In this document: positions 1-64,000 of the stretch, one piece after another
How positions within the stretch are numbered: position 1 is the stretch's first letter
Layout: the number at the start of each line of letters is the position of its first letter
Assembly: GCA_009782175.1 (NCBI GenBank)
Contig: WRKR01000011.1
Span: 1 to 64,000 of the forward strand
DNA from: Cystobacterineae bacterium
GTDB lineage: Bacteria; Myxococcota; Myxococcia; Myxococcales; Myxococcaceae
Reading direction: 5' to 3'
DNA: 64,000 bases
Notes under the pieces: generated by a model
The model's input: the letters and a program-made list of their open reading frames with translations, nothing else
Databases searched by the model: none
Told to the model about the DNA's origin: nothing
Made by a program: the position numbers and the translations under genes

Positions 1-487
1 ATTAAAACCTTCCTGGGGCCGCTCGTAAGCCCCCGGCAGGGTGGTTTTTTTTGGTTACTTTTTTTGGACATCCAAAAAAAGTGACTCGCCGGTAGGCGAA
101 AAACCCTGCCCGGGAGGGCGAAAAAACCCTTCGCCGGAGGCGACACTCCCCCCCCCTGGAAGGGAAAAAACAAAAACCCCCCTCATTTAAATTGCCCGCC
201 GCCAGGCGAAAAAACCCTTCTGAAACTTTTCCAGCAACTTCCTGGAGACTTTCTCCGCTTGCTTTCTCAAAAAATTCAACTATAGTTCCCCCTGGTGTTC
301 AAAGCACCTCACAAGCGGCTCTACCCGCGCCCGACAGACGTGGTTTTTTTGTGCCATTTTTGGCCGGGTGTGGACGGATACAATACCCGAAAGGGGAAGA
401 AGTCCACCGTACTTGTGAACGGTTTTGAGCACCCGGCCACCTTTCAAAAGGTGCCGTCACTCAAATAACTCACAAGGAGAACCAGAA
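1..487. other. Non-coding start of window with GC hairpin / A-tract repeats
   Basis: No convincing gene was found here. A 15-bp stem (one G-T wobble) with a 2-nt loop lies at 54-85 (GTTACTTTTTTTGGA paired with TCCAAAAAAAGTGAC). Degenerate units with a CGCC...GGCG hairpin followed by AAAAA(A)CCCT recur at about 88-109, 109-131 and 199-222. The stretch looks like a terminator-rich or repeat-rich intergenic segment. A 78-codon open frame at 192-428 has no family resemblance and crosses low-complexity sequence, so it is not called. Confidence 0.5.
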
Positions 488-604
488 ATGGCTGACACAA
501 ACAAAGAAAAAAATATGGGCATACAGCGCAACACCGGGCCGCCTCGGGTGAAGCTGCGCATTCATGAGAATGCGCTTCCCGCCCCAAATCCCCAAACGAG
601 TTAA
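488..604 (+). CDS. Possible 38-residue small protein
   Basis: A short ORF starting MADTNKEKN, with an AGGAGA ribosome-binding site 9 nt upstream of ATG 488. The product is hydrophilic and basic in the middle, rich in Pro/Asn at the end, with no membrane segment and no family that I recognise. It is followed 43 nt later by a hairpin plus T-run (648-679), which would give a complete ribosome-binding-site/ORF/terminator unit. It could also be a decayed gene end. Only the site quality and the terminator support it. Confidence 0.35.
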   Translation: MADTNKEKNMGIQRNTGPPRVKLRIHENALPAPNPQTS

Positions 605-647
605 GAATCCGACAAGCCTTAAAAAACCTTAAACCAACGCACAAAGA

Positions 648-679
648 AACCCCTGTCTTCTCATGAAGGCGGGGGTTTT
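648..679 (+). terminator. Rho-independent terminator-like hairpin
   Basis: AACCCC pairs with GGGGTT and an inner CTTC pairs with GAAG around a TCAT loop, followed by TTTT at 676-679. It sits 43 nt after the stop of the small ORF at 488-604, so it would end that transcript. Confidence 0.55.
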
Positions 680-745
680 CATGCACAACAACCCTCCTTG
701 CAGCGCCTTAAAAACAAAGCCCGCGTTTGCTTTTTGCAGTGTCTT

Positions 746-803
746 TGTTTTTTGACATAATGTCGCAATAAAACTTAACACAATGTCCATGTTTTTTGAC
801 ATA
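746..803 (+). repeat. Two identical 14-bp direct repeats
   Basis: TGTTTTTTGACATA occurs at 746-759 and again at 790-803, 44 bp apart (about four helical turns). Each ends in a TTGACA -35-like hexamer. They lie 184-240 bp upstream of the small secreted ORF at 987. They could be operator half-sites or a duplicated promoter element; the sequence alone does not decide. Confidence 0.4.
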
Positions 804-986
804 TATCGCGCCACAACTGAACACCCAACGCGCATAGAGGCGAATGTTTGCAATGCTCCTTGGGCCCATAAAAAGCGCAAAGCACGCGGCCCGGAGGAAA
901 TGCATTGCTGTTTTCAAAGGTGGCGTGGAAAATGGGGAATACGCTGTGTGTGGCGGTTAACAGAGGCCGCAAGAAAGAGGAATGCG

Positions 987-1196
987 ATGCGAATAAAAAG
1001 CATGTGTCTGGCAGCCATGTTGTCCATGTCGCTTGTGGGCTTTGAAAGCCGTGGTGAGGAGCCTGCAGACAGCGGCAAAAAAACCGCAAAGGGCGCACAG
1101 CCTGCACGTGGCGACAAAAAGGCAGAGGGCGGCGCCGTGGACAACAAACACTCTTGCGACACGCTGACAGGCATTCAGGAGCTGGAAAACCAATAA
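987..1196 (+). CDS. Possible small secreted protein (69 aa)
   Basis: ATG 987 is preceded by AAGAGG at a 6-nt spacing, much better than the upstream in-frame start at 783. The product begins with MRIKSMCLAAMLSMSLVGF, a plausible Sec signal peptide, followed by a short hydrophilic, Lys/Gly/Asp-rich tail of about 45 residues containing one Cys. I do not recognise a family. It stands alone with no clear operon partner. The signal sequence and ribosome-binding site support it, but its low complexity makes it uncertain. Confidence 0.4.
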   Translation: MRIKSMCLAAMLSMSLVGFESRGEEPADSGKKTAKGAQPARGDKKAEGGAVDNKHSCDTLTGIQELENQ

Positions 1197-1205
1197 GACG
1201 GCGGC

Positions 1206-1367
1206 ATGTCCCAAGCCGCGCCTGCTTCGAGCCCCGCTGAAATAAGCCGCGAGGAAATAACAGCGGAAGTCAATGCATGGGTGAGAGAAACAGGTTGCTT
1301 TGCCATTGCCCCTCCTTCGGTATGCTACCGCCCCCTGGTGCCCCTGGTGCCTTGTATCCCCCTGTGA
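1206..1367 (+). CDS. Doubtful 53-residue ORF
   Basis: An ATG ORF 9 nt after the preceding small gene. The first 30 codons look protein-like (helical, Glu/Ala-rich), but the end runs into a duplicated CCCCTGGTG tract and ends in a Pro-rich tail. No ribosome-binding site of note and no recognised family. It may be a truncated 5' fragment of a lost gene. Confidence 0.2.
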   Translation: MSQAAPASSPAEISREEITAEVNAWVRETGCFAIAPPSVCYRPLVPLVPCIPL

Positions 1368-1483
1368 GGGTGGGGTGGGTTTTTGTTTGCCGAGCGTGGA
1401 TGAAAAAATTGCTGAATACACAATAGAAAGTAGACTCAACAACACAACAAGGCTGGGCAAAAAACCGCTATGGGTGGCAAAAA

Positions 1484-1513
1484 GGGTAGCTCAGGGTAGC
1501 TCAGGGTAGCTGA
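1484..1513 (+). repeat. Three tandem 10-bp repeats upstream of mod
   Basis: GGGTAGCTCA is repeated at 1484-1493 and 1494-1503, with a third copy at 1504-1513 ending TGA. The tract ends 87 bp before the GTG start of the type III methyltransferase, in a position to change promoter spacing if copy number varies. Simple repeats in or near type III mod genes are a known route to phase variation in other bacteria; that this tract varies is inference. Confidence 0.6.
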
Positions 1514-1600
1514 CATTTCTGCCTGATAACAAGCCGACATATGAGGACTTATAGGACTTATTTTTCAGCCCGCACCCCTCTGGGAATGAGGAGCCCCACC

Positions 1601-3550
1601 GTGGATAAGCTTCCCCTTCGCACGCCCGACCTCAGCAAACGTCACTTTGACGCCCTTGCTGCTTTATTCCCCAATGCCCTCACGGAAACCATCGACGAAA
1701 ACGGTGTGCTTGTGCGCGCCGTCGATGCCAACCTCCTCCAGCAGGAGCTCAACACGCACGTTGTTTCAGGCCCAGAGGAACGCTACCAATTTACTTGGCC
1801 GGACAAGAAGAAAGCCGTGCTTTTGGCCAATGCCCCCATTGCCGCAACACTGCGCCCCTGCCGCGAAGAAAGCGTGGATTTTGACAACACACAAAACCTT
1901 TATATTGAAGGCGACAACCTTAATGTACTTAAATTATTAAGGGAAACATATTTGGGCCGTGTGAAAATGGTGTATATTGATCCGCCCTATAACACGGGGA
2001 ATGACTTTATTTATGAGGATAACTTTGTGGGGGAGGTGGGCGCGTTTTTGGCGAGGGACTGTCAATATAACCCAGAGGGCAACCGTATGGTGCGGAATAT
2101 GGACAGCCATGGGCGCTTTCATACGGATTGGCTGAATATGCTCTATCCGCGTCTGCGCGTGGCGAGGGACTTGCTTTCAGATGAGGGTGTTATTTTCATC
2201 AGCATTGACGATGGCGAAGTAGAAAATTTAAAGAAAATCTGCACCGAAGTGTTTGGCAGCGTGAATTTTGCGGGGCAGTTTCCATGGCGCAAACGCACAG
2301 CAAAATCTGACGTGCCCTTTGGCATTTCTCAAGATCATGAATGGCTTCTGGCCTATGCAAAAAGCAAAGCGTTTTCAGCCTGTTTGCAAGGAGGTACCCG
2401 CAAATATTATGAAACGGACGACTTTCCTGGCAGACCCTGGCGTATTCACGACCTCACCAAGCAAACAAGCGCCAGCGAAAGGCCCCATAGCTTTTTTACG
2501 CTGGTGGATCCAAAAACAGGCAACAGATACCCCCCCAACCCCAACAGGACGTGGGCCATTACGGAAGAGACTTTCCCCAGATATTATGCTGAAAACCGCA
2601 TTGTATTTCCTGGGGATTATGAGTTTTTAAACATTTCAAAACCCGCCTTGCGCTATTTTAAAGAGGCCGACATGGAAAAAGCCGGGGATAAATTTGGCTT
2701 TATTCCCGTCAGCACCCATTTCCCCAGTGACATTGGGATGACCCAGGACGGTACCAAAGACATGGATGTGCTTTTTGGGAAAAAAATATTTGGTTTCCCT
2801 AAACCCGTTGCACTGATGAAGTATTTGATACAAATGGTGACGGCCATCACCAAGGACGAAGGAGAGCTGATCCTCGACTTTTTCTCCGGCTCCGCCACAA
2901 CCGCTCATGCGGTGATGCAACTGAATGCTGAGGATCAGGGCAAACGCCAATTCATCATGGTACAGCTGCCCGAGCTCTGCGACGAAGGCAGCGAGGCTGC
3001 CCAGGCAGGCTATAAAAACATCTGCGAAATAGGCAAAGAGCGCATCCGACGCGCAGGGCAGAAAATAGTGGACAGCTTGAAGCTGCCCATGGCCCAAGAG
3101 GGGGTGCCGAAAACGGAAAACCTTCCAGACATCGGCTTTCGCGTCCTGAAACTCGACAGCAGCAACATGAAAGACGTCTATTATACGCCACAAGCGCTGC
3201 TCAGCAGCGGCGGCGCCTTCCAAACCCCTCTCGATGGGTTGCTCGACAACATAAAACCCGACCGCAGCGCCGAGGACTTGCTGTTCCAAGTTATGCTGGA
3301 CTTGGGCGTCCCACTTTCTAGCAAAATTGAACAGCGTGAGCTGGGCGGCCAAACCCTCTTCTCTGTTGCAAACAACTACCTCATGGCCTGCTTTGAGCAA
3401 GCCACAGACGAAACCCTCACCGAGCTCGCCAAAAACAAACCCTATTATGCCATATTCCGCGACAGCAGCTTCGCCAACGATGCGGGGATGGCGAATGTTG
3501 AGCAAATTTTCAAAACCTATAGCGCCAAAACGATCAGAAAGGTGTTGTAA
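1601..3550 (+). CDS. mod: Type III restriction-modification methyltransferase (Mod)
   Basis: Site-specific adenine methyltransferase (beta-class N6-adenine type by motif order) that also supplies sequence specificity to the type III complex. Residues 127-130 are the catalytic DPPY within DPPYNTGNDF, and the AdoMet-binding loop DFFSGSATTAHAV follows at about 424; this order (DPPY first) marks the beta class. At 649 aa it matches the usual Mod size. GTG 1601 is preferred because GAGGAG lies 7 nt upstream and the resulting N-terminus (VDKLPLRTPDL) matches the common Mod start MDKLKMHTPDL; ATG 1541 and 1586 in the same frame have poorer sites. The matching res gene begins 255 bp downstream. A three-copy 10-bp repeat lies upstream. 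Confidence 0.95.
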   Translation: MDKLPLRTPDLSKRHFDALAALFPNALTETIDENGVLVRAVDANLLQQELNTHVVSGPEERYQFTWPDKKKAVLLANAPIAATLRPCREESVDFDNTQNLYIEGDNLNVLKLLRETYLGRVKMVYIDPPYNTGNDFIYEDNFVGEVGAFLARDCQYNPEGNRMVRNMDSHGRFHTDWLNMLYPRLRVARDLLSDEGVIFISIDDGEVENLKKICTEVFGSVNFAGQFPWRKRTAKSDVPFGISQDHEWLLAYAKSKAFSACLQGGTRKYYETDDFPGRPWRIHDLTKQTSASERPHSFFTLVDPKTGNRYPPNPNRTWAITEETFPRYYAENRIVFPGDYEFLNISKPALRYFKEADMEKAGDKFGFIPVSTHFPSDIGMTQDGTKDMDVLFGKKIFGFPKPVALMKYLIQMVTAITKDEGELILDFFSGSATTAHAVMQLNAEDQGKRQFIMVQLPELCDEGSEAAQAGYKNICEIGKERIRRAGQKIVDSLKLPMAQEGVPKTENLPDIGFRVLKLDSSNMKDVYYTPQALLSSGGAFQTPLDGLLDNIKPDRSAEDLLFQVMLDLGVPLSSKIEQRELGGQTLFSVANNYLMACFEQATDETLTELAKNKPYYAIFRDSSFANDAGMANVEQIFKTYSAKTIRKVL

Positions 3551-3780
3551 TGAACAACCTCCTTCGCGGTATTGCCGAAATAATGGAGCATACACAGGCC
3601 TATGCGCAGGCCCATGTGGACCCAACCGCTGAGTGGGCCCTGTGCATGAGCTTTAGGCCTGATGCTCAAAAGAGCAGAGGAGGGGAAGGCGCGGGCCCCA
3701 TAGGCGCGCGGGCTTTTCAAGGAAGGGGCGCAATAGCTCGGCAAGCATTGAGGCAAGCATTGCGGCAAGGGTTTTTTTGA
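3550..3780 (+). CDS. Possible 76-residue ORF between mod and res
   Basis: Its ATG overlaps the mod stop (TAATG), which would permit translational coupling, and it fills the mod-res gap. The product is low complexity (Arg/Gly/Ala) and contains a duplicated 12-bp unit (3742-3765) giving RQAL twice. It has no family likeness that I recognise, and mod-res pairs usually lack a gene here. It may be spacer sequence that happens to be open. Confidence 0.2.
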   Translation: MNNLLRGIAEIMEHTQAYAQAHVDPTAEWALCMSFRPDAQKSRGGEGAGPIGARAFQGRGAIARQALRQALRQGFF

Positions 3781-3805
3781 GGCCACTTAGGGAGGATAGA
3801 GCAGC

Positions 3806-6800
3806 ATGAAGTTGAGCTTCAAAATACAGCCCTTTCAGAGCGAGGCGGTGAATGCCGTGTTGCGCGTTTTCAACGGTCAACCCAGGCAAGAAAGGCTCAG
3901 CTACCACCGTGAAGGGGGCACCCCACAGCGCAAACCCGCCAAACCCACTCAGGTGCCACTCTTTGATGAGGAGGAGAACGGGTATACAAGCTATGGCAAT
4001 GCGGCCATAGCGCTTTCGGATGAAAAGCTTCTGCACAACATCCGAAAAATCCAAACCGAAAACCATATTCAGCTTTCACCCGCCTTGGTGAAAGCACTCG
4101 GCGCACCAAGCTTGGATCTGGAAATGGAAACAGGCACAGGCAAAACCTATGTCTACCTCCAAACCATGTTTGAGCTTTATCAGCACTATGGCTGGAGCAA
4201 ATACATTGTCGTCGTCCCCTCCGTTGCCATACGCGAAGGTGTGAAGAAGTTTTTTGAAATAACACAGGAACACTTTATGGCGCTATACGGCATGAAGGCC
4301 CGCTTCTTTGTGTATAACTCCTCAAACCTGCACACCCTTGACGCGTTTTCCAACAGTTTTGGCATCAACGTGCTCATTATCAATACGCAGGCCTTCGCCA
4401 CCAGCCTGAAAGAGGATGGACGCAGCAAAGAGTCGCGCATCATCTATTCCAAGCGCGATGAGTTCGGCTCCCGCCGCCCCATTGATGTTATTTCGGCAAA
4501 CCGCCCCATTGTCATCCTCGACGAGCCTCAAAAAATGGGCGGCGCCGCCACACAAAACGCTTTGAAAAATAACTTCAACCCGTTGTTCTCTCTGAATTAT
4601 TCCGCGACACACCAGACTTCACACAACCTGGTTTATGTGCTGGATGCCCTGGATGCTTTCAAAAAAAAGCTGGTCAAAAAAATTGAAGTCAAAGGCTTTG
4701 ACATTAAAAACCTGCGCGGTACGGATGGCTACCTCTACCTGGCGGAGCTTGTCTTAGACAGCAAAAAGCCACCCCGTGCCCGCCTGGAGTTTGAGATAAA
4801 GCGAAAAAATGGAATTCAAAGGAAGGTGCAGCTCCTCGGCGAAGGCGAGAGTATATATGCCGCCTCTAACCAACTGGAGCAATATAGAGGTCTATCCATA
4901 GCGAGTGTGGATCCATTCCGAGGCATCGTCACTTTCTCAAACGGTGAAAGCCTGACAGCAGGCACGGCCTGCGGCAACGTCAACGAGGATGATGTTCGCC
5001 GCATTCAAATACGAGAAACCATCTACTCCCACCTGGACAAAGAGGAGGAGCTGTTCCAACAGGGCATAAAATGTCTCTCTCTGTTCTTTATCGACGAAGT
5101 GGCGAAATACCGCCAATATGCAGAGGATGGCAGGGAGCTGCTGGGTGAATATGGCAAAATGTTTGAGCAGGAATATATAGCCGCGCTGAATGAGCGCCAC
5201 ACGCGGCTCCAGGCTGAATACCAGGGATACCTCAGGAAAATTGAAGTACACAAAACCCACCGCGGCTATTTTTCCATCGACAAACAAGGGCGCATGATGA
5301 ACAGCGCTATTAAACGCGGAAGCGAATTTTCAGACGACCTCTCGGCTTATGAGCTGATTTTGAAAAATAAAGAACGCTTGTTGTCCTTTGAAGAGCCAAC
5401 GCGCTTCATTTTCTCTCACTCGGCACTCCGTGAAGGTTGGGACAACCCGAACGTGTTTCAAATTTGCACGCTCAAGCACTCGGACAGCGCCACGGCGAAG
5501 CGCCAGGAAGTGGGGCGTGGCCTGCGCTTGTGCGTCAACCAGTCCGGCGACAGGCAGGACATGGAGGCCTGTGGCGAGGCGCTCGTCCATGAGATAAACA
5601 AGCTGACGGTGGTTGCCAGCGAGAGTTATGCCCGCTTCGTCTCGGAGTTGCAGAGCAAAATCCGCGAAGACTTATATGAGCGCCCTACAAAGGCGAGCAT
5701 AGAATATTTCACCGGAAAAACTTTGGTGCTTGCGGGTGAGGTGCATAGGCCGGTGCATAGGTTGGTGCATAGGCTGAGCGCGCAGGATGCGATGGCCATA
5801 TATAACTACCTGGTGAGGAACAACTATGTGGATGACGATGGCAACATAACACCCGGATACCGCAATGCCCTGGAAAGCGGGCAGCTGGCCGCGTTGAAAG
5901 AGAGCCTGGCTCCATGGGCGGACGGAATACACGCGCTGATTCGGTCTATTTTTGATCCACGTGCGCTGCAAGCCATGGTTGAAGACGGGCGCGAAACCAA
6001 GCTTAGGGAAAACCCGCTCAACGAGAATTTTTATAAAAAGGAATTTCAAGAGTTATGGAAGGCCATCCACAGGCGATATGCCTATACGGTAGAGTTTGAC
6101 AGCCTTCAGCTGATTGAAAACACCATAACAGCCCTCAATGCTGGGCTGCGTATTTCCCAACTCCAATATACCCTGACGGAGGGCACTCAAACAGGGGTGG
6201 AGTTTGAGCTTTCCCGCACCCAGACGCGGGCGCTCCAACACACAGAAGCCAGCTCCGTCAGGTATGATCTCCTCGGCAAAATTGCCAAAGGGGCAACGGT
6301 GACTCGCCGCACGGCAGCCTCCATCCTCAAGGGGCTCCTTCAGCAAAAGCTGCAGATGTTCAGGCTCAACCCGGAAGAATTCATCCAGAGGGTTATAGAA
6401 GAGGTTGGCCGGCAGAAAGCCGCGGTGGTTGTAGAGCATATCTCCTACCAACCCAGCGCCGAACAGCCCTATGCGCACGACATATTCAACATGAGCAAAA
6501 CCTCACAGGAATATGCAAAGGCATTTAAAACGAAAAAGGCAATACAGGACTATGTGTTTGTAGATGGAACGGCCACAGACAGCATAGAGCGGAAGTTTGC
6601 CCAGGAGCTGGACACCGCCGACGAGGTGGTTGTCTATGCCAAACTGCCGCGAGGCCCCAGAGGCTTTTATATACCCACACCCGTAGGCAACTATACGCCG
6701 GATTGGGCGATAGCCTTCAAACGCGGCACTGTGAAACATATTTTCTTCATAGCAGAAACAAAAGGCAGCATGGACAGCCTGCAATTGCGCCCCATTGAGC

Positions 6801-6913
6801 AGGCAAAAATGGCATGCGCCAAAAAACTGTTTAATGAATTTTCAACCACGGGAGTGAAATACCACAACGTGGACAGCTATAAGAGTTTGCTTAATATTAT
6901 GCAAAGCTTATAA
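3806..6913 (+). CDS. res: Type III restriction enzyme subunit (Res)
   Basis: ATP-dependent translocase/endonuclease that, together with Mod, cuts DNA with unmethylated sites. The 1035-aa protein has an SF2 helicase core: Walker A ETGTGKT at about 106-113, DEPQ (motif II) near 238, REGWDNPNVF near 538 and QEVGRGLRL near 566. The C-terminal endonuclease carries a PD...AETKG arrangement (about 965 and 982), the PD-(D/E)XK signature of Res proteins. GGAGG lies upstream of ATG 3806. At 5741-5776 a 12-bp unit occurs three times, encoding VHRP-VHRL-VHRL inside the protein, which looks like a local slippage expansion. The frame is intact, so the system is probably functional. Confidence 0.95.
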   Translation: MKLSFKIQPFQSEAVNAVLRVFNGQPRQERLSYHREGGTPQRKPAKPTQVPLFDEEENGYTSYGNAAIALSDEKLLHNIRKIQTENHIQLSPALVKALGAPSLDLEMETGTGKTYVYLQTMFELYQHYGWSKYIVVVPSVAIREGVKKFFEITQEHFMALYGMKARFFVYNSSNLHTLDAFSNSFGINVLIINTQAFATSLKEDGRSKESRIIYSKRDEFGSRRPIDVISANRPIVILDEPQKMGGAATQNALKNNFNPLFSLNYSATHQTSHNLVYVLDALDAFKKKLVKKIEVKGFDIKNLRGTDGYLYLAELVLDSKKPPRARLEFEIKRKNGIQRKVQLLGEGESIYAASNQLEQYRGLSIASVDPFRGIVTFSNGESLTAGTACGNVNEDDVRRIQIRETIYSHLDKEEELFQQGIKCLSLFFIDEVAKYRQYAEDGRELLGEYGKMFEQEYIAALNERHTRLQAEYQGYLRKIEVHKTHRGYFSIDKQGRMMNSAIKRGSEFSDDLSAYELILKNKERLLSFEEPTRFIFSHSALREGWDNPNVFQICTLKHSDSATAKRQEVGRGLRLCVNQSGDRQDMEACGEALVHEINKLTVVASESYARFVSELQSKIREDLYERPTKASIEYFTGKTLVLAGEVHRPVHRLVHRLSAQDAMAIYNYLVRNNYVDDDGNITPGYRNALESGQLAALKESLAPWADGIHALIRSIFDPRALQAMVEDGRETKLRENPLNENFYKKEFQELWKAIHRRYAYTVEFDSLQLIENTITALNAGLRISQLQYTLTEGTQTGVEFELSRTQTRALQHTEASSVRYDLLGKIAKGATVTRRTAASILKGLLQQKLQMFRLNPEEFIQRVIEEVGRQKAAVVVEHISYQPSAEQPYAHDIFNMSKTSQEYAKAFKTKKAIQDYVFVDGTATDSIERKFAQELDTADEVVVYAKLPRGPRGFYIPTPVGNYTPDWAIAFKRGTVKHIFFIAETKGSMDSLQLRPIEQAKMACAKKLFNEFSTTGVKYHNVDSYKSLLNIMQSL

Positions 6914-6964
6914 CTCAGCGCCTTTCAACCTTATTTTAACCTTCAACCCTCATCCGGCCTATGC

Positions 6965-8287
6965 CTACAGTTTTTTAAGCATGGCTTTGGCGCGTGAGGC
7001 CAGGGCATTTTCGGGTTGTGCTTCGAGGACTTTATCCAGGAGGGGGAGGGCTTTCTTTCTGAGTTGGGTTTTCTCTTCAGAGGAGGAGGCGGCCAGGAAA
7101 TAATCCACATAGAAGGCGCCTGCGCGCAGCTGCAACTCGAGGTTGTTGGGCATTTGGTTGAGGAGAAGGAGAAACTCTGTTTCTGCTGCGCTCCAATTGT
7201 TTTCAGCTTGGAAGCAGAGGGCGAGGCTGAGGCGTGCTTGGGTATTGCCCAAATAGACGGCCGTTTGGAAATATTGGCGAGCCAAGGGCCAGTTGGCTTG
7301 TTGGGTGGCCATCTCGCCGAGTTTGAGGTAGGCATTGTCCAGGAAGGGGTTTTTTTTGATGGCCTGCTCATATTCTTTTTTGGCTTCCTGGGGCCTGCGT
7401 TTAGAGGCATAAAGCTCTGCCAAATAAAAGTGGTTGAGGCCGTTGTTGGGGGCCAGGGAGATGGCTTTTTTAAACTCTTCTGTGGCGCGGCCGGCATCAT
7501 CCAACCTTTGGTAGGCCAAGCCAAGCAAGGCGTGGGCTGTGGCCAAGTCTGGAAAATCCAAGAGTATGCCTTCCAGGAGTGTAACCGCTTGCTGAGGTAC
7601 ATCTGCAACATTGAGCCAGTGGATGGCCTCATCCAAAGCCTGTTGAGCGGGGGCAGGGAGGTGCTCATCGGCACCTATGAGGGCGTTCATCAATGTTTTG
7701 GCTGTTTGGAGCTCAGCGGGAGAGAGGGCATTGTCCAAGGAGTTGCCCAGGGCGGTGAGGGCCATTTCATTTTTTCCAAGCCTGAAAAGCGCTTTGGCCA
7801 GAGGGAGTTGCCAGGAGGTTTTTTCTGGGGCCAGCCCAATGGCTGTTTGTAGTACAGCAAGGGCCTGCGCATCGCGCTCCAGCTCCAGCAAAGCCAAGCC
7901 CAGCCTATAGTGGAACTCGGGCTCTGCGGGCTGTGCCGCAATGGCTTGCTGAAAGGCGGCAAGGGCCTCATTTTCAGCGGTGCTGGGGTGTGAATAGAAC
8001 AACAGGCCGCGCATATAAAAAGCAACAGGGCGCACGTCATTCTGAAGGCGGGCCAAGAGCGTTTGGCTTTGCCCGAGTTGCACATGCGCTTCAGCCAATG
8101 CGCGAGCCACTTCCAGTTGGGAGCTGTCTTTTTGAAAGAGGCGCTCGAGTATAGGGAGTGCCTCTTTGGGTTTTTTGGCTTGGAGTGCTTCTGAGGCTTG
8201 TTGGAATTCGCTTTTGGGCACGTGGGCTGAGGTGGTGTGGCAGGCAAGCAATGCGCAGAGGAGGAAGCAGCTTAAAAAAAGTCTCAT
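6965..8287 (-). CDS. TPR-repeat lipoprotein
   Basis: A 440-aa protein with a short signal ending in the lipobox LLAC (Cys16), so probably a lipid-anchored envelope protein. The rest is helical with multiple TPR-type units; clear ones include the LGLALLELERDAQALAVLQTAIGLAP region and the LLGLAYQRLDDAGRATEEFKKAISLAP region. TPR proteins of this kind serve as scaffolds; no specific partner can be named. Its ATG overlaps the stop of the acyltransferase gene by 4 nt (8284-8287), so the two are translationally coupled. Confidence 0.85.
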   Translation of the reverse strand: MRLFLSCFLLCALLACHTTSAHVPKSEFQQASEALQAKKPKEALPILERLFQKDSSQLEVARALAEAHVQLGQSQTLLARLQNDVRPVAFYMRGLLFYSHPSTAENEALAAFQQAIAAQPAEPEFHYRLGLALLELERDAQALAVLQTAIGLAPEKTSWQLPLAKALFRLGKNEMALTALGNSLDNALSPAELQTAKTLMNALIGADEHLPAPAQQALDEAIHWLNVADVPQQAVTLLEGILLDFPDLATAHALLGLAYQRLDDAGRATEEFKKAISLAPNNGLNHFYLAELYASKRRPQEAKKEYEQAIKKNPFLDNAYLKLGEMATQQANWPLARQYFQTAVYLGNTQARLSLALCFQAENNWSAAETEFLLLLNQMPNNLELQLRAGAFYVDYFLAASSSEEKTQLRKKALPLLDKVLEAQPENALASRAKAMLKKL

Positions 8288-9078
8288 GGGGGTGCAGGTG
8301 GAGAGGGTTGAGAGAGAGGAGGGGGAGTTTGGGTAGGTTTTGAAGGCCCGGCACAGCCCCCCTTGCCGCCCAAGGCTACATTTTGTTGGATGATGAGCGC
8401 TCTAATATGCTCAGCAAGCTTAACAGGCTCGTCCTTATAGTCCGTTGTATGGATGGGGGGCCCAATTTTGACATGGACGGGGCCCGGTTGAATATTCCAT
8501 GAGTTTTTGGGCATGAGTTGAGCGGAGCCTTCAATGGCAATGGGGCAAATGGGGACGCCGGCTTTGAGGGCGAGGAGAAAAACCCCCTTTTTAAAGGGGA
8601 GTATTTCACCCGTCTCACTGCGCGTCCCCTCCGGAAAAGCAATAATGCTGGTACCTGCGCGAATGCGCTCCGCGGCGTGCGCCAACTGCTCAATGGCTTT
8701 TTTGCGGTTTGAGCGGTTGATGAGGATGAAGCCTGCCAAACGCAAATACCAGCCCAGGAAGGGGACATAACCCAGCACATGTTTGGCAATAAAGCGGACA
8801 TTGAGCGGCAAAATAGAAAACAACACCGGTATATCCGCCGTGGACTGGTGGTTGCTTGCAAAAATAACCGCTTGGTTTTTCGGGATGTTTTCAATGCCCT
8901 CCACTTTGAGTTTGACGCCGCCCGCCCATAACAAGCCGGCCGACCAGGGGGTGGCCCAAAACGTCACAGCAGGGGAGCGGCGGGCGAGCAGTGCATGTAC
9001 CATTCCACACGTGCACATGAGTACTGTCCAAAAAGCGGTGAAGAAAATGCAAAACAGGTTGCGCAACATGGCATTCAA
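8284..9078 (-). CDS. plsC: 1-acyl-sn-glycerol-3-phosphate acyltransferase (PlsC family)
   Basis: Transfers a fatty acyl group to lysophosphatidic acid (or a similar lysolipid) in phospholipid synthesis, at the inner membrane. The 264-aa protein has an N-terminal hydrophobic segment, the catalytic HX4D motif at His77-Asp82 (NHQSTAD), the FPEGTRS phosphate-binding motif at 148-154 and a PICPIAIEGS block typical of the family. The C-terminal tail is unusually Pro-rich (about the last 20 residues). It is the first gene of a two-gene operon with the TPR lipoprotein. Exact substrate preference cannot be read from sequence. Confidence 0.9.
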   Translation of the reverse strand: MNAMLRNLFCIFFTAFWTVLMCTCGMVHALLARRSPAVTFWATPWSAGLLWAGGVKLKVEGIENIPKNQAVIFASNHQSTADIPVLFSILPLNVRFIAKHVLGYVPFLGWYLRLAGFILINRSNRKKAIEQLAHAAERIRAGTSIIAFPEGTRSETGEILPFKKGVFLLALKAGVPICPIAIEGSAQLMPKNSWNIQPGPVHVKIGPPIHTTDYKDEPVKLAEHIRALIIQQNVALGGKGGCAGPSKPTQTPPPLSQPSPPAPP

Positions 9079-9224
9079 CGTGAGAGGAAAGGGCAGGCAA
9101 AACAGAAAGGCGACAGAGGGCCCAGGCCTAAAACTGTGTACCTCACAACACTCAAGTCCACCTCAAGCCGGCCTGGCGCATTTTTGTTTTTGCGTTTAGC
9201 ACAGTTGTTGAGGAGGGTGGAGAA

Positions 9225-9329
9225 ATGAGGAGGAAAAAATGGGAGGAGGCAGGGGCATATTTGCGGCAGGGGTTGGGTTTTGAGTTTTTTTGGCAAAGGC
9301 CTCGTTTTTTTGGCAAAAGGGGGGTGTGA
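9225..9329 (+). CDS. Short upstream ORF coupled to phosphomevalonate kinase
   Basis: A 34-codon ORF with an ideal AGGAGG site 8 nt before ATG 9225. Its TGA overlaps the GTG start of the next gene in a GTGA arrangement (9326-9329). The product is basic and aromatic with no family likeness. It is more likely a translational-coupling leader than a working protein. It supports GTG 9326 as the downstream start. Confidence 0.4.
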   Translation: MRRKKWEEAGAYLRQGLGFEFFWQRPRFFGKRGV

Positions 9330-10363
9330 AATTTTTATCCGCGCCGGGCAAGCTTTTTGTTTGTGGGGAATATGCTGTTGTGTGGGGTGGCACAGCGAGG
9401 GTGTTAGCCACAGGCCCGCGTGCCTTGGCGGCTTTTCAGCACAGGGAGGACTGTCGCGTCCACGTACAGTTGGAGGCGGGGGGTTTGGCTGGGGACATAA
9501 CGCCGGCGGGGGTTTCATGGGCGCAGCCTGTAAGTCAGCCTTTTTTATTTGCTGCGCGTGCAGTTGACGGCATATTGGCCAAGCATGGGAGGGCCTCATT
9601 GGGGTTTAACTTGGCCATGGCTCCCACGCCTTTGGTGGAGGGGCACAAGTTGGGCTTGGGGAGCAGTGCTCGCGCGGCGGTATTGGCGACGAAGGCAAGC
9701 CTTATGGCCTTGGGCATGGTGGAGGAGCCGTTGGCCTTTGCTTTGCGCGCGCATGCTGAGGCGCAGCAGGGCAAGGGCAGTGGTGCGGATGTTGCTGCAT
9801 GCAGCCTGGGTGGCCTGGTACGTTATATGGGTGGGCCCTTGGGTGGGCCTCTCAAAGTCCAAAGCCTCCACCCCAAGCCTTTTGCTTTGGCTTATGTGTT
9901 TATGGGCAAAAGTGCTTCCACCGTTTCCATGCTCAAAGCGGTTGAAGCGCGCCATGAGGCCAAGGCCCGGCAAGCCTTTGTGTTGTCCTCGGAAATTTTT
10001 GGAGAGCAGTTGGAGCGTGCCTGGCTGCAGGGGAAGTTTGAGGTTTTGGCAGAAGCCGTTGAGGTATTGCAGGCCTTGTTGGACAAGTTGCTTGCGGGCA
10101 TTTCACCGCCTCTGGCCCAGGAGCAAATTTTTCGTTTGGTGAAGGCCTATGGGTGCAGCATAAAGCAATCGGGTGCAGGGGGCGGGGATGGTGCCATCAT
10201 TTTTGCGCCTGACGAGGGGAGGCGTAATGCGTTATTGGAGGGCCTGAGGAAGCGGGGTTTTTGGGGTATGCCCATAGGCATGCAGCCCGGGGTGGTTATG
10301 GAGCCAGACAGCATGGAGGGTGCGGAGGCGGAGTTGTTAAGGCAGTGGCTGGTGCACCCTTAA
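9326..10363 (+). CDS. mvaK2: Phosphomevalonate kinase (GHMP kinase family)
   Basis: Phosphorylates 5-phosphomevalonate to the diphosphate in the mevalonate route to isoprenoids. The 345-aa product opens with VKFLSAPGKLFVCGEYAVV, the typical GHMP/PMK N-terminus, has the ATP loop GLGSSARAAV at about 110-119, QGKGSGADVAA in the middle and the late glycine block SGAGGGDGAII. The loop and GSGADVAA favour phosphomevalonate over mevalonate kinase. GTG 9326 is chosen because it fits the family start and overlaps an upstream ORF stop (GTGA); TTG 9290 is the alternative. No other mevalonate gene is in the window. Confidence 0.8.
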   Translation: MKFLSAPGKLFVCGEYAVVWGGTARVLATGPRALAAFQHREDCRVHVQLEAGGLAGDITPAGVSWAQPVSQPFLFAARAVDGILAKHGRASLGFNLAMAPTPLVEGHKLGLGSSARAAVLATKASLMALGMVEEPLAFALRAHAEAQQGKGSGADVAACSLGGLVRYMGGPLGGPLKVQSLHPKPFALAYVFMGKSASTVSMLKAVEARHEAKARQAFVLSSEIFGEQLERAWLQGKFEVLAEAVEVLQALLDKLLAGISPPLAQEQIFRLVKAYGCSIKQSGAGGGDGAIIFAPDEGRRNALLEGLRKRGFWGMPIGMQPGVVMEPDSMEGAEAELLRQWLVHP

Positions 10364-10895
10364 GGGTTTCTTCCAGGGTTGCCTCTTGCATTTCTTCGGG
10401 GGGCAGAGGCATAGAGCCGTTGGGGGTGAAGAGGTTCAGCAGCAGCCCAAGGAGGTCGAGCAGGTTTTGTTCCAGGAGGAATTCTTGTTGATCGGCCTCT
10501 CCATCTCCGTCGTTGTCCCACTCTTTGAGGACGGGTTTGCCTTCATCATAATGCAGCCACAGGGAAGGTTTGCCTTCAAAATTTAAGTCATAAGTTTCCA
10601 GGCTTAGCTGGCCATTTTCGAAATAGCGGCGGACTTCGGGAATGCCATCGCCATTCCAATCAACGTTGTTTTCTTCAGGTGCATAGAAGACGTCGGGAAT
10701 TCCGTCTCTGTTGAGATCATAAGCCTTGGAGTGCCATGGGTGTGGCCAAGGCAGGTGGGGTCGCTGCTTGGCGCAATGGAGGCAGAAAGCCAAGGCCATC
10801 AGCAGAAATAAAACCCAAGTGTGTTTGGCTTTGCACACAAAGCATTTGTGGCATATCCATAGGCTTATGGCGCGCAAAAAGATGAGCACGACCAT
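10296..10895 (-). CDS. Probable membrane-anchored or lipoprotein with Ca-binding-type DxDGDG loops
   Basis: The protein has a hydrophobic N-terminal segment ending near LAFCLHC, a poor lipobox, then three Asp-rich loops: DLNRDGIPDV, DWNGDGIPEV and DNDGDGEAD. Such loops occur in EF-hand or thrombospondin-type 3 calcium-binding repeats of surface proteins. The start is unclear: ATG 10895 has no ribosome-binding site and lies inside the opposite-strand gene at 10867; GTG 10838 would give a more conventional signal. Its 3' end overlaps the end of the convergent phosphomevalonate kinase by 68 bp. Function unknown. Confidence 0.65.
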   Translation of the reverse strand: MVVLIFLRAISLWICHKCFVCKAKHTWVLFLLMALAFCLHCAKQRPHLPWPHPWHSKAYDLNRDGIPDVFYAPEENNVDWNGDGIPEVRRYFENGQLSLETYDLNFEGKPSLWLHYDEGKPVLKEWDNDGDGEADQQEFLLEQNLLDLLGLLLNLFTPNGSMPLPPEEMQEATLEETLKGAPATALTTPPPHPPCCLAP

Positions 10896-11049
10896 TTATA
10901 TTACGGCTGAGCAGAGCGAGTTGCTCAAGTTGCTCAACCAGAAGACGAAAGTCCCCATTGCCGAATACATTCGTCAAGGCATTGACTTGGTGCTTGAAAA
11001 ATACAAAACGCAACTGCCTGGCCAGAGCAGTTTTGACGATCTGCGCTAA
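10867..11049 (+). CDS. Ribbon-helix-helix (CopG/Arc-type) DNA-binding protein
   Basis: A 60-aa protein with MSTTIYITAEQSELLKLLNQ followed by VPIAEYIRQGIDLVLEKY, the strand-helix-helix pattern of small RHH regulators. ATG 10867 gives the usual MARKKMSTT start; longer in-frame extensions are non-coding. No toxin gene sits beside it, so it looks like a free-standing regulator rather than an antitoxin. It is followed directly by a copy of the dispersed palindromic repeat (11062-11204). Confidence 0.8.
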   Translation: MARKKMSTTIYITAEQSELLKLLNQKTKVPIAEYIRQGIDLVLEKYKTQLPGQSSFDDLR

Positions 11050-11061
11050 GGCCGGTTTCTC

Positions 11062-11204
11062 CAGACCGGTTTCAATTTGGCATGAGGTCGAGGCGGGCGA
11101 GGCCTAAGTCCCGAGGGGAAGGCGCGATGGGAGTGCACTTAAGTGCATGACCTGAGCGAAACCGGAGCCCAACGAAGAGATCATGTCAAAGTGAAAGCGG
11201 TCTA
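11062..11204 (-). repeat. Dispersed palindromic repeat, copy A
   Basis: Read on the minus strand, it runs from CTAGACCGC to CCGGTCTGG, with imperfect inverted ends of about 23 bp (20 of 23 matching against copy C's right end) and an internal perfect palindrome TGCACTTAAGTGCA (11134-11147). It lies between the 3' ends of the RHH gene and lon. Two related copies lie at 14904 and 55468. No ORF inside. It looks like a MITE or an intergenic palindromic unit. Confidence 0.8.
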
Positions 11205-11207
11205 GAG

Positions 11208-13631
11208 TTAGGCGGAGGCCGTGGGCGGTAGCGGCTTGGGAGGCCAGGACTCGAGGGCGAGCTCGAGCACTTCATCCATGGTGCTGACGAAGAGGAATTC
11301 CACTTCTTTTTTGGCTTGCTCGGGCACATCCACCATGTCTTTGCGGCAGCGCTCGGGGAGGATAATCCGTTTAATTCCAGCTCTATGGGCTGCGAGGACT
11401 TTTTCTTTAATGCCTCCGACGGGGAGCACGAGTCCGCGCAAGGTGGCCTCGCCCGTCATGGCCGTATCAGAGCGGGCGCGTACATGTGTCATGAGGGAGG
11501 TCAGCGCAGTGAGAATGGTAACCCCTGCGGAGGGTCCGTCTTTGGGGATGGCGCCGGCGGGAAAGTGGAGGTGGATGTCTGTTTTCTCCATAAAGTCTGA
11601 AGGAATGCCCAGCTGTTCTGCCTTGGAGCGCAAATAAGAGAGCGCTGCTTGGGCGGACTCTTTCATGACTTCTCCGAGTTGCCCTGTCAAAGTCAGCCCC
11701 CCCTTGCCCGCCATTTTTGTACACTCAATGAAGAGCAAGTCTCCCCCGGCTGTTGTCCAAGCCAAGCCTGTGGCGACCCCTGTCCTTTCGGTGCGCTCTG
11801 CAACTTCGGAATAATAGCGTTCGGGCCCCAAAATTTCGGGAACGCGCTGTGCGTCGATGGTTTGTTTGTCGGTTTTTCCGGACGCAAAATCCACGGCAAC
11901 TGCGCGGCACAAATCCGCAATGCGCCGCTCCAGGCTGCGCACGCCCGCCTCGCGCGTATAGGAGGTCAGCAGCACATGAAGGGCTTTTTCTTCAATGGTG
12001 AGGTGGTTTTCTTCCAGGCCATGCTCTTTGAGTTGTTTGGGAATGAGGTGTTTGACGGCGATGGCCTCTTTCTCATCAAAAGTATAGCCGGACAACTCAA
12101 TAATTTCCATGCGGTCGCGCAAAGGGGAGGGGACGGTGTCCAGCTGGTTGGCTGTGGCAATAAACATGACTTTGGACAAGTCATAGGCCACATCCAAATA
12201 GTGGTCTGCAAAACTGTTGTTTTGCTCCGGATCCAAAACCTCCAGCAATGCGGAGGAGGGATCTCCGCGAAAATCCGCTCCCAATTTATCAATCTCATCC
12301 AGCATCATCACCGGGTTGACGGTGCCTGCTTTTTTCATGTTTTGAATGAAGCGCCCTGGGAGGGCGCCCACATAGGTGCGTCGGTGGCCGCGGATTTCGG
12401 CTTCATCGCGCACACCACCCAGGGAGAGGCGCACAAATTTTCTTCCAATGGCGCGTGCGACGGATTGCCCCAGGGAGGTTTTGCCTACGCCGGGGGGGCC
12501 CACCAGGCAGAGGATGGGGCCGCGCATGTCATTTTTGAGTTTGCGCACCGCGAGGTATTCCAAAATGCGTTTTTTCACCTTTTGGATGCCGTGGTGGTCT
12601 GCATCCAAGGTTTGGCGTGCGTTTTCTATGTCTAAATTGTCTTCGCTTTTTTTGCTCCAGGGGAGGTCCGCAATCCAATCCAAATAGGTACGCGAAACAG
12701 TATATTCACTGGAGGCTGTGGGAATAGAGCGCAGGCGGTTGAGCTCCTTGGTGGCGACTTTTTCCACTTCTGGGGGGAGGGCAGCATTTTTGAGGCGCTC
12801 GTCCAGCTCGTCAATTTCTTCTTCTTCTTCGCCGAGCTCCCCCAATTCTTCTTTGATGGCTTTCAACTGTTGGCGCAAATAATATTCGCGCTGTGTTTTG
12901 GACATTTCGCCTTTGACGGCGGAGTCAATTTTGTTGGAAAGTTTGAGAATTTCGCGTTTGCGGTTGAGCACCTCGAGGACGAGGTTCATCCGCGCTTTAA
13001 GCTCAACGGTTTCCAGGACGGCCTGTTTTTCTTCTAAGGGCACATCAATGTTGGCGGCAATGAGGTCGGCCAGGTGGCCTGGGTGGTTAATGCTTTCTAC
13101 CAACTCGCTTGCCGCGGAGGGCAACTCAGGCATCAACTCAATCACTTCGCGCGCAAGTTTTTTGAGGTTAATGCCCAAGGCTTCAATTTCGAGGTTTTCT
13201 ATGGGTGTTTTGTCTTCCAAAGGCTCTATGCGTGCTTTGAGGTAGGGTGTTTCCTGGACCAAGTCCACCAAGCGGAAGCGCGCCAAGCCCTGGACGACGA
13301 GAGAATAGTTTTCTTCTCCCATTTTAAGGAGTTTGACAATTTTAGCCACGGTCCCCGTCATATGGAGATCTGTGGATTTTGGATCTTCCTCCTCTGCTTT
13401 TTTCTGGGTGACGACACCGATAAATTGCTCATCGCGAACGGCGTCTTTAATGAGGGCGATGGTTTTGGGGCGCCCCACAGCAAGCGGGAGGACTCCGCCG
13501 GGGAAGAAGACAGAATTTCTTAAGGGCAAAATAGGAAGGACTTGAGGAATGTCTTCTTTTTGGATGAGATGGGAAGCACCTTGAGGAGAGGGCAAATCGG
13601 TTCTGCTGCTTTTTTTTGAGTCATCCGCCAT
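11208..13631 (-). CDS. lon: ATP-dependent protease Lon
   Basis: Cytoplasmic AAA+ serine protease degrading misfolded and regulatory proteins. The 807-aa chain has the Lon N-terminal domain (PILPLRNSVFFPGGVLPLAV), a coiled-coil linker, Walker A GPPGVGKTSLGQS near 377, Walker B MLDEIDKL, and the protease domain with catalytic Ser in PKDGPSAG near 700 and Lys in GGIKEKVLAAHRAG near 742. Spacing of about 43 between them matches known Lon proteins. ATG 13631 (MADDSKK) is preferred over 13670, as the extra 13 residues precede the usual start. Monocistronic; a palindromic repeat follows it. Confidence 0.97.
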   Translation of the reverse strand: MADDSKKSSRTDLPSPQGASHLIQKEDIPQVLPILPLRNSVFFPGGVLPLAVGRPKTIALIKDAVRDEQFIGVVTQKKAEEEDPKSTDLHMTGTVAKIVKLLKMGEENYSLVVQGLARFRLVDLVQETPYLKARIEPLEDKTPIENLEIEALGINLKKLAREVIELMPELPSAASELVESINHPGHLADLIAANIDVPLEEKQAVLETVELKARMNLVLEVLNRKREILKLSNKIDSAVKGEMSKTQREYYLRQQLKAIKEELGELGEEEEEIDELDERLKNAALPPEVEKVATKELNRLRSIPTASSEYTVSRTYLDWIADLPWSKKSEDNLDIENARQTLDADHHGIQKVKKRILEYLAVRKLKNDMRGPILCLVGPPGVGKTSLGQSVARAIGRKFVRLSLGGVRDEAEIRGHRRTYVGALPGRFIQNMKKAGTVNPVMMLDEIDKLGADFRGDPSSALLEVLDPEQNNSFADHYLDVAYDLSKVMFIATANQLDTVPSPLRDRMEIIELSGYTFDEKEAIAVKHLIPKQLKEHGLEENHLTIEEKALHVLLTSYTREAGVRSLERRIADLCRAVAVDFASGKTDKQTIDAQRVPEILGPERYYSEVAERTERTGVATGLAWTTAGGDLLFIECTKMAGKGGLTLTGQLGEVMKESAQAALSYLRSKAEQLGIPSDFMEKTDIHLHFPAGAIPKDGPSAGVTILTALTSLMTHVRARSDTAMTGEATLRGLVLPVGGIKEKVLAAHRAGIKRIILPERCRKDMVDVPEQAKKEVEFLFVSTMDEVLELALESWPPKPLPPTASA

Positions 13632-14249
13632 GAGATGGTTTTCCAGGTTTCTATGTGAACAATAGAGCATAACGCAATTGACAACCTAGCCGTTCCAAAC
13701 GTTTCAGCAAGCTGGCTTCCCTTTTTTTCGAGAAAAGAATTCAGTTTAGATAAACAAAATTCAAATGCTCAACAACAAGATGCACGCATACTCAACAGAG
13801 ACCAAACTTATTTTTGTAGATCTTTTTGAGCGCTGAATACAACAGGAGATTTGGGGCAGTCCACAGGAGACGCTTTTTGAAGCGGTGCGCCTGGCTTTGT
13901 TGGATGAGAATGTGGGCAAAAAACCCTTATATAGCGGTGGGGATAAGGGGTTTTGAGGAAAAGGCGCGCACTTGCTGGTGCTGATGCGCTTTGGTGAAGG
14001 GGATTGCAGTGAGCGCTTGGACTTGCTTAACTCTCTGTGGCTTGGGTTGGATTTGAGGATGGCACTCCCCAAAGTTGCGTTTTGCAAAACGGAGCGATGG
14101 AGTTTTGGGAAGAAGAGGAAGGCGTACAACTGGCCCGTGCCTATTTTGCATTGGAGGTGTCCTCGTTGGGCTTCGGAGAAGAAAATAGAAATAATACGGT
14201 TATGTATACATTAGCCATGAAGGGTTGTTTGCCCATGGGTGGGGCCTAA
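13632..14249. other. Intergenic region with possible decayed coding sequence
   Basis: About 620 bp between the divergent lon and HAD genes. Protein-like stretches occur in different plus-strand frames (around 13839-13955 and 14037-14249), each broken by stops, and nothing aligns to a family that I know. This may be a pseudogene with several frameshifts, or chance. The lon promoter should also be within it, but no strong -35/-10 pair stands out. Confidence 0.35.
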
Positions 14250-14906
14250 GTGAGCGTTGCTTTTTTCGATCTGGACAGGACGTTAATTTCCCAAAATTCA
14301 GCACTTTTGTGGATTCAGCAGCAATGGAAGGCGGGGGTGTTAAAACGCACAAGCAGCATAAAAACGCTGGGGTGGTTTGTGCGCTATAACCTGGGGTGGG
14401 GAAACTCAGCGGCCCCCTTGGTACAGGCCATGGAGGGTTTTGCGGGGGTTTCTCATGGGGAAATTTTGGAGAAAACCAAAAAATTTTATGAGGAGGAGGT
14501 ACGTCGTTTTTATCGCCCGGGTGCACTCAAAGAGCTTGAAGAGCAGCAGCGAGAGGGGCGAGAGTGTATATTGTTAACCTCTTCGACTCAATATTTGGGA
14601 GAACGGGTGGCCGCGGATTTGGGTTTGGATGATTGTTTGGCCAATGTGCTCGAAGTTGACGCCCACGGAAAGCTGACGGGGCGCATAGAAGGCATTGTCT
14701 GTTATGGGCACGGCAAGTTGCTGAAGGCAGAAGCCAAACTTGCCCAGTTAAATATAGCCCTCTCCGAGTGCAGTTTTTATACGGACTCCTATGCGGATTT
14801 GCCTGTGATGGAGGCCATAGGAAACCCCGTCGCCGTCAACGCGGATTTGCGGCTTAGGCGGTGGGCCAAAAAGCATGGCCACCCCATTGTGGACTGGGGC
14901 CGCTAG
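14250..14906 (+). CDS. HAD-superfamily phosphatase, SerB-like (HAD-IB)
   Basis: A 218-aa hydrolase with the nucleophile motif FDLDRTL (Asp7 or so, near the N-terminus), motif II LLTSS, and motif III/IV YTDSYADLPVMEAIGNPVAVN. This pattern is that of the HAD-IB family, which includes phosphoserine phosphatase and small phosphomonoesterases of lipid or serine metabolism; the substrate is not determined. It starts with GTG. Its TAG stop forms the first bases of a palindromic repeat copy. It converges with the FAD oxidoreductase gene. Confidence 0.85.
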   Translation: MSVAFFDLDRTLISQNSALLWIQQQWKAGVLKRTSSIKTLGWFVRYNLGWGNSAAPLVQAMEGFAGVSHGEILEKTKKFYEEEVRRFYRPGALKELEEQQREGRECILLTSSTQYLGERVAADLGLDDCLANVLEVDAHGKLTGRIEGIVCYGHGKLLKAEAKLAQLNIALSECSFYTDSYADLPVMEAIGNPVAVNADLRLRRWAKKHGHPIVDWGR

Positions 14907-15008
14907 ACCGCTTCCACTTTGACATGATCTCTTCGTGAGACGAGCTAAAGCTCGTCTCAATTGAAACCGGTCTGGAGCATCCAATCAGTTCTAAGTAAAA
15001 GCGGTCTA
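14904..15008 (+). repeat. Dispersed palindromic repeat, copy B (shortened variant)
   Basis: Shares the left end TAGACCGCTTCCACTTTGAC and the right part AATTGAAACCGGTCTGG with copies A and C, then the trailing ATCAGTTCTAAGTAAAA also found after copy C. The central TTAAG palindrome is absent and replaced by a 9-bp perfect hairpin (14937-14958). It ends GCGGTCTA, an inverse of its own beginning. It fills the gap between two convergent genes and may act as a bidirectional terminator. Confidence 0.8.
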
Positions 15009-15022
15009 TTCAACGTGTTTAT

Positions 15023-16462
15023 TTAATGCCGTGGGGGTTTTTTGAGGAGTTGTTGCTCAATGGCTTTGCTGGTTTTGAAGGCCAGAAGCAATTCCCCTTC
15101 GAGCCCCAGGCCTGGCAGTTGTTGTCGGTTGGCGATGTGCAGGGGTTTGCATTTGGACTCCATAAGCTCTCCGCAAAAGCCCAAGCCGCCGTCCACTTCA
15201 GCGTTGTTGGGCATGAGGGGGAGTTTGGCCTCATAGAGGCGCTCATGTGGAGCATTCAACTGGGGAGAGGAGGCGAGGCGCACATGTTGGCGAGCGAAGG
15301 GCAGCAGCTCTTCCAGGCACTGTGCCATGGATTTCAGTTGTGCTTCCAGTTGGGCTTTGAAAGTTTTTTCTTCTTTGGGGTGAAACCATGAAGAAGCCGT
15401 CAAAATACGCAAAGGCTCGGGCATGCCGCGCTCCAAAGGTGCAGCTGGAATGTTTTGAAGCCACAAGGAGGGCAGGAGGACTTGCTCTTTGAGGGCATAG
15501 GGGAGGGCTTCCTGAGGGAGGAGCCAATGGAGGCTGATGCGTTGAGGCGAGGGGTGCGAAGGTGGGGGGGCGGAAGCATATTTGAGGACTTTGGGGTTTT
15601 CAAGGCAGCGCGCGAAGGCTTCAATGTCTGCAGCGCACAAGGCCGTGCGCACGCGATAAACCGTAGAGTCCCCGCGCAGCTGCAGAGAGCAGCCTTTGTT
15701 GTCAAAGGCCAGTTGTGTCAGCTGAGAAGGAAAAACCACGTCCACCCCCAGCTGTTGCATGCGTTTAAGCAACCACTCCCCGAAGCCCTGTCGTCCTTGG
15801 TGGAAGCCATAAAAGCCCAGCAACACACCTCCTGCAAAGTGTTGCAGTGCATAAGGCGAGGGCTCTATGCCCAGGCTGAGGCTTGCCATCAGCTGAAGTG
15901 AAGGCCAGGCCGCTGTGGGGAGCCAGTGTAGGGGAGGAGACTCGAAGAGGCGTGCCTGGCGGCGCAGGGACCAGCCTTCCAGCAGGCCTTGAGGGGGCAA
16001 GTTGGGGAGGGTTTTCAGAAAGGCTTGGCTTTGGGTTTGGAATTCCAAGAGGTTTTTGAGTTGTGTTTGGTTTTCTTTCCCGAAGAGTTTTTGCCACTCG
16101 TTTTCATGCTCTTCAAGAGCAGGGGGAAAATCCAAGCGTTGTTTGGGGACAACCCATTGGGTAGCCAGGGGAATAGCTGTACGTTGAAAGTCCGTCGTCA
16201 GCTGCATTTCCTCAAGGAAGGTTGAGAGCAAGGCAGAATGACGTGGGTTGGGCAGGAGAATGGCCTCATAGGGGAAGTGCTGCCCCTGGTGCTCATAGGG
16301 GGGGGTTGTTTCTACAGCCAAAACTTTATAGCCCTTGCGCGCCACGAGGGCTGCGCTGGCCAAGCCTGCCAGGTGGCTGCCGATGACAACCAGATCATAA
16401 AAATGCCGCGAAGGGGTGCTGACAAAGCCCGAGCCCATGTTATGTGCAGGGCCTCCTTTCAT
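15023..16462 (-). CDS. FAD-dependent oxidoreductase (phytoene desaturase-like fold)
   Basis: A 479-aa protein with an N-terminal dinucleotide-binding segment YDLVVIGSHLAGLASAALVA followed by an acidic residue after the second strand (AVET). This is a variant of GxGxxG in which the second Gly is replaced (GSHLAG). The overall layout is like NAD(P)/FAD amine-oxidase or carotenoid-desaturase families, but the substrate is unknown. ATG 16462 overlaps the purN stop (ATGA); ATG 16438, with AAAGGAGG 13 nt upstream, is an alternative. It is the last gene of the purM-purN operon, although no purine role is evident. Confidence 0.75.
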   Translation of the reverse strand: MKGGPAHNMGSGFVSTPSRHFYDLVVIGSHLAGLASAALVARKGYKVLAVETTPPYEHQGQHFPYEAILLPNPRHSALLSTFLEEMQLTTDFQRTAIPLATQWVVPKQRLDFPPALEEHENEWQKLFGKENQTQLKNLLEFQTQSQAFLKTLPNLPPQGLLEGWSLRRQARLFESPPLHWLPTAAWPSLQLMASLSLGIEPSPYALQHFAGGVLLGFYGFHQGRQGFGEWLLKRMQQLGVDVVFPSQLTQLAFDNKGCSLQLRGDSTVYRVRTALCAADIEAFARCLENPKVLKYASAPPPSHPSPQRISLHWLLPQEALPYALKEQVLLPSLWLQNIPAAPLERGMPEPLRILTASSWFHPKEEKTFKAQLEAQLKSMAQCLEELLPFARQHVRLASSPQLNAPHERLYEAKLPLMPNNAEVDGGLGFCGELMESKCKPLHIANRQQLPGLGLEGELLLAFKTSKAIEQQLLKKPPRH

Positions 16463-17073
16463 GGTGAGCAACCGTTGAGAAAGAAGAGAGGGCCTTTGTT
16501 GTGCACATGCCCTTGGGCAAAAAGGCGCGCCACGTGGGGATAGAGTTGGTGCTCTGCGCTTTGGATGCGAGAGGTGAGGCTGGAAACATTGTCATTCTCC
16601 AAAACGGGCACGGCGGCCTGGGCGAGAATGGGGCCTGTATCTATGCCTTCATCAACCAAGTGGATGGTGCAGCCCGTCATTTTGACACCTGCTTTGAGGG
16701 CTTGCTCGGGGGCGTGTTTCCCAGGGAAAGAGGGCAACAAAGAGGGGTGTGTATTGAGGACACGTTGGGGATAGGCACTCAAAAAGCGGTGCGTCAAAAG
16801 GCGCATAAAGCCGGCCAAGCAGACGAAATCCGTCTCATATTCCTGCAGCAGCTGCACAAGCAATTTTTCATGGTTTTGCCTGTCCTCTTTGCCTTCATGG
16901 GGAACAAAAAAGGTGGGGATGCCCGCTTCTCTTCCACGGGTGAGGGCATGGGCAGAAGCCACGTTGGAAACCACCAGGCTTATTTCAGCAGGGGAGGAAG
17001 GCACATTGAGTTGGTTAATGAGTGCCTGCAGGTTGCTGCCATTACCAGAAGCCAATACTGCAATGCGTTTCAT
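16459..17073 (-). CDS. purN: Phosphoribosylglycinamide formyltransferase
   Basis: Adds a formyl group from 10-formyltetrahydrofolate to GAR in de novo purine synthesis. The 204-aa protein has the N-terminal ASGNGSNLQALI phosphate loop, the catalytic block VLNTHPSLLPSFPG (Asn-His), and HLVDEGIDTGPILAQ with the catalytic Asp. Length matches the family. Its start overlaps the purM stop by 4 nt, and its stop overlaps the FAD gene start, giving a tightly coupled three-gene operon. Confidence 0.95.
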   Translation of the reverse strand: MKRIAVLASGNGSNLQALINQLNVPSSPAEISLVVSNVASAHALTRGREAGIPTFFVPHEGKEDRQNHEKLLVQLLQEYETDFVCLAGFMRLLTHRFLSAYPQRVLNTHPSLLPSFPGKHAPEQALKAGVKMTGCTIHLVDEGIDTGPILAQAAVPVLENDNVSSLTSRIQSAEHQLYPHVARLFAQGHVHNKGPLFFLNGCSP

Positions 17074-18122
17074 TGAAGCACCTGGGCTGTGGGTGGGGAA
17101 GAAGCGGCGTCCGCTTCAATGTTACCAACGTGCCAAGCCAAAAGCCCCTGCTCTTTGAAAAAATTTAAAACGAAAGAGAGTGCCTGCGGGTTGATGACCA
17201 GGCAATAGCCCAAGCCCATGTTGAAAGTGTTATACATTTCTTCTCTCAAAACCTTTCCCCATTGGGCCAAGAGGCCAAAGAGGGGGCTGGGTTGCCAATT
17301 TTTTTCATAAAGGACAGCTTTAGTGCCTGCAGGCAAACAACGCGGGAGGTTGCCGGGTATACCTCCTCCTGTAATATGTGCCATGCCTTTGGGTTTTGCA
17401 TGGCTTTGGGCATGCTCTATGAGAGCCAAAATCTCCTTGACATATATTTTTGTAGGCTCCAGCAAAGCCTCTCCCAGGGTTTTGCCCAGCTCAGGAAGGT
17501 GCAGCTCCAGTGGGAGCCCTTCATCCTGGATAATTTTGCGAGCCAAAGCATAGCCGTTGGAATGCAAACCTGAAGAAGCCAAGCCTACAATGGCATCCCC
17601 AGGCTGAATATGGCGGCCGTCAACCATTTCTGATTTTTCGACAATACCCACGCAAAAGCCTGCAAGCTCATAATCTCCCGGAGAATAAAACCCAGGAAGT
17701 TCAGCAGTTTCCCCGCCAAGCAGGCAACAATCCGCCTGGAGACAGCCTTCGACAATGCCAGAAATGACGCGTTTTGCGACTGAGAGTTCCAAGCGGGAGG
17801 TGGCAAAATAATCGAGGAAAAAAAGTGGACGAGCCCCTGAAGTCAGCAGATCGTTAGCGGACATGGCCACCAAGTCAATACCAACAGTTTCATGGCGTTG
17901 CATCGCGAAAGCCAATTTGAGTTTGGTCCCCACGCCATCTGTGCCAGAAACGAGGACGGGGTTTTGATAGAGGCCTTTAGGGAGTTCAAAAAGCCCGCCA
18001 AAGCCACCGACGCCTGCAAGGAGTCCCGGTTTTTTTGTTTTTGCGGCCAAGGGTTTAATAAGCTCGACAAATTCGTCTTGGGTGGCGATGTTGACTCCGG
18101 CGTTTTGATAGGTGCTATTCAC
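17070..18122 (-). CDS. purM: Phosphoribosylformylglycinamidine cyclo-ligase (AIR synthetase)
   Basis: Closes the imidazole ring: FGAM plus ATP gives AIR, the step two after PurN in purine synthesis. The 350-aa protein shows GVGGFGGLFELP, the ATP/substrate block SGTDGVGTKLKLAF, GIDLVAMSANDLLTSGA, GGETAELPGFY and HITGGGIPGNLPR, all typical of PurM. First gene of the operon. It is divergent from the Crp-like regulator with about 115 bp between them, where promoters for both should lie. Confidence 0.96.
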   Translation of the reverse strand: MNSTYQNAGVNIATQDEFVELIKPLAAKTKKPGLLAGVGGFGGLFELPKGLYQNPVLVSGTDGVGTKLKLAFAMQRHETVGIDLVAMSANDLLTSGARPLFFLDYFATSRLELSVAKRVISGIVEGCLQADCCLLGGETAELPGFYSPGDYELAGFCVGIVEKSEMVDGRHIQPGDAIVGLASSGLHSNGYALARKIIQDEGLPLELHLPELGKTLGEALLEPTKIYVKEILALIEHAQSHAKPKGMAHITGGGIPGNLPRCLPAGTKAVLYEKNWQPSPLFGLLAQWGKVLREEMYNTFNMGLGYCLVINPQALSFVLNFFKEQGLLAWHVGNIEADAASSPPTAQVLQ

Positions 18123-18237
18123 GAAAAGCTCCTGGTGTTAGAATGAAGGGAGTGAAGAGAGGAGGGTGGCATATGGCCTTAGGGTGGCAATTTCAAGCAG
18201 GGGCGCCCCCATGGTGGGGCGGGAACACGGGTGTTTT

Positions 18238-18888
18238 ATGAAAGCTGAAGACACAATGTTTCAGCGGATTGGAAAAGAAGTCCCAGCAGGAACAGTATTG
18301 TTTCGCGAAGGTGAAACAGGCAAGGAAATGTTTGTCATCCAAGCCGGGCAGGTTTCAATTTCCAAGCGTATTCGAGACATAGAGAAAATTTTGGCTGTTT
18401 TAGGCCCGGGTGATTTTTTTGGGGAGATGGCCCTTATTTCCAACAAAGTGCGCAATGCTTCTGCTGTTGCAGACAAAGACTCTCGCCTGTTGGTGATCGA
18501 TCTACGCACTTTTGAAATGATGATTCGCTCGAGCACGGAAATTGCGGTTCGGGTGATCCGCAAGTTGGCAGAGCGCCTTGCGGATGCTGACGCGCAGATA
18601 GAGTCTCTGCTGTTGGCGGATCCGCCCAGCCGCATTGTGCACTGCATGTTGCAGGCCTGTCAGTTGAGGGGGGTTCCGGTAGCTGGGGGGATAGAGGTAC
18701 CCCTTGCGCTGAAGGAGCTTCCAGGTCAGCTGGGTGTAGGAGAGGCGGCCTTAGGCTATTGGGTATACCGCTTAGAGTGTATGGGGCTGATTATTGTGGG
18801 CCCGGACAAGCTGATTGTTCCTGAACCTGCGCGTTTGGGTGAATTTCTGCAATATTTGGATATGCGTTGGAAATATGGGGAATTTTAG
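18238..18888 (+). CDS. Crp/Fnr-type cyclic-nucleotide-binding regulator
   Basis: A cAMP-receptor-like protein with an N-terminal cNMP-binding jelly roll (GTVLFREGETGKEMFVIQAGQVSISKRI, then GPGDFFGEMALISNKVRNASAVA). The FGEMAL...RNASA block resembles the phosphate cassette. The C-terminal part is helical with a probable winged helix (LKELPGQLGVGEAALGYWVYRLECMGLI). The start is uncertain: ATG 18238 fits relatives; ATG 18211 (CAGGGG upstream) and GTG 18166 are longer options. It heads a long series of plus-strand genes. Ligand and target unknown. Confidence 0.8.
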   Translation: MKAEDTMFQRIGKEVPAGTVLFREGETGKEMFVIQAGQVSISKRIRDIEKILAVLGPGDFFGEMALISNKVRNASAVADKDSRLLVIDLRTFEMMIRSSTEIAVRVIRKLAERLADADAQIESLLLADPPSRIVHCMLQACQLRGVPVAGGIEVPLALKELPGQLGVGEAALGYWVYRLECMGLIIVGPDKLIVPEPARLGEFLQYLDMRWKYGEF

Positions 18889-19123
18889 TTGAATTCCCTG
18901 AAGTTTAGAGGGGGCTTGAGCTTGCTGCTCAAGGCAAATAAGAGGGCAGGAGCTCTCTAAACCCCCATGGACGCTTTGCCATAGAGAAATTTGCGTATTG
19001 TTATGAAAAACTCCAAAAAATGTGTAAGACTCATTCTGTGCTTGGGGGAATGTAAGGATGGTAGCTGACAAGTGGTTTTGAGTAGGTTTGGGCGGAGCAT
19101 GTGTATTTGAGGAAGAGGAATTC

Positions 19124-20005
19124 ATGAAGCGCTATTTTGGTATATTTCTCTGTCTAACGGCTGTGCTTGGAGCTGTGGTTTTCGCCGTGAAGAAGTGGGG
19201 TGAAGCCAAGTTTGAGGCAGACAAAGCGCTTAGCGAGATACGGTTGAAGGCGGATTATTTAGAGCGTGTTTCCTGGATGCGTTCTATGCCCAGTGAGGTG
19301 GCCTACCGCAGCGAGCTGGGGGCTTTTTTGCAGTGGTATTTTGCTCAGACGGATGCACACATTCAAGCTTTCAATTTAAATCCTCAGTTGGATGATTATT
19401 TGAAGGAGTTGTCATGGGCTGGCAGCAGCATAGACAGGCTGGAGGAGCGGAAAAAAGTGTATGAGGATGTTCGTTCCGTCTTTGATCTGATGCAGAAAGG
19501 GCGCTATCATCCTCAATGGTCAGCCTCCAGCCAGGGAGTGCGTTTAGATGTTTTGTCAACGCGGACGGTTGTGGAGAAGGGGGAGAATAAAATCCGTTAT
19601 CAGCTTGTTATTTGGGGATTGCCGAGGATTCGGACGGAGGATAGACAATTGTTGCGCATACACAATAGAGCCTCATTTCGAGCACAGTGGCGCATGTTTG
19701 ATCTCAAAGGGAAGTTGATAGCGGAGATGCGCTCAGTGGGTGACATGGCGGGGCGTGTAGATTGGCCTGAACGTTATGTGAGCATGTTTCCGGCCGATGT
19801 GACATTAGGATACTATGATGTGGATTTAATGCCTTCCAATGCGGAGACTGTGGAAATAAGCTTTAACATTTTTTCTGCTTCATTAACGGGAGGTGATATG
19901 CGCCCGGCTTTTGTTTGGAAGCAGACCATTCCCCCGGAGTGGCGTCTAAGGCCTGGTGAGGTGTGGGAGGCATTGCCCGTAGAAAAATTGTCGTCAGTCC
20001 AATAG
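19124..20005 (+). CDS. Membrane-anchored protein of unknown function
   Basis: A 293-aa protein with one N-terminal transmembrane segment (IFLCLTAVLGAVVFAV after MKRYFG) and a large, probably periplasmic, domain rich in aromatic residues and beta strands. The start ATG 19124 has a GAGGAAGAGGA site just upstream, clearly better than GTG/ATG at 19088. The product has no family that I recognise. It is 235 bp after the regulator gene and followed by the HARE-HTH gene; no operon overlap is seen. Confidence 0.75.
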   Translation: MKRYFGIFLCLTAVLGAVVFAVKKWGEAKFEADKALSEIRLKADYLERVSWMRSMPSEVAYRSELGAFLQWYFAQTDAHIQAFNLNPQLDDYLKELSWAGSSIDRLEERKKVYEDVRSVFDLMQKGRYHPQWSASSQGVRLDVLSTRTVVEKGENKIRYQLVIWGLPRIRTEDRQLLRIHNRASFRAQWRMFDLKGKLIAEMRSVGDMAGRVDWPERYVSMFPADVTLGYYDVDLMPSNAETVEISFNIFSASLTGGDMRPAFVWKQTIPPEWRLRPGEVWEALPVEKLSSVQ

Positions 20006-20091
20006 CCGGGCGTTGGGCCAACAAGGATGCGGCGTTATAGCCTGGGTTGAAAACGTGAAGACTTGAAAATTGAAATTTTTTTCCAACACCT

Positions 20092-21708
20092 ATGACTTTT
20101 TATGAGGCAGCACTTCAGATTTTAGCCCAAGCAGGCAAACCGCTGACATATCAGGAGATAACCAAGCTCTCTTTGGAAAATGGGCTTTTATCCCATATAG
20201 GCAAGACTCCTGAGACGACCATGTTGGCCCGTTTAAAGGCAGTGGCTAAACGCATGCACGACAAGCCGATTGTGGTGAGCTCGAAGGATACCTTTGCTTT
20301 GACAGAATGGATGTTGCCTGAGGATGCAGACGCGCTTGCTTTTTTAGATGCGCCATTGCCGTCTTTTCGCGAGGGAGTGTTGCCGCTGCGTCCTTTGGAG
20401 CGCCATCCTCAAGTGAGTGAAGAAAACGTTCGTTTCATTGGGAAGAGTTTGGAGCGCAAGCGTCGAGAAGAGGGAGAAGGGCGCAGGAGGCGGCTTTTGC
20501 CCATTTCCGAAGTGGGGTTTGAGCTTTTGTCTGCTGCCCGTTCTCTCATGGCAGATGAGCTTTTGCGTGAAGCCAAAGCCAGGGAGCTTGTCAGTGGGGA
20601 TTGTGAGGTGTCTACACTTTTGGCAGCGTTGGCTGAGGACAACCAACGCCGTATAGATGCGGGAGGGAAGCCACAATTTCAATGCCAGGAGGCAGCCCAT
20701 GGCAAATGGGAGCTTCAACTGGAGCCTCGAGGGTTTGAGCTTTCAGGCATTCAAGAAGGCTTTGCCCGGGCATTGAATTTCCAGCTTGAGAATGGGCGCA
20801 TTGTTGCTGTGAAGTCTGGCATTGCTCAGGTTGTTTCTCGGCAAAAAATGGAGGCGCAGCAAAGCAATTTGCGGGCATGGGCGAGGGATGAGCGCAGAGC
20901 CACGTGGAAATTTTTGAAAAGTTATTTAGCGGGGCTTGAGGCGCGTGTTTTTGAGAGGACAATACTCAGGCTTTTGGGAGCAGATCGCTTCCGAGAAATA
21001 AAAGTGGCAAAGCGTTCCAAAGAAGCCGTCTTGTTAACAGCAAGGAAGCGGGAAGGCAGTTTAGATCTCCGTTATACCATTCGACTGTTTTCTGGGGCAG
21101 CGTCCATAGAACGCAAACATATTCAAACGCTCCGAAGCGATCTCAACCATCACCGTGCTACATTGGGCATGCTTTGCTCTGCGGGAGATTTGCGCGGTGA
21201 AGCAAGAAGCGAAGCCTTAAGCAGTGGTGAGCCTTTGGTGATGTTGTGGTGTGGAGATGCCTTGGCCGAGAAGTTTTTGGAAGCGAGTTTGGGGGTCAAA
21301 AAACACATTATAGAGTTTTTTGAGTTTGATGAGGCTTTCTTTGAAGAATTGAAAAATGAAGTTGAAGCCATACATGCAAAACGAGAAGCACGCCTGCGTG
21401 AGAGGTTGGCATTGCCAACAGGAAACGCGGATGGTTTTTCCGAGAATGTGTCGACACAAGACAAGCCCAATGAAGGGGGAGAAGCAGCCCTTGCTCGACG
21501 CAGAAAAAGCCGAAGACGTCGCAGAGTCCGCAGGCTGTTGCCTGAAGAAGAGAGCGCTTTGCAGCCTGCGTTGGCCTTAGAGGACACCTCCACAGAGAAG
21601 AGGGTGCAAGAGGGTTTTTCTGAGAGGGCGTGTGCAGAAGCAGCAGAGCCGACGGAAGCATTGCCTCAAAGTCCACTGCCTCAAAGTCCATTGCCCCAGG
21701 AAACTTAG
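20092..21708 (+). CDS. HARE-HTH domain protein with Mrr-like (PD-(D/E)XK) region
   Basis: Residues 1-75 (MTFYEAALQILAQAGKPLTYQEITKL...) match the HARE-HTH winged-helix domain found in DNA-modifying and restriction proteins. Around residues 285-430, VFERTILRLLGADRF, IQTLRSDLNHHRATLGMLCSAGDL and EPLVMLWCGDALAEKF follow the layout of Mrr-type nucleases, but the expected catalytic D...QxK is only partly seen (GSLD...SIERK), so it may be inactive. The tail has a polybasic run (RRRKSRRRRRVRR) and a threefold 15-bp repeat giving LPQSP. It could bind DNA as a nucleoid or defence factor. Confidence 0.65.
   Translation: MTFYEAALQILAQAGKPLTYQEITKLSLENGLLSHIGKTPETTMLARLKAVAKRMHDKPIVVSSKDTFALTEWMLPEDADALAFLDAPLPSFREGVLPLRPLERHPQVSEENVRFIGKSLERKRREEGEGRRRRLLPISEVGFELLSAARSLMADELLREAKARELVSGDCEVSTLLAALAEDNQRRIDAGGKPQFQCQEAAHGKWELQLEPRGFELSGIQEGFARALNFQLENGRIVAVKSGIAQVVSRQKMEAQQSNLRAWARDERRATWKFLKSYLAGLEARVFERTILRLLGADRFREIKVAKRSKEAVLLTARKREGSLDLRYTIRLFSGAASIERKHIQTLRSDLNHHRATLGMLCSAGDLRGEARSEALSSGEPLVMLWCGDALAEKFLEASLGVKKHIIEFFEFDEAFFEELKNEVEAIHAKREARLRERLALPTGNADGFSENVSTQDKPNEGGEAALARRRKSRRRRRVRRLLPEEESALQPALALEDTSTEKRVQEGFSERACAEAAEPTEALPQSPLPQSPLPQET
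21661..21705 (+). repeat. Tandem 15-bp repeats at the end of the HARE-HTH gene
   Basis: Units TTGCCTCAAAGTCCA and CTGCCTCAAAGTCCA, then a diverged third unit, encode LPQSP-LPQSP-LPQET at the C-terminus. The reading frame is kept. They sit just upstream of the 12-bp repeat array in the next gene. Confidence 0.7.
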
Positions 21709-21710
21709 CA

Positions 21711-22634
21711 TTGCACCGACAAAGCCCATTTTTGTTTTGTGCACGGGGGTTGGCATTGTGTTGGGCATGGGGGTTGGCACGGGGGTTGGCATTGTGTTTG
21801 GCATTGTGTTTAACATTGTATTTAACATTGTATTTGGGGTGCTCTTCTGAAGCTCCTTTGCGTTATTGGCGCGTGGATGTTTCTATAGACGAAGCGGATG
21901 GGAGTTTAGGGTTGGACAAGGGGCAAGTTGATCAGTTGCTGACAAAGCGAATGGCTCAAATGCCCAACTTTAAAAAAACCGAGAAAGACGCGCAGGCCGC
22001 TGTTATGGCTTGGAGCATTTTATTGGACGAGCATTGGGAGGATGCGAATGCCGTGCTTGTTGTGAGTTTCAAGTTTGGAAAGCACTCCGAGACGGTTTGG
22101 CGTTTGCAGAAAGAAAGTTGGCTGCAAGCGCCGATACACGCGCTAAGCCTCCAAGAGGTTTATGCCGAAACAGACACTTTAATAAACGAGTTGCTCAAGG
22201 AAGCAGAGCTGTTGTGGAAGGCCAGCCAACTTAAGGATGGGCGGTTGTTGAAAGAAGCCCAGGGCCAAACCTCTCCTATGCGTTTTGCGGCGATGCAGGT
22301 GTTGTCTGCTCGAAAAAACAAAGCTGTTTTCCAAGAGGTTTTGAAAGAGCTTCAAAGCAAAGACATTGGGCGAGTGAGAAGAGCAGTGGGCTTTCTCGTA
22401 GAGCTTCGGGATGAGCGTGCAGCGCCCGCTTTGGCAGATTTGTTCCTCAGAGAAGGGCCTTTGCTGCGCCAGGAGGTGCTTTATGCTGTTGCAGCGGTGG
22501 GGGGTGAAAATGCGAAGGCATTTTTGTTTACGGTTGCGCAGGGGGAGGACGATAAGAATTTGGCCGATCAAGCCAGAGGGCTTCTAGAAGAGCTTGAAGG
22601 TGCTGAAAAAAAAAGACTGTCTATACAGCAATGA
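21711..22634 (+). CDS. Lipoprotein with repeat-built signal peptide and HEAT-like C-terminus
   Basis: A 307-aa protein starting at TTG 21711, just after the previous stop, with AGGA about 10 nt upstream. Residues 2-43 form a long signal peptide whose hydrophobic core is encoded by eight 12-bp tandem units (21738-21833; LALC, LALC, LTLY, LTLY at the end), then GC44SSE as lipidation site. The mature part has a mixed domain of unknown function and C-terminal HEAT-like helices (RVRRAVGFLVELRDERAAPALADLFLREG). Function is unknown; placement beside birA-coaX suggests no pathway. Confidence 0.7.
   Translation: MHRQSPFLFCARGLALCWAWGLARGLALCLALCLTLYLTLYLGCSSEAPLRYWRVDVSIDEADGSLGLDKGQVDQLLTKRMAQMPNFKKTEKDAQAAVMAWSILLDEHWEDANAVLVVSFKFGKHSETVWRLQKESWLQAPIHALSLQEVYAETDTLINELLKEAELLWKASQLKDGRLLKEAQGQTSPMRFAAMQVLSARKNKAVFQEVLKELQSKDIGRVRRAVGFLVELRDERAAPALADLFLREGPLLRQEVLYAVAAVGGENAKAFLFTVAQGEDDKNLADQARGLLEELEGAEKKRLSIQQ
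21738..21833 (+). repeat. Eight 12-bp tandem units inside a signal peptide
   Basis: Degenerate 12-mers of TTGGCATTGTGT type follow one another without gaps; the last four are nearly perfect pairs (21786-21833). Each unit adds four hydrophobic residues, so copy-number change alters signal length without a frameshift. Confidence 0.75.
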
Positions 22635-22652
22635 CGGCATTAATGTTGGCAC

Positions 22653-23462
22653 ATGGGCATGAGTTTCCCGGATGACTCTGCAAGGCCTGCTGAGGTGAAG
22701 CCGTTTTTGCGCACGACCTGGTTGGGAAAGAATTTTTTCCACTGGGAAAGCCTTGCTTCCACCAATACGCAAGCCAAGCTGTTGGCTCAAACCACAGGTT
22801 GCCATGGAGATGTTGTGCTTTGCGAGAAGCAAACGCAAGGCCGAGGGAGAAGAGAACGGAGTTGGTTTTCTGCGCCGGGTGGTTTATTTTTTTCTGTGTT
22901 GCTAAAGCCGCATTTGCCGGCGCACCGGGTTTCTGAGCTCACCTTGGTTTCTGCGGTTGCAGTGGCCAAAGCCCTTCGGGAGTTGGGCATAGACGCTTGG
23001 ATAAAGTGGCCGAACGACCTGCTTGTGGGCGAGAAGAAACTCGTTGGAATTCTCACAGAGCTTATTGCTGAGGGAGGAAAAACCCAAGGAGTTGTTGTTG
23101 GGATAGGTGTCAACGTCAACAGCTTAGAAGAAGACTTTCCTGAAGACTTAAAAACCAGAATGACTTCTTTGGCTATGGCTTCAAGGAAGTTTTATTCCAA
23201 AGCATTTGTGTTGGCTGTTTTGCTGAACCACCTGGAGAGTGAGTTGGATTTGCATGCGAGTGAAGGATTTATTCCCATAAGGAATGCCTGGACGATGCTT
23301 TCTTCGACGTTGGGCAAACGTGTGCGAATACATTTGGGGAATGAGGTGCAAGAAGGAAAAGCGCTGTGCATTGATTCTATAGGAGCTCTGGTGTTGGAGG
23401 GGGATGATGGCAAGCAGTTTTCCATTTTGGCAGGAGACATAGAGCATTTGAGGCTTGCTTAA
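22653..23462 (+). CDS. birA: Biotin--[acetyl-CoA-carboxylase] ligase
   Basis: Activates biotin with ATP and attaches it to the biotin carboxyl carrier protein of acetyl-CoA carboxylase. The 269-aa protein has the biotinyl-AMP loop GRGRRER (63-69), the substrate block KWPNDLLVGEKKLVGIL and a C-terminal SH3-like domain. The N-terminal HTH repressor domain of E. coli BirA is absent, so it is a monofunctional ligase that should not regulate transcription. ATG 22653 and 22659 are both possible. It precedes coaX by 30 bp, a pairing common in bacteria. Confidence 0.93.
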   Translation: MGMSFPDDSARPAEVKPFLRTTWLGKNFFHWESLASTNTQAKLLAQTTGCHGDVVLCEKQTQGRGRRERSWFSAPGGLFFSVLLKPHLPAHRVSELTLVSAVAVAKALRELGIDAWIKWPNDLLVGEKKLVGILTELIAEGGKTQGVVVGIGVNVNSLEEDFPEDLKTRMTSLAMASRKFYSKAFVLAVLLNHLESELDLHASEGFIPIRNAWTMLSSTLGKRVRIHLGNEVQEGKALCIDSIGALVLEGDDGKQFSILAGDIEHLRLA

Positions 23463-23492
23463 AATTTTTGATAAATTCAGCGAGGGATGGGG

Positions 23493-24260
23493 ATGTTGCT
23501 TTGCATTGACGTAGGGAATACCAATACAGTCCTGGGTATATTCCGTTCAGCTCAGCTGTTGGCTCATTGGCGCATAGAAACTTCAGAGAGAAGAACATCT
23601 GATGAGTGGGGAATATTATTGCTCCAATTGTTTGCGTTTTCTGGGCTTGACGCGAAGGCTGTGACGGGAATTGCCGTTTCGAGTGTTGTTCCTTCTGTGC
23701 AGCACGGGCTAGAGCAGATGGGGCAGCGCTATTTTTCTCAAAAACTTTTTTTTGTGGGCCCTGGCATTAAAACAGGAATGCCTGTTTTATATGACAACCC
23801 GAGAGAAGTTGGAGCAGATCGCATTGTCAACGCCATTGCCGCGTTTGAGAAAAAGAAACGAGCGCTGATTGTTGTGGATTTTGGGACGGCAACCACTTTG
23901 GATGTTGTCAGCTCCCGTGGTGAATATTTGGGTGGCTCCATTTGTCCCGGCATTGAAATTTCCATGCAAGCCTTGTTTCAGCGGGCAGCCAAGTTGCCCC
24001 GTGTGGAGTTTGTTCAGCCACCTTCTTGCCTTGGAAAAAACACCATTCACTCCATACAGGCGGGACTCGTGTTTGGTTTTGCGGCGATGGTGGATGGCAT
24101 TTGCGAACGCATTGCGAAAGAGAGGGGAGAAACATTATTTATTATGGCAACAGGAGGACTTGCGATGAGTTTGGCCAAGGAAAGTCGCTGCATTGAAGAG
24201 GTAGATCCATTCTTAACCCTGGAAGGGTTGCGCATTCTTTTTGAGAGAAACAGAGAATGA
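23493..24260 (+). CDS. coaX: Type III pantothenate kinase
   Basis: Phosphorylates pantothenate, the first step of CoA synthesis. The 255-aa ASKHA-fold protein carries LLCIDVGNTNTVLGIF (phosphate 1), GADRIVNAIAA (substrate block) and IVVDFGTATTLDVVS (second phosphate loop), all diagnostic of CoaX. ATG 23493 is chosen because GAGGG lies 7 nt upstream; ATG 23487, two codons earlier, abuts that site. The stop overlaps the next gene start by 4 nt (ATGA). Confidence 0.95.
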   Translation: MLLCIDVGNTNTVLGIFRSAQLLAHWRIETSERRTSDEWGILLLQLFAFSGLDAKAVTGIAVSSVVPSVQHGLEQMGQRYFSQKLFFVGPGIKTGMPVLYDNPREVGADRIVNAIAAFEKKKRALIVVDFGTATTLDVVSSRGEYLGGSICPGIEISMQALFQRAAKLPRVEFVQPPSCLGKNTIHSIQAGLVFGFAAMVDGICERIAKERGETLFIMATGGLAMSLAKESRCIEEVDPFLTLEGLRILFERNRE

Positions 24261-25354
24261 CAGATGGCCCCTTGCTGGTGGACACTTTGCCACCTGCAAT
24301 ACGCAGACATATAGACTCCTCCTCACCTATTCCTTTGCGGCTGATGGCTGCAAAGGGAGCCTTGCCTTTGGTGCCAACGGACTTTGCCACCGTGCTTTTT
24401 CTGTTGAGTGTCGATCTGGTTCCGGAGATCCGAGAAACAGCTCAGCTTTCGGCGCGCAATATTTCTGAAAAACTCATGCTCAGCATTGGGCATGCTGTGC
24501 GTTTGAAAACAGAAGTGCTGGATTGGTTTTTGGACTTGCACTGGGCGAATGCCGGCTATGCCAAAGTGTTGGTTGCCAACCCAAGCGTTTCAGATGAAGC
24601 CATTGCTCGCTGTGCCAGCCATTGTAGCATGGAGGTGTTGGAGCTTATTGGCCTCAACCAGCTGCGGTTGCTTCGACATGAAGAGATTATTTGGCGCATT
24701 TGCCAAAACCCCCATGCGGCGCCTGCATTTGTGGAGAGTGTGTGTGAGTTTGCCCTGAGGAATGGTGTGGTGTTCGAGGCTTTGCCTGAAATGCAGGCCG
24801 TGGCATTGCGTATTTTTGGCAAGGCCGCCCCAAAAGCTGCGGATGAGCCAGGAGGGAGCTTGGCAGAGGGCCCAACAGCGGTTCAGCTGGTGAAAGAATT
24901 TTCAAACATTATGGATGAGAAGGCAGCGCCTTTGGAAGAGGGAAAAAGGCTGACCTTGTCTCAGAAAATTTCGAGGATGAGCATTGCTGAAAAAATAAAG
25001 TTGGCAATGCGCGGCAACAAAGAAGTTCGAAGCTTGCTTTTGAGAGATACCAACCGCCTGGTGGCCATTGCAGCAGTGCAAAGCCCTCGCATTACGGAAG
25101 CTGAAATCCTCAGCATTGCGCAAAACAAGAGCGCCTCTGATCAGGTTTTGCAGGTTATTTTTCAAAACAGAGAGTGGACAAAACTTTATCCAATTAGGTT
25201 GGCGCTCACAAAGAATGCGAAAGTGCCTCAAGCCGTCAGCATGCGGCTTTTGTCTACGTTGAGAGAGAGTGAGATTAAAGCCCTCGCCAAGGACAAGAAT
25301 GTCCCTCATGCTGTACAAGCGATGGCCAAAAAACTGATGAAGCCGAAAAGGTAG
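24257..25354 (+). CDS. HEAT-like helical repeat protein, conserved in delta-group bacteria
   Basis: A 365-aa cytosolic all-helical protein. The C-terminal half (MSIAEKIKLAMRGNKEVRSL, then RDTNRLVAIAAVQSPRITEAEILSIA and REWTKLYPIRLALTKNAKVP) belongs to a domain that I recall from many Myxococcota/delta-proteobacterial proteins of unknown function, with HEAT-like or leucine-rich-variant helices. The N-terminal half is similar in style. Translationally coupled to coaX, so probably in the same operon; its role in CoA metabolism is not implied. It converges on the FrzS-like gene. Confidence 0.75.
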   Translation: MTDGPLLVDTLPPAIRRHIDSSSPIPLRLMAAKGALPLVPTDFATVLFLLSVDLVPEIRETAQLSARNISEKLMLSIGHAVRLKTEVLDWFLDLHWANAGYAKVLVANPSVSDEAIARCASHCSMEVLELIGLNQLRLLRHEEIIWRICQNPHAAPAFVESVCEFALRNGVVFEALPEMQAVALRIFGKAAPKAADEPGGSLAEGPTAVQLVKEFSNIMDEKAAPLEEGKRLTLSQKISRMSIAEKIKLAMRGNKEVRSLLLRDTNRLVAIAAVQSPRITEAEILSIAQNKSASDQVLQVIFQNREWTKLYPIRLALTKNAKVPQAVSMRLLSTLRESEIKALAKDKNVPHAVQAMAKKLMKPKR

Positions 25355-25376
25355 CTGGCTGGCCTTTGGGCCAGGC

Positions 25377-26954
25377 TTAGAGAGTGCTTTTTTCTTTGGA
25401 TTCTGAGGACTCAGATTCGGAAGCCATCTTCTCATCTAAGAGTTGCACGGCAATGGCAAGGGCCTTGCGTGTTCGCTCCCGCGTTTGCTCATCCGCCCGA
25501 ATGCGATCATAAAGACGACCTAAACGTTCGTTCTGTCTGCGTTGAGCCTCTTCAAGCCCCACAATTTTCTGCTCCATGGCTGCTTTCTCATCCGCAGCTT
25601 GCATCAACTCACGCTCTCTTTGCGCCTGTGTGTCTTCAAGGGATTTGGAGAGGTTTGAGACGCGGTTTTTTTCATTATCCAAATCTCTCGAAAGGGAGCC
25701 CAACTCTGCTTTGAGCCCCATAATTTCTCTTTCAGAGCTTTTTCTGAGCGAGGCCAACTCTTCATCCAGCTCCATTTTCACGGTGCGCAAGGTGTCCAGC
25801 TCTGCACGTGTTCCTGCCAATTCGCCGCTGAGTTGTTGGTATTCAGACTGCAAAGTCATGAGCCGAGCAGCATTTTGGCGTGCTTCGTCTTTGCTTGAAG
25901 ACAAGCTCTGCTCCAGGCGCTTTCGCTCTGTGCCTAGCTGATCTGCACGCGAGCCTAGCGTTTTAAGCTGAGCATCCTTTCTTGTGGACTCATCATTCAG
26001 CTCGGATATGTTTTGCTCGACAAGGTTAATTTTGCCGCGCAAGTCGATGGTCTCTCGTTCCCGCTCATGGAGTGTGCTTTTTAGCTGAAGCAACTCTTTG
26101 TCACGTTGGTGGATGGTGTTGCGCAGAGAGAAAATTTCTTTGTCTTTGTTGTCCGTAGAAATGCCGGCGCGAGCTGTTTCTAAATCCGTCAGCGTTTTTT
26201 CAAGCTCTTCCTCAAGCTCTTGGATTTTTTCTTGGAGCTCTATTTTGGAAGTCTGCGTTTCCTTCAGAGAGTCTTGCAGCTCTGCTGTTTGTGCACGCAG
26301 GGAGAGCAACTCTGCCTTTTCGCTTTCAAGAAGCAAACCACCGCCGGGTTGATCTGTAGATGGCCACAAAGTAACCCCGCTTTTGCTGGGGGAAGTTGCA
26401 GGCGGTAGTGGTGGAGAATAGGACGAGCTTGCTACGGAAACCCCGGGGCGCGTTGTTTCAGAAAACTCTTCATCCACCTCCTGAAAGTCATCATCCGCCA
26501 AAGGCTCATCTTCAGCTTCGATGGCACTTGGAGAGACCATTTCCGGCTCATTCACATAGGCCGGCTCCGTAGCTTGGGGCGCACTGGTTTTCCCAATGAG
26601 GCTTTGGACGACATAAACGAAAGTCTCCGCATCAAAGGGTGTTGCCAGATAGTCATCTGCACGAATGCGAAGTTTTTTGTGGTCGCTAAACCCTTCTGGG
26701 TTGCCAACAATCAGCACCTTCGTGTTGTGAAGGGAAACCTCTTTTTTAATATTTTTGCAGATGATATAGCCACTTTGACCTGCGGGGAGCTTAACGGCCA
26801 ACACCGCCAACTGAGGATGCATGCGCCGAACCAACTCAACACAAGTCCTCCCATCCTGAGTGTATTCAACTTCATACCCCTGTAGATAAAGTGCCTGCTG
26901 CATGGAAGCAGCCAAGGAAGCATCGCTCTCAACGATCAAAACTTTTTTGTTCAT
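25377..26954 (-). CDS. FrzS/AglZ-like pseudo-receiver coiled-coil protein
   Basis: A 525-aa protein with an N-terminal response-regulator-like domain (KVLIVESDASLAASMQQALYLQGY...) and a long coiled coil (about 210-505). The expected phospho-acceptor Asp in the LAVLAVKLPAGQSGY stretch is Ala, as in Myxococcus FrzS, where VVLAVDLSAGQNGY is found; FrzS and AglZ are motility and polarity proteins. Phosphorylation is therefore unlikely, and protein-protein contacts more likely. A Ser/Pro-rich linker joins the two parts. Whether this organism glides cannot be told; other coiled-coil receiver proteins are possible. Confidence 0.75.
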   Translation of the reverse strand: MNKKVLIVESDASLAASMQQALYLQGYEVEYTQDGRTCVELVRRMHPQLAVLAVKLPAGQSGYIICKNIKKEVSLHNTKVLIVGNPEGFSDHKKLRIRADDYLATPFDAETFVYVVQSLIGKTSAPQATEPAYVNEPEMVSPSAIEAEDEPLADDDFQEVDEEFSETTRPGVSVASSSYSPPLPPATSPSKSGVTLWPSTDQPGGGLLLESEKAELLSLRAQTAELQDSLKETQTSKIELQEKIQELEEELEKTLTDLETARAGISTDNKDKEIFSLRNTIHQRDKELLQLKSTLHERERETIDLRGKINLVEQNISELNDESTRKDAQLKTLGSRADQLGTERKRLEQSLSSSKDEARQNAARLMTLQSEYQQLSGELAGTRAELDTLRTVKMELDEELASLRKSSEREIMGLKAELGSLSRDLDNEKNRVSNLSKSLEDTQAQRERELMQAADEKAAMEQKIVGLEEAQRRQNERLGRLYDRIRADEQTRERTRKALAIAVQLLDEKMASESESSESKEKSTL

Positions 26955-27345
26955 GTGGACAAGGGGAAGCTACCGGGAGGAAGGCCTAAGGTCAATGGGT
27001 GAAATACCTTTAAAAAGCTTTTTAGAAGCTTTGAGTGATAAAAAAGCAGAGTGTTCATAGAAATAGACACTCAGGGAAGAAGGAGGACTTGACTTTTTTT
27101 ATCCCTTGCCCTGGGGGCTGGGCTTTGTCCTCTTGGGACGGGAAATCTCCTCATGTACATTTCAGCATGCTGCAGACAATCAGCATAAGGCTCCATTCAA
27201 CCTCAAAGCGTTTTAGGCAACGCATTTATATACAAACATACAGACAAGAATGCTAAAGGGGAGAGTAGATACGGGCCGGCTACACACCGGGGGGAGTGTT
27301 GCAAACAGTGGAGTGTTTCAACCCATGTATTGAAAGGACTTTTCT
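26955..27345. other. Divergent intergenic region
   Basis: 391 bp between the FrzS-like gene (minus) and the propeller lipoprotein gene (plus); it must hold promoters for both. An imperfect repeat of GAGTGTT occurs near 27294-27317, and AAAGGA for the downstream start is at about 27333. No clear -35/-10 pair, RNA gene or ORF was recognised. Confidence 0.4.
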
Positions 27346-29526
27346 ATGCAACGAAAGAATGGCTTGCATGCGTATACCCCAAGGCACGGCACGCTCAGGA
27401 GGCTCTATGGGTTTTTGTGTTTGTGTAGCAGCATTCTCCTGTTTGGGTGTGCTTCAGAGCTGGTATTTTGTGACGAAGGTCGCCCGTGTCCGGAAGGCAG
27501 CCGCTGCGTTTCCAATGGCAATGCTTTTGTGTGCGAAGCAGAAAACCCCGCTTTCCCCTCCATGGAGCCTGGCATTCGCTTTCAACTTTTGGAAGGGAGT
27601 TTCAGCGCGGATGGGCGCACCAACAACGCCGCCCTCAAAATACAAGTGAATATTTATGGAGCTTCTCAAGGGGCCAGCACATGGCTTGAAGCGCCTGGCA
27701 GTCGGCGAGAGGCCCTCCTCTGTGAAAAGCGGGAGACGGGTTTTCGGGACGCACAACATTTGCGCCTGGAGTGCTCACCGACGACGGTTGAAGAGGGAAG
27801 CTATCGCCTGGGTGTAGAAGCCTATATTGCCCAAGCCGCTACCACAGAATATTTTTCGTGGACTTATGACTTGACACCTCCGCGGGCCAGCATTCTCCTG
27901 GAGGACAAAGAGCTGTGGGGAAGGGACGAGGCTCTTTTTCTGCAAATAGAAGGCGACGCGGATTTGGCTTGGCGCAAGGTGGAATTGTTTGTCGGTGAAA
28001 ACCAGCAGCACCGCGCCACGCGTGCAAGCTGTCCGCCCAGTTTGCCCGCCAAGCCCCATGCCGAATGTTTTGAAGTGTCACTTTCTCAATTGCCGGATTT
28101 GCCGCACGGGAATTATAGGCTGCGTTTGACAGCCAAACTCACGAATGAAACAGGCAACGAAAGCAGCCTCAGGCAAGACTTCAATGTGCGTTTGAGCCGC
28201 CAGTTATGGACGAGACCATTCCCGTTTTTGTCGGCCCCTTTGGATATAGCCAGAGTCACAACGCGGGAAGGCTTGTTTGTGGTGATGAATCCGGAAGGGT
28301 TGAGGGCCCTCAATGCCCAGGGGGAAGAGGTGTGGAGGACAGAGATAGCGAATGCGAAAGTGCAGTTGTTGCTGGGCAACCACTATGGGCGGGACGTGCT
28401 GGTTGTGGGCTGCTCTCTTCAAGAAGCCCTCGGAAGCGGCTTTGTGAACGTCGACGGCCTTATGGCCGTGGACGCGAAGAGCGGGGAAATATTGTCTCGG
28501 GAGTGCGAAAGCCCTCAGCGTGCTGCTTCCAATGTTGTCCTTGTGCAGGGAGGCCCTGACAAAGGCCTGCTGGTGGCGCGGAAGCATCGGATGGATTATT
28601 CTTCCAACGGCTATCCCGCCTATGCCCTGGAGGCTTGCTCTCTATATTCAACCTTCTATTCCCCAGGCACCCTATGGAGATTTGACTGCCAAAGCCAGGC
28701 CTTGCCGGAAGGAGGAAATATCGCCGGTAGCATTGTGGCACGCCAAGCACCCAATGGTTGGGCTGAGGTGTTTTTTGGCGCCCCCAGTCCCCGGGAACAC
28801 GGGTGTTCCATGCAATGGCGGGAGGTCATCAGAATGTGGGCAATGAATTCACCTTGTGACGGCATGGCTACTTTTCCCCCTACTTATTTGTCTGTGGCGC
28901 TTCTGGGCGCTGAGCACCTTTGGCTTTATGCCTTTTTATATCCTCCTATCCATCAAGGTGATACTGGCGCTGACGGCATGCACGTTTTTAACCTGAACCA
29001 GCTCGACATGGGAATTTCCTGGACCAGCATGCTTCCTTTGTTGGTCGACACCGGCGACGAGCTGATTACGGCGTTTTCAGGCTTTGGCTACGGGAATACC
29101 ATATATAATGCGCGGCCGCCGCCTTTTCTGTCGCGCTATTCTGCTGGTGGCGAGCTGCTTCAGCGCAGGGAAGGGGCGTGGATCCGCAACGCGACGATGC
29201 TCATGGAAGGTGGGGACCTGGTTTATTCCAACAAAAACCATGTTGTGTCGTGCTTAAAATCTGACTTCAGCCATTGTTGGGAAGGAGCGGAAGTGTTGGA
29301 CAGCGACGGGCAATTGCTGGGAGTTTTGCCCTTGTCCGCCACGCGCAGCATGGTTGTTTTGGGATTTAGGGGTTCTGGAAACACAGATTATTTTGTGTCC
29401 GCCTTCCTCGTTGACGCCTCCGGCCTCAAAAAAGACGCGCCCTGGCCCATCGGCGGGCATGACTTGTGCAACAGCTATAACGCCAGCGTGCCCGTCGACA
29501 ACTGCTGGGACGGGCCGAGCAGCTGA
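27346..29526 (+). CDS. Large lipoprotein with Cys-rich motif and beta-propeller-like domain
   Basis: A 726-aa protein whose signal peptide ends in LLFGC (Cys35), so a probable lipid-anchored surface protein. A short Cys-rich stretch follows (FCDEGRPCPEGSRCVSNGNAFVC), then an Ig-like region to about residue 280 and a PQQ/YWTD-type beta-propeller-like region to the end. The end (APWPIGGHDLCNSYNASV) resembles that of the larger lipoprotein at 50779-53490 (APWPKAFRDNCNTSSRL), so they are probably paralogues. AAAGGA precedes ATG 27346. Function unknown; possibly adhesion. Confidence 0.75.
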   Translation: MQRKNGLHAYTPRHGTLRRLYGFLCLCSSILLFGCASELVFCDEGRPCPEGSRCVSNGNAFVCEAENPAFPSMEPGIRFQLLEGSFSADGRTNNAALKIQVNIYGASQGASTWLEAPGSRREALLCEKRETGFRDAQHLRLECSPTTVEEGSYRLGVEAYIAQAATTEYFSWTYDLTPPRASILLEDKELWGRDEALFLQIEGDADLAWRKVELFVGENQQHRATRASCPPSLPAKPHAECFEVSLSQLPDLPHGNYRLRLTAKLTNETGNESSLRQDFNVRLSRQLWTRPFPFLSAPLDIARVTTREGLFVVMNPEGLRALNAQGEEVWRTEIANAKVQLLLGNHYGRDVLVVGCSLQEALGSGFVNVDGLMAVDAKSGEILSRECESPQRAASNVVLVQGGPDKGLLVARKHRMDYSSNGYPAYALEACSLYSTFYSPGTLWRFDCQSQALPEGGNIAGSIVARQAPNGWAEVFFGAPSPREHGCSMQWREVIRMWAMNSPCDGMATFPPTYLSVALLGAEHLWLYAFLYPPIHQGDTGADGMHVFNLNQLDMGISWTSMLPLLVDTGDELITAFSGFGYGNTIYNARPPPFLSRYSAGGELLQRREGAWIRNATMLMEGGDLVYSNKNHVVSCLKSDFSHCWEGAEVLDSDGQLLGVLPLSATRSMVVLGFRGSGNTDYFVSAFLVDASGLKKDAPWPIGGHDLCNSYNASVPVDNCWDGPSS

Positions 29527-29617
29527 GTTGAAACACTTGCGCTACAACGCTTTGCGCAACTTAAAACATGGCATACAACTTCTGTTCCCAAAACCTTGAG
29601 AGGGCCGCAGGCTTTAA

Positions 29618-29707
29618 CCTCAAGGCGTTGCCATAGGCAAAGACGGTGCCCTCTATGTGGCGGACGCCGGCAACCGCCGCATCCGCAACATGGAGGTGAG
29701 TGAATAA
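29618..29707 (+). pseudogene. NHL-repeat fragment
   Basis: In one frame the sequence reads PQGVAIGKDGALYVADAGNR followed by RIRNM and a stop at 29705, an almost perfect single NHL propeller repeat. It has no start and is preceded by a stop, with more repeat-like sequence (AGFNL) in another frame just upstream. This is the 3' end of a lost NHL-repeat gene lying between the lipoprotein and the response regulator genes. Confidence 0.6.
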
Positions 29708-29710
29708 AGC

Positions 29711-30463
29711 TCAAGCTCGCTTCAAAGTTGACTCTGCGGCCATTGGGGCACTGTGGCCATCCAATTGAGGGCTTTGCTCTTCTAAATAGCGATATCCAAC
29801 GCCATGCACTGTGCGGATTAAAATGGGGTTGTTTGGATCTACTTCAATGACTTTGCGCAATTTTGAAATATGCTGATCCAAAGTTCGACTGTTTGGCATG
29901 TGCTCATATCCCCAAGCAGCATCAAACAACATATCCCTCGTCACAACTTTGTTTTTGTGCTCATAAAGGCATTTGAGGATTTTAAGTTCACGCAAGGAAA
30001 GCTCCAAACGTTTGGAACCACGCATTGCGCACAATTCTCTGGGGCAGACGCTTAAGTCGCCAAACAAAAAAACCTCTGCCTCCGCACTCACAAGTTTTTG
30101 ACGCAGGCAACGCTTGGCAATGGCTTTTATCCGAGCCCTAATCTCATGGACGCCAAACGGTTTATGTACATAATCGTCCGCGCCAAGCTCCAGTCCAACA
30201 ACGCGATCGACCTCTTCCCCCTTGGCCGACAAAAATATAATTGGAATTTGCTCATCCCATTTTCGGATTTCCCGGCACACCGAATAGCCGTCTAGTTCCG
30301 GCATCATAATGTCCAGAATAATGAAGTCCGGCTTTTCTTTTCGGTAATGCTCCAAAGCTTGGTTGCCGTTTTCGGCGGCAACCAAAACATAGCCTTCGCG
30401 AGACAATGCCTCTATCAACCCCTGGCGAATATGAGCATCATCTTCAACCACTAAAATTTTCAT
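29711..30463 (-). CDS. OmpR/PhoB-family response regulator
   Basis: A 250-aa two-component regulator. The receiver has Asp8/Asp9 (VVEDD), phospho-acceptor Asp51 (IILDIMMPELDG) and Lys about 101 (SAKGEEVD). The C-terminal winged helix (LSLRELKILKCLYEHKNKVVTRDMLF ... SRTLDQHISKLRKVIE ... IRTVHGVGYRYLEE) is of the OmpR type. It is the last gene of the von Willebrand protein-kinase-regulator operon; 30 bp separate it from the kinase, so they are very likely a cognate pair. Target genes unknown, perhaps its own operon. Confidence 0.95.
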   Translation of the reverse strand: MKILVVEDDAHIRQGLIEALSREGYVLVAAENGNQALEHYRKEKPDFIILDIMMPELDGYSVCREIRKWDEQIPIIFLSAKGEEVDRVVGLELGADDYVHKPFGVHEIRARIKAIAKRCLRQKLVSAEAEVFLFGDLSVCPRELCAMRGSKRLELSLRELKILKCLYEHKNKVVTRDMLFDAAWGYEHMPNSRTLDQHISKLRKVIEVDPNNPILIRTVHGVGYRYLEEQSPQLDGHSAPMAAESTLKRA

Positions 30464-30493
30464 TTGAGGCCGCCTTGTGGTGAAAGCAGTTGC

Positions 30494-31987
30494 TTAGCTT
30501 TGCTTCAGCCGCAATACAAATTGCACGCCTGGAACAGGATGGTTGACCAAAATTTCTCCGCCTAAACTTTCTGCCAGTTGACGGGCAATCGTCAACCCTA
30601 TCCCTGTCCCTGACACGCCTTCCGTAATTGCGGATTTTATCCTATAAAATGGCTGAAAAATCATCTTCACTTCTTTTTCCGGAATGCCAGCGCCATAGTC
30701 TCTCACGGCAATGTCCACATGCTCAGCCTGCTTCTCTATCGTCAGATGAACTTGCTTCCCCTTCGCAGCATATTTTTCGGCATTGCTGAGAAAATTGCTC
30801 ATAATCTGCGTTAGCCTGTCCAGATCGCTGTTGATGCTTATCTGCTCCGGCATGCTCACAACAATTGACATCCCCTTCGCCTGAAACGAAGGCGTGAAAG
30901 TGTCCACCATCTGCCGAATCAACGTCTGAAGGTTAATTGGCTGTATGTTCAGCTTCGGCATGCGAGCAAACATCAAAACGTTTTGTATCAAACGAGATAG
31001 CCGCTGGCTCTCGGTGGCAATAACTTCAGCATAGCGCAACCCTTCTCCATCCTCAGCACTCAAATCCTCTTTTAACAATTCCGCATAAAGCCGAATGTTG
31101 GTCAGCGGTGTCTTCAACTCGTGCGAAACCTGGCTGACAAAGTTGACTTGCTGCTGAGCCAGTCGCGTTGTTTGCGTGTATTCGCGATAGAAACGAAAGA
31201 CAACCAACCCAACAATGGCCATCAACGCCAAAAGAAATAAGCTGCCCCAACCATAAATAATGAGCGTACTCGCCGGTTGGCCCTCATATTCTATCTGCCA
31301 TGTCGACAAAGGATAAGGCAGATGAATGGCGCCAAGCCGAACAAGCTTGCTGAGCTGCTCATCCGGCTTGCTTTGATAAAGCAAGCGGCCATTCTCTTTA
31401 ATTCTGAGCAGATCTCCACCAAAATGAAAATCCGCAGCATTCACTACGTCGAACAACAGCCGAACATAAGAAACCCTAAACCCTATAACCTCGCCATTTT
31501 TGTTGCGCCAATAGAGCAAAACTGGCTCCTGCATCTCGTTGATAACAAACCAGCCGGCCAACGGCGCCTGCTCTTCGCTCTCTGTGCTGTGGCCATAAAG
31601 CAAGCTCGGCTCCTGAACAATGGGCGTCAACAGCCGAGCCCACTCCTGCTCCTTTTGCGTCAATGGCTGACTTTCATCCGGATAAAGCAACTTGTTCTTT
31701 TGCAAAACAAAAACATCTTCAATATCGTCGTCGAGCGTCTTCAAGGTTGAATTGTCGTTTGGCTTCAACTCCATCAGCAACTCGAAACGCGTTGCTCTCT
31801 GCTCAAGCCAATTCATTATAAACGCACCAGCCTGCGCAATGCGTGTTTGCGCCAATGTCTGCGCTTGGTAGTGGCGCAGCAAAACTTCATGCTCCAGCGT
31901 GCGAAAACCAAAATAGGCAATCCATCCAATAACAGCAAAGATGATGACTATGGCAATGGACAGACTTTTGGACTTTCGCGGACTCAT
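30494..31987 (-). CDS. Sensor histidine kinase
   Basis: A 497-aa inner-membrane kinase with two membrane segments (about 10-28 and 245-265) flanking a periplasmic sensing domain of some 215 residues with no family that I can name. The cytoplasmic part has the HisKA box VSHELKTPLTNIRLYAELL with His near 289, and the HATPase boxes SNFLSNAEKYA (N), DYGAGIPE (G1) and GTGIGLTIARQLAESLGG (G2). Partner is the response regulator immediately downstream. The upstream 45-bp gap carries a GC stem-loop. Confidence 0.94.
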   Translation of the reverse strand: MSPRKSKSLSIAIVIIFAVIGWIAYFGFRTLEHEVLLRHYQAQTLAQTRIAQAGAFIMNWLEQRATRFELLMELKPNDNSTLKTLDDDIEDVFVLQKNKLLYPDESQPLTQKEQEWARLLTPIVQEPSLLYGHSTESEEQAPLAGWFVINEMQEPVLLYWRNKNGEVIGFRVSYVRLLFDVVNAADFHFGGDLLRIKENGRLLYQSKPDEQLSKLVRLGAIHLPYPLSTWQIEYEGQPASTLIIYGWGSLFLLALMAIVGLVVFRFYREYTQTTRLAQQQVNFVSQVSHELKTPLTNIRLYAELLKEDLSAEDGEGLRYAEVIATESQRLSRLIQNVLMFARMPKLNIQPINLQTLIRQMVDTFTPSFQAKGMSIVVSMPEQISINSDLDRLTQIMSNFLSNAEKYAAKGKQVHLTIEKQAEHVDIAVRDYGAGIPEKEVKMIFQPFYRIKSAITEGVSGTGIGLTIARQLAESLGGEILVNHPVPGVQFVLRLKQS

Positions 31988-31998
31988 AAGGTTTTCAT

Positions 31999-32025
31999 TG
32001 CCGGCAACGGCGACCGCTGCCGGCA
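31999..32025 (-). other. GC stem-loop between von Willebrand gene and kinase gene
   Basis: Two self-palindromic octamers TGCCGGCA (31999-32006 and 32018-32025) frame an 11-nt loop, with further inner pairing possible. There is no T-run after it in the minus direction. It may stabilise or lower downstream kinase expression within the operon. Confidence 0.4.
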
Positions 32026-32032
32026 GGGCTTG

Positions 32033-33373
32033 TTAAGGAGCAGATGAACTGTTTTGCCTTTGCGTATTATAGCTTTGCTCTTTAAGCGCTTTGCGTGCAG
32101 AGGCCTTGTTTTCCCTTCCCATGCGTTCAATCAACCTGTCGTTTTGGGAGACATTTTCCTGGATTTTTTTCTTCGTTGCAGGCTGGCTTATCGGCAGTGC
32201 TTCCAAAGCTCTCGCGCTTGTGTTGAGCACTTCTTTCGCCTCAGCAACTTTGCCCTCATCCATCAATTGGATGGCACGCTCGCTTTCCAATGCCATCAAC
32301 TGAATGGCAGAATCGGCCAACACATCCTCAACCATTGCGCTCTTTGTTTCCTCTGCCGAGTGGGTATAGCGGACGGCAAGCGCTTTTTGATAGGTGTCCT
32401 TTTGTTTGCTTCCCAAGTTTTCATAGCTGACATTAACCTCAGCGAGGGGCTTTGTTTCGGCACGCATTCCCTTGGCCGGAATGACTTCCAGCAATACATA
32501 TTTCTCCTGGTTGGAATAGAGCTGATTCAGCCTGACTTTCACCTTGTTGCCTTTAATTTCCCCGTCGCGACCCAAAAGGCGCACGGGTATAACATTGTTG
32601 GCCAGGTGAATGCTGACTTCGAGGTTTTGAGCAACGACGGACATGACATCATTAAACTCCTTCACAAAAATTGCCTCCAAATCCGCAGGGTGTTTCACAA
32701 AGGCATGGTTGCCATCGCTATAGCCGGCAATGGCCGCCATCAAGTCTTCATTATAACCATCTCCAATCCCCAAGGTTGTGATGGCAATCCCCTTTTTGGC
32801 AGCAATTTTGGCCAACTCAGACAACTCTCCTACTGAGGTTGGCCCTACATTGGCTTGGCCATCCGATAATAAAATAATCCGGTTGACCTGCTCCTTGTGC
32901 AGATGCTTGCTGGCTTGATCAATCCCTTTGCTTAGCCCCGCAAACAGCGCCGTGGTGCCTCGTGGTTGGGTATTCTTCTTAACTGTCTCAATCAGCTTGG
33001 CCTTGTCTTTCACCTTCGCTGCCGGAATAATGACTTCGACGACGCTGTCATAAGTGATGACGGACAGCAGATCATCCCCATCTAACATGTTAATGGCCAT
33101 TATTGCCGCATCTCGCGCCTTTTCAATGCGGTCACCACTCATTGAGCTGGAACGGTCGATAACCAGCGCCAAATTGATGGGGCTGCGTTTTTTAACGTCC
33201 AACGAGAAACCTGTCAGCGAAACCTTTAGATAGTTTTTGTCTTGCGTATTCTCCAATATTATCGGCGTCGCAATTTCCGTCTTAATCGTCACGCTGGGCG
33301 CCATTTTAGCGCTCGCACTCCATGACAAAACACATGACAGCAACATGCTCACTACAACACGGCTCATTTTCAT
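32033..33373 (-). CDS. Secreted von Willebrand factor A-domain protein
   Basis: A 446-aa protein with a signal peptide ending in SWSASA, then a beta-rich N-terminal segment and a vWA domain. The metal-ion-dependent adhesion site is DRSSS at residues 73-77, with later Thr (QPRGTTALF) and Asp (LLSDGQANVGPTS) positions, so metal binding looks intact. After about 250 comes a YfbK-like or inter-alpha-inhibitor-like C-terminal part. ATG 33373 has AGGGAG 6 nt upstream; a longer frame to 33556 lacks signal features. First gene of an operon with the kinase/regulator pair, suggesting that it may act with the sensor. Confidence 0.85.
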   Translation of the reverse strand: MKMSRVVVSMLLSCVLSWSASAKMAPSVTIKTEIATPIILENTQDKNYLKVSLTGFSLDVKKRSPINLALVIDRSSSMSGDRIEKARDAAIMAINMLDGDDLLSVITYDSVVEVIIPAAKVKDKAKLIETVKKNTQPRGTTALFAGLSKGIDQASKHLHKEQVNRIILLSDGQANVGPTSVGELSELAKIAAKKGIAITTLGIGDGYNEDLMAAIAGYSDGNHAFVKHPADLEAIFVKEFNDVMSVVAQNLEVSIHLANNVIPVRLLGRDGEIKGNKVKVRLNQLYSNQEKYVLLEVIPAKGMRAETKPLAEVNVSYENLGSKQKDTYQKALAVRYTHSAEETKSAMVEDVLADSAIQLMALESERAIQLMDEGKVAEAKEVLNTSARALEALPISQPATKKKIQENVSQNDRLIERMGRENKASARKALKEQSYNTQRQNSSSAP

Positions 33374-33428
33374 AAACACTCCCTTATCAACATGGATTGA
33401 GCCATTGTGGAACACCCGCTCCATTGAG

Positions 33429-33457
33429 TTGTTAGATTGCTGTATAAAGTCTGTCAA
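33429..33457 (-). promoter_or_regulatory. Candidate promoter for the vWA-kinase-regulator operon
   Basis: On the minus strand, TTGACA (33457-33452) is followed after 17 bp by TAACAA (33434-33429), a weak -10. It lies 56-84 bp upstream of ATG 33373. The -35 is perfect but the -10 matches the consensus in only about three positions. Confidence 0.3.
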
Positions 33458-33564
33458 AAACTTGTAAACAGATGCGCCCCCATCCACCTGACTTTCCAAA
33501 CAGCCCCCCTCCGGGCCCCTGCCCCCAACGGAAGAAGACAGCGAGGGTGGGGACAAAACAACAT

Positions 33565-35952
33565 TCAGCTCCTTGGCTTTCTAACCGCAAAACTCAACCC
33601 CACAAGGCTGAGCAGCGCGACAACTCCCCATGGACCACCAGCAGTGTTGCAGCCGCCGACAAGCATTCCCATGGGTGCCACCTCCAATGGCTCTGTCGTT
33701 GTTTCCAATGGTTTTGTCGTCACCGTCAATGGTTCTGTCGTTGCCTGAATGGGGCTGCCATTATAAGTTATTGTCACGGAGGTTCCGTTTTGAGCCATGC
33801 TCAACACTGCACCGTCCACCGGCTCTGTTGTGAGGTTGTGTGCCGCAAACTCGAGAAATGGCACATTTTCTGTGCTGCCGTCGTTGAAGTTTAACCTTAG
33901 GAGCAGCCCGGACAACTCAAGAGCGCTTCCCTCTGTATAACTCAGCTTTGCAGGCTGAGCGAGAATGGCTATGTTGTCCACCCTTGCTGTGGACGTTGCC
34001 GCGAATTCATATGAGAGCATAACTGTGGCGCCGTCGTTGCCTCTCACCGTCGCGGCCTGCCCGTTGATGCTTGCAGCAAAGCCTTCGCTGAACGCATAAC
34101 CATTGTCCGCCGTCAGCGTGACGGTGGCAGTATAAGGCGTGTTGCCCTCGAAAAGCTCGCCTTCCGGCGTCCATGTGACGTCGCTGCAAGTGAAGTTTGT
34201 TCCGCAGGTGCTCACCGTTGTGTTGGGCGTCGCGCCAGTGAGCGGCGCGGTGAGGTGAAGGGCGGCAGCCTCAATGCCGGCCACGGTTGTTTCCGCCACG
34301 GCCATGGTGCCTTGGCTCAAGTTATAAAAACTGCCGCTTCCCGTTGAAGTCAGTTTGGAAGCGCGAACCATATAGTGCGTTGTGTCTCCGGGGTTTGCAT
34401 GAGTCCAATGGCTTGCCTGGACAATGCTAAGCCGCCTATAAGGTCCGTCCGGGTTTGGCGCACCATAGACATAATAGCCGCTCACCGCGCTGTCTTCGGA
34501 GGCAGTCCACTGCAGCCGTGTTTCGCCAGGCATGCTGCTTGCTTGTAAATTTGTCACCGGGAGTACCGGAAACATTCTGAGGGTTGGATCTCCCATCAGG
34601 GCGATGTGGATGTAGTTTGCGAATGAGCCGGTTGGCGTATATAACCCGCCCGCTCTGTTGTTTTGCGTCAGCCGGGTGCTATAGCCCAGGGTTTCACCCA
34701 AAGCCATGTGGTGGAAAAACCAATGCGGTCGCCCCGTCCATGCGTTGGCAAGGCCATAATCCGGCGTGGCGAGAAACGCGCGCATTAAATTGTTGGTGGT
34801 GTCCCAATCCCCAAAATAGCTGCCGAAGGTTTGAGCGAAAATAATGCCAAAATTTTGCGCGGAAGCAATGTGGCTCGTCGTTAAACTGCCGCCAACCGCA
34901 ACGCAGCTCGTATAATTTCCCGGCCCGTTGATGTGCGCCCAGGTATAAGTATCCCTAGAGAGGTTTGGCGCCCACGCCCCCTCGTCTATACGCACGCCCG
35001 CTCCCCATAATGCAGGGAACAACTTGTAGCCGTTAAAAACACCAGCATTATCCGCTTGAGTGCGCGCAAACCCCTCGGAAACAAGAGCGTCCTGGGTTGT
35101 CCTCATGCGACCCATTCTGTAGTTGTGGTTTTTGTTTAAATATTGCCGCAAGAGCTCTGTCGCGTTTTGTTGAAAAGCGGGCATTTTATCAAAGTCCACC
35201 CTTCCTAGCTGCAAGTGCACTTCACCGGGGATGGTTGAAGGAGAATTCTCCCACGAGGCGCTCATTGTCCCATAATAGGCATCCGCCGGCCATGGCCCGC
35301 GGTGGTCTGTATGTCCATCCGGCATGATGTTGCCTGATGTGAAAACGGGAATATGGCCCAACAAAATAACGGCGTTGACATGGTTTGGGGCCGCCTCATA
35401 ATCCGCTTGGATGAAGGCCTTGGCCGACTGCGGCGTTGCGTTTCTGGATATGTCGTGACGCAAAACAGTCCAACCGTCGCCAAGCAAATTCTTCTCAAAA
35501 TTTTCAAGCTCAACACTCAGCGCCGCCGCTTGCTCCGCCTCCACCAGCAAAACAACCGTTCCGCGGAATTCCACGGCTGGCACTTGGATGCCGGCGAAAA
35601 TATAACCCGCATAGCTCCCGCTGACGACCCTGTATTCATAGGCCTGCCCGACCGCGAGGTTTGTGTCCTCATAAGAAGTTGCACTGCCGCTTAAAGTGGC
35701 TATAGGCGTTCCCCATGAGGTCGCTTCTTTGGTTTTGCGGTAGACACTATAGCTGCTTAGCGGGGTAGGTTTGCTGGGCCATGTCAGGCGGATGCTTGCA
35801 GGCGACGCGCTGATTTGGGCGCTGAGCATGAGCACATATTCTTGAGGCGGCGATACTTGGGCCGATGAGCTCTCCGGATAGAGACTCAGTGCCACAGCGC
35901 ACAGCAGCAAAGGCATGGCGCGTGTTTTGATCTGTGGACTTATATGACTCAT
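33565..35952 (-). CDS. Secreted multidomain protein with MYXO-CTERM-like tail
   Basis: A 795-aa exported protein: signal peptide (MPLLLCAVALSLYPESSSA), an FN3 domain (about 50-115), and a central region (about 130-450) with VNAVILLGHIPVFTSGNI, PADAYYG, LGRVDF and MGDPTLRMF landmarks that recall gingipain/C25-like folds, though the catalytic His-Cys pair is not evident. A second FN3 domain, a beta-rich domain and an Ig-like region (YTEGSALELSGLLLRLNFNDG) follow. The C-terminus (GGCNTAGGPWGVVALLSLVG then RKPRS) is a MYXO-CTERM sorting tail, pointing to surface anchoring. Just before it, three 21-bp units (33683-33745) encode Thr/Pro-rich heptads. Confidence 0.75.
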   Translation of the reverse strand: MSHISPQIKTRAMPLLLCAVALSLYPESSSAQVSPPQEYVLMLSAQISASPASIRLTWPSKPTPLSSYSVYRKTKEATSWGTPIATLSGSATSYEDTNLAVGQAYEYRVVSGSYAGYIFAGIQVPAVEFRGTVVLLVEAEQAAALSVELENFEKNLLGDGWTVLRHDISRNATPQSAKAFIQADYEAAPNHVNAVILLGHIPVFTSGNIMPDGHTDHRGPWPADAYYGTMSASWENSPSTIPGEVHLQLGRVDFDKMPAFQQNATELLRQYLNKNHNYRMGRMRTTQDALVSEGFARTQADNAGVFNGYKLFPALWGAGVRIDEGAWAPNLSRDTYTWAHINGPGNYTSCVAVGGSLTTSHIASAQNFGIIFAQTFGSYFGDWDTTNNLMRAFLATPDYGLANAWTGRPHWFFHHMALGETLGYSTRLTQNNRAGGLYTPTGSFANYIHIALMGDPTLRMFPVLPVTNLQASSMPGETRLQWTASEDSAVSGYYVYGAPNPDGPYRRLSIVQASHWTHANPGDTTHYMVRASKLTSTGSGSFYNLSQGTMAVAETTVAGIEAAALHLTAPLTGATPNTTVSTCGTNFTCSDVTWTPEGELFEGNTPYTATVTLTADNGYAFSEGFAASINGQAATVRGNDGATVMLSYEFAATSTARVDNIAILAQPAKLSYTEGSALELSGLLLRLNFNDGSTENVPFLEFAAHNLTTEPVDGAVLSMAQNGTSVTITYNGSPIQATTEPLTVTTKPLETTTEPLEVAPMGMLVGGCNTAGGPWGVVALLSLVGLSFAVRKPRS
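33683..33745 (-). repeat. Three tandem 21-bp units in the linker before the sorting tail
   Basis: 21-mers beginning TCCAATGG or GTCAATGG (plus strand) repeat three times and encode Thr/Glu/Pro/Leu heptads (TTEPLE type). This gives a flexible spacer before the anchor. Frame is kept. Confidence 0.65.
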
Positions 35953-36127
35953 AAACTTTCTTCCTTAAAAAATACGGTATTTAGCCCTGAGAAAAACCCT
36001 GTTTTGGGAGATGCAAAATGCTTTTAAATACAAAGGAATTGTAGCACATCTACCTTCATCTAATTCGCGAAAATGTAGAGTTGCTCACAAAAATTTCCAA
36101 CACAGCGCCTGGGAGATGAGTGCAAAC

Positions 36128-37831
36128 TCATGGGTTGGGGTGGGCTTCTTCGTTTTTCATCCTTTGAAGCACCTCCTGGGCCTCCAGGTGCCCGTGCTTT
36201 GCCGAAAGCCTAAGCCACTTCAAAGCTTCTGCTTCATCTTGTATCTCATCCACGCCATGCTCAAAACCTTGGGAATAGAGGTGCCAAAGCAAAAATTGCG
36301 CTTGGGTGTGTCCACGGCTTGCCGCTTTTTTCAACCACCTTAAAGCCACCACATTGTTTCCAACGCCCTCAACAGCAACATTTTCAATGTTCATCTTCCC
36401 AAACGCGTATTGCGCTCCCAGGTGCCCGCGCTTTGCCGCCACCCCAAACCACTTTAAAGCTTCTGCTTCATCTTCTTCAGAAGGTGGATGAGAGTATACG
36501 CCTTTCATATAGAGCATCCCCAGTTGGAAGGATGCTTCCAAAGCCCCCTCTCGGGCCGATCTGCTCAGCCGTTTCGCTTCTTCCAGCCTTGGCAAAATGG
36601 CCTGCGCCTTCTCATTCCCCTGCTGCGCCGCCCGTTTCATCCACTTGAGCCCCTCTGCTTCATTTGTCTGCACCCATAGGCCATGGAAATATATCCACCC
36701 AAGCTGGCATTGTGTTTCTGTATCTCCTTGCTCTGCTATTTTTTTCAGCGACTTGAGCACCTCTGCTTTGTCCTCCCTCGGCACTTGGGGCCCATAGGGC
36801 TTTCGGGGCTCAAAATACATCCACCTCAGGGTTTGTTGGGCCTCTGCGTCCCCTTGTTCCGCCGCCGCCTTAAGCCACTTGAGAGGCTCTGCTTTGTCCT
36901 TTTGTGGCCTTTCAGGCTCGAAATATTTCAACCCCCAAACGCGTTGCGCTTCTATGTGCCCTTGCTTGGCTGCCCTTCGGTGCCAGATGAGCCCCTCTGC
37001 TTCATCTCTCGCTCCGTCAATACCTTGGGAATAGCTCACCCCCAGGTGGAATTGCGCCTTCACATCCCCCTGCTCGGCCGCCTCTCTCAGTTGGTTGCGT
37101 GCCTCTACCTTCGGCAAAAAACGTTGCGCTTCCCTATGCTCTGCCTCTGCCGCTTTCCTCAGCCACCTCAAAGCTTCCGCTTCATCCCGAATCAACTCTG
37201 TTCCCCAGAAATACATGAGCCCCAGGCGGTATTGCGCTTCTGTGTGCCCTTGCTTGGCTGCTTGGGTATACCACTTGGCGGCTTGGGCTTTGTCCCGCGC
37301 ATGGCCTTGAGTACCGTTATATGCCATCTCTCCGAGGCGGTATTGCGCTTCTGGATGCCCTTGCTTGGCCGCTTCGCTACACCATTGGGCGGCTTGAGCT
37401 TCATCCTTTTCAACGCCTTGGCCTCGCCGGTAGAGCTCCGAAAGGCCATATTGCGCTTCTGCCTCCCCCTGCTCGGCCCGTTTTTGAAGCCTATTCGCTT
37501 CCTCTCTTTCTATCTCCTCAAGCGCTTCCTTTGCTGCCGGGTGTCGCCCCCACACACTCGCTAAGCTCAGCCACTTCATCGCCTCCGCATTGTCTTTGGC
37601 GACGCCTTTGCCTTCTCTATACATTATTCCAAGGCGGTATCGTGCCTCTACGTCTCCTTGCCTCGCCGCTTTCCGGCAGGCTTCCTGTGTCTCACAGCTG
37701 CCTTGCTCAAACACAGGGGGCTCTGGGGCCCGTGGAATAGAGCTTCGGCAGGCCACCCCACAAAACAACAATACGGCCCATAGGGCTGCCCTCGCCGCTA
37801 GCTTTGATAGCACCCACAAGAGAATTTTCAT
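36128..37831 (-). CDS. Sel1-repeat lipoprotein
   Basis: A 567-aa protein with signal peptide and likely lipidation Cys28 (GVAC), followed by about a dozen Sel1-like repeats of 36-38 residues (A..GD.EA.YRLG.MY..G.GV..D..EA..W), often containing Ala-Gln-Tyr and Trp anchor residues. Sel1 repeats form helical scaffolds for protein contacts in the periplasm or membrane. ATG 37831 is chosen because GGAGAAGGA lies just upstream and the signal begins there; the longer frame to 37897 is unlikely. Just upstream is an array of five 20-bp repeats. Confidence 0.85.
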   Translation of the reverse strand: MKILLWVLSKLAARAALWAVLLFCGVACRSSIPRAPEPPVFEQGSCETQEACRKAARQGDVEARYRLGIMYREGKGVAKDNAEAMKWLSLASVWGRHPAAKEALEEIEREEANRLQKRAEQGEAEAQYGLSELYRRGQGVEKDEAQAAQWCSEAAKQGHPEAQYRLGEMAYNGTQGHARDKAQAAKWYTQAAKQGHTEAQYRLGLMYFWGTELIRDEAEALRWLRKAAEAEHREAQRFLPKVEARNQLREAAEQGDVKAQFHLGVSYSQGIDGARDEAEGLIWHRRAAKQGHIEAQRVWGLKYFEPERPQKDKAEPLKWLKAAAEQGDAEAQQTLRWMYFEPRKPYGPQVPREDKAEVLKSLKKIAEQGDTETQCQLGWIYFHGLWVQTNEAEGLKWMKRAAQQGNEKAQAILPRLEEAKRLSRSAREGALEASFQLGMLYMKGVYSHPPSEEDEAEALKWFGVAAKRGHLGAQYAFGKMNIENVAVEGVGNNVVALRWLKKAASRGHTQAQFLLWHLYSQGFEHGVDEIQDEAEALKWLRLSAKHGHLEAQEVLQRMKNEEAHPNP

Positions 37832-38197
37832 CGCTTCCTTCTCCAACAAAAGAGGGGCCTGCCTGCATGGCACAAACGGGAGATGCATAGCGGGCATTGT
37901 GTTTCAACGCAGTTAATGGTGTTTCAAGGCATTTAAATGTGTTTCAGCGCATTTAATGGTGTTTCAACGCATTTAAATGTGTTTCAGCGCATTTAAATGC
38001 CATGCTTGCTGAGCACAAGGTTTTTAGGGATGGATGCAGAGGGGGGCTTTATGGGGCGCGTGCAGCGCTGCCTTTATTATGAGAAAGGTGCCAGGCATTG
38101 CGCGCGCAGGTGGCTTTGTGCTTAAATTTGTGTGCTTAAGTTTTCGCTCAAACGCACAACTTTCGGCCGCTGCCTGGTTTATATGTGAGGCTTCTTC
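37832..38197. other. Divergent intergenic region with 20-bp tandem array
   Basis: 366 bp between the Sel1 lipoprotein (minus) and the secreted protein (plus). It carries the five-copy 20-bp array (37901-38000), then unremarkable sequence. No ORF was believable. Promoters of both genes should be here. Confidence 0.5.
37901..38000. repeat. Five 20-bp tandem repeats
   Basis: Exact 20-bp periodicity (about two helical turns) starting at 37901, 37921, 37941, 37961 and 37981, with the core GTTTCA(A/G)(C/G)GC and ATTTAA. There are no spacers between units, so this is not a CRISPR array. The array begins 70 bp upstream of the Sel1 gene start, consistent with a multi-site operator or a slippage product. 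Confidence 0.8.
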
Positions 38198-38956
38198 ATG
38201 CGCACCCCTCTTGCTCTCACTTTTTTCGCCTTCATAACACTCCCCTTGGCTTATGCTCAAAACCCAAAGCCATCGCCATATGTCGAGGCTGGAATTCCCG
38301 CCCCGTCACGCCAATGGACGGGGGCTGACTTTGCCCAAACTTTCCAAATTCTGTCCTCGGGCTCTATAGCACTCCCTCGCTATTCAGACAGACATGGCGC
38401 CACGCTCTTGCGTCGAATGACGGCAATCGAGAATTTTTCGTTCTATAAAAGCCAGTCCCTGCCTATCCAATTGCGCATGCAGGATTATTCCGTGCTTATG
38501 CAAAGTGTGAGCTCGCTTATGAAGTTGTATGTAGCACACTCGCTCAAAGAGACTGCCTCTGCAAACCCCGAGATGGTCTCATTGATGGCATTTACCCTCC
38601 GTGCTTGTGTCGTCGGCCTGGAGCTGACCGATGAGTTTCTTCCAACCATCCCCAAGGATGACAAATATGCCACGAGGATGGAAGGCCTAAAAAAAATGAA
38701 CTCTGGCATAACGATCGTTTTTGTAAGCGCTGAAGCTTCGCTCAGCGAAACCAACTCCTTTTCCTCAAAGGACAGAGCGTTGATTCTGGAAACCATGGCC
38801 GCAACTTTGCCAACTTTGAAAAGAGCTTTTGCGCCTGACTATAAGCTTGAGCTTCAGCAGAAGCTTCGAAAACACCGAGCGGAATGGGTTACGGCCATGA
38901 GCAGAAAAAAAGAGCTGCTTCACATAGACGCTATGCTCCACGAGCTTGAGGGCTAA
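38198..38956 (+). CDS. Secreted protein of unknown function
   Basis: A 252-aa protein with a good Sec signal peptide (MRTPLALTFFAFITLPLAYA, cleavage after AYA) and TGAGG 7 nt before ATG 38198. The mature part is mostly helical and has no family that I recognise. It stands alone, transcribed away from the Sel1 lipoprotein gene, converging on mutS2. Confidence 0.75.
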   Translation: MRTPLALTFFAFITLPLAYAQNPKPSPYVEAGIPAPSRQWTGADFAQTFQILSSGSIALPRYSDRHGATLLRRMTAIENFSFYKSQSLPIQLRMQDYSVLMQSVSSLMKLYVAHSLKETASANPEMVSLMAFTLRACVVGLELTDEFLPTIPKDDKYATRMEGLKKMNSGITIVFVSAEASLSETNSFSSKDRALILETMAATLPTLKRAFAPDYKLELQQKLRKHRAEWVTAMSRKKELLHIDAMLHELEG

Positions 38957-38998
38957 TCCGGTCTAAGCAGCGCTTGCCATCGACAGTCAGCCGCAAGG

Positions 38999-39050
38999 CG
39001 ATGTTTTAAGGCGATGGTTTAAGGCAATGTTTTAAGGCAATGTTTTTTCG
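38999..39050 (+). repeat. Four tandem 13-bp units
   Basis: CGATGTTTTAAGG-type units start at 38999, 39012, 39025 and 39038. The fourth merges into the following terminator hairpin. Probably a slippage duplication in a convergent intergenic gap. Confidence 0.6.
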
Positions 39051-39101
39051 CCTGTCGGCGGGGCGAAAAGAAAAATTTTTTTAGCCCTCACCAAAAGGTG
39101 A
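39043..39101. terminator. Bidirectional terminator region between convergent genes
   Basis: TTTTCGCC (39045-39052) pairs with GGCGAAAA (39062-39069), A/T-tracts flank both sides, and a second TCACC/GGTGA hairpin lies at 39088-39101. It separates the ends of the secreted-protein gene and mutS2. Confidence 0.55.
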
Positions 39102-39116
39102 AAATACTCCTCTTCC

Positions 39117-41480
39117 TTAAAGGGCAAGAAAAACAAACGTAACCCCATCCCCGCCTTCTCCGGTCTCGCCGGCCCTGAAATTTTTGGCATAGGGCGAGGT
39201 GGACAAATATTTGCGCAAACTGCTTTTGAGTGCCCCTGTCCCGTGCCCATGGACGATGCATATGCGCTCTTGCGCAGCTTGCATGGCCTTGTCCAAAAAC
39301 TGCTCCACAACACGCAAGGCGTCTTCCTGCCGCATGCCGCGCACGTCACACGTGGTGGAGGGAGACTCCTCCTCCTGGCCAAAGGCCCTGGGCGAAGGGG
39401 GCAAGGCAGGCTTTGCCGAAGTGGGGTGGAGCTCCGCGAGGGCCACGCGGGAGCGCAACATTCCCGCAGAAATGGTGGCGTGCGTGTCGCTGGTTTCCAC
39501 AATTTCCACGCTGACGCCCCAGGGGGGAAAGAAAGCCGTGGAGCCCACAGCAAAGGTAGCGGGGAGGGGGCTTTGTGCACCCTTGGGGTGTTTGGCCAAA
39601 TGAAGCTGGTGCTGTTGCTCCTGAATACGCGCATAAACTTCTGTCTGCGCCTCGTGCAGCCGCTTGGCGTTTTTCTCTTCCCGCAAAGCCTCCAGCAGCG
39701 TGGCAATGTGTTTTCTGGCAAACTCAAGCTCCGCATGCAGGGCCCGGCGGAATTCTATTTCGTCTGCAGTGCGCTTTTTGTTGGCCTCCTCGAGTTTGGC
39801 TTCAAACTCCACGCGGAGTTTTTGCGCCGCTTCCCTCTCTTTCAAAAAGGTTTTTTGCTCTGCCCACGCCGCCTCCTTGGCCGCGGCCACTTCTGCCAAA
39901 GCCGTGCCTAAGGCCGAGCCCGAATTTTGAGATAAGGCATGGGCCCTCTCGCAGATGGAGGGCGCCAGGCCGACGCGCCTTGCAATGTCAATGGCCGAAG
40001 AGTTGCCCGCACTGCCCAGGTGCAGCCTATAGGTTGGCAACATGCCATTCTCGTCAAAGCCTACGCGCGCATTGCTCAGACGCTTGTCCACATGCGCCAA
40101 GGCTTTGAGCTCCTCAAGGTGCGTTGTTACAAAGACGTGCGCGCTTTTTTCCAGAAGCGTTTCCAAAATGGCCGTGGCCAGCGCTGCGCCTTCGCGCACG
40201 GCCGTGCCGGCGGCTATTTCATCAATAAGCACGAGACTGTGGGGTATAGCCTTGTCGCAAATATGAGAGAGGGCCTGAATGTGGGCGCTGAAGGTGGAAA
40301 GCCCCAGAGACAAGTCCTGCGCGTCTCCAACCAGTGCGTGGATGGAGGGATAGAAGGGCATTTGGGAGGAGGCCTGTGCAGGAATGAGAAGCCCCGCCCT
40401 CGCCATGAGTGCACACAAACCCACCGCCGTCAGGGTTATGGTTTTTCCCCCCGCATTCGGCCCCGAAATGACGAGGGCGCGCGCAGGGCTTTCAAGCAAA
40501 GCGTCATTGGCGATGACGTCCGTTTTCTGCAAAAGCAGCAGCGGGTGGCGTACATGGTGGAGCCGAAGCTCCTGGTTGCAGGCAGGCTCCAAAAGCTTGG
40601 GCGAAGCTGCCTGCATGTCCTCAGCCAAAATGGCAGCGGCCTGGGCCTCGTCCAACTTGGCGCAAGCTTGAAACCCCGCCAAAAGCGCGTCGGCATGCGC
40701 GCCAATTTTGGAAGAAAGCTCCGCCAGAATGCGGCGCTCCTCTTCTTCAACTTCGGCCTGCGCAATGGCCAACTCATTGCCCAGGGAAACCAGCGCCTGA
40801 GGCTCCACAAACAAGGTTTGTCCTGTTTGGCTGGAGTTGTGGACAATGCCGGGCACTTCGGCCTGGTGTTGGGTTTGTACGGGGACGACATAGCGGTTGT
40901 TGCGGATGCTGAAATAGTTTTCGCGGAGGTTGGAAGCGAATTTGGGGTTGGCCAAAAGTGCCTCCAGTTTGGTTTTGATGGAGCGGTGGAGGGCGCGTGT
41001 ACGCCTTCGTGCCTCATAGAGTGCCTCGCTGGCCGTGTCGCGAATGTCCCCATTCAACTCAATGGACTTTTCAAGTTGACTGGCCACAGCCGACAACACG
41101 GGAATGTGCTGCCCCAGCACTCCCAGGCGCGGCAAAAGCGCCTCGCGCTCTTCCAAAAGCGCTGAGGTTTGCTCAAAAACAAACAAGGCGCGCATGAGGG
41201 AAAGCAAAGCTTTTGTGTCCAGGATGGCGCCTTTGGCGGCGCGCTCCACCTCCTCCCGGCCGTCACTTAAGTCCGCGAAAGGAAGGCGCAAAGGCTCCTG
41301 AAGAAGGCAGCGTGCCTCCTCAATGAGGGCCATGGCCTCCCGGGCCAACTCCAGGCTGTCCAGAAAGGGGCGGTGGAGGGCGCGCTCTTCTCCCAGAGGG
41401 GTTTGGCAGCGCAGCGCAAGTGCCGAGAGAATGTCTGCATAACGAAGGTTGGCTTGTGTAGAGGTGCTTAAATGGGACAT
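39117..41480 (-). CDS. mutS2: MutS2 ATPase/endonuclease
   Basis: MutS homologue lacking mismatch-recognition domains; known members suppress recombination or rescue collided ribosomes. The 787-aa protein has the MutS core (SIRNNRYVVPVQTQHQAEV), clamp region, Walker A SGPNAGGKTITL near 342, Walker B LVLIDEIAAGT, a coiled-coil arm and the C-terminal Smr domain (CDVRGMRQEDAL ... ICIVHGHGTGALKSSLRKYL). ATG 41480 starts the usual N-terminus; GTG 41528 adds non-homologous residues. Divergent from the NamZ-like gene. Confidence 0.94.
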   Translation of the reverse strand: MSHLSTSTQANLRYADILSALALRCQTPLGEERALHRPFLDSLELAREAMALIEEARCLLQEPLRLPFADLSDGREEVERAAKGAILDTKALLSLMRALFVFEQTSALLEEREALLPRLGVLGQHIPVLSAVASQLEKSIELNGDIRDTASEALYEARRRTRALHRSIKTKLEALLANPKFASNLRENYFSIRNNRYVVPVQTQHQAEVPGIVHNSSQTGQTLFVEPQALVSLGNELAIAQAEVEEEERRILAELSSKIGAHADALLAGFQACAKLDEAQAAAILAEDMQAASPKLLEPACNQELRLHHVRHPLLLLQKTDVIANDALLESPARALVISGPNAGGKTITLTAVGLCALMARAGLLIPAQASSQMPFYPSIHALVGDAQDLSLGLSTFSAHIQALSHICDKAIPHSLVLIDEIAAGTAVREGAALATAILETLLEKSAHVFVTTHLEELKALAHVDKRLSNARVGFDENGMLPTYRLHLGSAGNSSAIDIARRVGLAPSICERAHALSQNSGSALGTALAEVAAAKEAAWAEQKTFLKEREAAQKLRVEFEAKLEEANKKRTADEIEFRRALHAELEFARKHIATLLEALREEKNAKRLHEAQTEVYARIQEQQHQLHLAKHPKGAQSPLPATFAVGSTAFFPPWGVSVEIVETSDTHATISAGMLRSRVALAELHPTSAKPALPPSPRAFGQEEESPSTTCDVRGMRQEDALRVVEQFLDKAMQAAQERICIVHGHGTGALKSSLRKYLSTSPYAKNFRAGETGEGGDGVTFVFLAL

Positions 41481-41640
41481 GAAGAAGCAAAGCAAACGAG
41501 AAAAGTTGAAGCTGGTGCGCAAGCACACTAACAGAGTTTAAATGGAATTTTTGCAAGAGAAGGTGGCGGGCATGCGGCGGCGGTGAAACCGGCCTAAACC
41601 CCAAGAGAATTAAATTGTCCACAAGAAGAGGAAAAAGGCG

Positions 41641-42843
41641 ATGAAAGCGGGAGCCGCAGTGAAGCTGGGCATAGACGTTTTGGCCAGGGAGAATTTCCGA
41701 AGGTTTGGGGGCATGCGCGTGGGCGCCATAGTGAATGCGAGCAGCGTGGACAGCCGTTTTCGGCACTTGGCGGACATGCTGAGGGAGGCCCCCGGGGTGT
41801 CGCTGCGTGCCTTGTTTGCGCCAGAGCACGGCCTGGGAGGCGCAGCGGCCTATATGGTAGCTGTTGCAGACAGCCCAGGCAGCCACACGCAGCTTCCCAC
41901 CTACAGCCTCTATGGTGACAGTGTGGCCTCGCTAAAGCCCCGGCCGGAGAGTTTGGAAGGCCTGGACGTGCTGCTGTTTGACATACAAGACATTGGCACC
42001 CGCTATTATACCTATATTTATACGATGGCTTTGGCCATGCAGGCGGCGGCGGAGGCGGGGCTGAAGTTTTGCGTGCTGGACAGGCCCAACCCATTGGGGG
42101 GCGTGGCTGTGCAGGGCAACCTGGTGCAACCTGGCTTCACCTCCTTCGTCGGCATGTACCCACTCCCCACCCGCCACGGCATGACGGTGGGGGAGTTGGC
42201 GCTATTGTTTAACCAACATTTTGGCATTGGCTGCGAGTTAGAGGTAGTGCCATGCGAGGGGTGGAAGCGCGGGGCATGGGAGGAGACGGGGCTTTGTTTT
42301 GTGCCGCCCTCGCCGAACATGCCCAACGTGGAGACTGCGCGCATATACCCCGGCATGTGCCTGTGCGAGGGGACGAACCTTTCAGAGGGGCGGGGGACGG
42401 CGTTGCCCTTTTTGCAGTGGGGTGCGCCCTGGGTAGACGGCAAGCTTTTGGCGAAGGCGTTGAATGCGCAGAAGCTTCCCGGCATAGCCTTCCGCCCCAC
42501 ATATTTCAGCCCGGGGTTTGACAAACACGCGGGGAAGCTATGCGAGGGGGTGTTTATGCACGTGACGGACGCGCAAAAGTTTCTGCCCTGGGAGACGGGC
42601 ATAGCCTGTTTTTGGCTGGCCCAAAAACATTTCCCGGAGCATTTTGCTTTCCGCACAGAGCCCTATGAGTTTGTCGAAGACATTTTGGCGTTTGACTTGC
42701 TTTCGGGCAGCGCGCAGCTTCGGGAGCGCATGCAGAGGGCGAAGGTGCTGGAGGAGCTGTTGCAGAAGACGCCCGCTGAGCAGCGCGAATGGGAAGCTTT
42801 CATGGACGTGCGCCGACGCTGTTTGCTCTATGAGGAGAGCTGA
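41641..42843 (+). CDS. namZ: DUF1343 protein (NamZ-like exo-beta-N-acetylmuramidase family)
   Basis: A 400-aa protein with the DUF1343 landmarks VKLGIDVLARENF, VGAIVNASSVDSRFRHLADML, RALFAPEHGL, LLFDIQDIGTRYYTYIYTM, LDRPNPLGG, and a late segment NLSEGRGTALPFLQWGAPW. Characterised members remove terminal N-acetylmuramic acid from peptidoglycan fragments. No signal peptide is visible, so it may act on recovered muropeptides inside the cell, or be exported by other means. AGAGGAAAAAGG precedes ATG 41641. It is 3 nt upstream of nadD and likely co-transcribed. Confidence 0.85.
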   Translation: MKAGAAVKLGIDVLARENFRRFGGMRVGAIVNASSVDSRFRHLADMLREAPGVSLRALFAPEHGLGGAAAYMVAVADSPGSHTQLPTYSLYGDSVASLKPRPESLEGLDVLLFDIQDIGTRYYTYIYTMALAMQAAAEAGLKFCVLDRPNPLGGVAVQGNLVQPGFTSFVGMYPLPTRHGMTVGELALLFNQHFGIGCELEVVPCEGWKRGAWEETGLCFVPPSPNMPNVETARIYPGMCLCEGTNLSEGRGTALPFLQWGAPWVDGKLLAKALNAQKLPGIAFRPTYFSPGFDKHAGKLCEGVFMHVTDAQKFLPWETGIACFWLAQKHFPEHFAFRTEPYEFVEDILAFDLLSGSAQLRERMQRAKVLEELLQKTPAEQREWEAFMDVRRRCLLYEES

Positions 42844-42846
42844 GCG

Positions 42847-43392
42847 ATGAACATAGCTTTGCTTGGAGGCTCTTTCAACCCACCGCACATGGGGCACGCG
42901 CTATGCGCCAGCTTTGCCCATACGGCGTTGGGTGCCGACGAAATATGGCTGCTTCCGGCCTTTCGCCACCCCTTGGGAAAGCCTTTGTTGGCTTTTGAGC
43001 ACCGCCTGGAAATGTGCCGCCTCTTAGCGGGGCAGCTGGGGCCGTGGGCGAGGGCGATGGACGTGGAAGCGCATTTGGGAGGCGAAGGCCGTACGGTAGA
43101 TTTGCTGGAGCATTTGGTACCGCAATATTCCGGGTGCCACTTTCAATGGTTGATGGGCTCTGACACGGTGGCGGACCTGCCTTTGTGGAAGGGTTTTCCC
43201 CGCATACAGGAGTTGGTGGAAGTGGTGGTCATCCACCGCCTCGGCTACCCCATGGAGCAGGCTGTGGGCCCGGGCCTGGTTTCACTTTCTTCCACAGAAG
43301 TGCGCCAGCGGCTTGCCACCCAAAACATCCCCAAAGGCTGGTTGCCCACATCAGTGGCCCATTATATACACACCCACCACCTTTACCTCTAA
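42847..43392 (+). CDS. nadD: Nicotinate-nucleotide adenylyltransferase
   Basis: Makes deamido-NAD from nicotinate mononucleotide and ATP. The 181-aa protein has the nucleotidyltransferase loop LLGGSFNPPHMGH (residues 5-17) and the late SSTEVRQRL motif, both expected for NadD. It is slightly shorter than E. coli NadD. Directly follows the DUF1343 gene. Confidence 0.93.
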   Translation: MNIALLGGSFNPPHMGHALCASFAHTALGADEIWLLPAFRHPLGKPLLAFEHRLEMCRLLAGQLGPWARAMDVEAHLGGEGRTVDLLEHLVPQYSGCHFQWLMGSDTVADLPLWKGFPRIQELVEVVVIHRLGYPMEQAVGPGLVSLSSTEVRQRLATQNIPKGWLPTSVAHYIHTHHLYL

Positions 43393-43544
43393 TTTCAATG
43401 GTGTTTTTGGCTTAGCCGCACATTGGAATACTCAGGGGCATGTGCAGAGAGAAGAAATGTGGATTTGTCACGTATTCGTTGCGTATTTGTCACTTTTATG
43501 TGGCCTATATGGCATTGAGAAATAGTTATTGAGAGAATTCATAA

Positions 43545-45587
43545 ATGTTGCACGACCGAGAATTGAGTTGGATGCGTTTTAACGAGCGCGTGTTGCAAGA
43601 GGCACAGGATGAAAGCGTGCCTTTGCTTCAGCGCTTGCGTTTTCTTGGCATTTTTTCCAACAACCAAAACGAATTTTTAAGAGTCAGGGTGGCGAACCTC
43701 ATTCGCGCTTCTGCCATAAAAAGCAAAAGAAACTTCATGCCCAATAACTCTTCTCCCAAAAAGTTATTGGCATTGGTAAACGCTCAACTCAAGTCCGACC
43801 AAGTTGTCTTTCAAAAGACATATGAGCATATACTTTGTGAGCTTGAGCAAAATGAAATATATATTGTCAATGAAAGCCAACTCAGTGAAACCCAGAAACA
43901 ATTTTGCAGAAGACATTTTTTCTCGGTGGTTAGCGTTCGGCTTGTGCCTTTAATGTTGCGCAAAAGCATTGAAATTCCTTTTTTGCAAGATGGCAAAAAT
44001 TATTTGGCTGTCAAAATGAATACAGAAGGAATGCGCAACAGCCGCTATGCCATTTTGGAGATTCCTGCCAGTGAACATTGTCGTCGTTTTGTGGTGTTGC
44101 CATCATCTGGAAAACGAACAGATGTTATATTTGTAGACGATATTATCCGTCTATATTTGAATGATATTTTTTTCATGTTTTCTTATGATCATATTTCCGC
44201 TCATGCTTTTGAAATGATGCGTGATGCTGAACTCACTTTAGATGATGACGTGTCCAAAAGCATGCTTCAGAAAATGGAGCAAAGCATTCATTTGCGCAAA
44301 GATGGCAGGCCCATAAGGCTGATTTATGACGATGAAATGCCTAAAGATCTATTAGATACCATCGCCAAAAAACTCAAACTCAAAAACCAAGAGCAACTTG
44401 AAGCAGGAGGGCGCTATAGAAGGATGAGAGACTTGATGGATTTTCCAAAAGTTGCATCCAAACTTGAAAATGCAAACCCTCCCGCATTGTTGCACCCCGC
44501 CATCAAACCTTTCAAAAGCATTATAAAGGTTATTAAAGAGAAGGACTTATTTCTTTGTTATCCTTATCAAACATTTAGTCATTTTATCGACCTATTGCGT
44601 GAAGCAGCCGTAGATCCCCGCGTAGACTCCATATCCATAACCCTATATCGCACGGCAGAACGCTCTAAGGTTGTGAATACCTTAGTTAATGCAGCCAAAA
44701 ATGGAAAACAAGTTACCGTGCTCATCGAGCTAAAAGCCAGATTTGACGAAGAGCAAAACATTGATAACACAGAAATGTTGCAAAGCGCGGGAGTGAAAGT
44801 TTTATATAGCCTGGAAGAATTAAAAGTTCATAGCAAATTGTTGCTTATTGAGCGAAGAGAAGGTGCCAACAAACGCAAAGGATATGTTTATGTTGGGACG
44901 GGGAATTTCAATGAGAACACGGCATTCATTTATAGTGATTTTGGTGTTTTCACCTCGCACTCGGCCATTGCTGAGGATGCCCGGAAAGTTTTTGACTTTC
45001 TGAGAAGTCCCCACAAGCAATATATATTCAAACATTTACTTGTATCGCCTTTTTATATGAGAACGGAGTTTGAAAAGCTCATCAACAATGAAATAAGAAA
45101 TGCCAAAAAAGGAAAAGAGGCCTATATTTATGCAAAATTTAATGCGCTTACGGATGAGAAGATGGTTCACCTTCTCTATAAGGCCAGCCAAGCAGGCGTC
45201 AAAATCAAACTCATTATAAGAGGCTCATGTTGCCTTTGCCCACAAATAAAGGGGTTGAGTGACAACATAGAAGCCATAAGAATTGTAGATAAATATCTCG
45301 AGCATGCCCGCCTGCTGATATGTTGCAACAATGGTCATCCATGCAGTTATATTATGAGCGCTGATTGGATGACACGCAATTTGGACAGGCGGGTTGAAGT
45401 GGCCATTCCTGTTTTAGACAAAAAAATACATAAAATTCTGGAAGATATATTTGAAATACAATGGAGGGACAATGTGAAGTCTAGAAGCTTGTCCCTTGGC
45501 CTCAGCAAGAAATTGACAAAATCAACTCTCAAAAATTATAGAAGCCAAATTGAACTCTATGACTATTTCAAGGGATTGAAGACTTAA
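43545..45587 (+). CDS. ppk: Polyphosphate kinase 1
   Basis: Reversibly builds polyphosphate from ATP. The 680-aa protein starts DRELSWMRFNERVLQEAQ (PPK1 N-terminal domain), contains the two phospholipase-D-like catalytic halves with VHSKLLLIERR (likely phospho-His near 427) and YVGTGNFNENTAFIYSDFGVF, then IVDKYLEHARLLIC (second His near 586). The whole gene is visibly richer in A/T than the nadD and hpt neighbours, as is the convergent ppx gene, hinting at joint acquisition. No ribosome-binding site of note. The facing ppx suggests paired polyphosphate turnover. Confidence 0.95.
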   Translation: MLHDRELSWMRFNERVLQEAQDESVPLLQRLRFLGIFSNNQNEFLRVRVANLIRASAIKSKRNFMPNNSSPKKLLALVNAQLKSDQVVFQKTYEHILCELEQNEIYIVNESQLSETQKQFCRRHFFSVVSVRLVPLMLRKSIEIPFLQDGKNYLAVKMNTEGMRNSRYAILEIPASEHCRRFVVLPSSGKRTDVIFVDDIIRLYLNDIFFMFSYDHISAHAFEMMRDAELTLDDDVSKSMLQKMEQSIHLRKDGRPIRLIYDDEMPKDLLDTIAKKLKLKNQEQLEAGGRYRRMRDLMDFPKVASKLENANPPALLHPAIKPFKSIIKVIKEKDLFLCYPYQTFSHFIDLLREAAVDPRVDSISITLYRTAERSKVVNTLVNAAKNGKQVTVLIELKARFDEEQNIDNTEMLQSAGVKVLYSLEELKVHSKLLLIERREGANKRKGYVYVGTGNFNENTAFIYSDFGVFTSHSAIAEDARKVFDFLRSPHKQYIFKHLLVSPFYMRTEFEKLINNEIRNAKKGKEAYIYAKFNALTDEKMVHLLYKASQAGVKIKLIIRGSCCLCPQIKGLSDNIEAIRIVDKYLEHARLLICCNNGHPCSYIMSADWMTRNLDRRVEVAIPVLDKKIHKILEDIFEIQWRDNVKSRSLSLGLSKKLTKSTLKNYRSQIELYDYFKGLKT

Positions 45588-45647
45588 GGGACTTCAGCTT
45601 TAAGGCATTGCAGACTCAAGAAATTGAAGACCCAAAAAATTGAAGAC

Positions 45648-46577
45648 TTAAGAGCTTGTGGCCTCATTGCTTTTATTCTCTTTATATTGTTTGAACAAAA
45701 GCTCCACAATGCCGTCGCCAAGACTGATGGTGGGGACAATCAAATGCTTCACCTGTGTTATTTTGGCCGCTTTCATATATATTTCTGATGCAAAAACAAT
45801 AACTTCTGCACGGTCTTTTCGCATGCTATAGGCATTGATGCGTTCTTCTATGGTCATGGGCGCTATGGTTTTATGCAGTTTAATTAAAGATTTTATTGAA
45901 ATAATATTTTTTTGCTTCTTTTCAGGAGCCAGTTTATATAACTTGTTGATGTTTCCTCCTGCGCCAATAATCTGCAAGTCAGGATAAGCCTTTCGAAACT
46001 CTGTGAGTTTGGATTGAAAGATAAACCATTCATTTTCATTCACTTTGTTTTCCATCATTCGCACAGTGCCTATGTTGAATGAGTGAGAAAAAAGAAGAGT
46101 GTCTTTTTTGGCCAAAGTGACTTGTGTGCTGCCCCCGCCTACATCAACATATAAGGCTGTGCTGGGTTGATTTCTAAGTGCACGCCCTGTGTGAGTGTCA
46201 TAAATAATTTTGGCTTCCTCTTTGCCGTCGATTATTTCAATATAAACCTTGGCCTCTTCTTGGACTCTCTCAACAATTTCTTGTGAGTTTTTAGCGTCTC
46301 GCATGGCGGAGGTTGCACATATTCTATAACCTATTACATTATATGCATCCATCAAATTTTTGAAACCTTTTATCACAAAAACCATTTGCTTGATTTTTTC
46401 TTCGCAGATTTTTCCTTGCAAGAAAACATCTTCTCCCAGCCGAATGGGAATTCTAAGAAACAATTCTTTGATGAGAATCTCTCTTTTTGTTTCTTGCTCT
46501 TGCTCTGCACTTTTGATGATCATTTTTACGGCGTTGGTTCCGATGTCAATGGCAGCAAAATTAGTTTTGTTTATCAT
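45648..46577 (-). CDS. ppx: Exopolyphosphatase / Ppx-GppA family phosphatase
   Basis: Releases phosphate from polyphosphate ends or hydrolyses pppGpp. The 309-aa ASKHA protein has FAAIDIGTNAVKMII near the N-terminus, EEAKIIYDT, ALYVDVGGGSTQVTLA and NIGTVRMME. It is shorter than two-domain Ppx proteins and lacks the C-terminal domain. ATG 46577 places the DIGTNA loop at the usual distance; the longer frame to 46664 has no support. A/T-rich like ppk, with which it converges across a 60-bp gap full of ATTGAAGA-type repeats. Confidence 0.9.
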   Translation of the reverse strand: MINKTNFAAIDIGTNAVKMIIKSAEQEQETKREILIKELFLRIPIRLGEDVFLQGKICEEKIKQMVFVIKGFKNLMDAYNVIGYRICATSAMRDAKNSQEIVERVQEEAKVYIEIIDGKEEAKIIYDTHTGRALRNQPSTALYVDVGGGSTQVTLAKKDTLLFSHSFNIGTVRMMENKVNENEWFIFQSKLTEFRKAYPDLQIIGAGGNINKLYKLAPEKKQKNIISIKSLIKLHKTIAPMTIEERINAYSMRKDRAEVIVFASEIYMKAAKITQVKHLIVPTISLGDGIVELLFKQYKENKSNEATSS

Positions 46578-46686
46578 GACAATATGGTGACGAATATGTT
46601 GTGAATGTGTTACAGTTTTTTGTTGAAACGGGCTGTCTTTTAAATACCTTTTTTGAAATAACATGCAAACAAAAATATCTTTTAAA

Positions 46687-46708
46687 AACCCAAGCGGGTT
46701 ATTTTATT
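46687..46708 (+). terminator. Short hairpin plus T-rich run before hpt
   Basis: AACCC (46687-46691) pairs with GGGTT (46696-46700) around AAGC, then ATTTTATT. As it lies between a divergent promoter region and hpt, it may be an attenuator instead of a transcript end. Confidence 0.3.
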
Positions 46709-46735
46709 AAAAAATCAACGCTCAAGGAGGTTTTT

Positions 46736-46786
46736 GTGCTTATGTGTTATATTATCTTTCACCTCAGAGGCCCCCTTGTATTCTGA
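46736..46786 (+). CDS. Possible 16-residue leader peptide before hpt
   Basis: AAGGAGG (46724-46730) lies 5 nt before GTG 46736, which opens a frame of 16 codons (VLMCYIIFHLRGPLVF) ending at 46786, overlapping the hpt start (TTG 46776) by 11 nt. This gives a strong ribosome-binding site to a hydrophobic micro-ORF and may couple it to hpt translation. Confidence 0.35.
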   Translation: MLMCYIIFHLRGPLVF

Positions 46787-47306
46787 CGCGCATATCAAAA
46801 TGTTAATTTCAGAGGATCAGCTTAAAACGCGGGTGCGGGAAATGGCTGAGCAACTGACACGGGACTATCAAGAAAAAGAATTGGTGGTGGTGGCCATTCT
46901 CAAGGGTGCTTTGGTGTTTTGCAGCGACCTCATTCGCCACATAGCGTTGCCTTTGGAGATGGAGGTATTGGGCGTTTCTTCCTATACGAGCGGGACAGAA
47001 ACCACCGGCGAGGTACGTCTGAGCTTTGACTTAACCAAACCTCTGGCCGGCAAACACCTCCTGTTGGTGGAAGACATTGTCGACACAGGACTGACGGTTG
47101 ATTTTCTCATCAACACTTTTCAAGCCAGAAAGCCCGCCTCCATACGCATATGCGCTTTGTTGCAAAAGCCCGCGCGAAAGCGCGTCCACGTGCCCATCGA
47201 CTATGTGGGCTTTGTGGTGGAGGACCATTTCCTCGTGGGCTATGGCTTGGATTATGCGGAGCGCTACCGCAACCTGCCTTTTATCGGAGCATTAAAGGTG
47301 GTTTAG
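46776..47306 (+). CDS. hpt: Hypoxanthine phosphoribosyltransferase
   Basis: Purine salvage enzyme making IMP or GMP from the base and PRPP. The 176-aa protein has HIKMLISEDQLKTRVREMAEQL at the start (as in other Hpt proteins), ILKGALVFCSDLIR, SSYTSG, the PRPP loop LLLVEDIVDTGLTV and PIDYVGFVVEDHFLVGYGLDY. TTG 46776 with AGAGG upstream gives the family N-terminus; ATG 46800 would cut conserved residues, and an upstream TTG at 46734 would add a poor extension. Confidence 0.9.
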   Translation: MYSDAHIKMLISEDQLKTRVREMAEQLTRDYQEKELVVVAILKGALVFCSDLIRHIALPLEMEVLGVSSYTSGTETTGEVRLSFDLTKPLAGKHLLLVEDIVDTGLTVDFLINTFQARKPASIRICALLQKPARKRVHVPIDYVGFVVEDHFLVGYGLDYAERYRNLPFIGALKVV

Positions 47307-47374
47307 GCCGGAAAACATGAGGCTTAGGGAAGCTGGGCATATCCATAGAAGGTGATAAAGAGGAGCCAGGGAGG

Positions 47375-48211
47375 TTATTCTGCGCTGGTTTTTTCGAGAA
47401 AGCTCTGTTCCGGGGGAGGGAAGGGCGAGGTGGGCTCAGCATTTTCCTGAGGGTTTTCTTGTAGTTTTTCTTGTAGTTTTTCCAGAGGTTCAGCCGCAGG
47501 TTTGAGAGCGTTGGGGAAAAGTGGTGGTGAAGCGAAGTCCTGAGCATGGGGGTATATGAGGGCATTTTGAATGGCGAGGCTCAGTTGGGAGAGGGCGGGT
47601 TCCAGAATATGGAGGGCGTGGGAGGCGGCCTGGCTATGCTTGTTGGGCATCTGCGTGGCCAGTTTGAGTTGAGCCAGGGTTTCCTGCAGGAACAGCTCGG
47701 CTTCGGACAGGCGCGTTTTGGCTATATAGAAGGAGCCTTCGGCGCGCAAAGCCTTGAGGGCGTTTTGTTGCTCAGGGGCAAGGCCCTTCAAAAGCTCTGC
47801 GCGGCGCAAATGGGCGATGCCGTGTTTTTGGTTGAGAGGATCTTCAGAAAGAATCCGTGGTTTTGCAAGCGCTTCCAGAATGGGAAACAGCGCCCTGTCC
47901 AACTCCCCGGTATCATTATACCTTGAAGTTTCAATGTTATCGGGCCGAAAACCCTCCAGCGGCAAAGGCGCATAAGCCTCATCTTCCGTATTCCAAGGAG
48001 CGGAACCGAAGGGAAGAAGTTTTCCTTTATGAATAAACAGTGTATCGTTAACGACATGCAGGGTGAAAGTTCGTTCATTCTCCCTGGAGAGCAAATAAAG
48101 TATCGCAGCTGTGAGGCCAGCGATGACGAGAGTGATCATCAGCCTGACGAAATATCGGACAAGCTTTTTTCCAAAGGATAGAGAAGTGGTAGTGGATGTT
48201 GGATTTCTCAT
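47375..48211 (-). CDS. Single-pass membrane protein of unknown function
   Basis: A 278-aa protein with one transmembrane segment at about residues 22-41 (FVRLMITLVIAGLTAAILYLL) and a periplasmic or cytoplasmic helical part. The C-terminal tail holds a duplicated 12-bp unit giving EKLQEKLQEN and is rich in Pro/Glu. No family recognised. Divergent from the methyltransferase/coiled-coil gene (77 bp apart), with which it could share regulation. Confidence 0.7.
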   Translation of the reverse strand: MRNPTSTTTSLSFGKKLVRYFVRLMITLVIAGLTAAILYLLSRENERTFTLHVVNDTLFIHKGKLLPFGSAPWNTEDEAYAPLPLEGFRPDNIETSRYNDTGELDRALFPILEALAKPRILSEDPLNQKHGIAHLRRAELLKGLAPEQQNALKALRAEGSFYIAKTRLSEAELFLQETLAQLKLATQMPNKHSQAASHALHILEPALSQLSLAIQNALIYPHAQDFASPPLFPNALKPAAEPLEKLQEKLQENPQENAEPTSPFPPPEQSFLEKTSAE

Positions 48212-48288
48212 GTGCTTTTCAAAATGGAATATAGAGTTATATAGAAAGTTTTTGGGGAGAGAGACTGAAATAAGCTTAGGGGGTTTTT

Positions 48289-50433
48289 GTGTCTATAACC
48301 TTTAAGAGATGGGGTCAAAGCGAACTGCTCCCACGGTACATTTTTGCTGAATCTATCATTACGCACCAGCGTGTTCTTGAAATTGGTGCAGTGGCTTCGA
48401 CGGGGGGGATGTCGGCATATTTTTTGTTGCTAAAGGGTGCGCGCACTGTTGTTGCCTGCGACAATGTTTCAGAGGCGATGCAGCAGGCGCAAGCGAGGTT
48501 TGGTGCACCCAACCTCATGTTTCGTCCCATGGTTTTTGAAGGGTTGAGTCCGGCCAGTTTTGATCTGATAGCGATTACGGATTTGGCTCCTTTCATCAAA
48601 GCACCGGCCTTGTTTGAGCGGCTTTTGCGTTTGTTAGCGCCTCAAGGTTATGTGTTGGGTGCTTTGCGGAACACGGGGGGGCTGGCGCTTTCCCAGGTGA
48701 TGGAGATGGATCCAGAAGAGGCACCTCCTTCTTATGGGCAATTGCTGGATGTTTTGAGGCCGCGGTTTGTCTCCATTCAGATGGCAACCCAAGCCCCCGT
48801 ATTAGGCTATCAGCTGGCGTTTGAAGAAGGAGACGGGCTGCAAATAGAGGGTTCTTTGGCCGGTGCTGGAGAGGCTGCCTATTATGTCGTCATAGCGGGA
48901 AAAGAGCCTCGCAAAAGTGTGGATCCGCTTTGGGTACAATTGCCGCCGGAGCCTTTGTTTCTGAACCGCTCCAAGCTTGAAGAGGCTGTTTTGCGTGCGC
49001 GCGATTGGCAGACGCGTTTTGAGTCACAAAAAGAGGCATTTGAGAAAGCGAAGACGCAGCTTGGAGCCTTAGAGCAGGAAAACCGGCACCAGGTGAAACA
49101 ATTGAATGAGGCGCAAGAAATAGCGACGCGCCTTCAAATGCAAGCCGAGGTGCCTCTGGTCGATCCTTCGGCAGATCTGCAACTGGTTGAGAAAGTTTCT
49201 CAACTCAGCACGGATTTAGCTGCTGCAGAAGGACGTGCAAATGAAGCTGAAGCGCGTGTTTCTGCGATGTCCATGGAAATACAGCGCCATGTGCAGGCAC
49301 TCAGAGAAGCGACAACGGATGTGTTGGCCGCCAAAGAGAGTGCTCGCATTGAACGCACGAAACGAGAAGAAGCAGAAGCAAAAGCCAAAGAGGCGGTCGA
49401 TCGCTCCTCTCAAGTGCAGGAGCAAGCCGCCCCGCCTCAACCTCTTGCGGCTGACCACATGGAGTTTGAAAAAACAAAGCAAGAGCTTGAGTCACAGAAA
49501 TTGACCATTGAAGCTTTGCGTCGTGAGTTGGAGCTGTTGCGGGAAGAGCACTTGCGTGCAGTGGATAAACAAAAGGAGGCTTTGTCCGAGTTGGCCGACA
49601 AAGAGTCCTTGCTGGTGAAGTTGCAAGAGCAGGAGCGCGCAGTGCACCTGTTGCAGTCCGATTTATGCGCCATGCGAGAAGAGCGGGATGCCTTGGTTTT
49701 TCAATTGCGGATGCATTCCCCACCGCAAGAGGAAGGGGCTTCAGAAAAGGCCTTAAAAGAGGCTGCAGAAGAAAGCATACAGAAAGGCATGGCTCCAGAA
49801 GCAAGCGCTGAAGAGCTGCAAAAACTCAACACGCAGATGAGAGAGCTGGAGAAGAAGCTCAGCCACAAAGCCGACGAAGTGGATGCGATGCGTGAAGACT
49901 TAGCGCTAAGGAGCCACTCTGTTGAGCGCTCCAAAAACCGAATTAGAGAGCTTGAAAGCATGTTGGCCAACGCTCAAACGCAAAGCAAAGAAGACAATGC
50001 TTTGCTGGGAGCAGAATATGACAAACTCAAGCAGGACAATGTGGCTTTGCGCTCCATGTTGGAGGCCTTGCGTGCGAAGGTTGAAACGCAGAAGGCCGAA
50101 GAGACAAGCGCCGGCATGCATACGGCAGGGACCATGTTGATTGCACTACGCAAGCGTTATGCAGAGCAGGAACACGTTTTAACCCAGACGCGAAAAACCT
50201 TGGAACGTACCGAAGGCGAGCTTGAAATTGTGCACAAACAACTCAAGGAACTTTTGAAAGTGCGCGAGGGAGCCAACGAGGTGAAGCCGGCGAAAGCTAA
50301 AATTGCAGGCGCTGCTGGACGTGCTGAACAGGCTAGACATGCTGAACATGAAGGGGATTCTGCCCATACTTCTGACGTTATAGAGCCCGAGCTTATAGAA
50401 ATAGACGAATTTGAGCTGGAAGAAGAAAAATAA
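48289..50433 (+). CDS. Methyltransferase-like domain fused to a long coiled coil
   Basis: A 714-aa protein. Residues 1-200 look like a Rossmann-fold methyltransferase: VLEIGAVASTGGMSAYFLLLKGARTVVACDNVSEAM (motif I and acidic strand-2 end), FDLIAITDLAPF, and LLAPQGYVLGAL. Motif I (EIGAVASTG) departs from the usual ExGxGxG, so activity is uncertain. Residues 230-660 form a nearly unbroken heptad coiled coil, with Glu-rich tail. GTG 48289 has AGGGGG 5 nt upstream. Coiled-coil fusions of this sort serve as cell-pole or cytoskeletal scaffolds in Myxococcota; no specific role is established here. Confidence 0.7.
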   Translation: MSITFKRWGQSELLPRYIFAESIITHQRVLEIGAVASTGGMSAYFLLLKGARTVVACDNVSEAMQQAQARFGAPNLMFRPMVFEGLSPASFDLIAITDLAPFIKAPALFERLLRLLAPQGYVLGALRNTGGLALSQVMEMDPEEAPPSYGQLLDVLRPRFVSIQMATQAPVLGYQLAFEEGDGLQIEGSLAGAGEAAYYVVIAGKEPRKSVDPLWVQLPPEPLFLNRSKLEEAVLRARDWQTRFESQKEAFEKAKTQLGALEQENRHQVKQLNEAQEIATRLQMQAEVPLVDPSADLQLVEKVSQLSTDLAAAEGRANEAEARVSAMSMEIQRHVQALREATTDVLAAKESARIERTKREEAEAKAKEAVDRSSQVQEQAAPPQPLAADHMEFEKTKQELESQKLTIEALRRELELLREEHLRAVDKQKEALSELADKESLLVKLQEQERAVHLLQSDLCAMREERDALVFQLRMHSPPQEEGASEKALKEAAEESIQKGMAPEASAEELQKLNTQMRELEKKLSHKADEVDAMREDLALRSHSVERSKNRIRELESMLANAQTQSKEDNALLGAEYDKLKQDNVALRSMLEALRAKVETQKAEETSAGMHTAGTMLIALRKRYAEQEHVLTQTRKTLERTEGELEIVHKQLKELLKVREGANEVKPAKAKIAGAAGRAEQARHAEHEGDSAHTSDVIEPELIEIDEFELEEEK

Positions 50434-50555
50434 TATTTTTATAAAAAGGCTTTTATAAAAAGGCTTTTTTTAGGGACTGTCTGCTGAAGGACTGTCTGCT
50501 GAATGGGCTGAATGGGCAACGCGTTTTCAACGCAAGCTGATGGCCAGCCCATAAG

Positions 50556-50586
50556 TTTTGAAGGCCGGCACAACCGGCCAGCAAAA
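50556..50586. other. GC stem-loop with flanking TTTTG/CAAAA
   Basis: GGCCGG (50563-50568) pairs with CCGGCC (50574-50579) around CACAA, and TTTTG pairs with CAAAA outside. It resembles the other intergenic hairpins of this chromosome and may stop transcription in both directions. Confidence 0.4.
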
Positions 50587-50643
50587 CCAGAAGTGTGTCC
50601 ATGCCTTCAATGACATAGCCTCAACAAAGAAGGAGCTTTTGGC

Positions 50644-50677
50644 AGCCCACCCTGGGCTTTGGTGGGCTTTGCTTTTG
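50644..50677 (+). terminator. Rho-independent terminator candidate
   Basis: AGCCCACC (50644-50651) pairs perfectly with GGTGGGCT (50661-50668) around a 9-nt loop, followed by TTGCTTTTG. It lies about 210 bp after the coiled-coil gene stop and 100 bp before the next gene. Confidence 0.55.
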
Positions 50678-50778
50678 TGGATGGGGTGTGCCCCAAGGCC
50701 CCTTCCTCAACACTTTTCCAAGCATAGACTTTGTGGCGAAGTTACGAACAAAGCAAAAGGGCCATTTGGAGGAAGAGG

Positions 50779-53490
50779 ATGAAAGCTCGAAAGCTGCTTG
50801 TTTTTGGAATACTTTTGCCCATAAACATGGCTTGCAACACAGGGGGAATTTTTATAGATGCATGCCGCGTAGGCGACAACAGCTGCCCTGCAGCACACCA
50901 TTGCGTGGGCTTTTGGGGCAACCACCTAGGCTCCGCAGGGAGTTGCCAACCGGAGTTGCCGGAATACCGGTGCCTTGCTGATGATGCAGAATGCCATGAC
51001 ACCCCCGAGTGCCATGTGGGTGACAACAGCTGCCCCGCCGGACAACGCTGCGCAGGCCTTGGCGACAACAAACAAGACGGTGCCCCGGGCACTTGCCAGG
51101 CAACGCCCAATGACACTCCCGAGTGCCATGTGGGCGACAACACATGCGCAGAGGGCTATGTGTGTGAAGGCGCAGGGGCTGCACCTCCAGGAGACGCCGG
51201 CAGCTGCGAGGACATGGCCGAGTGCCGCGTGGGCAGCACCACCAACACCTGCGCTGAAGAGGACAGCTATGCTTGTATAGGCATTGACAGCGCAGAGGAG
51301 GGCGCCCCCGGCACTTGCGAGGACATAGCCGAATGCCGTGTGGGGGAGAGCAACTGCCCGACGGGCCAAAGTTGCATAGGCATACTCCACAACGGGGGTG
51401 GCGCCGCTGGTGTGTGCAGGGATGAAACCCTGGGCGAGGGTTGCGAGGAGGACGCCCATTGCCTCCCTGGGCAGCTTTGTGAGGCCGACGCTGGCGGCAC
51501 AAGCCGGTGTACCCATGGAGAGCGCGACGAAAATGGCCATGTGGTGGCGACACTCAGCAACTTCCAACTCCGCATAGGAGGCCAGCTGATAGTGCCCTTT
51601 CGCCCCCACGGCGCCACACAAGACAACCCAAATGCAGGTTGGGTAGGGGCAGGGGAGGCGGAAATGCGTATATTGGCCAGGGGGCCAGGCGCCAACATGG
51701 GTTTAGAGGTATATATACCCGGTGGACAACTCAACCCCACCGCATGCAGGGCCACCACCATTTGTACAAACCATTGTGAGTGGAGTTGCACCCTGTCCGC
51801 AGGCTGGGCCGGCAGTGGCCCCACAACAGCCATACAAGTGGGTATGGGCCCTATAACTCCACAATTATGGAGTTATAGGGTGAGCACTGCCCCAGGCCTC
51901 CACTTTAATGTGCCCCCCACAGCTATGCTGGGAGAAACCCTCACCCTATGCGTGAGCGCAACCACCACGCAGGCCCCTGTGCAGAGCCTCAATATATGGG
52001 AGGTGGAGTTGGAGGACAGCCCTTTGCCGCCTGCCCCTCCCACCCGCTTGCCCCTGCATTGGAGAGAAACAGTTATAAGCAACAGACAAAAATGCTGGAG
52101 TGCACACCTCCCCTTGAGTTTGGGCTGGCAAGGTACAACCAGGCTGCGGGTTTGGGCGGAGGCCATGGACAGTGCCGGCAACCTCAGCAGCGCACGCTAT
52201 GCGGAGCCCTTAGAGTTAATACGTGTTTCCTGCGCCACAACATTCCCCGGCACGGTGAGTGCGCCTTTAACCTTTATTAATGGCCGCTTGGTTTTTGCCG
52301 TGGACACCCGCCTCCACGTGATGGATGCTGACACTTGCTCCCTGGTGGGCACGCTCAACACAGGCTCCATAAGAGGCCCCATGGTGGCACTGGGGGATGG
52401 GCGTTTGGCGGTGGCCAGCACAGGGCGCGGGGGGCCTCCAGGGCGGCAGACGGCGCGCCTCCTCATGATAAATACGTCAGCACAACCTGTTTTTGCACAA
52501 AATGCTGCAGAAGAGTGTAGCGTTGGAATGGCCGGCACGGATGCTATGGCGCTTTTTGACAAGGGGCTTTCCCTGCTGAGTTTAAGCCCTGTGCGTTATG
52601 CCTCCCCTGCCAACACGGGAAGCAACTCCGTACTGGTGGCCTATGCGCCGGGGGAGGAGGCAAGCCGTTGCATAGGTACCCATGCCATGGGTGCCCCCAT
52701 TGCGCTTGCCTTGGCACAGGCCGACAATGCAGAGGTGCTGGTTGCTTATGGGAATGCGCAGGGAAACACGATCTCTGCGTTGAGGTTTAATGCGCAGAAC
52801 GCCCAATGGGAGAGCGGCAGTTGGGTGGGCAACAATGTTTCCTCAGGAAACCTTTTGGGCATTGCACTGAGCAACCATGGAAGCCTCTGGCTTTCCTCCA
52901 GCACAACCCCTCCTTTTTCCGGGCTGCAATTGTGGCGGCGCTGGGGGGCAGTGCCCACCAACCACTCTTCAGGCAGTTACCGCTTTTTCCCTGCCGCCGT
53001 TGACAGCCAGGGCCGGGCCTATGTTGTGGATTACCGCGCTGTTTCCTCAGGCTCCGCCTATGAGTTAAACCTCTTGCACGCCGACATAGGCGGGCAGATT
53101 GATTTTAGCACAGTGCTGCCCTCAGGCATGGTGAATGACATTGTCGGCAGCCCCATATTGGGGCAACCCCCTTCAGGGGATGAGGCCGACGCTGAGCTAT
53201 ATGTTGTGGGCAGCAACGGCAAAATATTTGCTTTCCGCGCCAATGACGTGGAATGGCTGTGGACAGTTGAGTTGGGCTTTAACATTGCGACCACCGCGCA
53301 GCCCGTGCTGGTGCCCCACGCCGACGGCGGCGGCACTTTATGGCTCGTGGGTGCACAAGGCCAAGTGCGCGGCCTCCGCGTAGCCAGCAACGGGTTAAAC
53401 CGCTCAGCACCCTGGCCCAAAGCCTTCAGGGACAATTGCAACACCAGCAGCAGGTTGATAACGCCAACCAACATGCCGGCATGTTTTTAA
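50779..53490 (+). CDS. Large Cys-rich lipoprotein with beta-propeller region
   Basis: A 903-aa protein starting at ATG 50779 with GGAGGAAGAGG directly upstream. Signal peptide MKARKLLVFGILLPINMAC (likely lipidated Cys19). Residues about 28-265 hold six or seven Cys-rich repeats of the type ECHVGDNSCPAGQRCAG, each with a C...C...C pattern that should form disulphides. A beta-sandwich-like segment (about 270-500) and a propeller-like C-terminus follow, ending APWPKAFRDNCNTSS as in the lipoprotein at 27346. Such proteins are frequent in predatory and gliding Myxococcota lineages; a role in surface adhesion is inference only. Confidence 0.75.
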   Translation: MKARKLLVFGILLPINMACNTGGIFIDACRVGDNSCPAAHHCVGFWGNHLGSAGSCQPELPEYRCLADDAECHDTPECHVGDNSCPAGQRCAGLGDNKQDGAPGTCQATPNDTPECHVGDNTCAEGYVCEGAGAAPPGDAGSCEDMAECRVGSTTNTCAEEDSYACIGIDSAEEGAPGTCEDIAECRVGESNCPTGQSCIGILHNGGGAAGVCRDETLGEGCEEDAHCLPGQLCEADAGGTSRCTHGERDENGHVVATLSNFQLRIGGQLIVPFRPHGATQDNPNAGWVGAGEAEMRILARGPGANMGLEVYIPGGQLNPTACRATTICTNHCEWSCTLSAGWAGSGPTTAIQVGMGPITPQLWSYRVSTAPGLHFNVPPTAMLGETLTLCVSATTTQAPVQSLNIWEVELEDSPLPPAPPTRLPLHWRETVISNRQKCWSAHLPLSLGWQGTTRLRVWAEAMDSAGNLSSARYAEPLELIRVSCATTFPGTVSAPLTFINGRLVFAVDTRLHVMDADTCSLVGTLNTGSIRGPMVALGDGRLAVASTGRGGPPGRQTARLLMINTSAQPVFAQNAAEECSVGMAGTDAMALFDKGLSLLSLSPVRYASPANTGSNSVLVAYAPGEEASRCIGTHAMGAPIALALAQADNAEVLVAYGNAQGNTISALRFNAQNAQWESGSWVGNNVSSGNLLGIALSNHGSLWLSSSTTPPFSGLQLWRRWGAVPTNHSSGSYRFFPAAVDSQGRAYVVDYRAVSSGSAYELNLLHADIGGQIDFSTVLPSGMVNDIVGSPILGQPPSGDEADAELYVVGSNGKIFAFRANDVEWLWTVELGFNIATTAQPVLVPHADGGGTLWLVGAQGQVRGLRVASNGLNRSAPWPKAFRDNCNTSSRLITPTNMPACF

Positions 53491-53650
53491 GGAGCGTCCC
53501 CCTTCCACAGGCTGTTGGCTTTTGCATTTTTGCATTTTTGTTTTTTATGAGCCCTTTCATGCTAAACCGGTTTCCAGTTGGATTGAGCTTAGAGGTCGGT
53601 TTCCATGGGACAGGAGGCAAGAGGCAGACGAGGCTTTGGCGAGGAACATT

Positions 53651-54292
53651 ATGTATAGGTTTTCTCTCTTCTCTTTTGCCTCTTTGTTGGCGGCTTGTTT
53701 TTTGCCGGCCTGTCCTTCAGGCTGTGAGAAAAACCCTCCAACAGCTTTTGCCCCACCGGAGTTGCCCAAGGCGTTGCCCCCCCCTCTCCCGCCAGTTTCC
53801 CCTGAGGCAGCAGAAGCTGAAGAGGAAGCCATGGGGCCCTTGCTCAGAGAGCCCAGCATGGAGGAGTTTCAGGCTTTGGGCATTGTTTTGTCCCCCAAAC
53901 ACGAGGAAATAACCAAGGCATTCCACGAGGCCCTCAACACCCTGGGGCAGAGGGAGTTGAAGGCATTGGCCATAGAGTTGGAGCGGCTTTCCACAGAAAA
54001 CCCCTGGCATTTTTTGGCAGAGTCGGCCTCTTTTGCGGCCATTGCCAGCTGGCAGGCCCTGGGGGAGTGCGAGAGCATACTCAAGGCAGGGTTGAGCTTT
54101 GTCCAAGCTTGGCCTCAGGGGGCCTATGCGCCTGAGGTGTGGTTATACATGGCTTTTTGCCAGCAGCAGGTGGGGCAAAGAGCAGAATTTGAAGAGACTT
54201 TGAGGTTTATAGCCGAGCACTACCCCCACATGCCGGCAGGCCCCAAGGCACGCATAGAGTTGGGTTTGCCGGATAGTGTTAACAGGCCCTAA
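53651..54292 (+). CDS. Lipoprotein with helical C-terminal domain
   Basis: A 213-aa protein with lipobox LAAC16 after a short signal; ATG 53651 has GAGGA 7 nt upstream, better than the start at 53522. A Pro/Glu-rich linker (about 26-60) leads to a helical domain of about 150 residues with TPR-like spacing (ECESILKAGLSFVQAWPQGAYAPEVWLYMAFCQQQVGQRAEFEETLRFI). No specific family recognised. Lies between the Cys-rich lipoprotein and the LysM protein, same strand. Confidence 0.75.
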   Translation: MYRFSLFSFASLLAACFLPACPSGCEKNPPTAFAPPELPKALPPPLPPVSPEAAEAEEEAMGPLLREPSMEEFQALGIVLSPKHEEITKAFHEALNTLGQRELKALAIELERLSTENPWHFLAESASFAAIASWQALGECESILKAGLSFVQAWPQGAYAPEVWLYMAFCQQQVGQRAEFEETLRFIAEHYPHMPAGPKARIELGLPDSVNRP

Positions 54293-54420
54293 AGCTTGCC
54301 TCATACATACGCGCGGCTGAAGTGCCAAACGCAACACAAAGTGGGCACTCTCTGGGGGGCAGAGGCGTGGCCCTTTGAAAAAACCTGGGGTTTAAGAGGC
54401 CAGGGCATTAATGAATTGGC

Positions 54421-55461
54421 ATGAAGCATTGCTTGGGTGCCTTTTTTATTGGAATACTGTTGAGTTTTTCTGTGCAGGCGCAAAACACTTTTTCTTCCCA
54501 GGAGGGCGGCGTACAAACTCTGCCCGAAGGGGGCATACATAAGGTGGCAGAAGGAGACACACTGTGGAGCTTGGCAGAAACCTATTTGGGGGACTCGGCA
54601 GAGTGGCTTGGCTTGTGGGCGGCCAATGAGCAAATTGAAAACCCGAATTGGATTTATCCAGGTGAGGTGGTTTATTTAAAACCCCCTCTGCCAGCGGACG
54701 AAAGCCCTGTGGTGGAGCCCCCCAACACCCCACAGCCCAACAGGCTTATAGAGAGGCCCGCAGATTTGCCCTCCCTCATTGCCGTTGATACGCTGATAAC
54801 CCCAGAGCCCATTGAAGGGTGGGGCAGCATTGAAAGCTCCATCTCCCAGTCCGAAATGCTCTCCCCCTTGGATGACATACACATAAAACTCAAACAGGAG
54901 AGCAGGGCACAAGCAGGTGAAACCTTTTTGATTTTTAGAAAGCAAGGAAAGCTTAAACACCCCAAAACGGGTGAGTTTTTGGGCCATGTCAGCACTGTCG
55001 TCGGGGCAGCGCGCCTCTATTCCCGAGAGGGACAGCATGCCATGGCAAAAATTATAAGGGCCAACGCGGAGGTTTTGCGTGGGGACATGTTGGGGCCCAT
55101 GGGGGAAAGCAATATACGTCCAGTTTATATGCGGAAAAATGAGAAGAATATGGAGGGCTGGGTGGTGGCGACGGAGCCTTTGGCTTCTACCATGGCCGGC
55201 ATACAATACCTCATTTTTGTAGACAAGGGTGCAGCGGACGGCGTTGTGCCCGGCAACCGTTTCCACATTATGCGCCAACAAGACGGCCTAAGCCTCCAAA
55301 CTGTGCTGAGCCCCGCAACAACAGACGAGGAGCTTCCCAAACAAGCCATTGGCTTTTGCACCATTATAGACGTTAAATCCAAGGTGAGCTGCTGCCTGCT
55401 GATACATGCCTCCCGTGAAATTGTCCCCGGTGACAAAGTGGAAATGCGCAACGAGAGTTGA
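54421..55461 (+). CDS. Secreted LysM-domain protein
   Basis: A 346-aa protein with signal peptide (GAFFIGILLSFSVQAQ) and an N-terminal LysM domain (HKVAEGDTLWSLAETYLGDSAEWLGLWAAN ... NWIYPGEVVYL), which binds peptidoglycan. A Pro-rich linker and a beta-rich C-terminal domain with VDKGAADGVVPGNRFHIMRQ, a FlgT/CsgG-like 'DxGxxxGV..G' pattern, follow. This layout is common in delta-group envelope proteins; function is not known. Followed 7 bp later by palindromic repeat copy C. Confidence 0.8.
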   Translation: MKHCLGAFFIGILLSFSVQAQNTFSSQEGGVQTLPEGGIHKVAEGDTLWSLAETYLGDSAEWLGLWAANEQIENPNWIYPGEVVYLKPPLPADESPVVEPPNTPQPNRLIERPADLPSLIAVDTLITPEPIEGWGSIESSISQSEMLSPLDDIHIKLKQESRAQAGETFLIFRKQGKLKHPKTGEFLGHVSTVVGAARLYSREGQHAMAKIIRANAEVLRGDMLGPMGESNIRPVYMRKNEKNMEGWVVATEPLASTMAGIQYLIFVDKGAADGVVPGNRFHIMRQQDGLSLQTVLSPATTDEELPKQAIGFCTIIDVKSKVSCCLLIHASREIVPGDKVEMRNES

Positions 55462-55861
55462 GCTGGGCTAGACCGCTTCCACTTTGACATGATCTCTTCG
55501 TTGGACTCGTTTTTGTTCGGGTCATGCACTTAAGTGCACTCCCCTCACAAAAGCCTCGCCCGCCTCGACCTCATGTCAAATTGAAACCGGTCTGGAGAAT
55601 CAAATCAGTTCTAAGTAAAACCAGGCTAGCTGCACGGCGGGCTTTAAACCCTGTTTTTTTAGGCCACGCCGGCTGGGGGCCGGCGAAGCGCGCTTGGGCA
55701 AGTGGCTCCCGCCTACAAAAAAACCCGCCCCCAAAGGGGGAAAAAAGGTTTTAAAAACTCCTTCATAGAAGTGAAAAAAAACCTTCGGGGCTGGGGCATT
55801 GAAAAAGAAAAGTGGCAATTTTTTGCCCATTGTGCTTCTGCATGGCAACCGAAAGGAGCAT
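55462..55861. other. Intergenic region: repeat copy C and GC hairpins
   Basis: 400 bp between the LysM gene and hisA. After the repeat (55468-55620) come two GC hairpins: CGCCGGC/GCCGGCG (55667-55685) and CCCCC/GGGGG (55728-55740). Read on the minus strand the second is followed by CGGGTTTTTTT and looks like a terminator, though no minus gene is near. Frames here carry no credible protein. Confidence 0.5.
55468..55620 (+). repeat. Dispersed palindromic repeat, copy C
   Basis: The most complete copy: left end CTAGACCGCTTCCACTTTGA, internal palindrome TGCACTTAAGTGCA (55525-55538), right end ATGTCAAATTGAAACCGGTC up to 55594, then the tail ATCAGTTCTAAGTAAAA shared with copy B. The two ends are inverted repeats with three mismatches in about 23 bp. 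No ORF. Confidence 0.8.
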
Positions 55862-56557
55862 ATGCACATTATTCCCGCCATTGACTTGTTGGAAGGCAAA
55901 GCTGTGCGCCTCTTTCAGGGCAAGCGCGAAAGGGCCGAGGTGGTGGGCCTCCCACTGGAGTTGGCCAAACGCTTTGCCGATGAGGGCGCTGCCCTCTTGC
56001 ACGTGGTCGACTTGAGCGGTGCCTTCGCCGAAAAACCTTTCCACCTGAAACTGGTTGAGCAGCTGGCCAACATTTTGCCTGTGCAAATAGGCGGTGGCAT
56101 CCGCACACGTGAAGACATGGATGCCTTTCGCAACGCTGGAAGCCGTTGGGTTATTGTAGGCACACTCGCCACCAGCAACCTGCAGGGCCTTGTGGAGTTG
56201 GGCCTGGAGGATGTGGTTGTGGCCGTTGATGTGAAGGGTGGCAAAGTGGCCATAAAGGCCTGGCAGGAAGCCTCGGCCCTGGAGCCTGTGCCCTTCGTGA
56301 AAGAGCTGCTTTCCTTGGGCGTTAAACGTATTCTCTGCACCACCGTAGAAAAAGATGGCACCTTGGAGGGGCCGGATTTCGCCACGTTGCGCGATATTTC
56401 CCAAGTTGGCGTCCCCACCATTGCCTCCGGTGGCATTTCCTCTCTTGACGACTTGCTTCAACTGTCTCAAATTAACGGCATTGAAAGTGCCATTGTGGGC
56501 AAGGCCCTCTATACGGGAGCCTTCACCTATGCCCAAGCCAGAAAGGCCCTCCTATGA
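55862..56557 (+). CDS. hisA: Phosphoribosylformimino-5-aminoimidazole carboxamide ribotide isomerase
   Basis: Isomerises ProFAR to PRFAR in histidine synthesis. The 231-aa TIM barrel has MHIIPAIDLLEGKAVRLFQG (catalytic Asp near 8), VVVAVDVKGGKVAIKAW (second catalytic Asp) and the C-terminal phosphate loops GVPTIASGGISSLDDL. ATG 55862 has AAAGGAG immediately upstream; the earlier start at 55799 adds non-homologous residues. Overlaps hisF by 4 nt. First gene of the hisA-hisF-hisIE operon. Confidence 0.95.
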   Translation: MHIIPAIDLLEGKAVRLFQGKRERAEVVGLPLELAKRFADEGAALLHVVDLSGAFAEKPFHLKLVEQLANILPVQIGGGIRTREDMDAFRNAGSRWVIVGTLATSNLQGLVELGLEDVVVAVDVKGGKVAIKAWQEASALEPVPFVKELLSLGVKRILCTTVEKDGTLEGPDFATLRDISQVGVPTIASGGISSLDDLLQLSQINGIESAIVGKALYTGAFTYAQARKALL

Positions 56558-57333
56558 AACTTAGAAAAGTCATTCCCTGTCTCGATATTAATGATGGCCG
56601 CGTTGTCAAAGGTGTACGCTTTGAGGAGTTGCGTGATGCGGGAGACCCCATTGCCCAAGCCCAAACTTATGAAATGTGGGGTGCCGATGCCCTCTGCCTC
56701 CTCGACATTACGGCCACCATTGAAAACCGCGCCCCTTTTGTGCAGTTGGTGGCCCAGGTGAGCAAAACCATACAAATACCCATTGTGGTAGGTGGGGGCA
56801 TACGCCATGGGGAGGATGTGCGCGCATTGCTGGAGGCGGGTGCAAGCCAGGTTTCCCTGGCCTCCTCCGCTGTGGACAACCCCAAACTCCTGGAGTCCCT
56901 CGCCAAACAACATGGCAGCCAGCGTATTATATTAGCCGTGGATGCAGGCTATGACAGCGAGGGGGTGGCGCGAGTATATACGCACGGAGGGAAGAAGGCG
57001 ACGGCGCTGGAGGTGGTGGCCTGGTGTCAGGAGGCCCAAAAACTGGGCGTAGGCGAAATTCTCCTCACCAGCATTGACAAAGACGGAACGCAGACGGGTT
57101 TTGATATTCCGCTTTTGGAGCGCGTATGCCAGGCCGTGCCTTTGCCCGTTATTGCCAGCGGCGGCGCCGGCAAGGTAGAGCATTTTGTTGAAGCCTTCAA
57201 AGCCGGAGCCCAAAGTGTTTTGGCCGCCTCGTTGTTCCACTTCCGCACGCTCAGCATTGACGGCGTTAAGGCGGCCTGCGAGAAGGCCGGCTTTGAAATG
57301 CAGCGCAAAACGGTGTTTTCCGCGCGGCCATAA
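56554..57333 (+). CDS. hisF: Imidazole glycerol phosphate synthase subunit HisF
   Basis: Cyclase subunit that turns PRFAR and ammonia into imidazole glycerol phosphate and AICAR. The 259-aa barrel has RKVIPCLDINDGRVVKGVRF (catalytic Asp near 11), GADALCLLDITATIENRAPF, ILAVDAGYDSEG and ILLTSIDKDGTQTGFDIPLL (second Asp). Translationally coupled to hisA; its partner hisH is not in the window, so it must be encoded elsewhere. Confidence 0.95.
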   Translation: MKLRKVIPCLDINDGRVVKGVRFEELRDAGDPIAQAQTYEMWGADALCLLDITATIENRAPFVQLVAQVSKTIQIPIVVGGGIRHGEDVRALLEAGASQVSLASSAVDNPKLLESLAKQHGSQRIILAVDAGYDSEGVARVYTHGGKKATALEVVAWCQEAQKLGVGEILLTSIDKDGTQTGFDIPLLERVCQAVPLPVIASGGAGKVEHFVEAFKAGAQSVLAASLFHFRTLSIDGVKAACEKAGFEMQRKTVFSARP

Positions 57334-57374
57334 TATACGGCGACAACTGCATAAAGCAATAAACGCATAAAGCC

Positions 57375-57989
57375 ATGACTGCCGCCTCCGCCCTCAAAAC
57401 ATATTTTAATGCCGAGGACATATGCTTTGGCGAAGGCGGCCTTATTCCCGCCATTATACAACACGCCCTGAGTGGTGAAGTGTTGATGATGGCCTATATG
57501 AATGCCCAAAGCCTCCAAAAAACCCTGGACACCGGCCGCACCTGGTTTTTCAGCCGCAGCCGCAAGCAACTGTGGAACAAGGGCGAAAGCTCAGGCCACT
57601 TCCAGGAGGTGGTTTCCATAGAGGCCGACTGTGACAGAGACAGCCTGTTGGTGCGCGTCCTCCCACATGGGCCTGCCTGCCACAAGCTGACGCGCAGTTG
57701 TTTTCCCCACTCTGCCCCCAGCCTCCTTGCGTTGGATGACGTCCTCGCCCAGCGCATGGCCGCGGCAGACGCCTCAAGCTATACGCATAAGCTGCTTGGC
57801 AATGAGAACCTGCGCCTTAAAAAACTGGGTGAAGAGACGGTGGAGCTGGTCATGGCGCTTGTGCAAAAGGACAAGGAGCGTGCTGCTCAAGAGGGGGGGG
57901 ATTTGCTCTATCATCTCCTGGTGGCTTTGCGGGGGGTAGGGGCCAACCTAGAGGCCCTTCTAGAGGTATTGGCAGGACGAGCAAAATAA
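57375..57989 (+). CDS. hisIE: Bifunctional phosphoribosyl-AMP cyclohydrolase / phosphoribosyl-ATP pyrophosphatase
   Basis: Carries out the second and third steps of histidine synthesis. In the 204-aa protein, the HisI half (to about 110) has [39 protein letters not shown] and [13 protein letters not shown], with metal-binding Asp/Cys residues; the HisE half (about 120-204) has [17 protein letters not shown] and [13 protein letters not shown]. Lies 41 bp after hisF in the same operon. Confidence 0.95.
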
Positions 57990-58079
57990 GGCGGGGGGTT
58001 TTTGCCTATGGGCGAAAAGTGCCGCCTGGGACAAGAAGAGCTTTTGAGGCTCTGAAGTGAAGGCAACGGCAACAAGCTC

Positions 58080-59357
58080 ATGCAGAAACAGGTTTTGGGT
58101 GCAATGGAACAGGTGAAGAACAACGCATATGAGGCCACAAAGGCAATGGTTCAAAACCGCTGTGACGAGGAAAAACCCAGCAGGGAGGCTGGCGGGGGCG
58201 ACAAAGAGGCTTTGGAAAATTTTATAGGTGCTGCCCATTTGGAGGACAGGGAGACGCAATATCACCTGGGCATCATCTATGAGTATATATTTGAGGACTA
58301 TGAAAAAGCGGTGGAATGGCTCAGCAAAGCCGCGGAGACGAAGCATGTGGAGGCGCTTTTTCGCCTGGGAGAAATATATTCAAAGGGCCAAGGCGTGCCT
58401 GTAGATCTGCAGCGGGCCATGGAGTGTTATTCCAAAGCCATCAACAAGGGGCATGTGGAAGCTCACTTCAAACTTGGCCTCATGCATGAGTCAGCTGAAG
58501 ATCACAAGCTGGCCGTGAGAAGGTTTAAGAAGGCTGCAGAAATGGGGCATGCGGAGGCTCAATTTCACCTTGGAAAAATGTATTATGAGGGGAGAAGCGT
58601 CATCATCAACAAGCCCAGGGGCTTCCAGCTTTTGCGTGAGGCCAGCAAAAATGGGCATAGGGAAGCTGTCCAGCTATATGAGCAAGCTCGTGAAGAAGTT
58701 TCCAAAAATGCTCCTGCGAAGGTGGTGTTGACGGAAGCCGACAAAAAGCTTTTGGAAGGCCTGAAAAAATCCGCGGAAGAGGGCTGTGTAGAGTCCCAAT
58801 GGAAGCTTGGCGGGCTATATAGGGAGGGCCTTAAAATAGAGAAAAACTTAAAGAGCTCCAATAAGTGGTATGAAAAAGCGGCCAGAGGCCTGGCAAAGCT
58901 TGCCATGAAGGAGAATGCGGATGCACAGCGGAAGCTTGCCGAAATATATAAAGATGGCCTGGGCTCACCCAAGGACAATGAGCTCTCCATGGCATGGTAT
59001 AAAAAAGCCACAGACTCCTATATGAAGCTTGCGGAGCAAGGAGATGTAGAAGCCCAATATAGGCTGGGAGAAATTTATCTCAAAGGCCGCGTGCTCGACA
59101 AAGATCGCCCCAAAGCCATGGAATGGTTTGCAAAAGCAGCCGAACAAGGGCATGCGCAAGCTCAATATTATATCGGCAAAATGTATGCGAGGGGCGAAAG
59201 CATCCCCAAGGACACCTCCAAAGCCATGGAGTGGTATACCAAAGCCGCCAAGCAGGGACATGCCAAGGCTGAACTCTATCTCAAAAAAATATGCCTCGAA
59301 GAAGCGGAGAACGTTCCAGAAAAGCAAAAAAACAAACGCGCCCACCCCCACCATTAA
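58080..59357 (+). CDS. Cytoplasmic Sel1-repeat protein
   Basis: A 425-aa protein without a signal peptide; nine or so Sel1-like repeats (e.g. AEQGDVEAQYRLGEIYLKGR, AEQGHAQAQYYIGKMYARGE) cover most of its length. A spacer (about 210-235) splits two repeat blocks. Start ATG 58080 lacks a good ribosome-binding site; ATG 58104 is an alternative. Sel1 proteins mediate contacts, and some are immunity proteins of secreted lipases. Here it lies 233 bp before a lipase gene on the same strand, which is suggestive only. Confidence 0.8.
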   Translation: MQKQVLGAMEQVKNNAYEATKAMVQNRCDEEKPSREAGGGDKEALENFIGAAHLEDRETQYHLGIIYEYIFEDYEKAVEWLSKAAETKHVEALFRLGEIYSKGQGVPVDLQRAMECYSKAINKGHVEAHFKLGLMHESAEDHKLAVRRFKKAAEMGHAEAQFHLGKMYYEGRSVIINKPRGFQLLREASKNGHREAVQLYEQAREEVSKNAPAKVVLTEADKKLLEGLKKSAEEGCVESQWKLGGLYREGLKIEKNLKSSNKWYEKAARGLAKLAMKENADAQRKLAEIYKDGLGSPKDNELSMAWYKKATDSYMKLAEQGDVEAQYRLGEIYLKGRVLDKDRPKAMEWFAKAAEQGHAQAQYYIGKMYARGESIPKDTSKAMEWYTKAAKQGHAKAELYLKKICLEEAENVPEKQKNKRAHPHH

Positions 59358-59590
59358 CTCCCTCCAATGCACAAAGAATGCCATATTCTGCCCCACTGCA
59401 CGGGAGTGCGGCCTGGGTTGAAAGCCAGCGTTATAGCCCAGGGGGAACGGCCTAAAGAAAATAACCGTATTAATATCCAAGTGTTTTGCGCCACCTGAAA
59501 GAAATTTTTCAATTTTAGCAACTTTGTGTATGGGGTGCAGATAATAGACAAGAGTCTTACTTTTACTTCTTTTTGATGAGGCTAGAGGCC

Positions 59591-61165
59591 ATGGGCATTT
59601 CATTCAATCCATTACAAACGGTTAAAGATCTCGCAAGTGCTGCAAAAGAAACGGTGTCCAATGTGGCAGACAAAGTCACAGACACCGTGAAATCAGCTTC
59701 AGACAAAGTCACAGACACCGTGAAATCAGCTTCAGGCAAAGTGGTAGACACCTTTGAAAAAGTGAGTGGTGCTGTTTCAGGGGCAGCCCAAAGCTTGGGC
59801 GATAAGGCCAAAGCTGTGGGAGAAACCGTCGGCAATGCGGTCAAAGCAACAGGAGAAGTGGTTGTTGACACGGCCAAAGCAGCAGGGGGCGCCATTGTAG
59901 ATGGGGCCAAAGCTGTGGGAGGCGCCATTGTAGATGGGGCCAAAGCAGCAGGAGAAACCGTAGGCAACGCGGTTAAAGCCGTGGGGGATGTTGTTGTTGA
60001 CACGGCCAAAGCAGCAGGAGGCGCCATTATAGATGGGGCCAAAGCAGCAGGAGGCGCCATTATAGATGGGGCCAAAGCCGTGGGAGGCACCATTGTAGAT
60101 GGGGCTAAAGCAGTAGGAGAAACCGTAGGCAACGCAGTTAAAGCCGTGGGGGATGTTGTTGGCACTGTCGTGGATACGGTGAAAGATATTGGAAATAGCA
60201 TTGGTGATGCGGTCAAAACCGCGAAGGAAGTGATCAACAGTGCGCTCAACCCCCCTCAAATAACCACAGCCGAATGGTCCGAAAAAATGGCCTTGGCTGA
60301 GCAAGGGCTCGTCAGTTCAGATCCAAAAGTACGTGAAGCGGCCGGAGAATTAAAGCAGCACCTGATTGCGCAGCAAATGTCGCTCTTGTCCTCCGCTGTT
60401 TATGAAGATCCCATCCAAGCACCACCAGGCTGGAAAGACATCAGCAGCGACCCTGAAGCCCTGAAAGCTTATGGTTTAGATCCTTCTGATCTCAACATTG
60501 AGGGAAGCGACTTCCGCGCTCGAATGTTTGTGCCGGATGGCTCTGTGCTTGGCGATTCCATGAAGCCCACCCTAGCCTTTAAGGGGACTTCCACCAAGGA
60601 AGACTGGGAAAACAATTTTCGACAAGGGCTCAACATTCATTCTGACTATTATGACAGAGCTGTGGCGCTGGGGAAACAAATTGAAGAGGCCGGCGCTTCA
60701 GACAGCATCAACATTACGGGGCACTCCCTCGGCGGAGGATTGGCTTCCGCCGCTTCTGTTGCCAGCGGCTCAGACGCTTATACCTTCAATGCGGCAGGCC
60801 TGAACGACGCCACTGTCTCTCGCTATGGCGGCACCGACAACAACCCCAATATTTCCGCCTATCAAGTCAAAGGCGAAGCACTGACGGGACTCCAAAGCAA
60901 TGTCTCCATCATGCCTGAAGCCAGAGGAACAGCCATAGAGCTTCCCGCCAATCCATTGACAACACTCAAAGGTCAACTCATAGGTAGCGCCGCCGGCAAC
61001 CTCCTGGGTAACGTCCTCGGCGGTCCCATGGGTGGCGCCATGCTTGGCACGGCAGCTTCTATTGCAGTCCCTGCCGTGCTTCACCACCTCGGAGATGCTT
61101 TTAAAGGGGGCATCAACCACAAAGTTTTGGAGTCCGAAGCCAACTTGCGCAAACTCATGGAATAG
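59591..61165 (+). CDS. Class 3 lipase-like protein with 11-residue amphipathic repeats
   Basis: A 524-aa protein. Residues about 65-200 are tandem 11-mers (KAAGGAIVDGA, KAVGETVGNAV, KAVGDVVVDTA), resembling LEA or apolipoprotein-type amphipathic helices able to lie on membranes. The C-terminal half is an alpha/beta hydrolase: PTLAFKGTSTKEDWENNFRQ, the nucleophile elbow ITGHSLGGGLASAASV (Ser near 379), YTFNAAGLN, and a likely His late. A Gly/Ala-rich segment (AAGNLLGNVLGGPMGGAMLG) lies near the end, membrane-active in look. No signal peptide. ATG 59591 follows GAGGCTAGAGG; starts at 59573/59576 are possible. Candidate membrane-targeting lipase effector. Confidence 0.75.
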   Translation: MGISFNPLQTVKDLASAAKETVSNVADKVTDTVKSASDKVTDTVKSASGKVVDTFEKVSGAVSGAAQSLGDKAKAVGETVGNAVKATGEVVVDTAKAAGGAIVDGAKAVGGAIVDGAKAAGETVGNAVKAVGDVVVDTAKAAGGAIIDGAKAAGGAIIDGAKAVGGTIVDGAKAVGETVGNAVKAVGDVVGTVVDTVKDIGNSIGDAVKTAKEVINSALNPPQITTAEWSEKMALAEQGLVSSDPKVREAAGELKQHLIAQQMSLLSSAVYEDPIQAPPGWKDISSDPEALKAYGLDPSDLNIEGSDFRARMFVPDGSVLGDSMKPTLAFKGTSTKEDWENNFRQGLNIHSDYYDRAVALGKQIEEAGASDSINITGHSLGGGLASAASVASGSDAYTFNAAGLNDATVSRYGGTDNNPNISAYQVKGEALTGLQSNVSIMPEARGTAIELPANPLTTLKGQLIGSAAGNLLGNVLGGPMGGAMLGTAASIAVPAVLHHLGDAFKGGINHKVLESEANLRKLME

Positions 61166-61242
61166 CAACCCTTCCCCCATGCTCATCCATGGGGCCAGGG
61201 GTTTGCACTTTCAACGTTTTGCGCGTATAAACAGTGTTTTTA

Positions 61243-62121
61243 ATGCGTCGAAGCAATGTTTTGACAATGGTTTTGACAATAGCCTTCATTGGATTATGTT
61301 TGGCAGCGCTCCTCGTTGGGCTATATCTCACCCTCGGCCCGAAGCTTGGAAAAATACCTTTTATGAATGCTCATATGCGTCAAAAACCTGAAGACTTTTT
61401 TGTTGAAAAACAGCTGGAATTGGGACGCGCCATTTATAGCGCGGACATCCCCCGGATGAAAACCCTCTTGCCTCAAGTGGATGTGAATGCGCATGGCAAG
61501 AAAAACGTGAGTTTGCTGCTGTTTGCCGTTAACCAAGCCATTGCTGATCAGGACAAAGCCGAAAGCATGCGTTGGCAGGCCATTACGCTGCTTATACAGG
61601 CGGGGGCTGCGGTGGATACAGGGCAGGTGAGGCCTTTGTCCCTCGCCTTACAAGCCCAAAGCCCTTATTTTTTGCGCGCCTTCCTCGATGGAGGCATGAG
61701 CCCGGACCAGATGCTCTCTCAGAAACCCATCCTTTTTGGAGTGGCTCGCGATGCGAGTTTGGCCTCCCTCAAACTGCTCGTCGAGCGCGGCGCCAACGTC
61801 AACAGCAAAGACTCATTGGGCAGAACAGTCCTCTATGACGCCTCCAACATGATGCAAATTGAAACCGTCAAATATTTGCTCTCCAAAGGCGCTGATGTTT
61901 CGGTTGTCAACCAATTGGGCGTTTCCTATGGCTGGGCACTCAAAGTGAACTTGGAGAAAGCTGACGCCAAAAACCCCTATACCCAACAGATGGTGGCCAT
62001 CCGGGATGAGTTAATAAAACAAGGCAAACTCAAATGGCCCCCGGATGAGCCGCTGATAGAGCGCGACCGCATGCGCGCCAGAGGTGAAACCCCCGTTGTC
62101 CCCGCCGGACAAACCCGATAA
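61243..62121 (+). CDS. Membrane-anchored ankyrin-repeat protein
   Basis: A 292-aa protein with an N-terminal membrane anchor (TMVLTIAFIGLCLAALLVGLY) and a probable periplasmic ankyrin domain of about six repeats (LLPQVDVNAHGKKNVSLLLFAV; LLIQAGAAVDTGQVRPLSLAL; LLVERGANVNSKDSLGRTVLYDA; LLSKGADVSVVNQLGVSYGWAL). It follows the lipase gene by 77 bp on the same strand. Membrane-anchored ankyrin proteins beside lipases serve as immunity partners in some secretion systems; this role is inference. ATG 61243 and GTG 61234 are both possible. Confidence 0.8.
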   Translation: MRRSNVLTMVLTIAFIGLCLAALLVGLYLTLGPKLGKIPFMNAHMRQKPEDFFVEKQLELGRAIYSADIPRMKTLLPQVDVNAHGKKNVSLLLFAVNQAIADQDKAESMRWQAITLLIQAGAAVDTGQVRPLSLALQAQSPYFLRAFLDGGMSPDQMLSQKPILFGVARDASLASLKLLVERGANVNSKDSLGRTVLYDASNMMQIETVKYLLSKGADVSVVNQLGVSYGWALKVNLEKADAKNPYTQQMVAIRDELIKQGKLKWPPDEPLIERDRMRARGETPVVPAGQTR

Positions 62122-62227
62122 AGCCAGCAAGCCATTTTTCCACCCAAAGCGAGCCTCCGAGGAAGGCCTGGGTAGAAAAAGGCATGGGCTTGTCTCTTTT
62201 GCCGTTTGGCATTAGAGGTTAACCTCT

Positions 62228-63061
62228 ATGTCTTGGTTCTCCAAAAAACCCGGCATTGCCACACCAGAGCCCTCACGCCGCATGGAGGGCTTATGGGTGA
62301 AATGCGAAGCCTGCAGCGAAATTCTCTACCGTGCGGAGTTGGAAAAACAGTTTAATGTTTGCCCACACTGCAACCACCACATGCTGTGGCCCGCCAGAGA
62401 GCGCCTGGCCACCTTGTTGGATGAGGGTGTTTTCCAAGAAATGGACAAAGGCTTGTTGCCGGAGGATCCACTCTCTTTTTCAGACACCAAACGCTATAAA
62501 GAGCGCCTCAAATCCACCCAAAAAACAACAGGGGAAGAAGAGGCCTTCCTCTCGGGCCTGGGGAAATTGGGAGGCAGGCAGGTTTCCGTGGGGTGCTTTT
62601 TGTTTCGCTTTATGGGGGGCTCCATGGGCTCCGTTGCAGGCGAAAAAATTACCCGCGTATTTGAGCGCGCCCATGAGTTGAAATGCCCCGCCATTGTTTT
62701 TTCGGCTTCAGGCGGTGCACGCATGCAGGAGGGGATTTTTTCTCTCATGCAAATGGCGAAAACAAGTGCCGCCCTGGCGCGTTTCCGCGAGGTGAAGCGC
62801 CCCTATATTTCCGTCATGCTGCACCCGACCACCGGAGGCGTTGCCGCTTCCTTTGCATGGCTTGGTGACATTGTTTTGGCAGAGCCCAAAGCACTCATTG
62901 GCTTTGCAGGGCCCCGCGTTATTGAGCAAACCATCCACCAGAAACTCCCCGAGGGCTTTCAACGCTCTGAGTTTTTGCTGGAGCACGGAATGGTTGACGG
63001 CATTGTTCAGCGCAAAGAGATGCGGGAGCGCCTCATTCAGCTTTTGGAATTGCTGGCCTGA
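62228..63061 (+). CDS. accD: Acetyl-CoA carboxylase carboxyltransferase subunit beta
   Basis: Transfers carboxyl from carboxybiotin to acetyl-CoA in fatty-acid synthesis. The 277-aa protein has a Zn ribbon with Cys26, Cys29, Cys45 and Cys48 (CEAC, CPHC), then the crotonase-type carboxyltransferase core (GSMGSVAGEKITR, FSASGGARMQEG, HPTTGGVAASFAWLGDI, IGFAGPRVIEQT). Followed by folC 2 nt later, a frequent pairing in bacteria. Confidence 0.96.
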   Translation: MSWFSKKPGIATPEPSRRMEGLWVKCEACSEILYRAELEKQFNVCPHCNHHMLWPARERLATLLDEGVFQEMDKGLLPEDPLSFSDTKRYKERLKSTQKTTGEEEAFLSGLGKLGGRQVSVGCFLFRFMGGSMGSVAGEKITRVFERAHELKCPAIVFSASGGARMQEGIFSLMQMAKTSAALARFREVKRPYISVMLHPTTGGVAASFAWLGDIVLAEPKALIGFAGPRVIEQTIHQKLPEGFQRSEFLLEHGMVDGIVQRKEMRERLIQLLELLA

Positions 63062-63063
63062 AC

Positions 63064-64000
63064 GTGAGCAGCAACACCCAGCAAGCCATAGGTGCGCTTT
63101 TAGCTTTGCCCATGTCCAAGGTGAAGCTGGGCCTTGAGCGCATTGAAAAAGCACTTCAACTGTTGGGACACCCCGAGCGGAGCTACCCTTGCATCCACGT
63201 GGGCGGCAGCAATGGCAAAGGCTCCGTCTGCGCCATGCTGGCCTCTTGCCTTTCTGCAGGAGGCTTGCGTGCAGGCCTTTATACCTCTCCACACCTCTCC
63301 CACCTCAATGAGCGCTTCCAAATAAACCAAAAACCTCTGGCGGATGAATTATTGGCTGAGGGCATTTTGGAGTTGCAAAAGCTTTTAAAGAGAAAGCTTG
63401 AGTTAACTTTTTTCGAGTTTGGCACCGCCCTGGCCTTTTGGTTGTTTGCCAAACAAAAGGTGGACATAGCCATTATAGAGGTGGGCCTCGGCGGAAGGTT
63501 GGATGCGACCAATGTGCTTTTGCCTTGCTTAAGCGCAATAACTTCCATTGCCCTGGAGCATACACAATGGCTGGGCAACAGCGTGGATGCCATTGCTTTG
63601 GAAAAAGCCCACATTTTTAAGCCGGGCATTCCCGCACTGGTTAGCGCTCAGGCCTTGGAAGCTGCACCAGTGCTTTTGCAGCATGCCCAAAGCATAGGTG
63701 CTCCCCTCTGGGCAGAGGGGGGAGATTTTTCCATGCAAGCCCAAAACTCCGGGGGGTGGTGCTGGAAAGGCTTTGGACGCCAAGTGGACAATATACAACT
63801 GGCCTTAAGAGGCCCACACCAGCTGGGCAATGCGGCACTGGCATTGGCTTGCCTCGAGTTGTCCCCATTCCGTTTGGAAGCCGCTGCCTTGAGGCGGGGT
63901 TTGCAGGAGACGCATTGGCCCGGGAGGTTGGAATATTTTGAAGGGACACCCCCCGTGTTGTTGGATGGTGCACACAACCCCGCAGGCATAGAGGCACTTA
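63064..64000 (+). CDS. folC: Folylpolyglutamate / dihydrofolate synthase (3' end beyond window)
   Basis: Adds glutamate to dihydropteroate or folates. The open frame starts at GTG 63064, 2 nt after accD, and runs off the end, so about 312 residues are seen. It has the ATP loop HVGGSNGKGSV (about 45-55), SPHLSHLNERFQI, EVGLGGRLDATN, and LDGAHNPAG close to the window end, all family motifs. The typical protein has about 420-450 residues, so about a quarter is missing. Confidence 0.93.
   Translation, partial: MSSNTQQAIGALLALPMSKVKLGLERIEKALQLLGHPERSYPCIHVGGSNGKGSVCAMLASCLSAGGLRAGLYTSPHLSHLNERFQINQKPLADELLAEGILELQKLLKRKLELTFFEFGTALAFWLFAKQKVDIAIIEVGLGGRLDATNVLLPCLSAITSIALEHTQWLGNSVDAIALEKAHIFKPGIPALVSAQALEAAPVLLQHAQSIGAPLWAEGGDFSMQAQNSGGWCWKGFGRQVDNIQLALRGPHQLGNAALALACLELSPFRLEAAALRRGLQETHWPGRLEYFEGTPPVLLDGAHNPAGIEAL

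Follow-up and report, generated by a model that had tools for sequence, protein, structure and literature searches.

Is a palindromic repeat that recurs directly behind stop codons a mobile element, or a signal for the transcripts that run into it? The question is raised by three copies of such a repeat in a 64,000-nucleotide stretch of DNA (the window), contig 11 of the 65-contig, 2.70-Mb draft genome (G000) of a small-genomed relative of Myxococcus, whose name, 'Cystobacterineae bacterium', presumably stems from termite-gut MAGs. The original prediction saw in these copies a MITE-type or intergenic palindromic unit that acts as a terminator or RNA processing signal and is present in dozens to hundreds of copies per genome. 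The three copies do exist, with adjusted limits, and can be oriented by two constant ends, X (CTAGACCGCTTYCACTTTGACATGATCTCTTCGT) and Y (CAATTGAAACCGGTCTGG), both of which start with CTAG, Y having an outer arm that ends in GGTCTAG. Copy A (about 11048 to 11205, minus strand; 158 bp including module M3, see below) has its X end at 11205, 2 nt from the stop of lon (11208-13670, minus strand; Lon protease domains), and an inner Y end at 11061, 11 nt past a TAA, its outer Y end being eroded; it matches copy C at 81% (blast), and its second neighbour, convergent with lon, is a ribbon-helix-helix gene (10726-11049, plus strand). Copy B (14903-15009, plus strand; 107 bp) is a collapsed form that consists of an X end, a GAGACGAGCTAAAGCTCGTCTC hairpin and a Y end and is missing the core. 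The CTAG of its X end (14903-14906, plus strand) contains, at 14904-14906, the TAG stop of a HAD-family gene (14250-14906, plus strand), towards which a gene with a Pyr_redox_2 match below cut-off converges (15023-16471, minus strand). Copy C (55468-55629, plus strand; 162 bp) has the basic architecture without optional modules and starts 6 nt past a TGA between two tandem genes, a LysM gene upstream (54421-55461, plus strand) and a histidine-biosynthesis (His_biosynth) gene downstream (55799-56557, plus strand). The predicted 3' position, with two copies between convergent genes (A and B), thus holds on our own gene calls, which come from a codon-usage script trained on 41 long window ORFs and not from a standard gene finder, and the stop at copy B even lies inside the repeat. 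In the same window, at 362-446 (plus strand), there is an Rfam match to sRNA-Xcc1 (RF02221; 75.9 bits, gathering score 53).

As expected of a MITE, the element is short and its ends pair in folds as terminal inverted repeats, for which we found 25 nt with 20 matching (80%) in copy B where about 23 bp with 20 matching had been claimed. The palindrome TGCACTTAAGTGCA, said to be common to two copies, is indeed present in the cores of A (11134-11147) and C (55525-55538), no strand being assigned to it, while copy B lacks it and has another hairpin in its middle; a perfect 11-bp inverted repeat of copy B spans 14936-14959 (plus strand). Allowing up to 3 mismatches, a search for the core 22-mer CCACTTTGACATGATCTCTTCG gave three hits, where shuffles predict 0.00.

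A whole-genome search showed the family to be real, with further copies in the 2.7-Mb genome and in the predicted range. A 167-base query gave 58 blast matches, antisense ones and pieces of single copies included, with two copies 99% identical to copy C, and the exact end motif CTAGACCGSTTYNA is dispersed in 70 places in G000, in 26 in G002 and in 7 in G001 (the latter two being sister species of the same genus), while all reversed-pattern controls gave 0. With one mismatch allowed, a shorter end pattern matched 304 times as opposed to 85 times in its control. At 9 of the first 30 loci (L009, L015, L016, L019, L021, L023, L024, L026, L030) a contig edge lies inside the repeat, so the draft breaks in these repeats, missed copies are likely and the true copy number is probably higher. 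Among 60 relatives searched, the family was matched in three (own genome included), all of one genus (G000, G001, G002), and 57 gave no family match; genome size is 2.1-2.7 Mb in the three and 3.9-13.2 Mb in other family members searched. An exact 22-mer search of the GTDB contig collection, which may lack records of the window itself and others very close to it, led to three contigs, all from the MAG 'Cystobacterineae bacterium isolate Emb289P3bin65' (WQYA01). A looser end pattern run on 195 Myxococcota genomes (controls 0) matched five, namely the three above, G163 from the same class and G194 from another family. G163 has two inward-facing ends about 160 bp apart (L178), one of which (TTAG) holds an ORF's TAG stop, and G194 has two inward CTAG ends 135 bp apart at one locus (L179) and a single end in the other locus read. 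A phage or plasmid origin found no backing among phage records (50,697) and plasmid records (72,556), none of which matched, and the exact X end is absent from viral contigs. We regard the family as real, genus-restricted, MITE-like and, with two copies 99% identical to copy C, apparently recently active.

Between X and Y lies a quasi-palindrome that can take up four hairpin modules, all of them optional and each with its fixed position; element length ranges from 84 to 407 bp, with at least 11 architectures. Read from X to Y, the basic form (162-163 bp) is made up of segments A (X end), B, C and D (Y end), the last with an inner inverted repeat, CCAGACCGG, and an outer one about 34 bp further outward that ends in GGTCTAG; a shorter form, of 84 bp, lacks the outer Y arm. 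In a 383-bp reference copy on contig C17, the modules occupy positions 35-116 (M1), 159-200 (M2), about 206-226 (M3) and 251-332 (M4). Our module comparison covers 41 oriented elements (36 from G000, 4 from G002, 1 from G001), and the 36, sorted by eye from the comparison with the C17 copy, carry no module (16), M2 (4), M3 (2), M1+M3 (2), M1+M3+M4 (2), M1 (1), M2+M4 (1), all four (1), M1+extended M2+M3 (1) or M1+extended M2+M4 (1), with copy B as the one collapsed form and four that are irregular; two pairs kept in the counts, C6:28480 with 407 bp and C10:49916 with 198 bp, may be fused or chance pairings. Among module hairpins we distinguish 17 sequences, built on roughly five stems that are unrelated to one another, and almost every one is paired throughout its 13-16 bp; recombination between copies, or template switching, probably shuffles the modules.

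How these elements come to lie where they do can be read from orthologous loci. From 36 eligible element ends we obtained 11 flank pieces representing 10 sites, 7 of which were matched in G001 or G002, and with the window copies this allowed nine loci (A, B, C3, C36, C5, C9, C34, C4, C20) to be compared over at least one flank each; window copy C stayed outside, its flanks matching different contigs in G001 with no spanning locus. At none of the nine is a recognisable copy of the same element present in a sister species in the same place and orientation. Instead, at five of them (B, C3 and C36 in G002, C34 in G001, C20 in G001 and G002) the sister has a single CTAG where G000 has the element between two CTAGs, each case being exact on at least one side; opposite that side, B and C3 have additional sequence in G000, and for C20 the comparison is limited to the right flank. 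A CTAG is also near C4 in G002, a locus that matched ambiguously and was left out of the count. C5 is a misfit with a pure CTAG rule (CTAA in the sister species, CTAG in G000), one complete element (C15:18324) has TTAG at both ends, and several others combine CTAG at one end with CTAA or CTAT at the other. Of 58 TAG-bearing X ends, 54 read exactly CTAG, and insertion at CTAG is shown, in agreement with the CTAG/YTAR target of IS5/IS427-derived MITEs. An element's own CTAG is indistinguishable from a duplicated one, and with one CTAG at empty sites and two around the element, the data would be compatible with a duplication of CTAG, of TA or of nothing. In the window, the target is rare (21 CTAGs observed, 64 expected).

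Orthologous sites also carry other elements. At window A and at C34, other element families occupy the orthologous stop in G002; window B corresponds in G001 to an eroded element of opposite orientation; and at C3 and C36 there are small element-like ends in G001, so that these 3' gaps are hit repeatedly. The family at the stop orthologous to copy A is a different long-hairpin one of about 185 bp with ends CTAGACCGATTCAAAGTTGAAATGAG, seen in G002 at L084 (C3, ~101.7-101.9 kb) and at L176/L180 (C1:2064-2247).

Our data further tie the target to the stop codon itself. In G000, 17 of 35 complete elements have a gene's TAG stop inside a terminal CTAG, compared with 10 of 50 among those non-coding CTAGs that lie apart from elements (p=0.009; CTAGs away from elements fall into 40 intergenic, 30 coding and 10 at stops). 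The overlap is lopsided, 13 elements having it at X only, one at Y only and three at both (13 to 1, sign test p=0.0018). Counted by ends on our own gene calls, 25 of 58 TAG-bearing X ends hold the TAG stop of the preceding gene as opposed to 5 of 38 Y ends (Fisher p=0.0014, using the 55 X ends with a gene call), and the difference persists for exact-CTAG ends only (X 23/51, Y 5/30, p=0.015). The sister species add five pairs to this, among them three X-only (G002) and one Y-only (G001). As for gene context, the 35 elements lie in 18 convergent gaps, in tandem gaps with X (10) or Y (4) behind the gene (p=0.18) and in 3 divergent gaps, and their convergent share exceeds that among neighbouring gene pairs of the same stretches, element-bearing gaps included (38/165, p=0.0015). 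Purging of intragenic insertions together with stop regeneration explains much of this placement and leaves the X-first bias unaccounted for. Nor does an extended target consensus provide a source for the bias, the only extension being a C or G two bases before CTAG, which is found at both ends (44/54 X, 25/30 Y). A second in-frame stop follows the element-end TAG, as in the window at 14904-14927: TGA comes 18 bases after TAG in the X end and in the end types of G002, G163 and G194, and the common Y end has a TAG 12 bases after the first. Since these ends look related, this may be a single coincidence.

To our minds, the family is probably a MITE-like, non-autonomous mobile one that inserts at CTAG, is moved in trans by a transposase of the IS5/IS427 type and restores the stop codon that it invades. 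On such insertion, CTAG (or the TA within it) would be duplicated by the DDE transposase, acting in trans and now lost or undetected, and insertion into C-TAG would be tolerated inasmuch as the second CTAG restores the stop, on either strand because CTAG is palindromic; the X-first orientation may then stem from an asymmetric target or from selection acting on the strand that is transcribed. Support for this comes from the end motifs (70, 26 and 7 against 0 in controls), the single-CTAG loci and the lack of shared copies at all nine loci, from the stop overlap and the convergent excess, from a resident IS5 element bounded by CTAG and from the published precedent of MITEPsy1 (PMC3189936). The MITE half of the original prediction has thus stood, and the modular interior, exact stop-codon overlap, orientation bias and one-genus restriction go beyond it. 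Weakening the MITE-like reading are the failure to find, in the families searched, a transposase with the family's ends, an X-first bias (13 to 1) unexpected for a palindromic target, the two indistinguishable origins of CTAG and the CTAA of locus C5 in the sisters.

The resident element, an IS5-family one (NF033580) on contig C7 of G000 (L175:1093-1930), has two reading frames and a CTAG on both sides, the left one holding the TAG stop of a weakly called ORF. Its target rule is that of the repeat family, whereas its ends, AGCGTGTCGTCAATAAAT, differ, and we therefore reject it as the direct parent; the family's ends, in turn, are unlike those of this resident element, where likeness would be expected of an IS5/IS427-derived MITE. 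Adjoining this element is another CTAGAGCGGTTTCC start, possibly of a small element. Our transposase search covered DDE_3, Y1_Tnp and DDE_Tnp_1, and no autonomous partner with the same ends was found among the matches to these. DDE_Tnp_1 gave one match in G000, with ends unlike the family's, and none in G001 or G002; in G163 and G194 nothing was over cut-off, with one weak match in G194. IS630 favours the TA within CTAG, and we reject mobilisation by it on finding no DDE_3 over cut-off in G000, G001 or G002, a G001 fragment staying just below (28.0 bits, cut-off 28.6).

Could the repeats, formerly mobile, have been domesticated as 3'-UTR RNA that selection keeps and whose fold stabilises, processes or Rho-dependently ends transcripts running from X to Y? 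We think this unlikely, albeit the stop at the X end 13 times and at the Y end once is what it would predict, and so are changes that keep the helix. Five copies fold with a stability above that of shuffles (z -5.3, -12.3, -6.2, -2.8, -4.9), and in a 21-sequence alignment of basic forms pairing holds in 98.1% of cells, with two-sided changes in 27 cells (10.3 in shuffles, 0-5 in slid versions) and a covariation score of 0.097 (shuffles 0.051). Moreover, our own script found both sides of helix 4 fully matched in 25 of 27 readable elements (out of 41; the other two differ in the last pair), with alleles such as TTTTTGT/ACAAAA, TTTTTGC/GCAAAA and GGTTTCGC/GCGAAAT. Judged from the alignments, matched changes keep the helix, with which pure decay of a selfish element is a misfit. 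Yet palindrome-templated copying could give the same helix pattern without selection, the number of pairs with two-sided change (5) was reached by 43 of 500 shuffles and further pair types (8) stay below the shuffle mean (9.8). Speaking against a domesticated RNA as well, no sister species shares an element at the nine loci, in 40 of 41 elements the strand read from X to Y folds less stably than its complement (mostly an effect of composition, by shuffled controls for five copies) and wobble intermediates are present on both strands; neither wobble counts nor the stability of sense versus antisense pointed clearly to a selected strand. Identity with a known RNA family is rejected, Rfam being negative for the 383-bp and 162-bp copies at E up to 1.

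A route distinct from DDE transposition, and quite improbable in our view, is REP-like single-strand insertion 3' of CTAG by a tyrosine (HUH) enzyme, in which one CTAG would be the target's and the other the element's without any duplication. Single-CTAG sites fit this as well as they fit duplication, and a foldback, a tetranucleotide tag, an orientation bias and supplied TAG stops recall the GTAG REPs, tagged palindromes that, in the part of PMC3733652 drawn on here, lie mostly downstream of genes and often supply a TAG stop with their termini. Those REPs and REPINs, however, are 20-40 bp long, tagged at a single end and associated with RAYT genes (same part of PMC3733652), whereas the present elements have CTAG inverted repeats at both ends and their three genomes (G000, G001, G002) no Y1_Tnp match, a search positive in 5 of 14 control genomes; RAYT mobilisation is rejected accordingly. 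The TTAG at both ends of C15:18324 also is as expected from duplication and argues against the single-strand route.

That the repeats are bidirectional intrinsic terminators amplified for that function is very improbable, since the 3' and convergent placement and the stability of the hairpins (five copies, z -2.8 to -12.3) which might recommend it leave the CTAG rule unaccounted for, and a terminator-like hairpin with T-tract lies inside 0 of 23 gene-proximal elements (a strict test, also 0/121 for control genes) and within about 110 bases after 2 of 23. The terminator half of the original prediction, as a general role, falls with this; copy C is upstream of a separate terminator-like site (55636-55655, plus strand) just past the element; the region holds five sites of this type, where shuffles give 2.3.

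Among known systems, MITEPsy1 of Pseudomonas syringae is the closest by target rule, an analogy resting on passages of PMC3189936: it is short (100 nt), has inverted ends and a 4-nt CTAG (or YTAA) duplication, is thought to derive from the IS5-family ISPsy2, to which its ends link it, and no coding sequence is reported for it. In contrast to the family here, it is simple, has few copies and other ends, and those passages do not describe optional modules or a stop-codon bias. By build, and as an analogy of build only, the pneumococcal BOX is the closest, with constant outer parts, optional inner modules, stem-loops, an excess between convergent genes and a stop codon supplied in 36 of 58 overlapping CDSs in Streptococcus pneumoniae (excerpted text of PMC3049150); it differs in having one repeated inner module (boxB) instead of four different ones at fixed places, and a CTAG rule is not described in that excerpt. 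RUP, which the same excerpt presents as a small high-copy element thought to be moved in trans (PMC3049150), and IS630-type MITEs share these traits and the TA inside CTAG with the family and are set apart by the DDE_3 search of the three genomes (none over cut-off). Stop-codon supply by repeats is hence already known. In the portions of the literature drawn on here, no repeat was found that combines CTAG on both ends with four independent modules and a single orientation towards stops, and the terms 'stop codon' and 'modular' are absent from a review (PMC10969869). A bolder idea, which we hold to be rather doubtful, is that CTAG-tagged modular palindromes rank with the GTAG and CGTC repeats as a third superfamily that bears a tag, extending to G163 and G194, whose members would be one-orientation C-TAG specialists written into the stop, read as modular 3'-UTR RNA and moved by an enzyme outside those searched.

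For the organism, our findings would mean that a mobile repeat can spread without breaking genes, the flanking CTAGs rebuilding the stop codon that was invaded, and 3' gaps orthologous between sister species (window A and B; C34) have been struck by different element families. With four freely combined hairpin modules and matched stems, the family may serve as a test case for telling selection from palindrome-templated copying and, more broadly, as a system for studying how 3' UTRs are remodelled by repeats when a genome is reduced.

What the first reader, a model, noticed from the sequence alone, without database searches (positions are those of the whole stretch)
21738..21833. Signal peptide built from eight 12-bp tandem units
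The hydrophobic core of a lipoprotein signal (21711-22634) is encoded by a gapless 12-bp array, so slippage adds or removes four hydrophobic residues without breaking the frame. This may tune export or surface level, and such an arrangement is rarely described.
Basis: partly seen in the sequence, partly recalled or inferred. Interest (0 to 1): 0.6.

Follow-up and report, generated by a model that had tools for sequence, protein, structure and literature searches.

The report
Signal peptide lengthened by tandem duplication
In one termite-gut-type myxobacterium, the export signal of an ordinary lipoprotein has grown from about 19 to 43 amino acids by repeated in-frame copying of a 12-base unit, which looks like tolerated DNA slippage in a repeat-prone genome and not a tuning device.

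Summary
Bases 21738-21833 are eight gapless 12-bp units encoding CARG-LALC-WAWG-LARG-LALC-LALC-LTLY-LTLY just before a Cys, and the likeness lies in the DNA, beyond what the peptide requires. The units are imperfect (mean pairwise identity 67%). The doubtful start, TTG 21711, is well supported: in all three species of the genus the upstream gene ends in TAG, two bases follow, then TTG, with a GGA-type ribosome site upstream. The two sister species lack the array; their pre-Cys signals are 17 and 19 residues against 43 here, and the DNA difference is one 72-bp insertion, six units. The Cys is kept across the family, a HEAT-repeat lipoprotein next to birA and coaX.

The genome is rich in such repeats (28 arrays per 100 kb; arrays of four or more copies about four times as common as in a sister or a free-living relative). 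At least two other signal peptides in it carry smaller duplications absent from sisters. The best reading is species-specific in-frame slippage tolerated because signal cores are degenerate. Export tuning has no support but cannot be excluded, because no second isolate was available. The closest precedent, CTCTT repeats in the Neisseria opa leader, acts by frameshift; this 12-bp unit cannot.

The parts
20092..21708 (+). Upstream gene, HARE-HTH plus Mrr-type restriction endonuclease domains; its TAG stop (21706-21708) lies 2 nt before the start of the lipoprotein gene
   Evidence: Pfam HARE-HTH E 7.2e-12, Mrr_cat 2.5e-8; same junction in two sister species
21662..21695 (+). 15-bp tandem duplication (LPQSP x2.3) at the 3' end of the upstream gene, absent from both sister species
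   Evidence: TRF; C-termini of the sister proteins differ
21698..21701 (+). AGGA ribosome-binding-like site, 9 nt before TTG 21711; GGAGGA in G001 and GAGGA in G002 at the same place
21711..22634 (+). Gene of a 307-residue HEAT-repeat lipoprotein, TTG start
21711..21839 (+). Signal peptide, 43 residues before the conserved Cys: MHRQSPFLFCARGLALCWAWGLARGLALCLALCLTLYLTLYLG
   Evidence: translation and sister comparison
21738..21833 (+). Eight-unit 12-bp tandem array
21762..21833 (+). The six units (72 bp, 24 codons) extra relative to sister species G002; units 1-2 correspond to sequence that G002 also has. The exact edges depend on the alignment
   Evidence: 72-column gap in alignment A3; signal lengths
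21840..21842 (+). Codon of the putative lipid-modified Cys44
   Evidence: invariant in alignment A1 of eight family members
22245..22481 (+). HEAT-repeat region of the mature protein
   Evidence: Pfam HEAT_2 26.7 bits against a cut-off of 27.7; family profile matches designed alphaRep HEAT proteins, E down to 1e-24; helical hairpins in the model
22653..24260 (+). Downstream genes: biotin protein ligase (22653-23462) and type III pantothenate kinase (23487-24260)
   Evidence: Pfam

Best explanation
The array is a species-specific, in-frame tandem expansion inside the coding sequence of a lipoprotein signal peptide. The ancestor had a short signal (17-19 residues before the Cys, as the sister species still have) whose DNA already held two weakly similar 12-base stretches. 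Slipped pairing or unequal exchange added six more 12-base units in a genome prone to 12- and 15-bp tandem duplications. The change was tolerated because any unit that is a multiple of three keeps the frame, the added residues are mostly hydrophobic, and the core of a signal peptide is defined by hydrophobicity and not sequence. The CGG codons inside the array put Arg12 and Arg24 in front of the last ~19 uncharged residues, so the distal units now probably serve as the functional core, followed by LGC. Shown: the array, its DNA-level nature, its absence from sisters, the 72-bp difference, the conserved start, the repeat-rich genome. Inferred: slippage as the mechanism, continued export and lipidation, absence of a regulatory role.
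For: DNA-level repeat not explained by the peptide. Both congeners lack it: G002 LHHPGRFLFFAWVWLLCWG|C, G001 LHGWGKILFCAWILCWG|C, with one 72-bp gap against G002 in the alignment. Start conserved as TAG-NN-TTG with ribosome site in all three. Cys44 invariant in eight aligned members. The sampled genome has 113 arrays in 400 kb, none in its shuffle; periods 12 and 15 dominate (19 and 22 arrays) and 84 of 113 periods are multiples of 3; arrays with four or more copies number 19, against 5 in G002 and 4 in G013. Arrays are depleted inside predicted genes and enriched between them or just upstream (crude gene models). Two other signal peptides grew the same way: a lipoprotein with LLLC repeats (20 residues before Cys against 14 in both sisters) and an S46 peptidase with LVGW repeats (28 against 20).
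Against: A 43-residue signal with an internal Arg is unusual for this family (27 of 28 relatives estimated at 12-31, median 16), so processing could be impaired or changed. The residues before the Cys (YLG) do not fit the strict lipobox, though the sisters' CWG does not either. Six added units in one gene is more than in the other signal peptides seen, so selection for length is not excluded. Insertions inside aligned conserved regions were only mildly more frequent in this genome than in G002 (91 against 68) and mostly not tandem.
Confidence: 0.75

Rival explanations
1. The array is a tuning locus: slippage adds or removes four hydrophobic residues and so changes targeting, export or surface level between cells of a population.
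For: Unit of 12 keeps the frame; units 5/6 and 7/8 are identical neighbours, which fits fairly recent copying; unit number differs between species.
Against: The array is degenerate (67% mean identity), perfect runs span only about two units, the sisters manage without it, and similar arrays occur all over the genome in unrelated contexts. No isolate-level variation could be tested.
Confidence: 0.07
2. The long, very hydrophobic segment is no longer cleaved and holds the protein in the inner membrane as a signal anchor.
For: 19 uncharged residues after Arg24, with a mean hydropathy of 2.15 in the best 19-residue window; non-canonical residue (Tyr) at -3.
Against: The Cys and the residues after it are conserved with the sisters, and the Cys across the family; the sisters also have an unusual -3 residue (Cys).
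Confidence: 0.08
3. Translation starts at a TTG inside the array (for example 21774, giving MARGLALCLALCLTLYLTLYLG|C), so that only part of the array is translated.
For: Several in-frame TTG codons lie in the array and G-rich stretches precede some (sequence); MARG plus a hydrophobic core would be a normal-length lipoprotein signal.
Against: The TTG 21711 junction and ribosome site are conserved in three species, and FLF-x-A-like residues just after it are conserved too. In G002 an in-frame TGA, and in G001 in-frame stops, lie upstream with no other start codon between them and this TTG.
Confidence: 0.1

Closest known systems
CTCTT repeats in the leader-peptide coding region of Neisseria opa genes (PMC3899988, PMC3960869)
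   Same: Short tandem repeats lie inside the signal-peptide coding region.
   Different: The opa unit is 5 bp, so copy changes shift the frame and switch the gene on or off at about 1e-3 per cell per generation (PMC3960869). Here the unit is 12 bp, keeps the frame, is degenerate, and its variation within the species is unknown.
In-frame coding minisatellites or variable tandem repeats in proteins in general (reviewed in PMC3899988)
   Same: Unit length a multiple of three, gain and loss of whole residue blocks, located in a region of low sequence constraint (own knowledge).
   Different: The repeat sits in the hydrophobic core of a signal peptide, not in a surface domain or linker.
HEAT-repeat lipoprotein family of the same order, probably Myxococcales (no curated name found)
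   Same: Conserved Cys, helical HEAT-like C-terminal half, found in 57 of 60 relatives searched.
   Different: Relatives have ordinary signal lengths; this one is the only member seen with an array.

Membership tests
Phase-variable contingency locus of the Neisseria opa kind | Tandem repeat within the signal-peptide coding region | tested here: met
Phase-variable contingency locus of the Neisseria opa kind | Unit length not divisible by three, so that slippage shifts the frame | tested here: not met
   12-bp unit
Phase-variable contingency locus of the Neisseria opa kind | Near-perfect repeat units | tested here: not met
   mean pairwise identity 0.67
Phase-variable contingency locus of the Neisseria opa kind | Copy number varies among isolates of one species | not testable with these tools
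   one genome per species is held
Bacterial lipoprotein (Lgt/LspA substrate) | Positively charged start and hydrophobic core before a Cys | tested here: met
   Arg3, Arg12, Arg24 and a 19-residue uncharged stretch
Bacterial lipoprotein (Lgt/LspA substrate) | Lipobox [LVI][ASTVI][GAS]C | tested here: inconclusive
   YLGC here and CWGC in the sisters miss the strict pattern; distant relatives have patterns such as LGAC and LAGC; the Cys is invariant in the eight aligned members
Bacterial lipoprotein (Lgt/LspA substrate) | Lipidation and cleavage at the Cys | not testable with these tools
   needs labelling or mass spectrometry
HEAT-repeat protein | Significant match to HEAT profiles or structures | tested here: met
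   Pfam HEAT_2 E 7.1e-6 but 1 bit under its cut-off; family profile against designed HEAT proteins E down to 1e-24; helical hairpins in the C-terminal half of the model

The most novel reading that the evidence does not exclude
Signal peptides of this lineage evolve by in-frame growth of their hydrophobic cores through 12-bp slippage, and the changing length sets how strongly individual proteins are exported, a graded counterpart to the on/off repeats of opa.
Probability: 0.05. Interest if true: 0.65.

Novelty: new member of a known kind. Interest (0 to 1): 0.3.

Why it matters
It is a clean natural example of how a signal peptide can more than double in length by tandem duplication while the protein behind it stays conserved, with the unexpanded state preserved in two sister species. 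That makes it useful for asking how tolerant export and lipoprotein processing are to core length. If length differences did tune export, it would be a graded, frame-keeping counterpart of known on/off repeat switches; nothing here shows that.

Tried and rejected
RNA or DNA hairpin in the array: folding is no better than shuffles (z +1.4 and +2.1). A promoter or terminator at the gene junction: scans at or below chance. A repeat family scattered in the genome: the two-unit pattern occurs only in this array. Function from structure: AlphaFold on three sequences gave pLDDT 54 and only the C-terminal HEAT half is credible, so no fold search was run. A genome-wide lengthening of signal peptides: in the small set of orthologues with clear signals on both sides this gene is the outlier and most others differ by few residues (start choice there is crude and several rows are unusable). 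My own idea that the array would be hydrophobic in every frame is wrong: one forward frame contains stops. The reverse-strand ORF 21577-21828 overlaps the array; nothing seen suggests it is a gene, but it was not tested further. Literature searches for in-frame repeats in bacterial signal peptides found nothing direct.

Full report
WHAT IS THERE. In the frame of the gene that ends at 22634, bases 21738-21833 are eight consecutive 12-base units encoding CARG, LALC, WAWG, LARG, LALC, LALC, LTLY, LTLY, followed by LGC. Mean pairwise identity of units is 0.67; units 2, 5 and 6 are identical, and so are 7 and 8. Recoding the same peptide 20,000 times with synonymous codons at the usage of sampled genes never reached that identity, nor did shuffles of codons or bases. 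The repeat is therefore in the DNA and not only in the amino acids.

THE START CODON. In the window genome and in both other species of its genus, the upstream HARE/Mrr-type gene ends in TAG, two bases follow, and then comes TTG, preceded by AGGAAAC, GGAGGAAGC or GAGGAAGC. In G002 an in-frame TGA lies a few codons upstream, and in G001 in-frame stops lie upstream, with no start codon between them and the TTG. Residues just after the start (FLFCA, FLFFA, ILFCA) are also conserved. TTG 21711 is thus the best-supported start, and translational coupling to the upstream gene is likely (inference).

COMPARISON WITH SISTERS. The signal peptide has 43 residues before the Cys here, 19 in G002 and 17 in G001. 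The DNA alignment shows one 72-column gap in the sisters, exactly six units; G001 lacks two further codons. The first two units correspond to sequence that G002 also has (TTTGCATGGGTT TGGCTATTGTGT), so the array seems to have grown from there. Among 28 relatives for which a signal could be estimated, sisters included, the pre-Cys length has a median of 16; the only estimate near 43 (L029, 40) probably reflects a start chosen too far upstream, since an internal ATG gives the usual 16.

THE GENE. The product belongs to a conserved family with a Cys invariant in the eight aligned members, found in 57 of 60 relatives, with a C-terminal HEAT-repeat half, located before birA and coaX genes. The two sisters are MAGs titled Cystobacterineae bacterium Emb289P3bin65 and Proteobacteria bacterium Co191P4bin16. 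By inference their sample codes belong to the higher-termite gut set of PMC7024585 (paper found, codes not checked in it).

THE GENOME IS REPEAT-PRONE. In 400 kb sampled from 20 contigs there are 113 arrays (28 per 100 kb) and none in a shuffled copy; periods 12 and 15 are the commonest, three quarters of periods are multiples of three, and 19 arrays have four or more copies. The same amount of G002 gives 60 arrays and 5 with four or more copies; a relative with a 9.5-Mb genome, G013, gives 86 (17 in its shuffle) and 4. Using crude gene models, arrays are rare inside genes and enriched between and just before them. A second small duplication, 15 bp, sits at the end of the upstream gene, about 40 bases away, also absent from the sisters.

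OTHER SIGNAL PEPTIDES. Two more in the sample carry 12-bp duplications of the core that the sisters lack: a lipoprotein (MKQFLFLLLCLLLCLLLPLAC against MRMLGILCLLFFLAC and MRMLGLLFLFFFLAC) and an S46 peptidase (MHSKRFVGLGFALVGWLVGWLVSASAWA against MHSKRLVVLGLALVSCFVWA and MHSKRWVVLGLALLNCFVWA). So signal cores are tolerant sites here, but the gene in question is the largest case seen, and there is no sign of a general lengthening.

HOW IT PROBABLY WORKS. The expansion most likely arose by slippage or unequal exchange and persisted because it does little harm: the frame is kept, the residues are mostly hydrophobic, and the CGG codons place Arg24 before a new 19-residue core ending in LGC. This is inference; neither export nor lipidation was measured. 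Rivals are a signal anchor that is not cleaved, a start inside the array, and a tuning locus.

COMPARED WITH WHAT IS KNOWN. The nearest precedent is the CTCTT repeat in the leader-peptide coding region of Neisseria opa (PMC3899988; PMC3960869), which switches expression by frameshift. This array fails two defining features of that kind: the unit keeps the frame and the copies are degenerate. It is an in-frame coding minisatellite in an unusual place. No second isolate could be examined, so present-day variability remains open.

Noticed in passing
window 21662-21695: 15-bp tandem duplication (LPQSP) at the C-terminus of the upstream Mrr-type gene, not in the sister species.
   Followed up: yes
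L039 15995-16843 (G000 contig 4): Another lipoprotein whose signal core holds a 12-bp repeat (LLLC x2.7); the sisters have a signal six residues shorter.
   Followed up: yes
L053 7586-9841 (G000 contig 19): S46 peptidase whose signal core holds an exact 12-bp duplication (LVGW); its signal is eight residues longer than in the sisters.
   Followed up: yes
L052 11149-11207 (G000 contig 18): Perfect 6-bp array, 9.8 copies of TTGCCA (Leu-Pro), in frame near the 5' end of a proteasome-family (possibly HslV) open frame; a perfect array such as this is a better candidate for active slippage than the one in the finding.
   Followed up: partly
window 59667-60119: 33-bp coding repeats (KAAGGAIVDGAKAVG-like) in a 548-residue open frame.
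   Followed up: no
window 37898-37999 and 38995-39046: 20-bp (5.1 copies) and 13-bp (4 copies) arrays; no open frame of 80 or more codons was found spanning either.
   Followed up: no
G000 contig 13 (L047 11394-12245) and contigs 22, 25, 41, 1: DUF6683-type family with six matches in this genome, none in G001 and one weak match in G002; possibly a lineage-specific expansion.
   Followed up: partly
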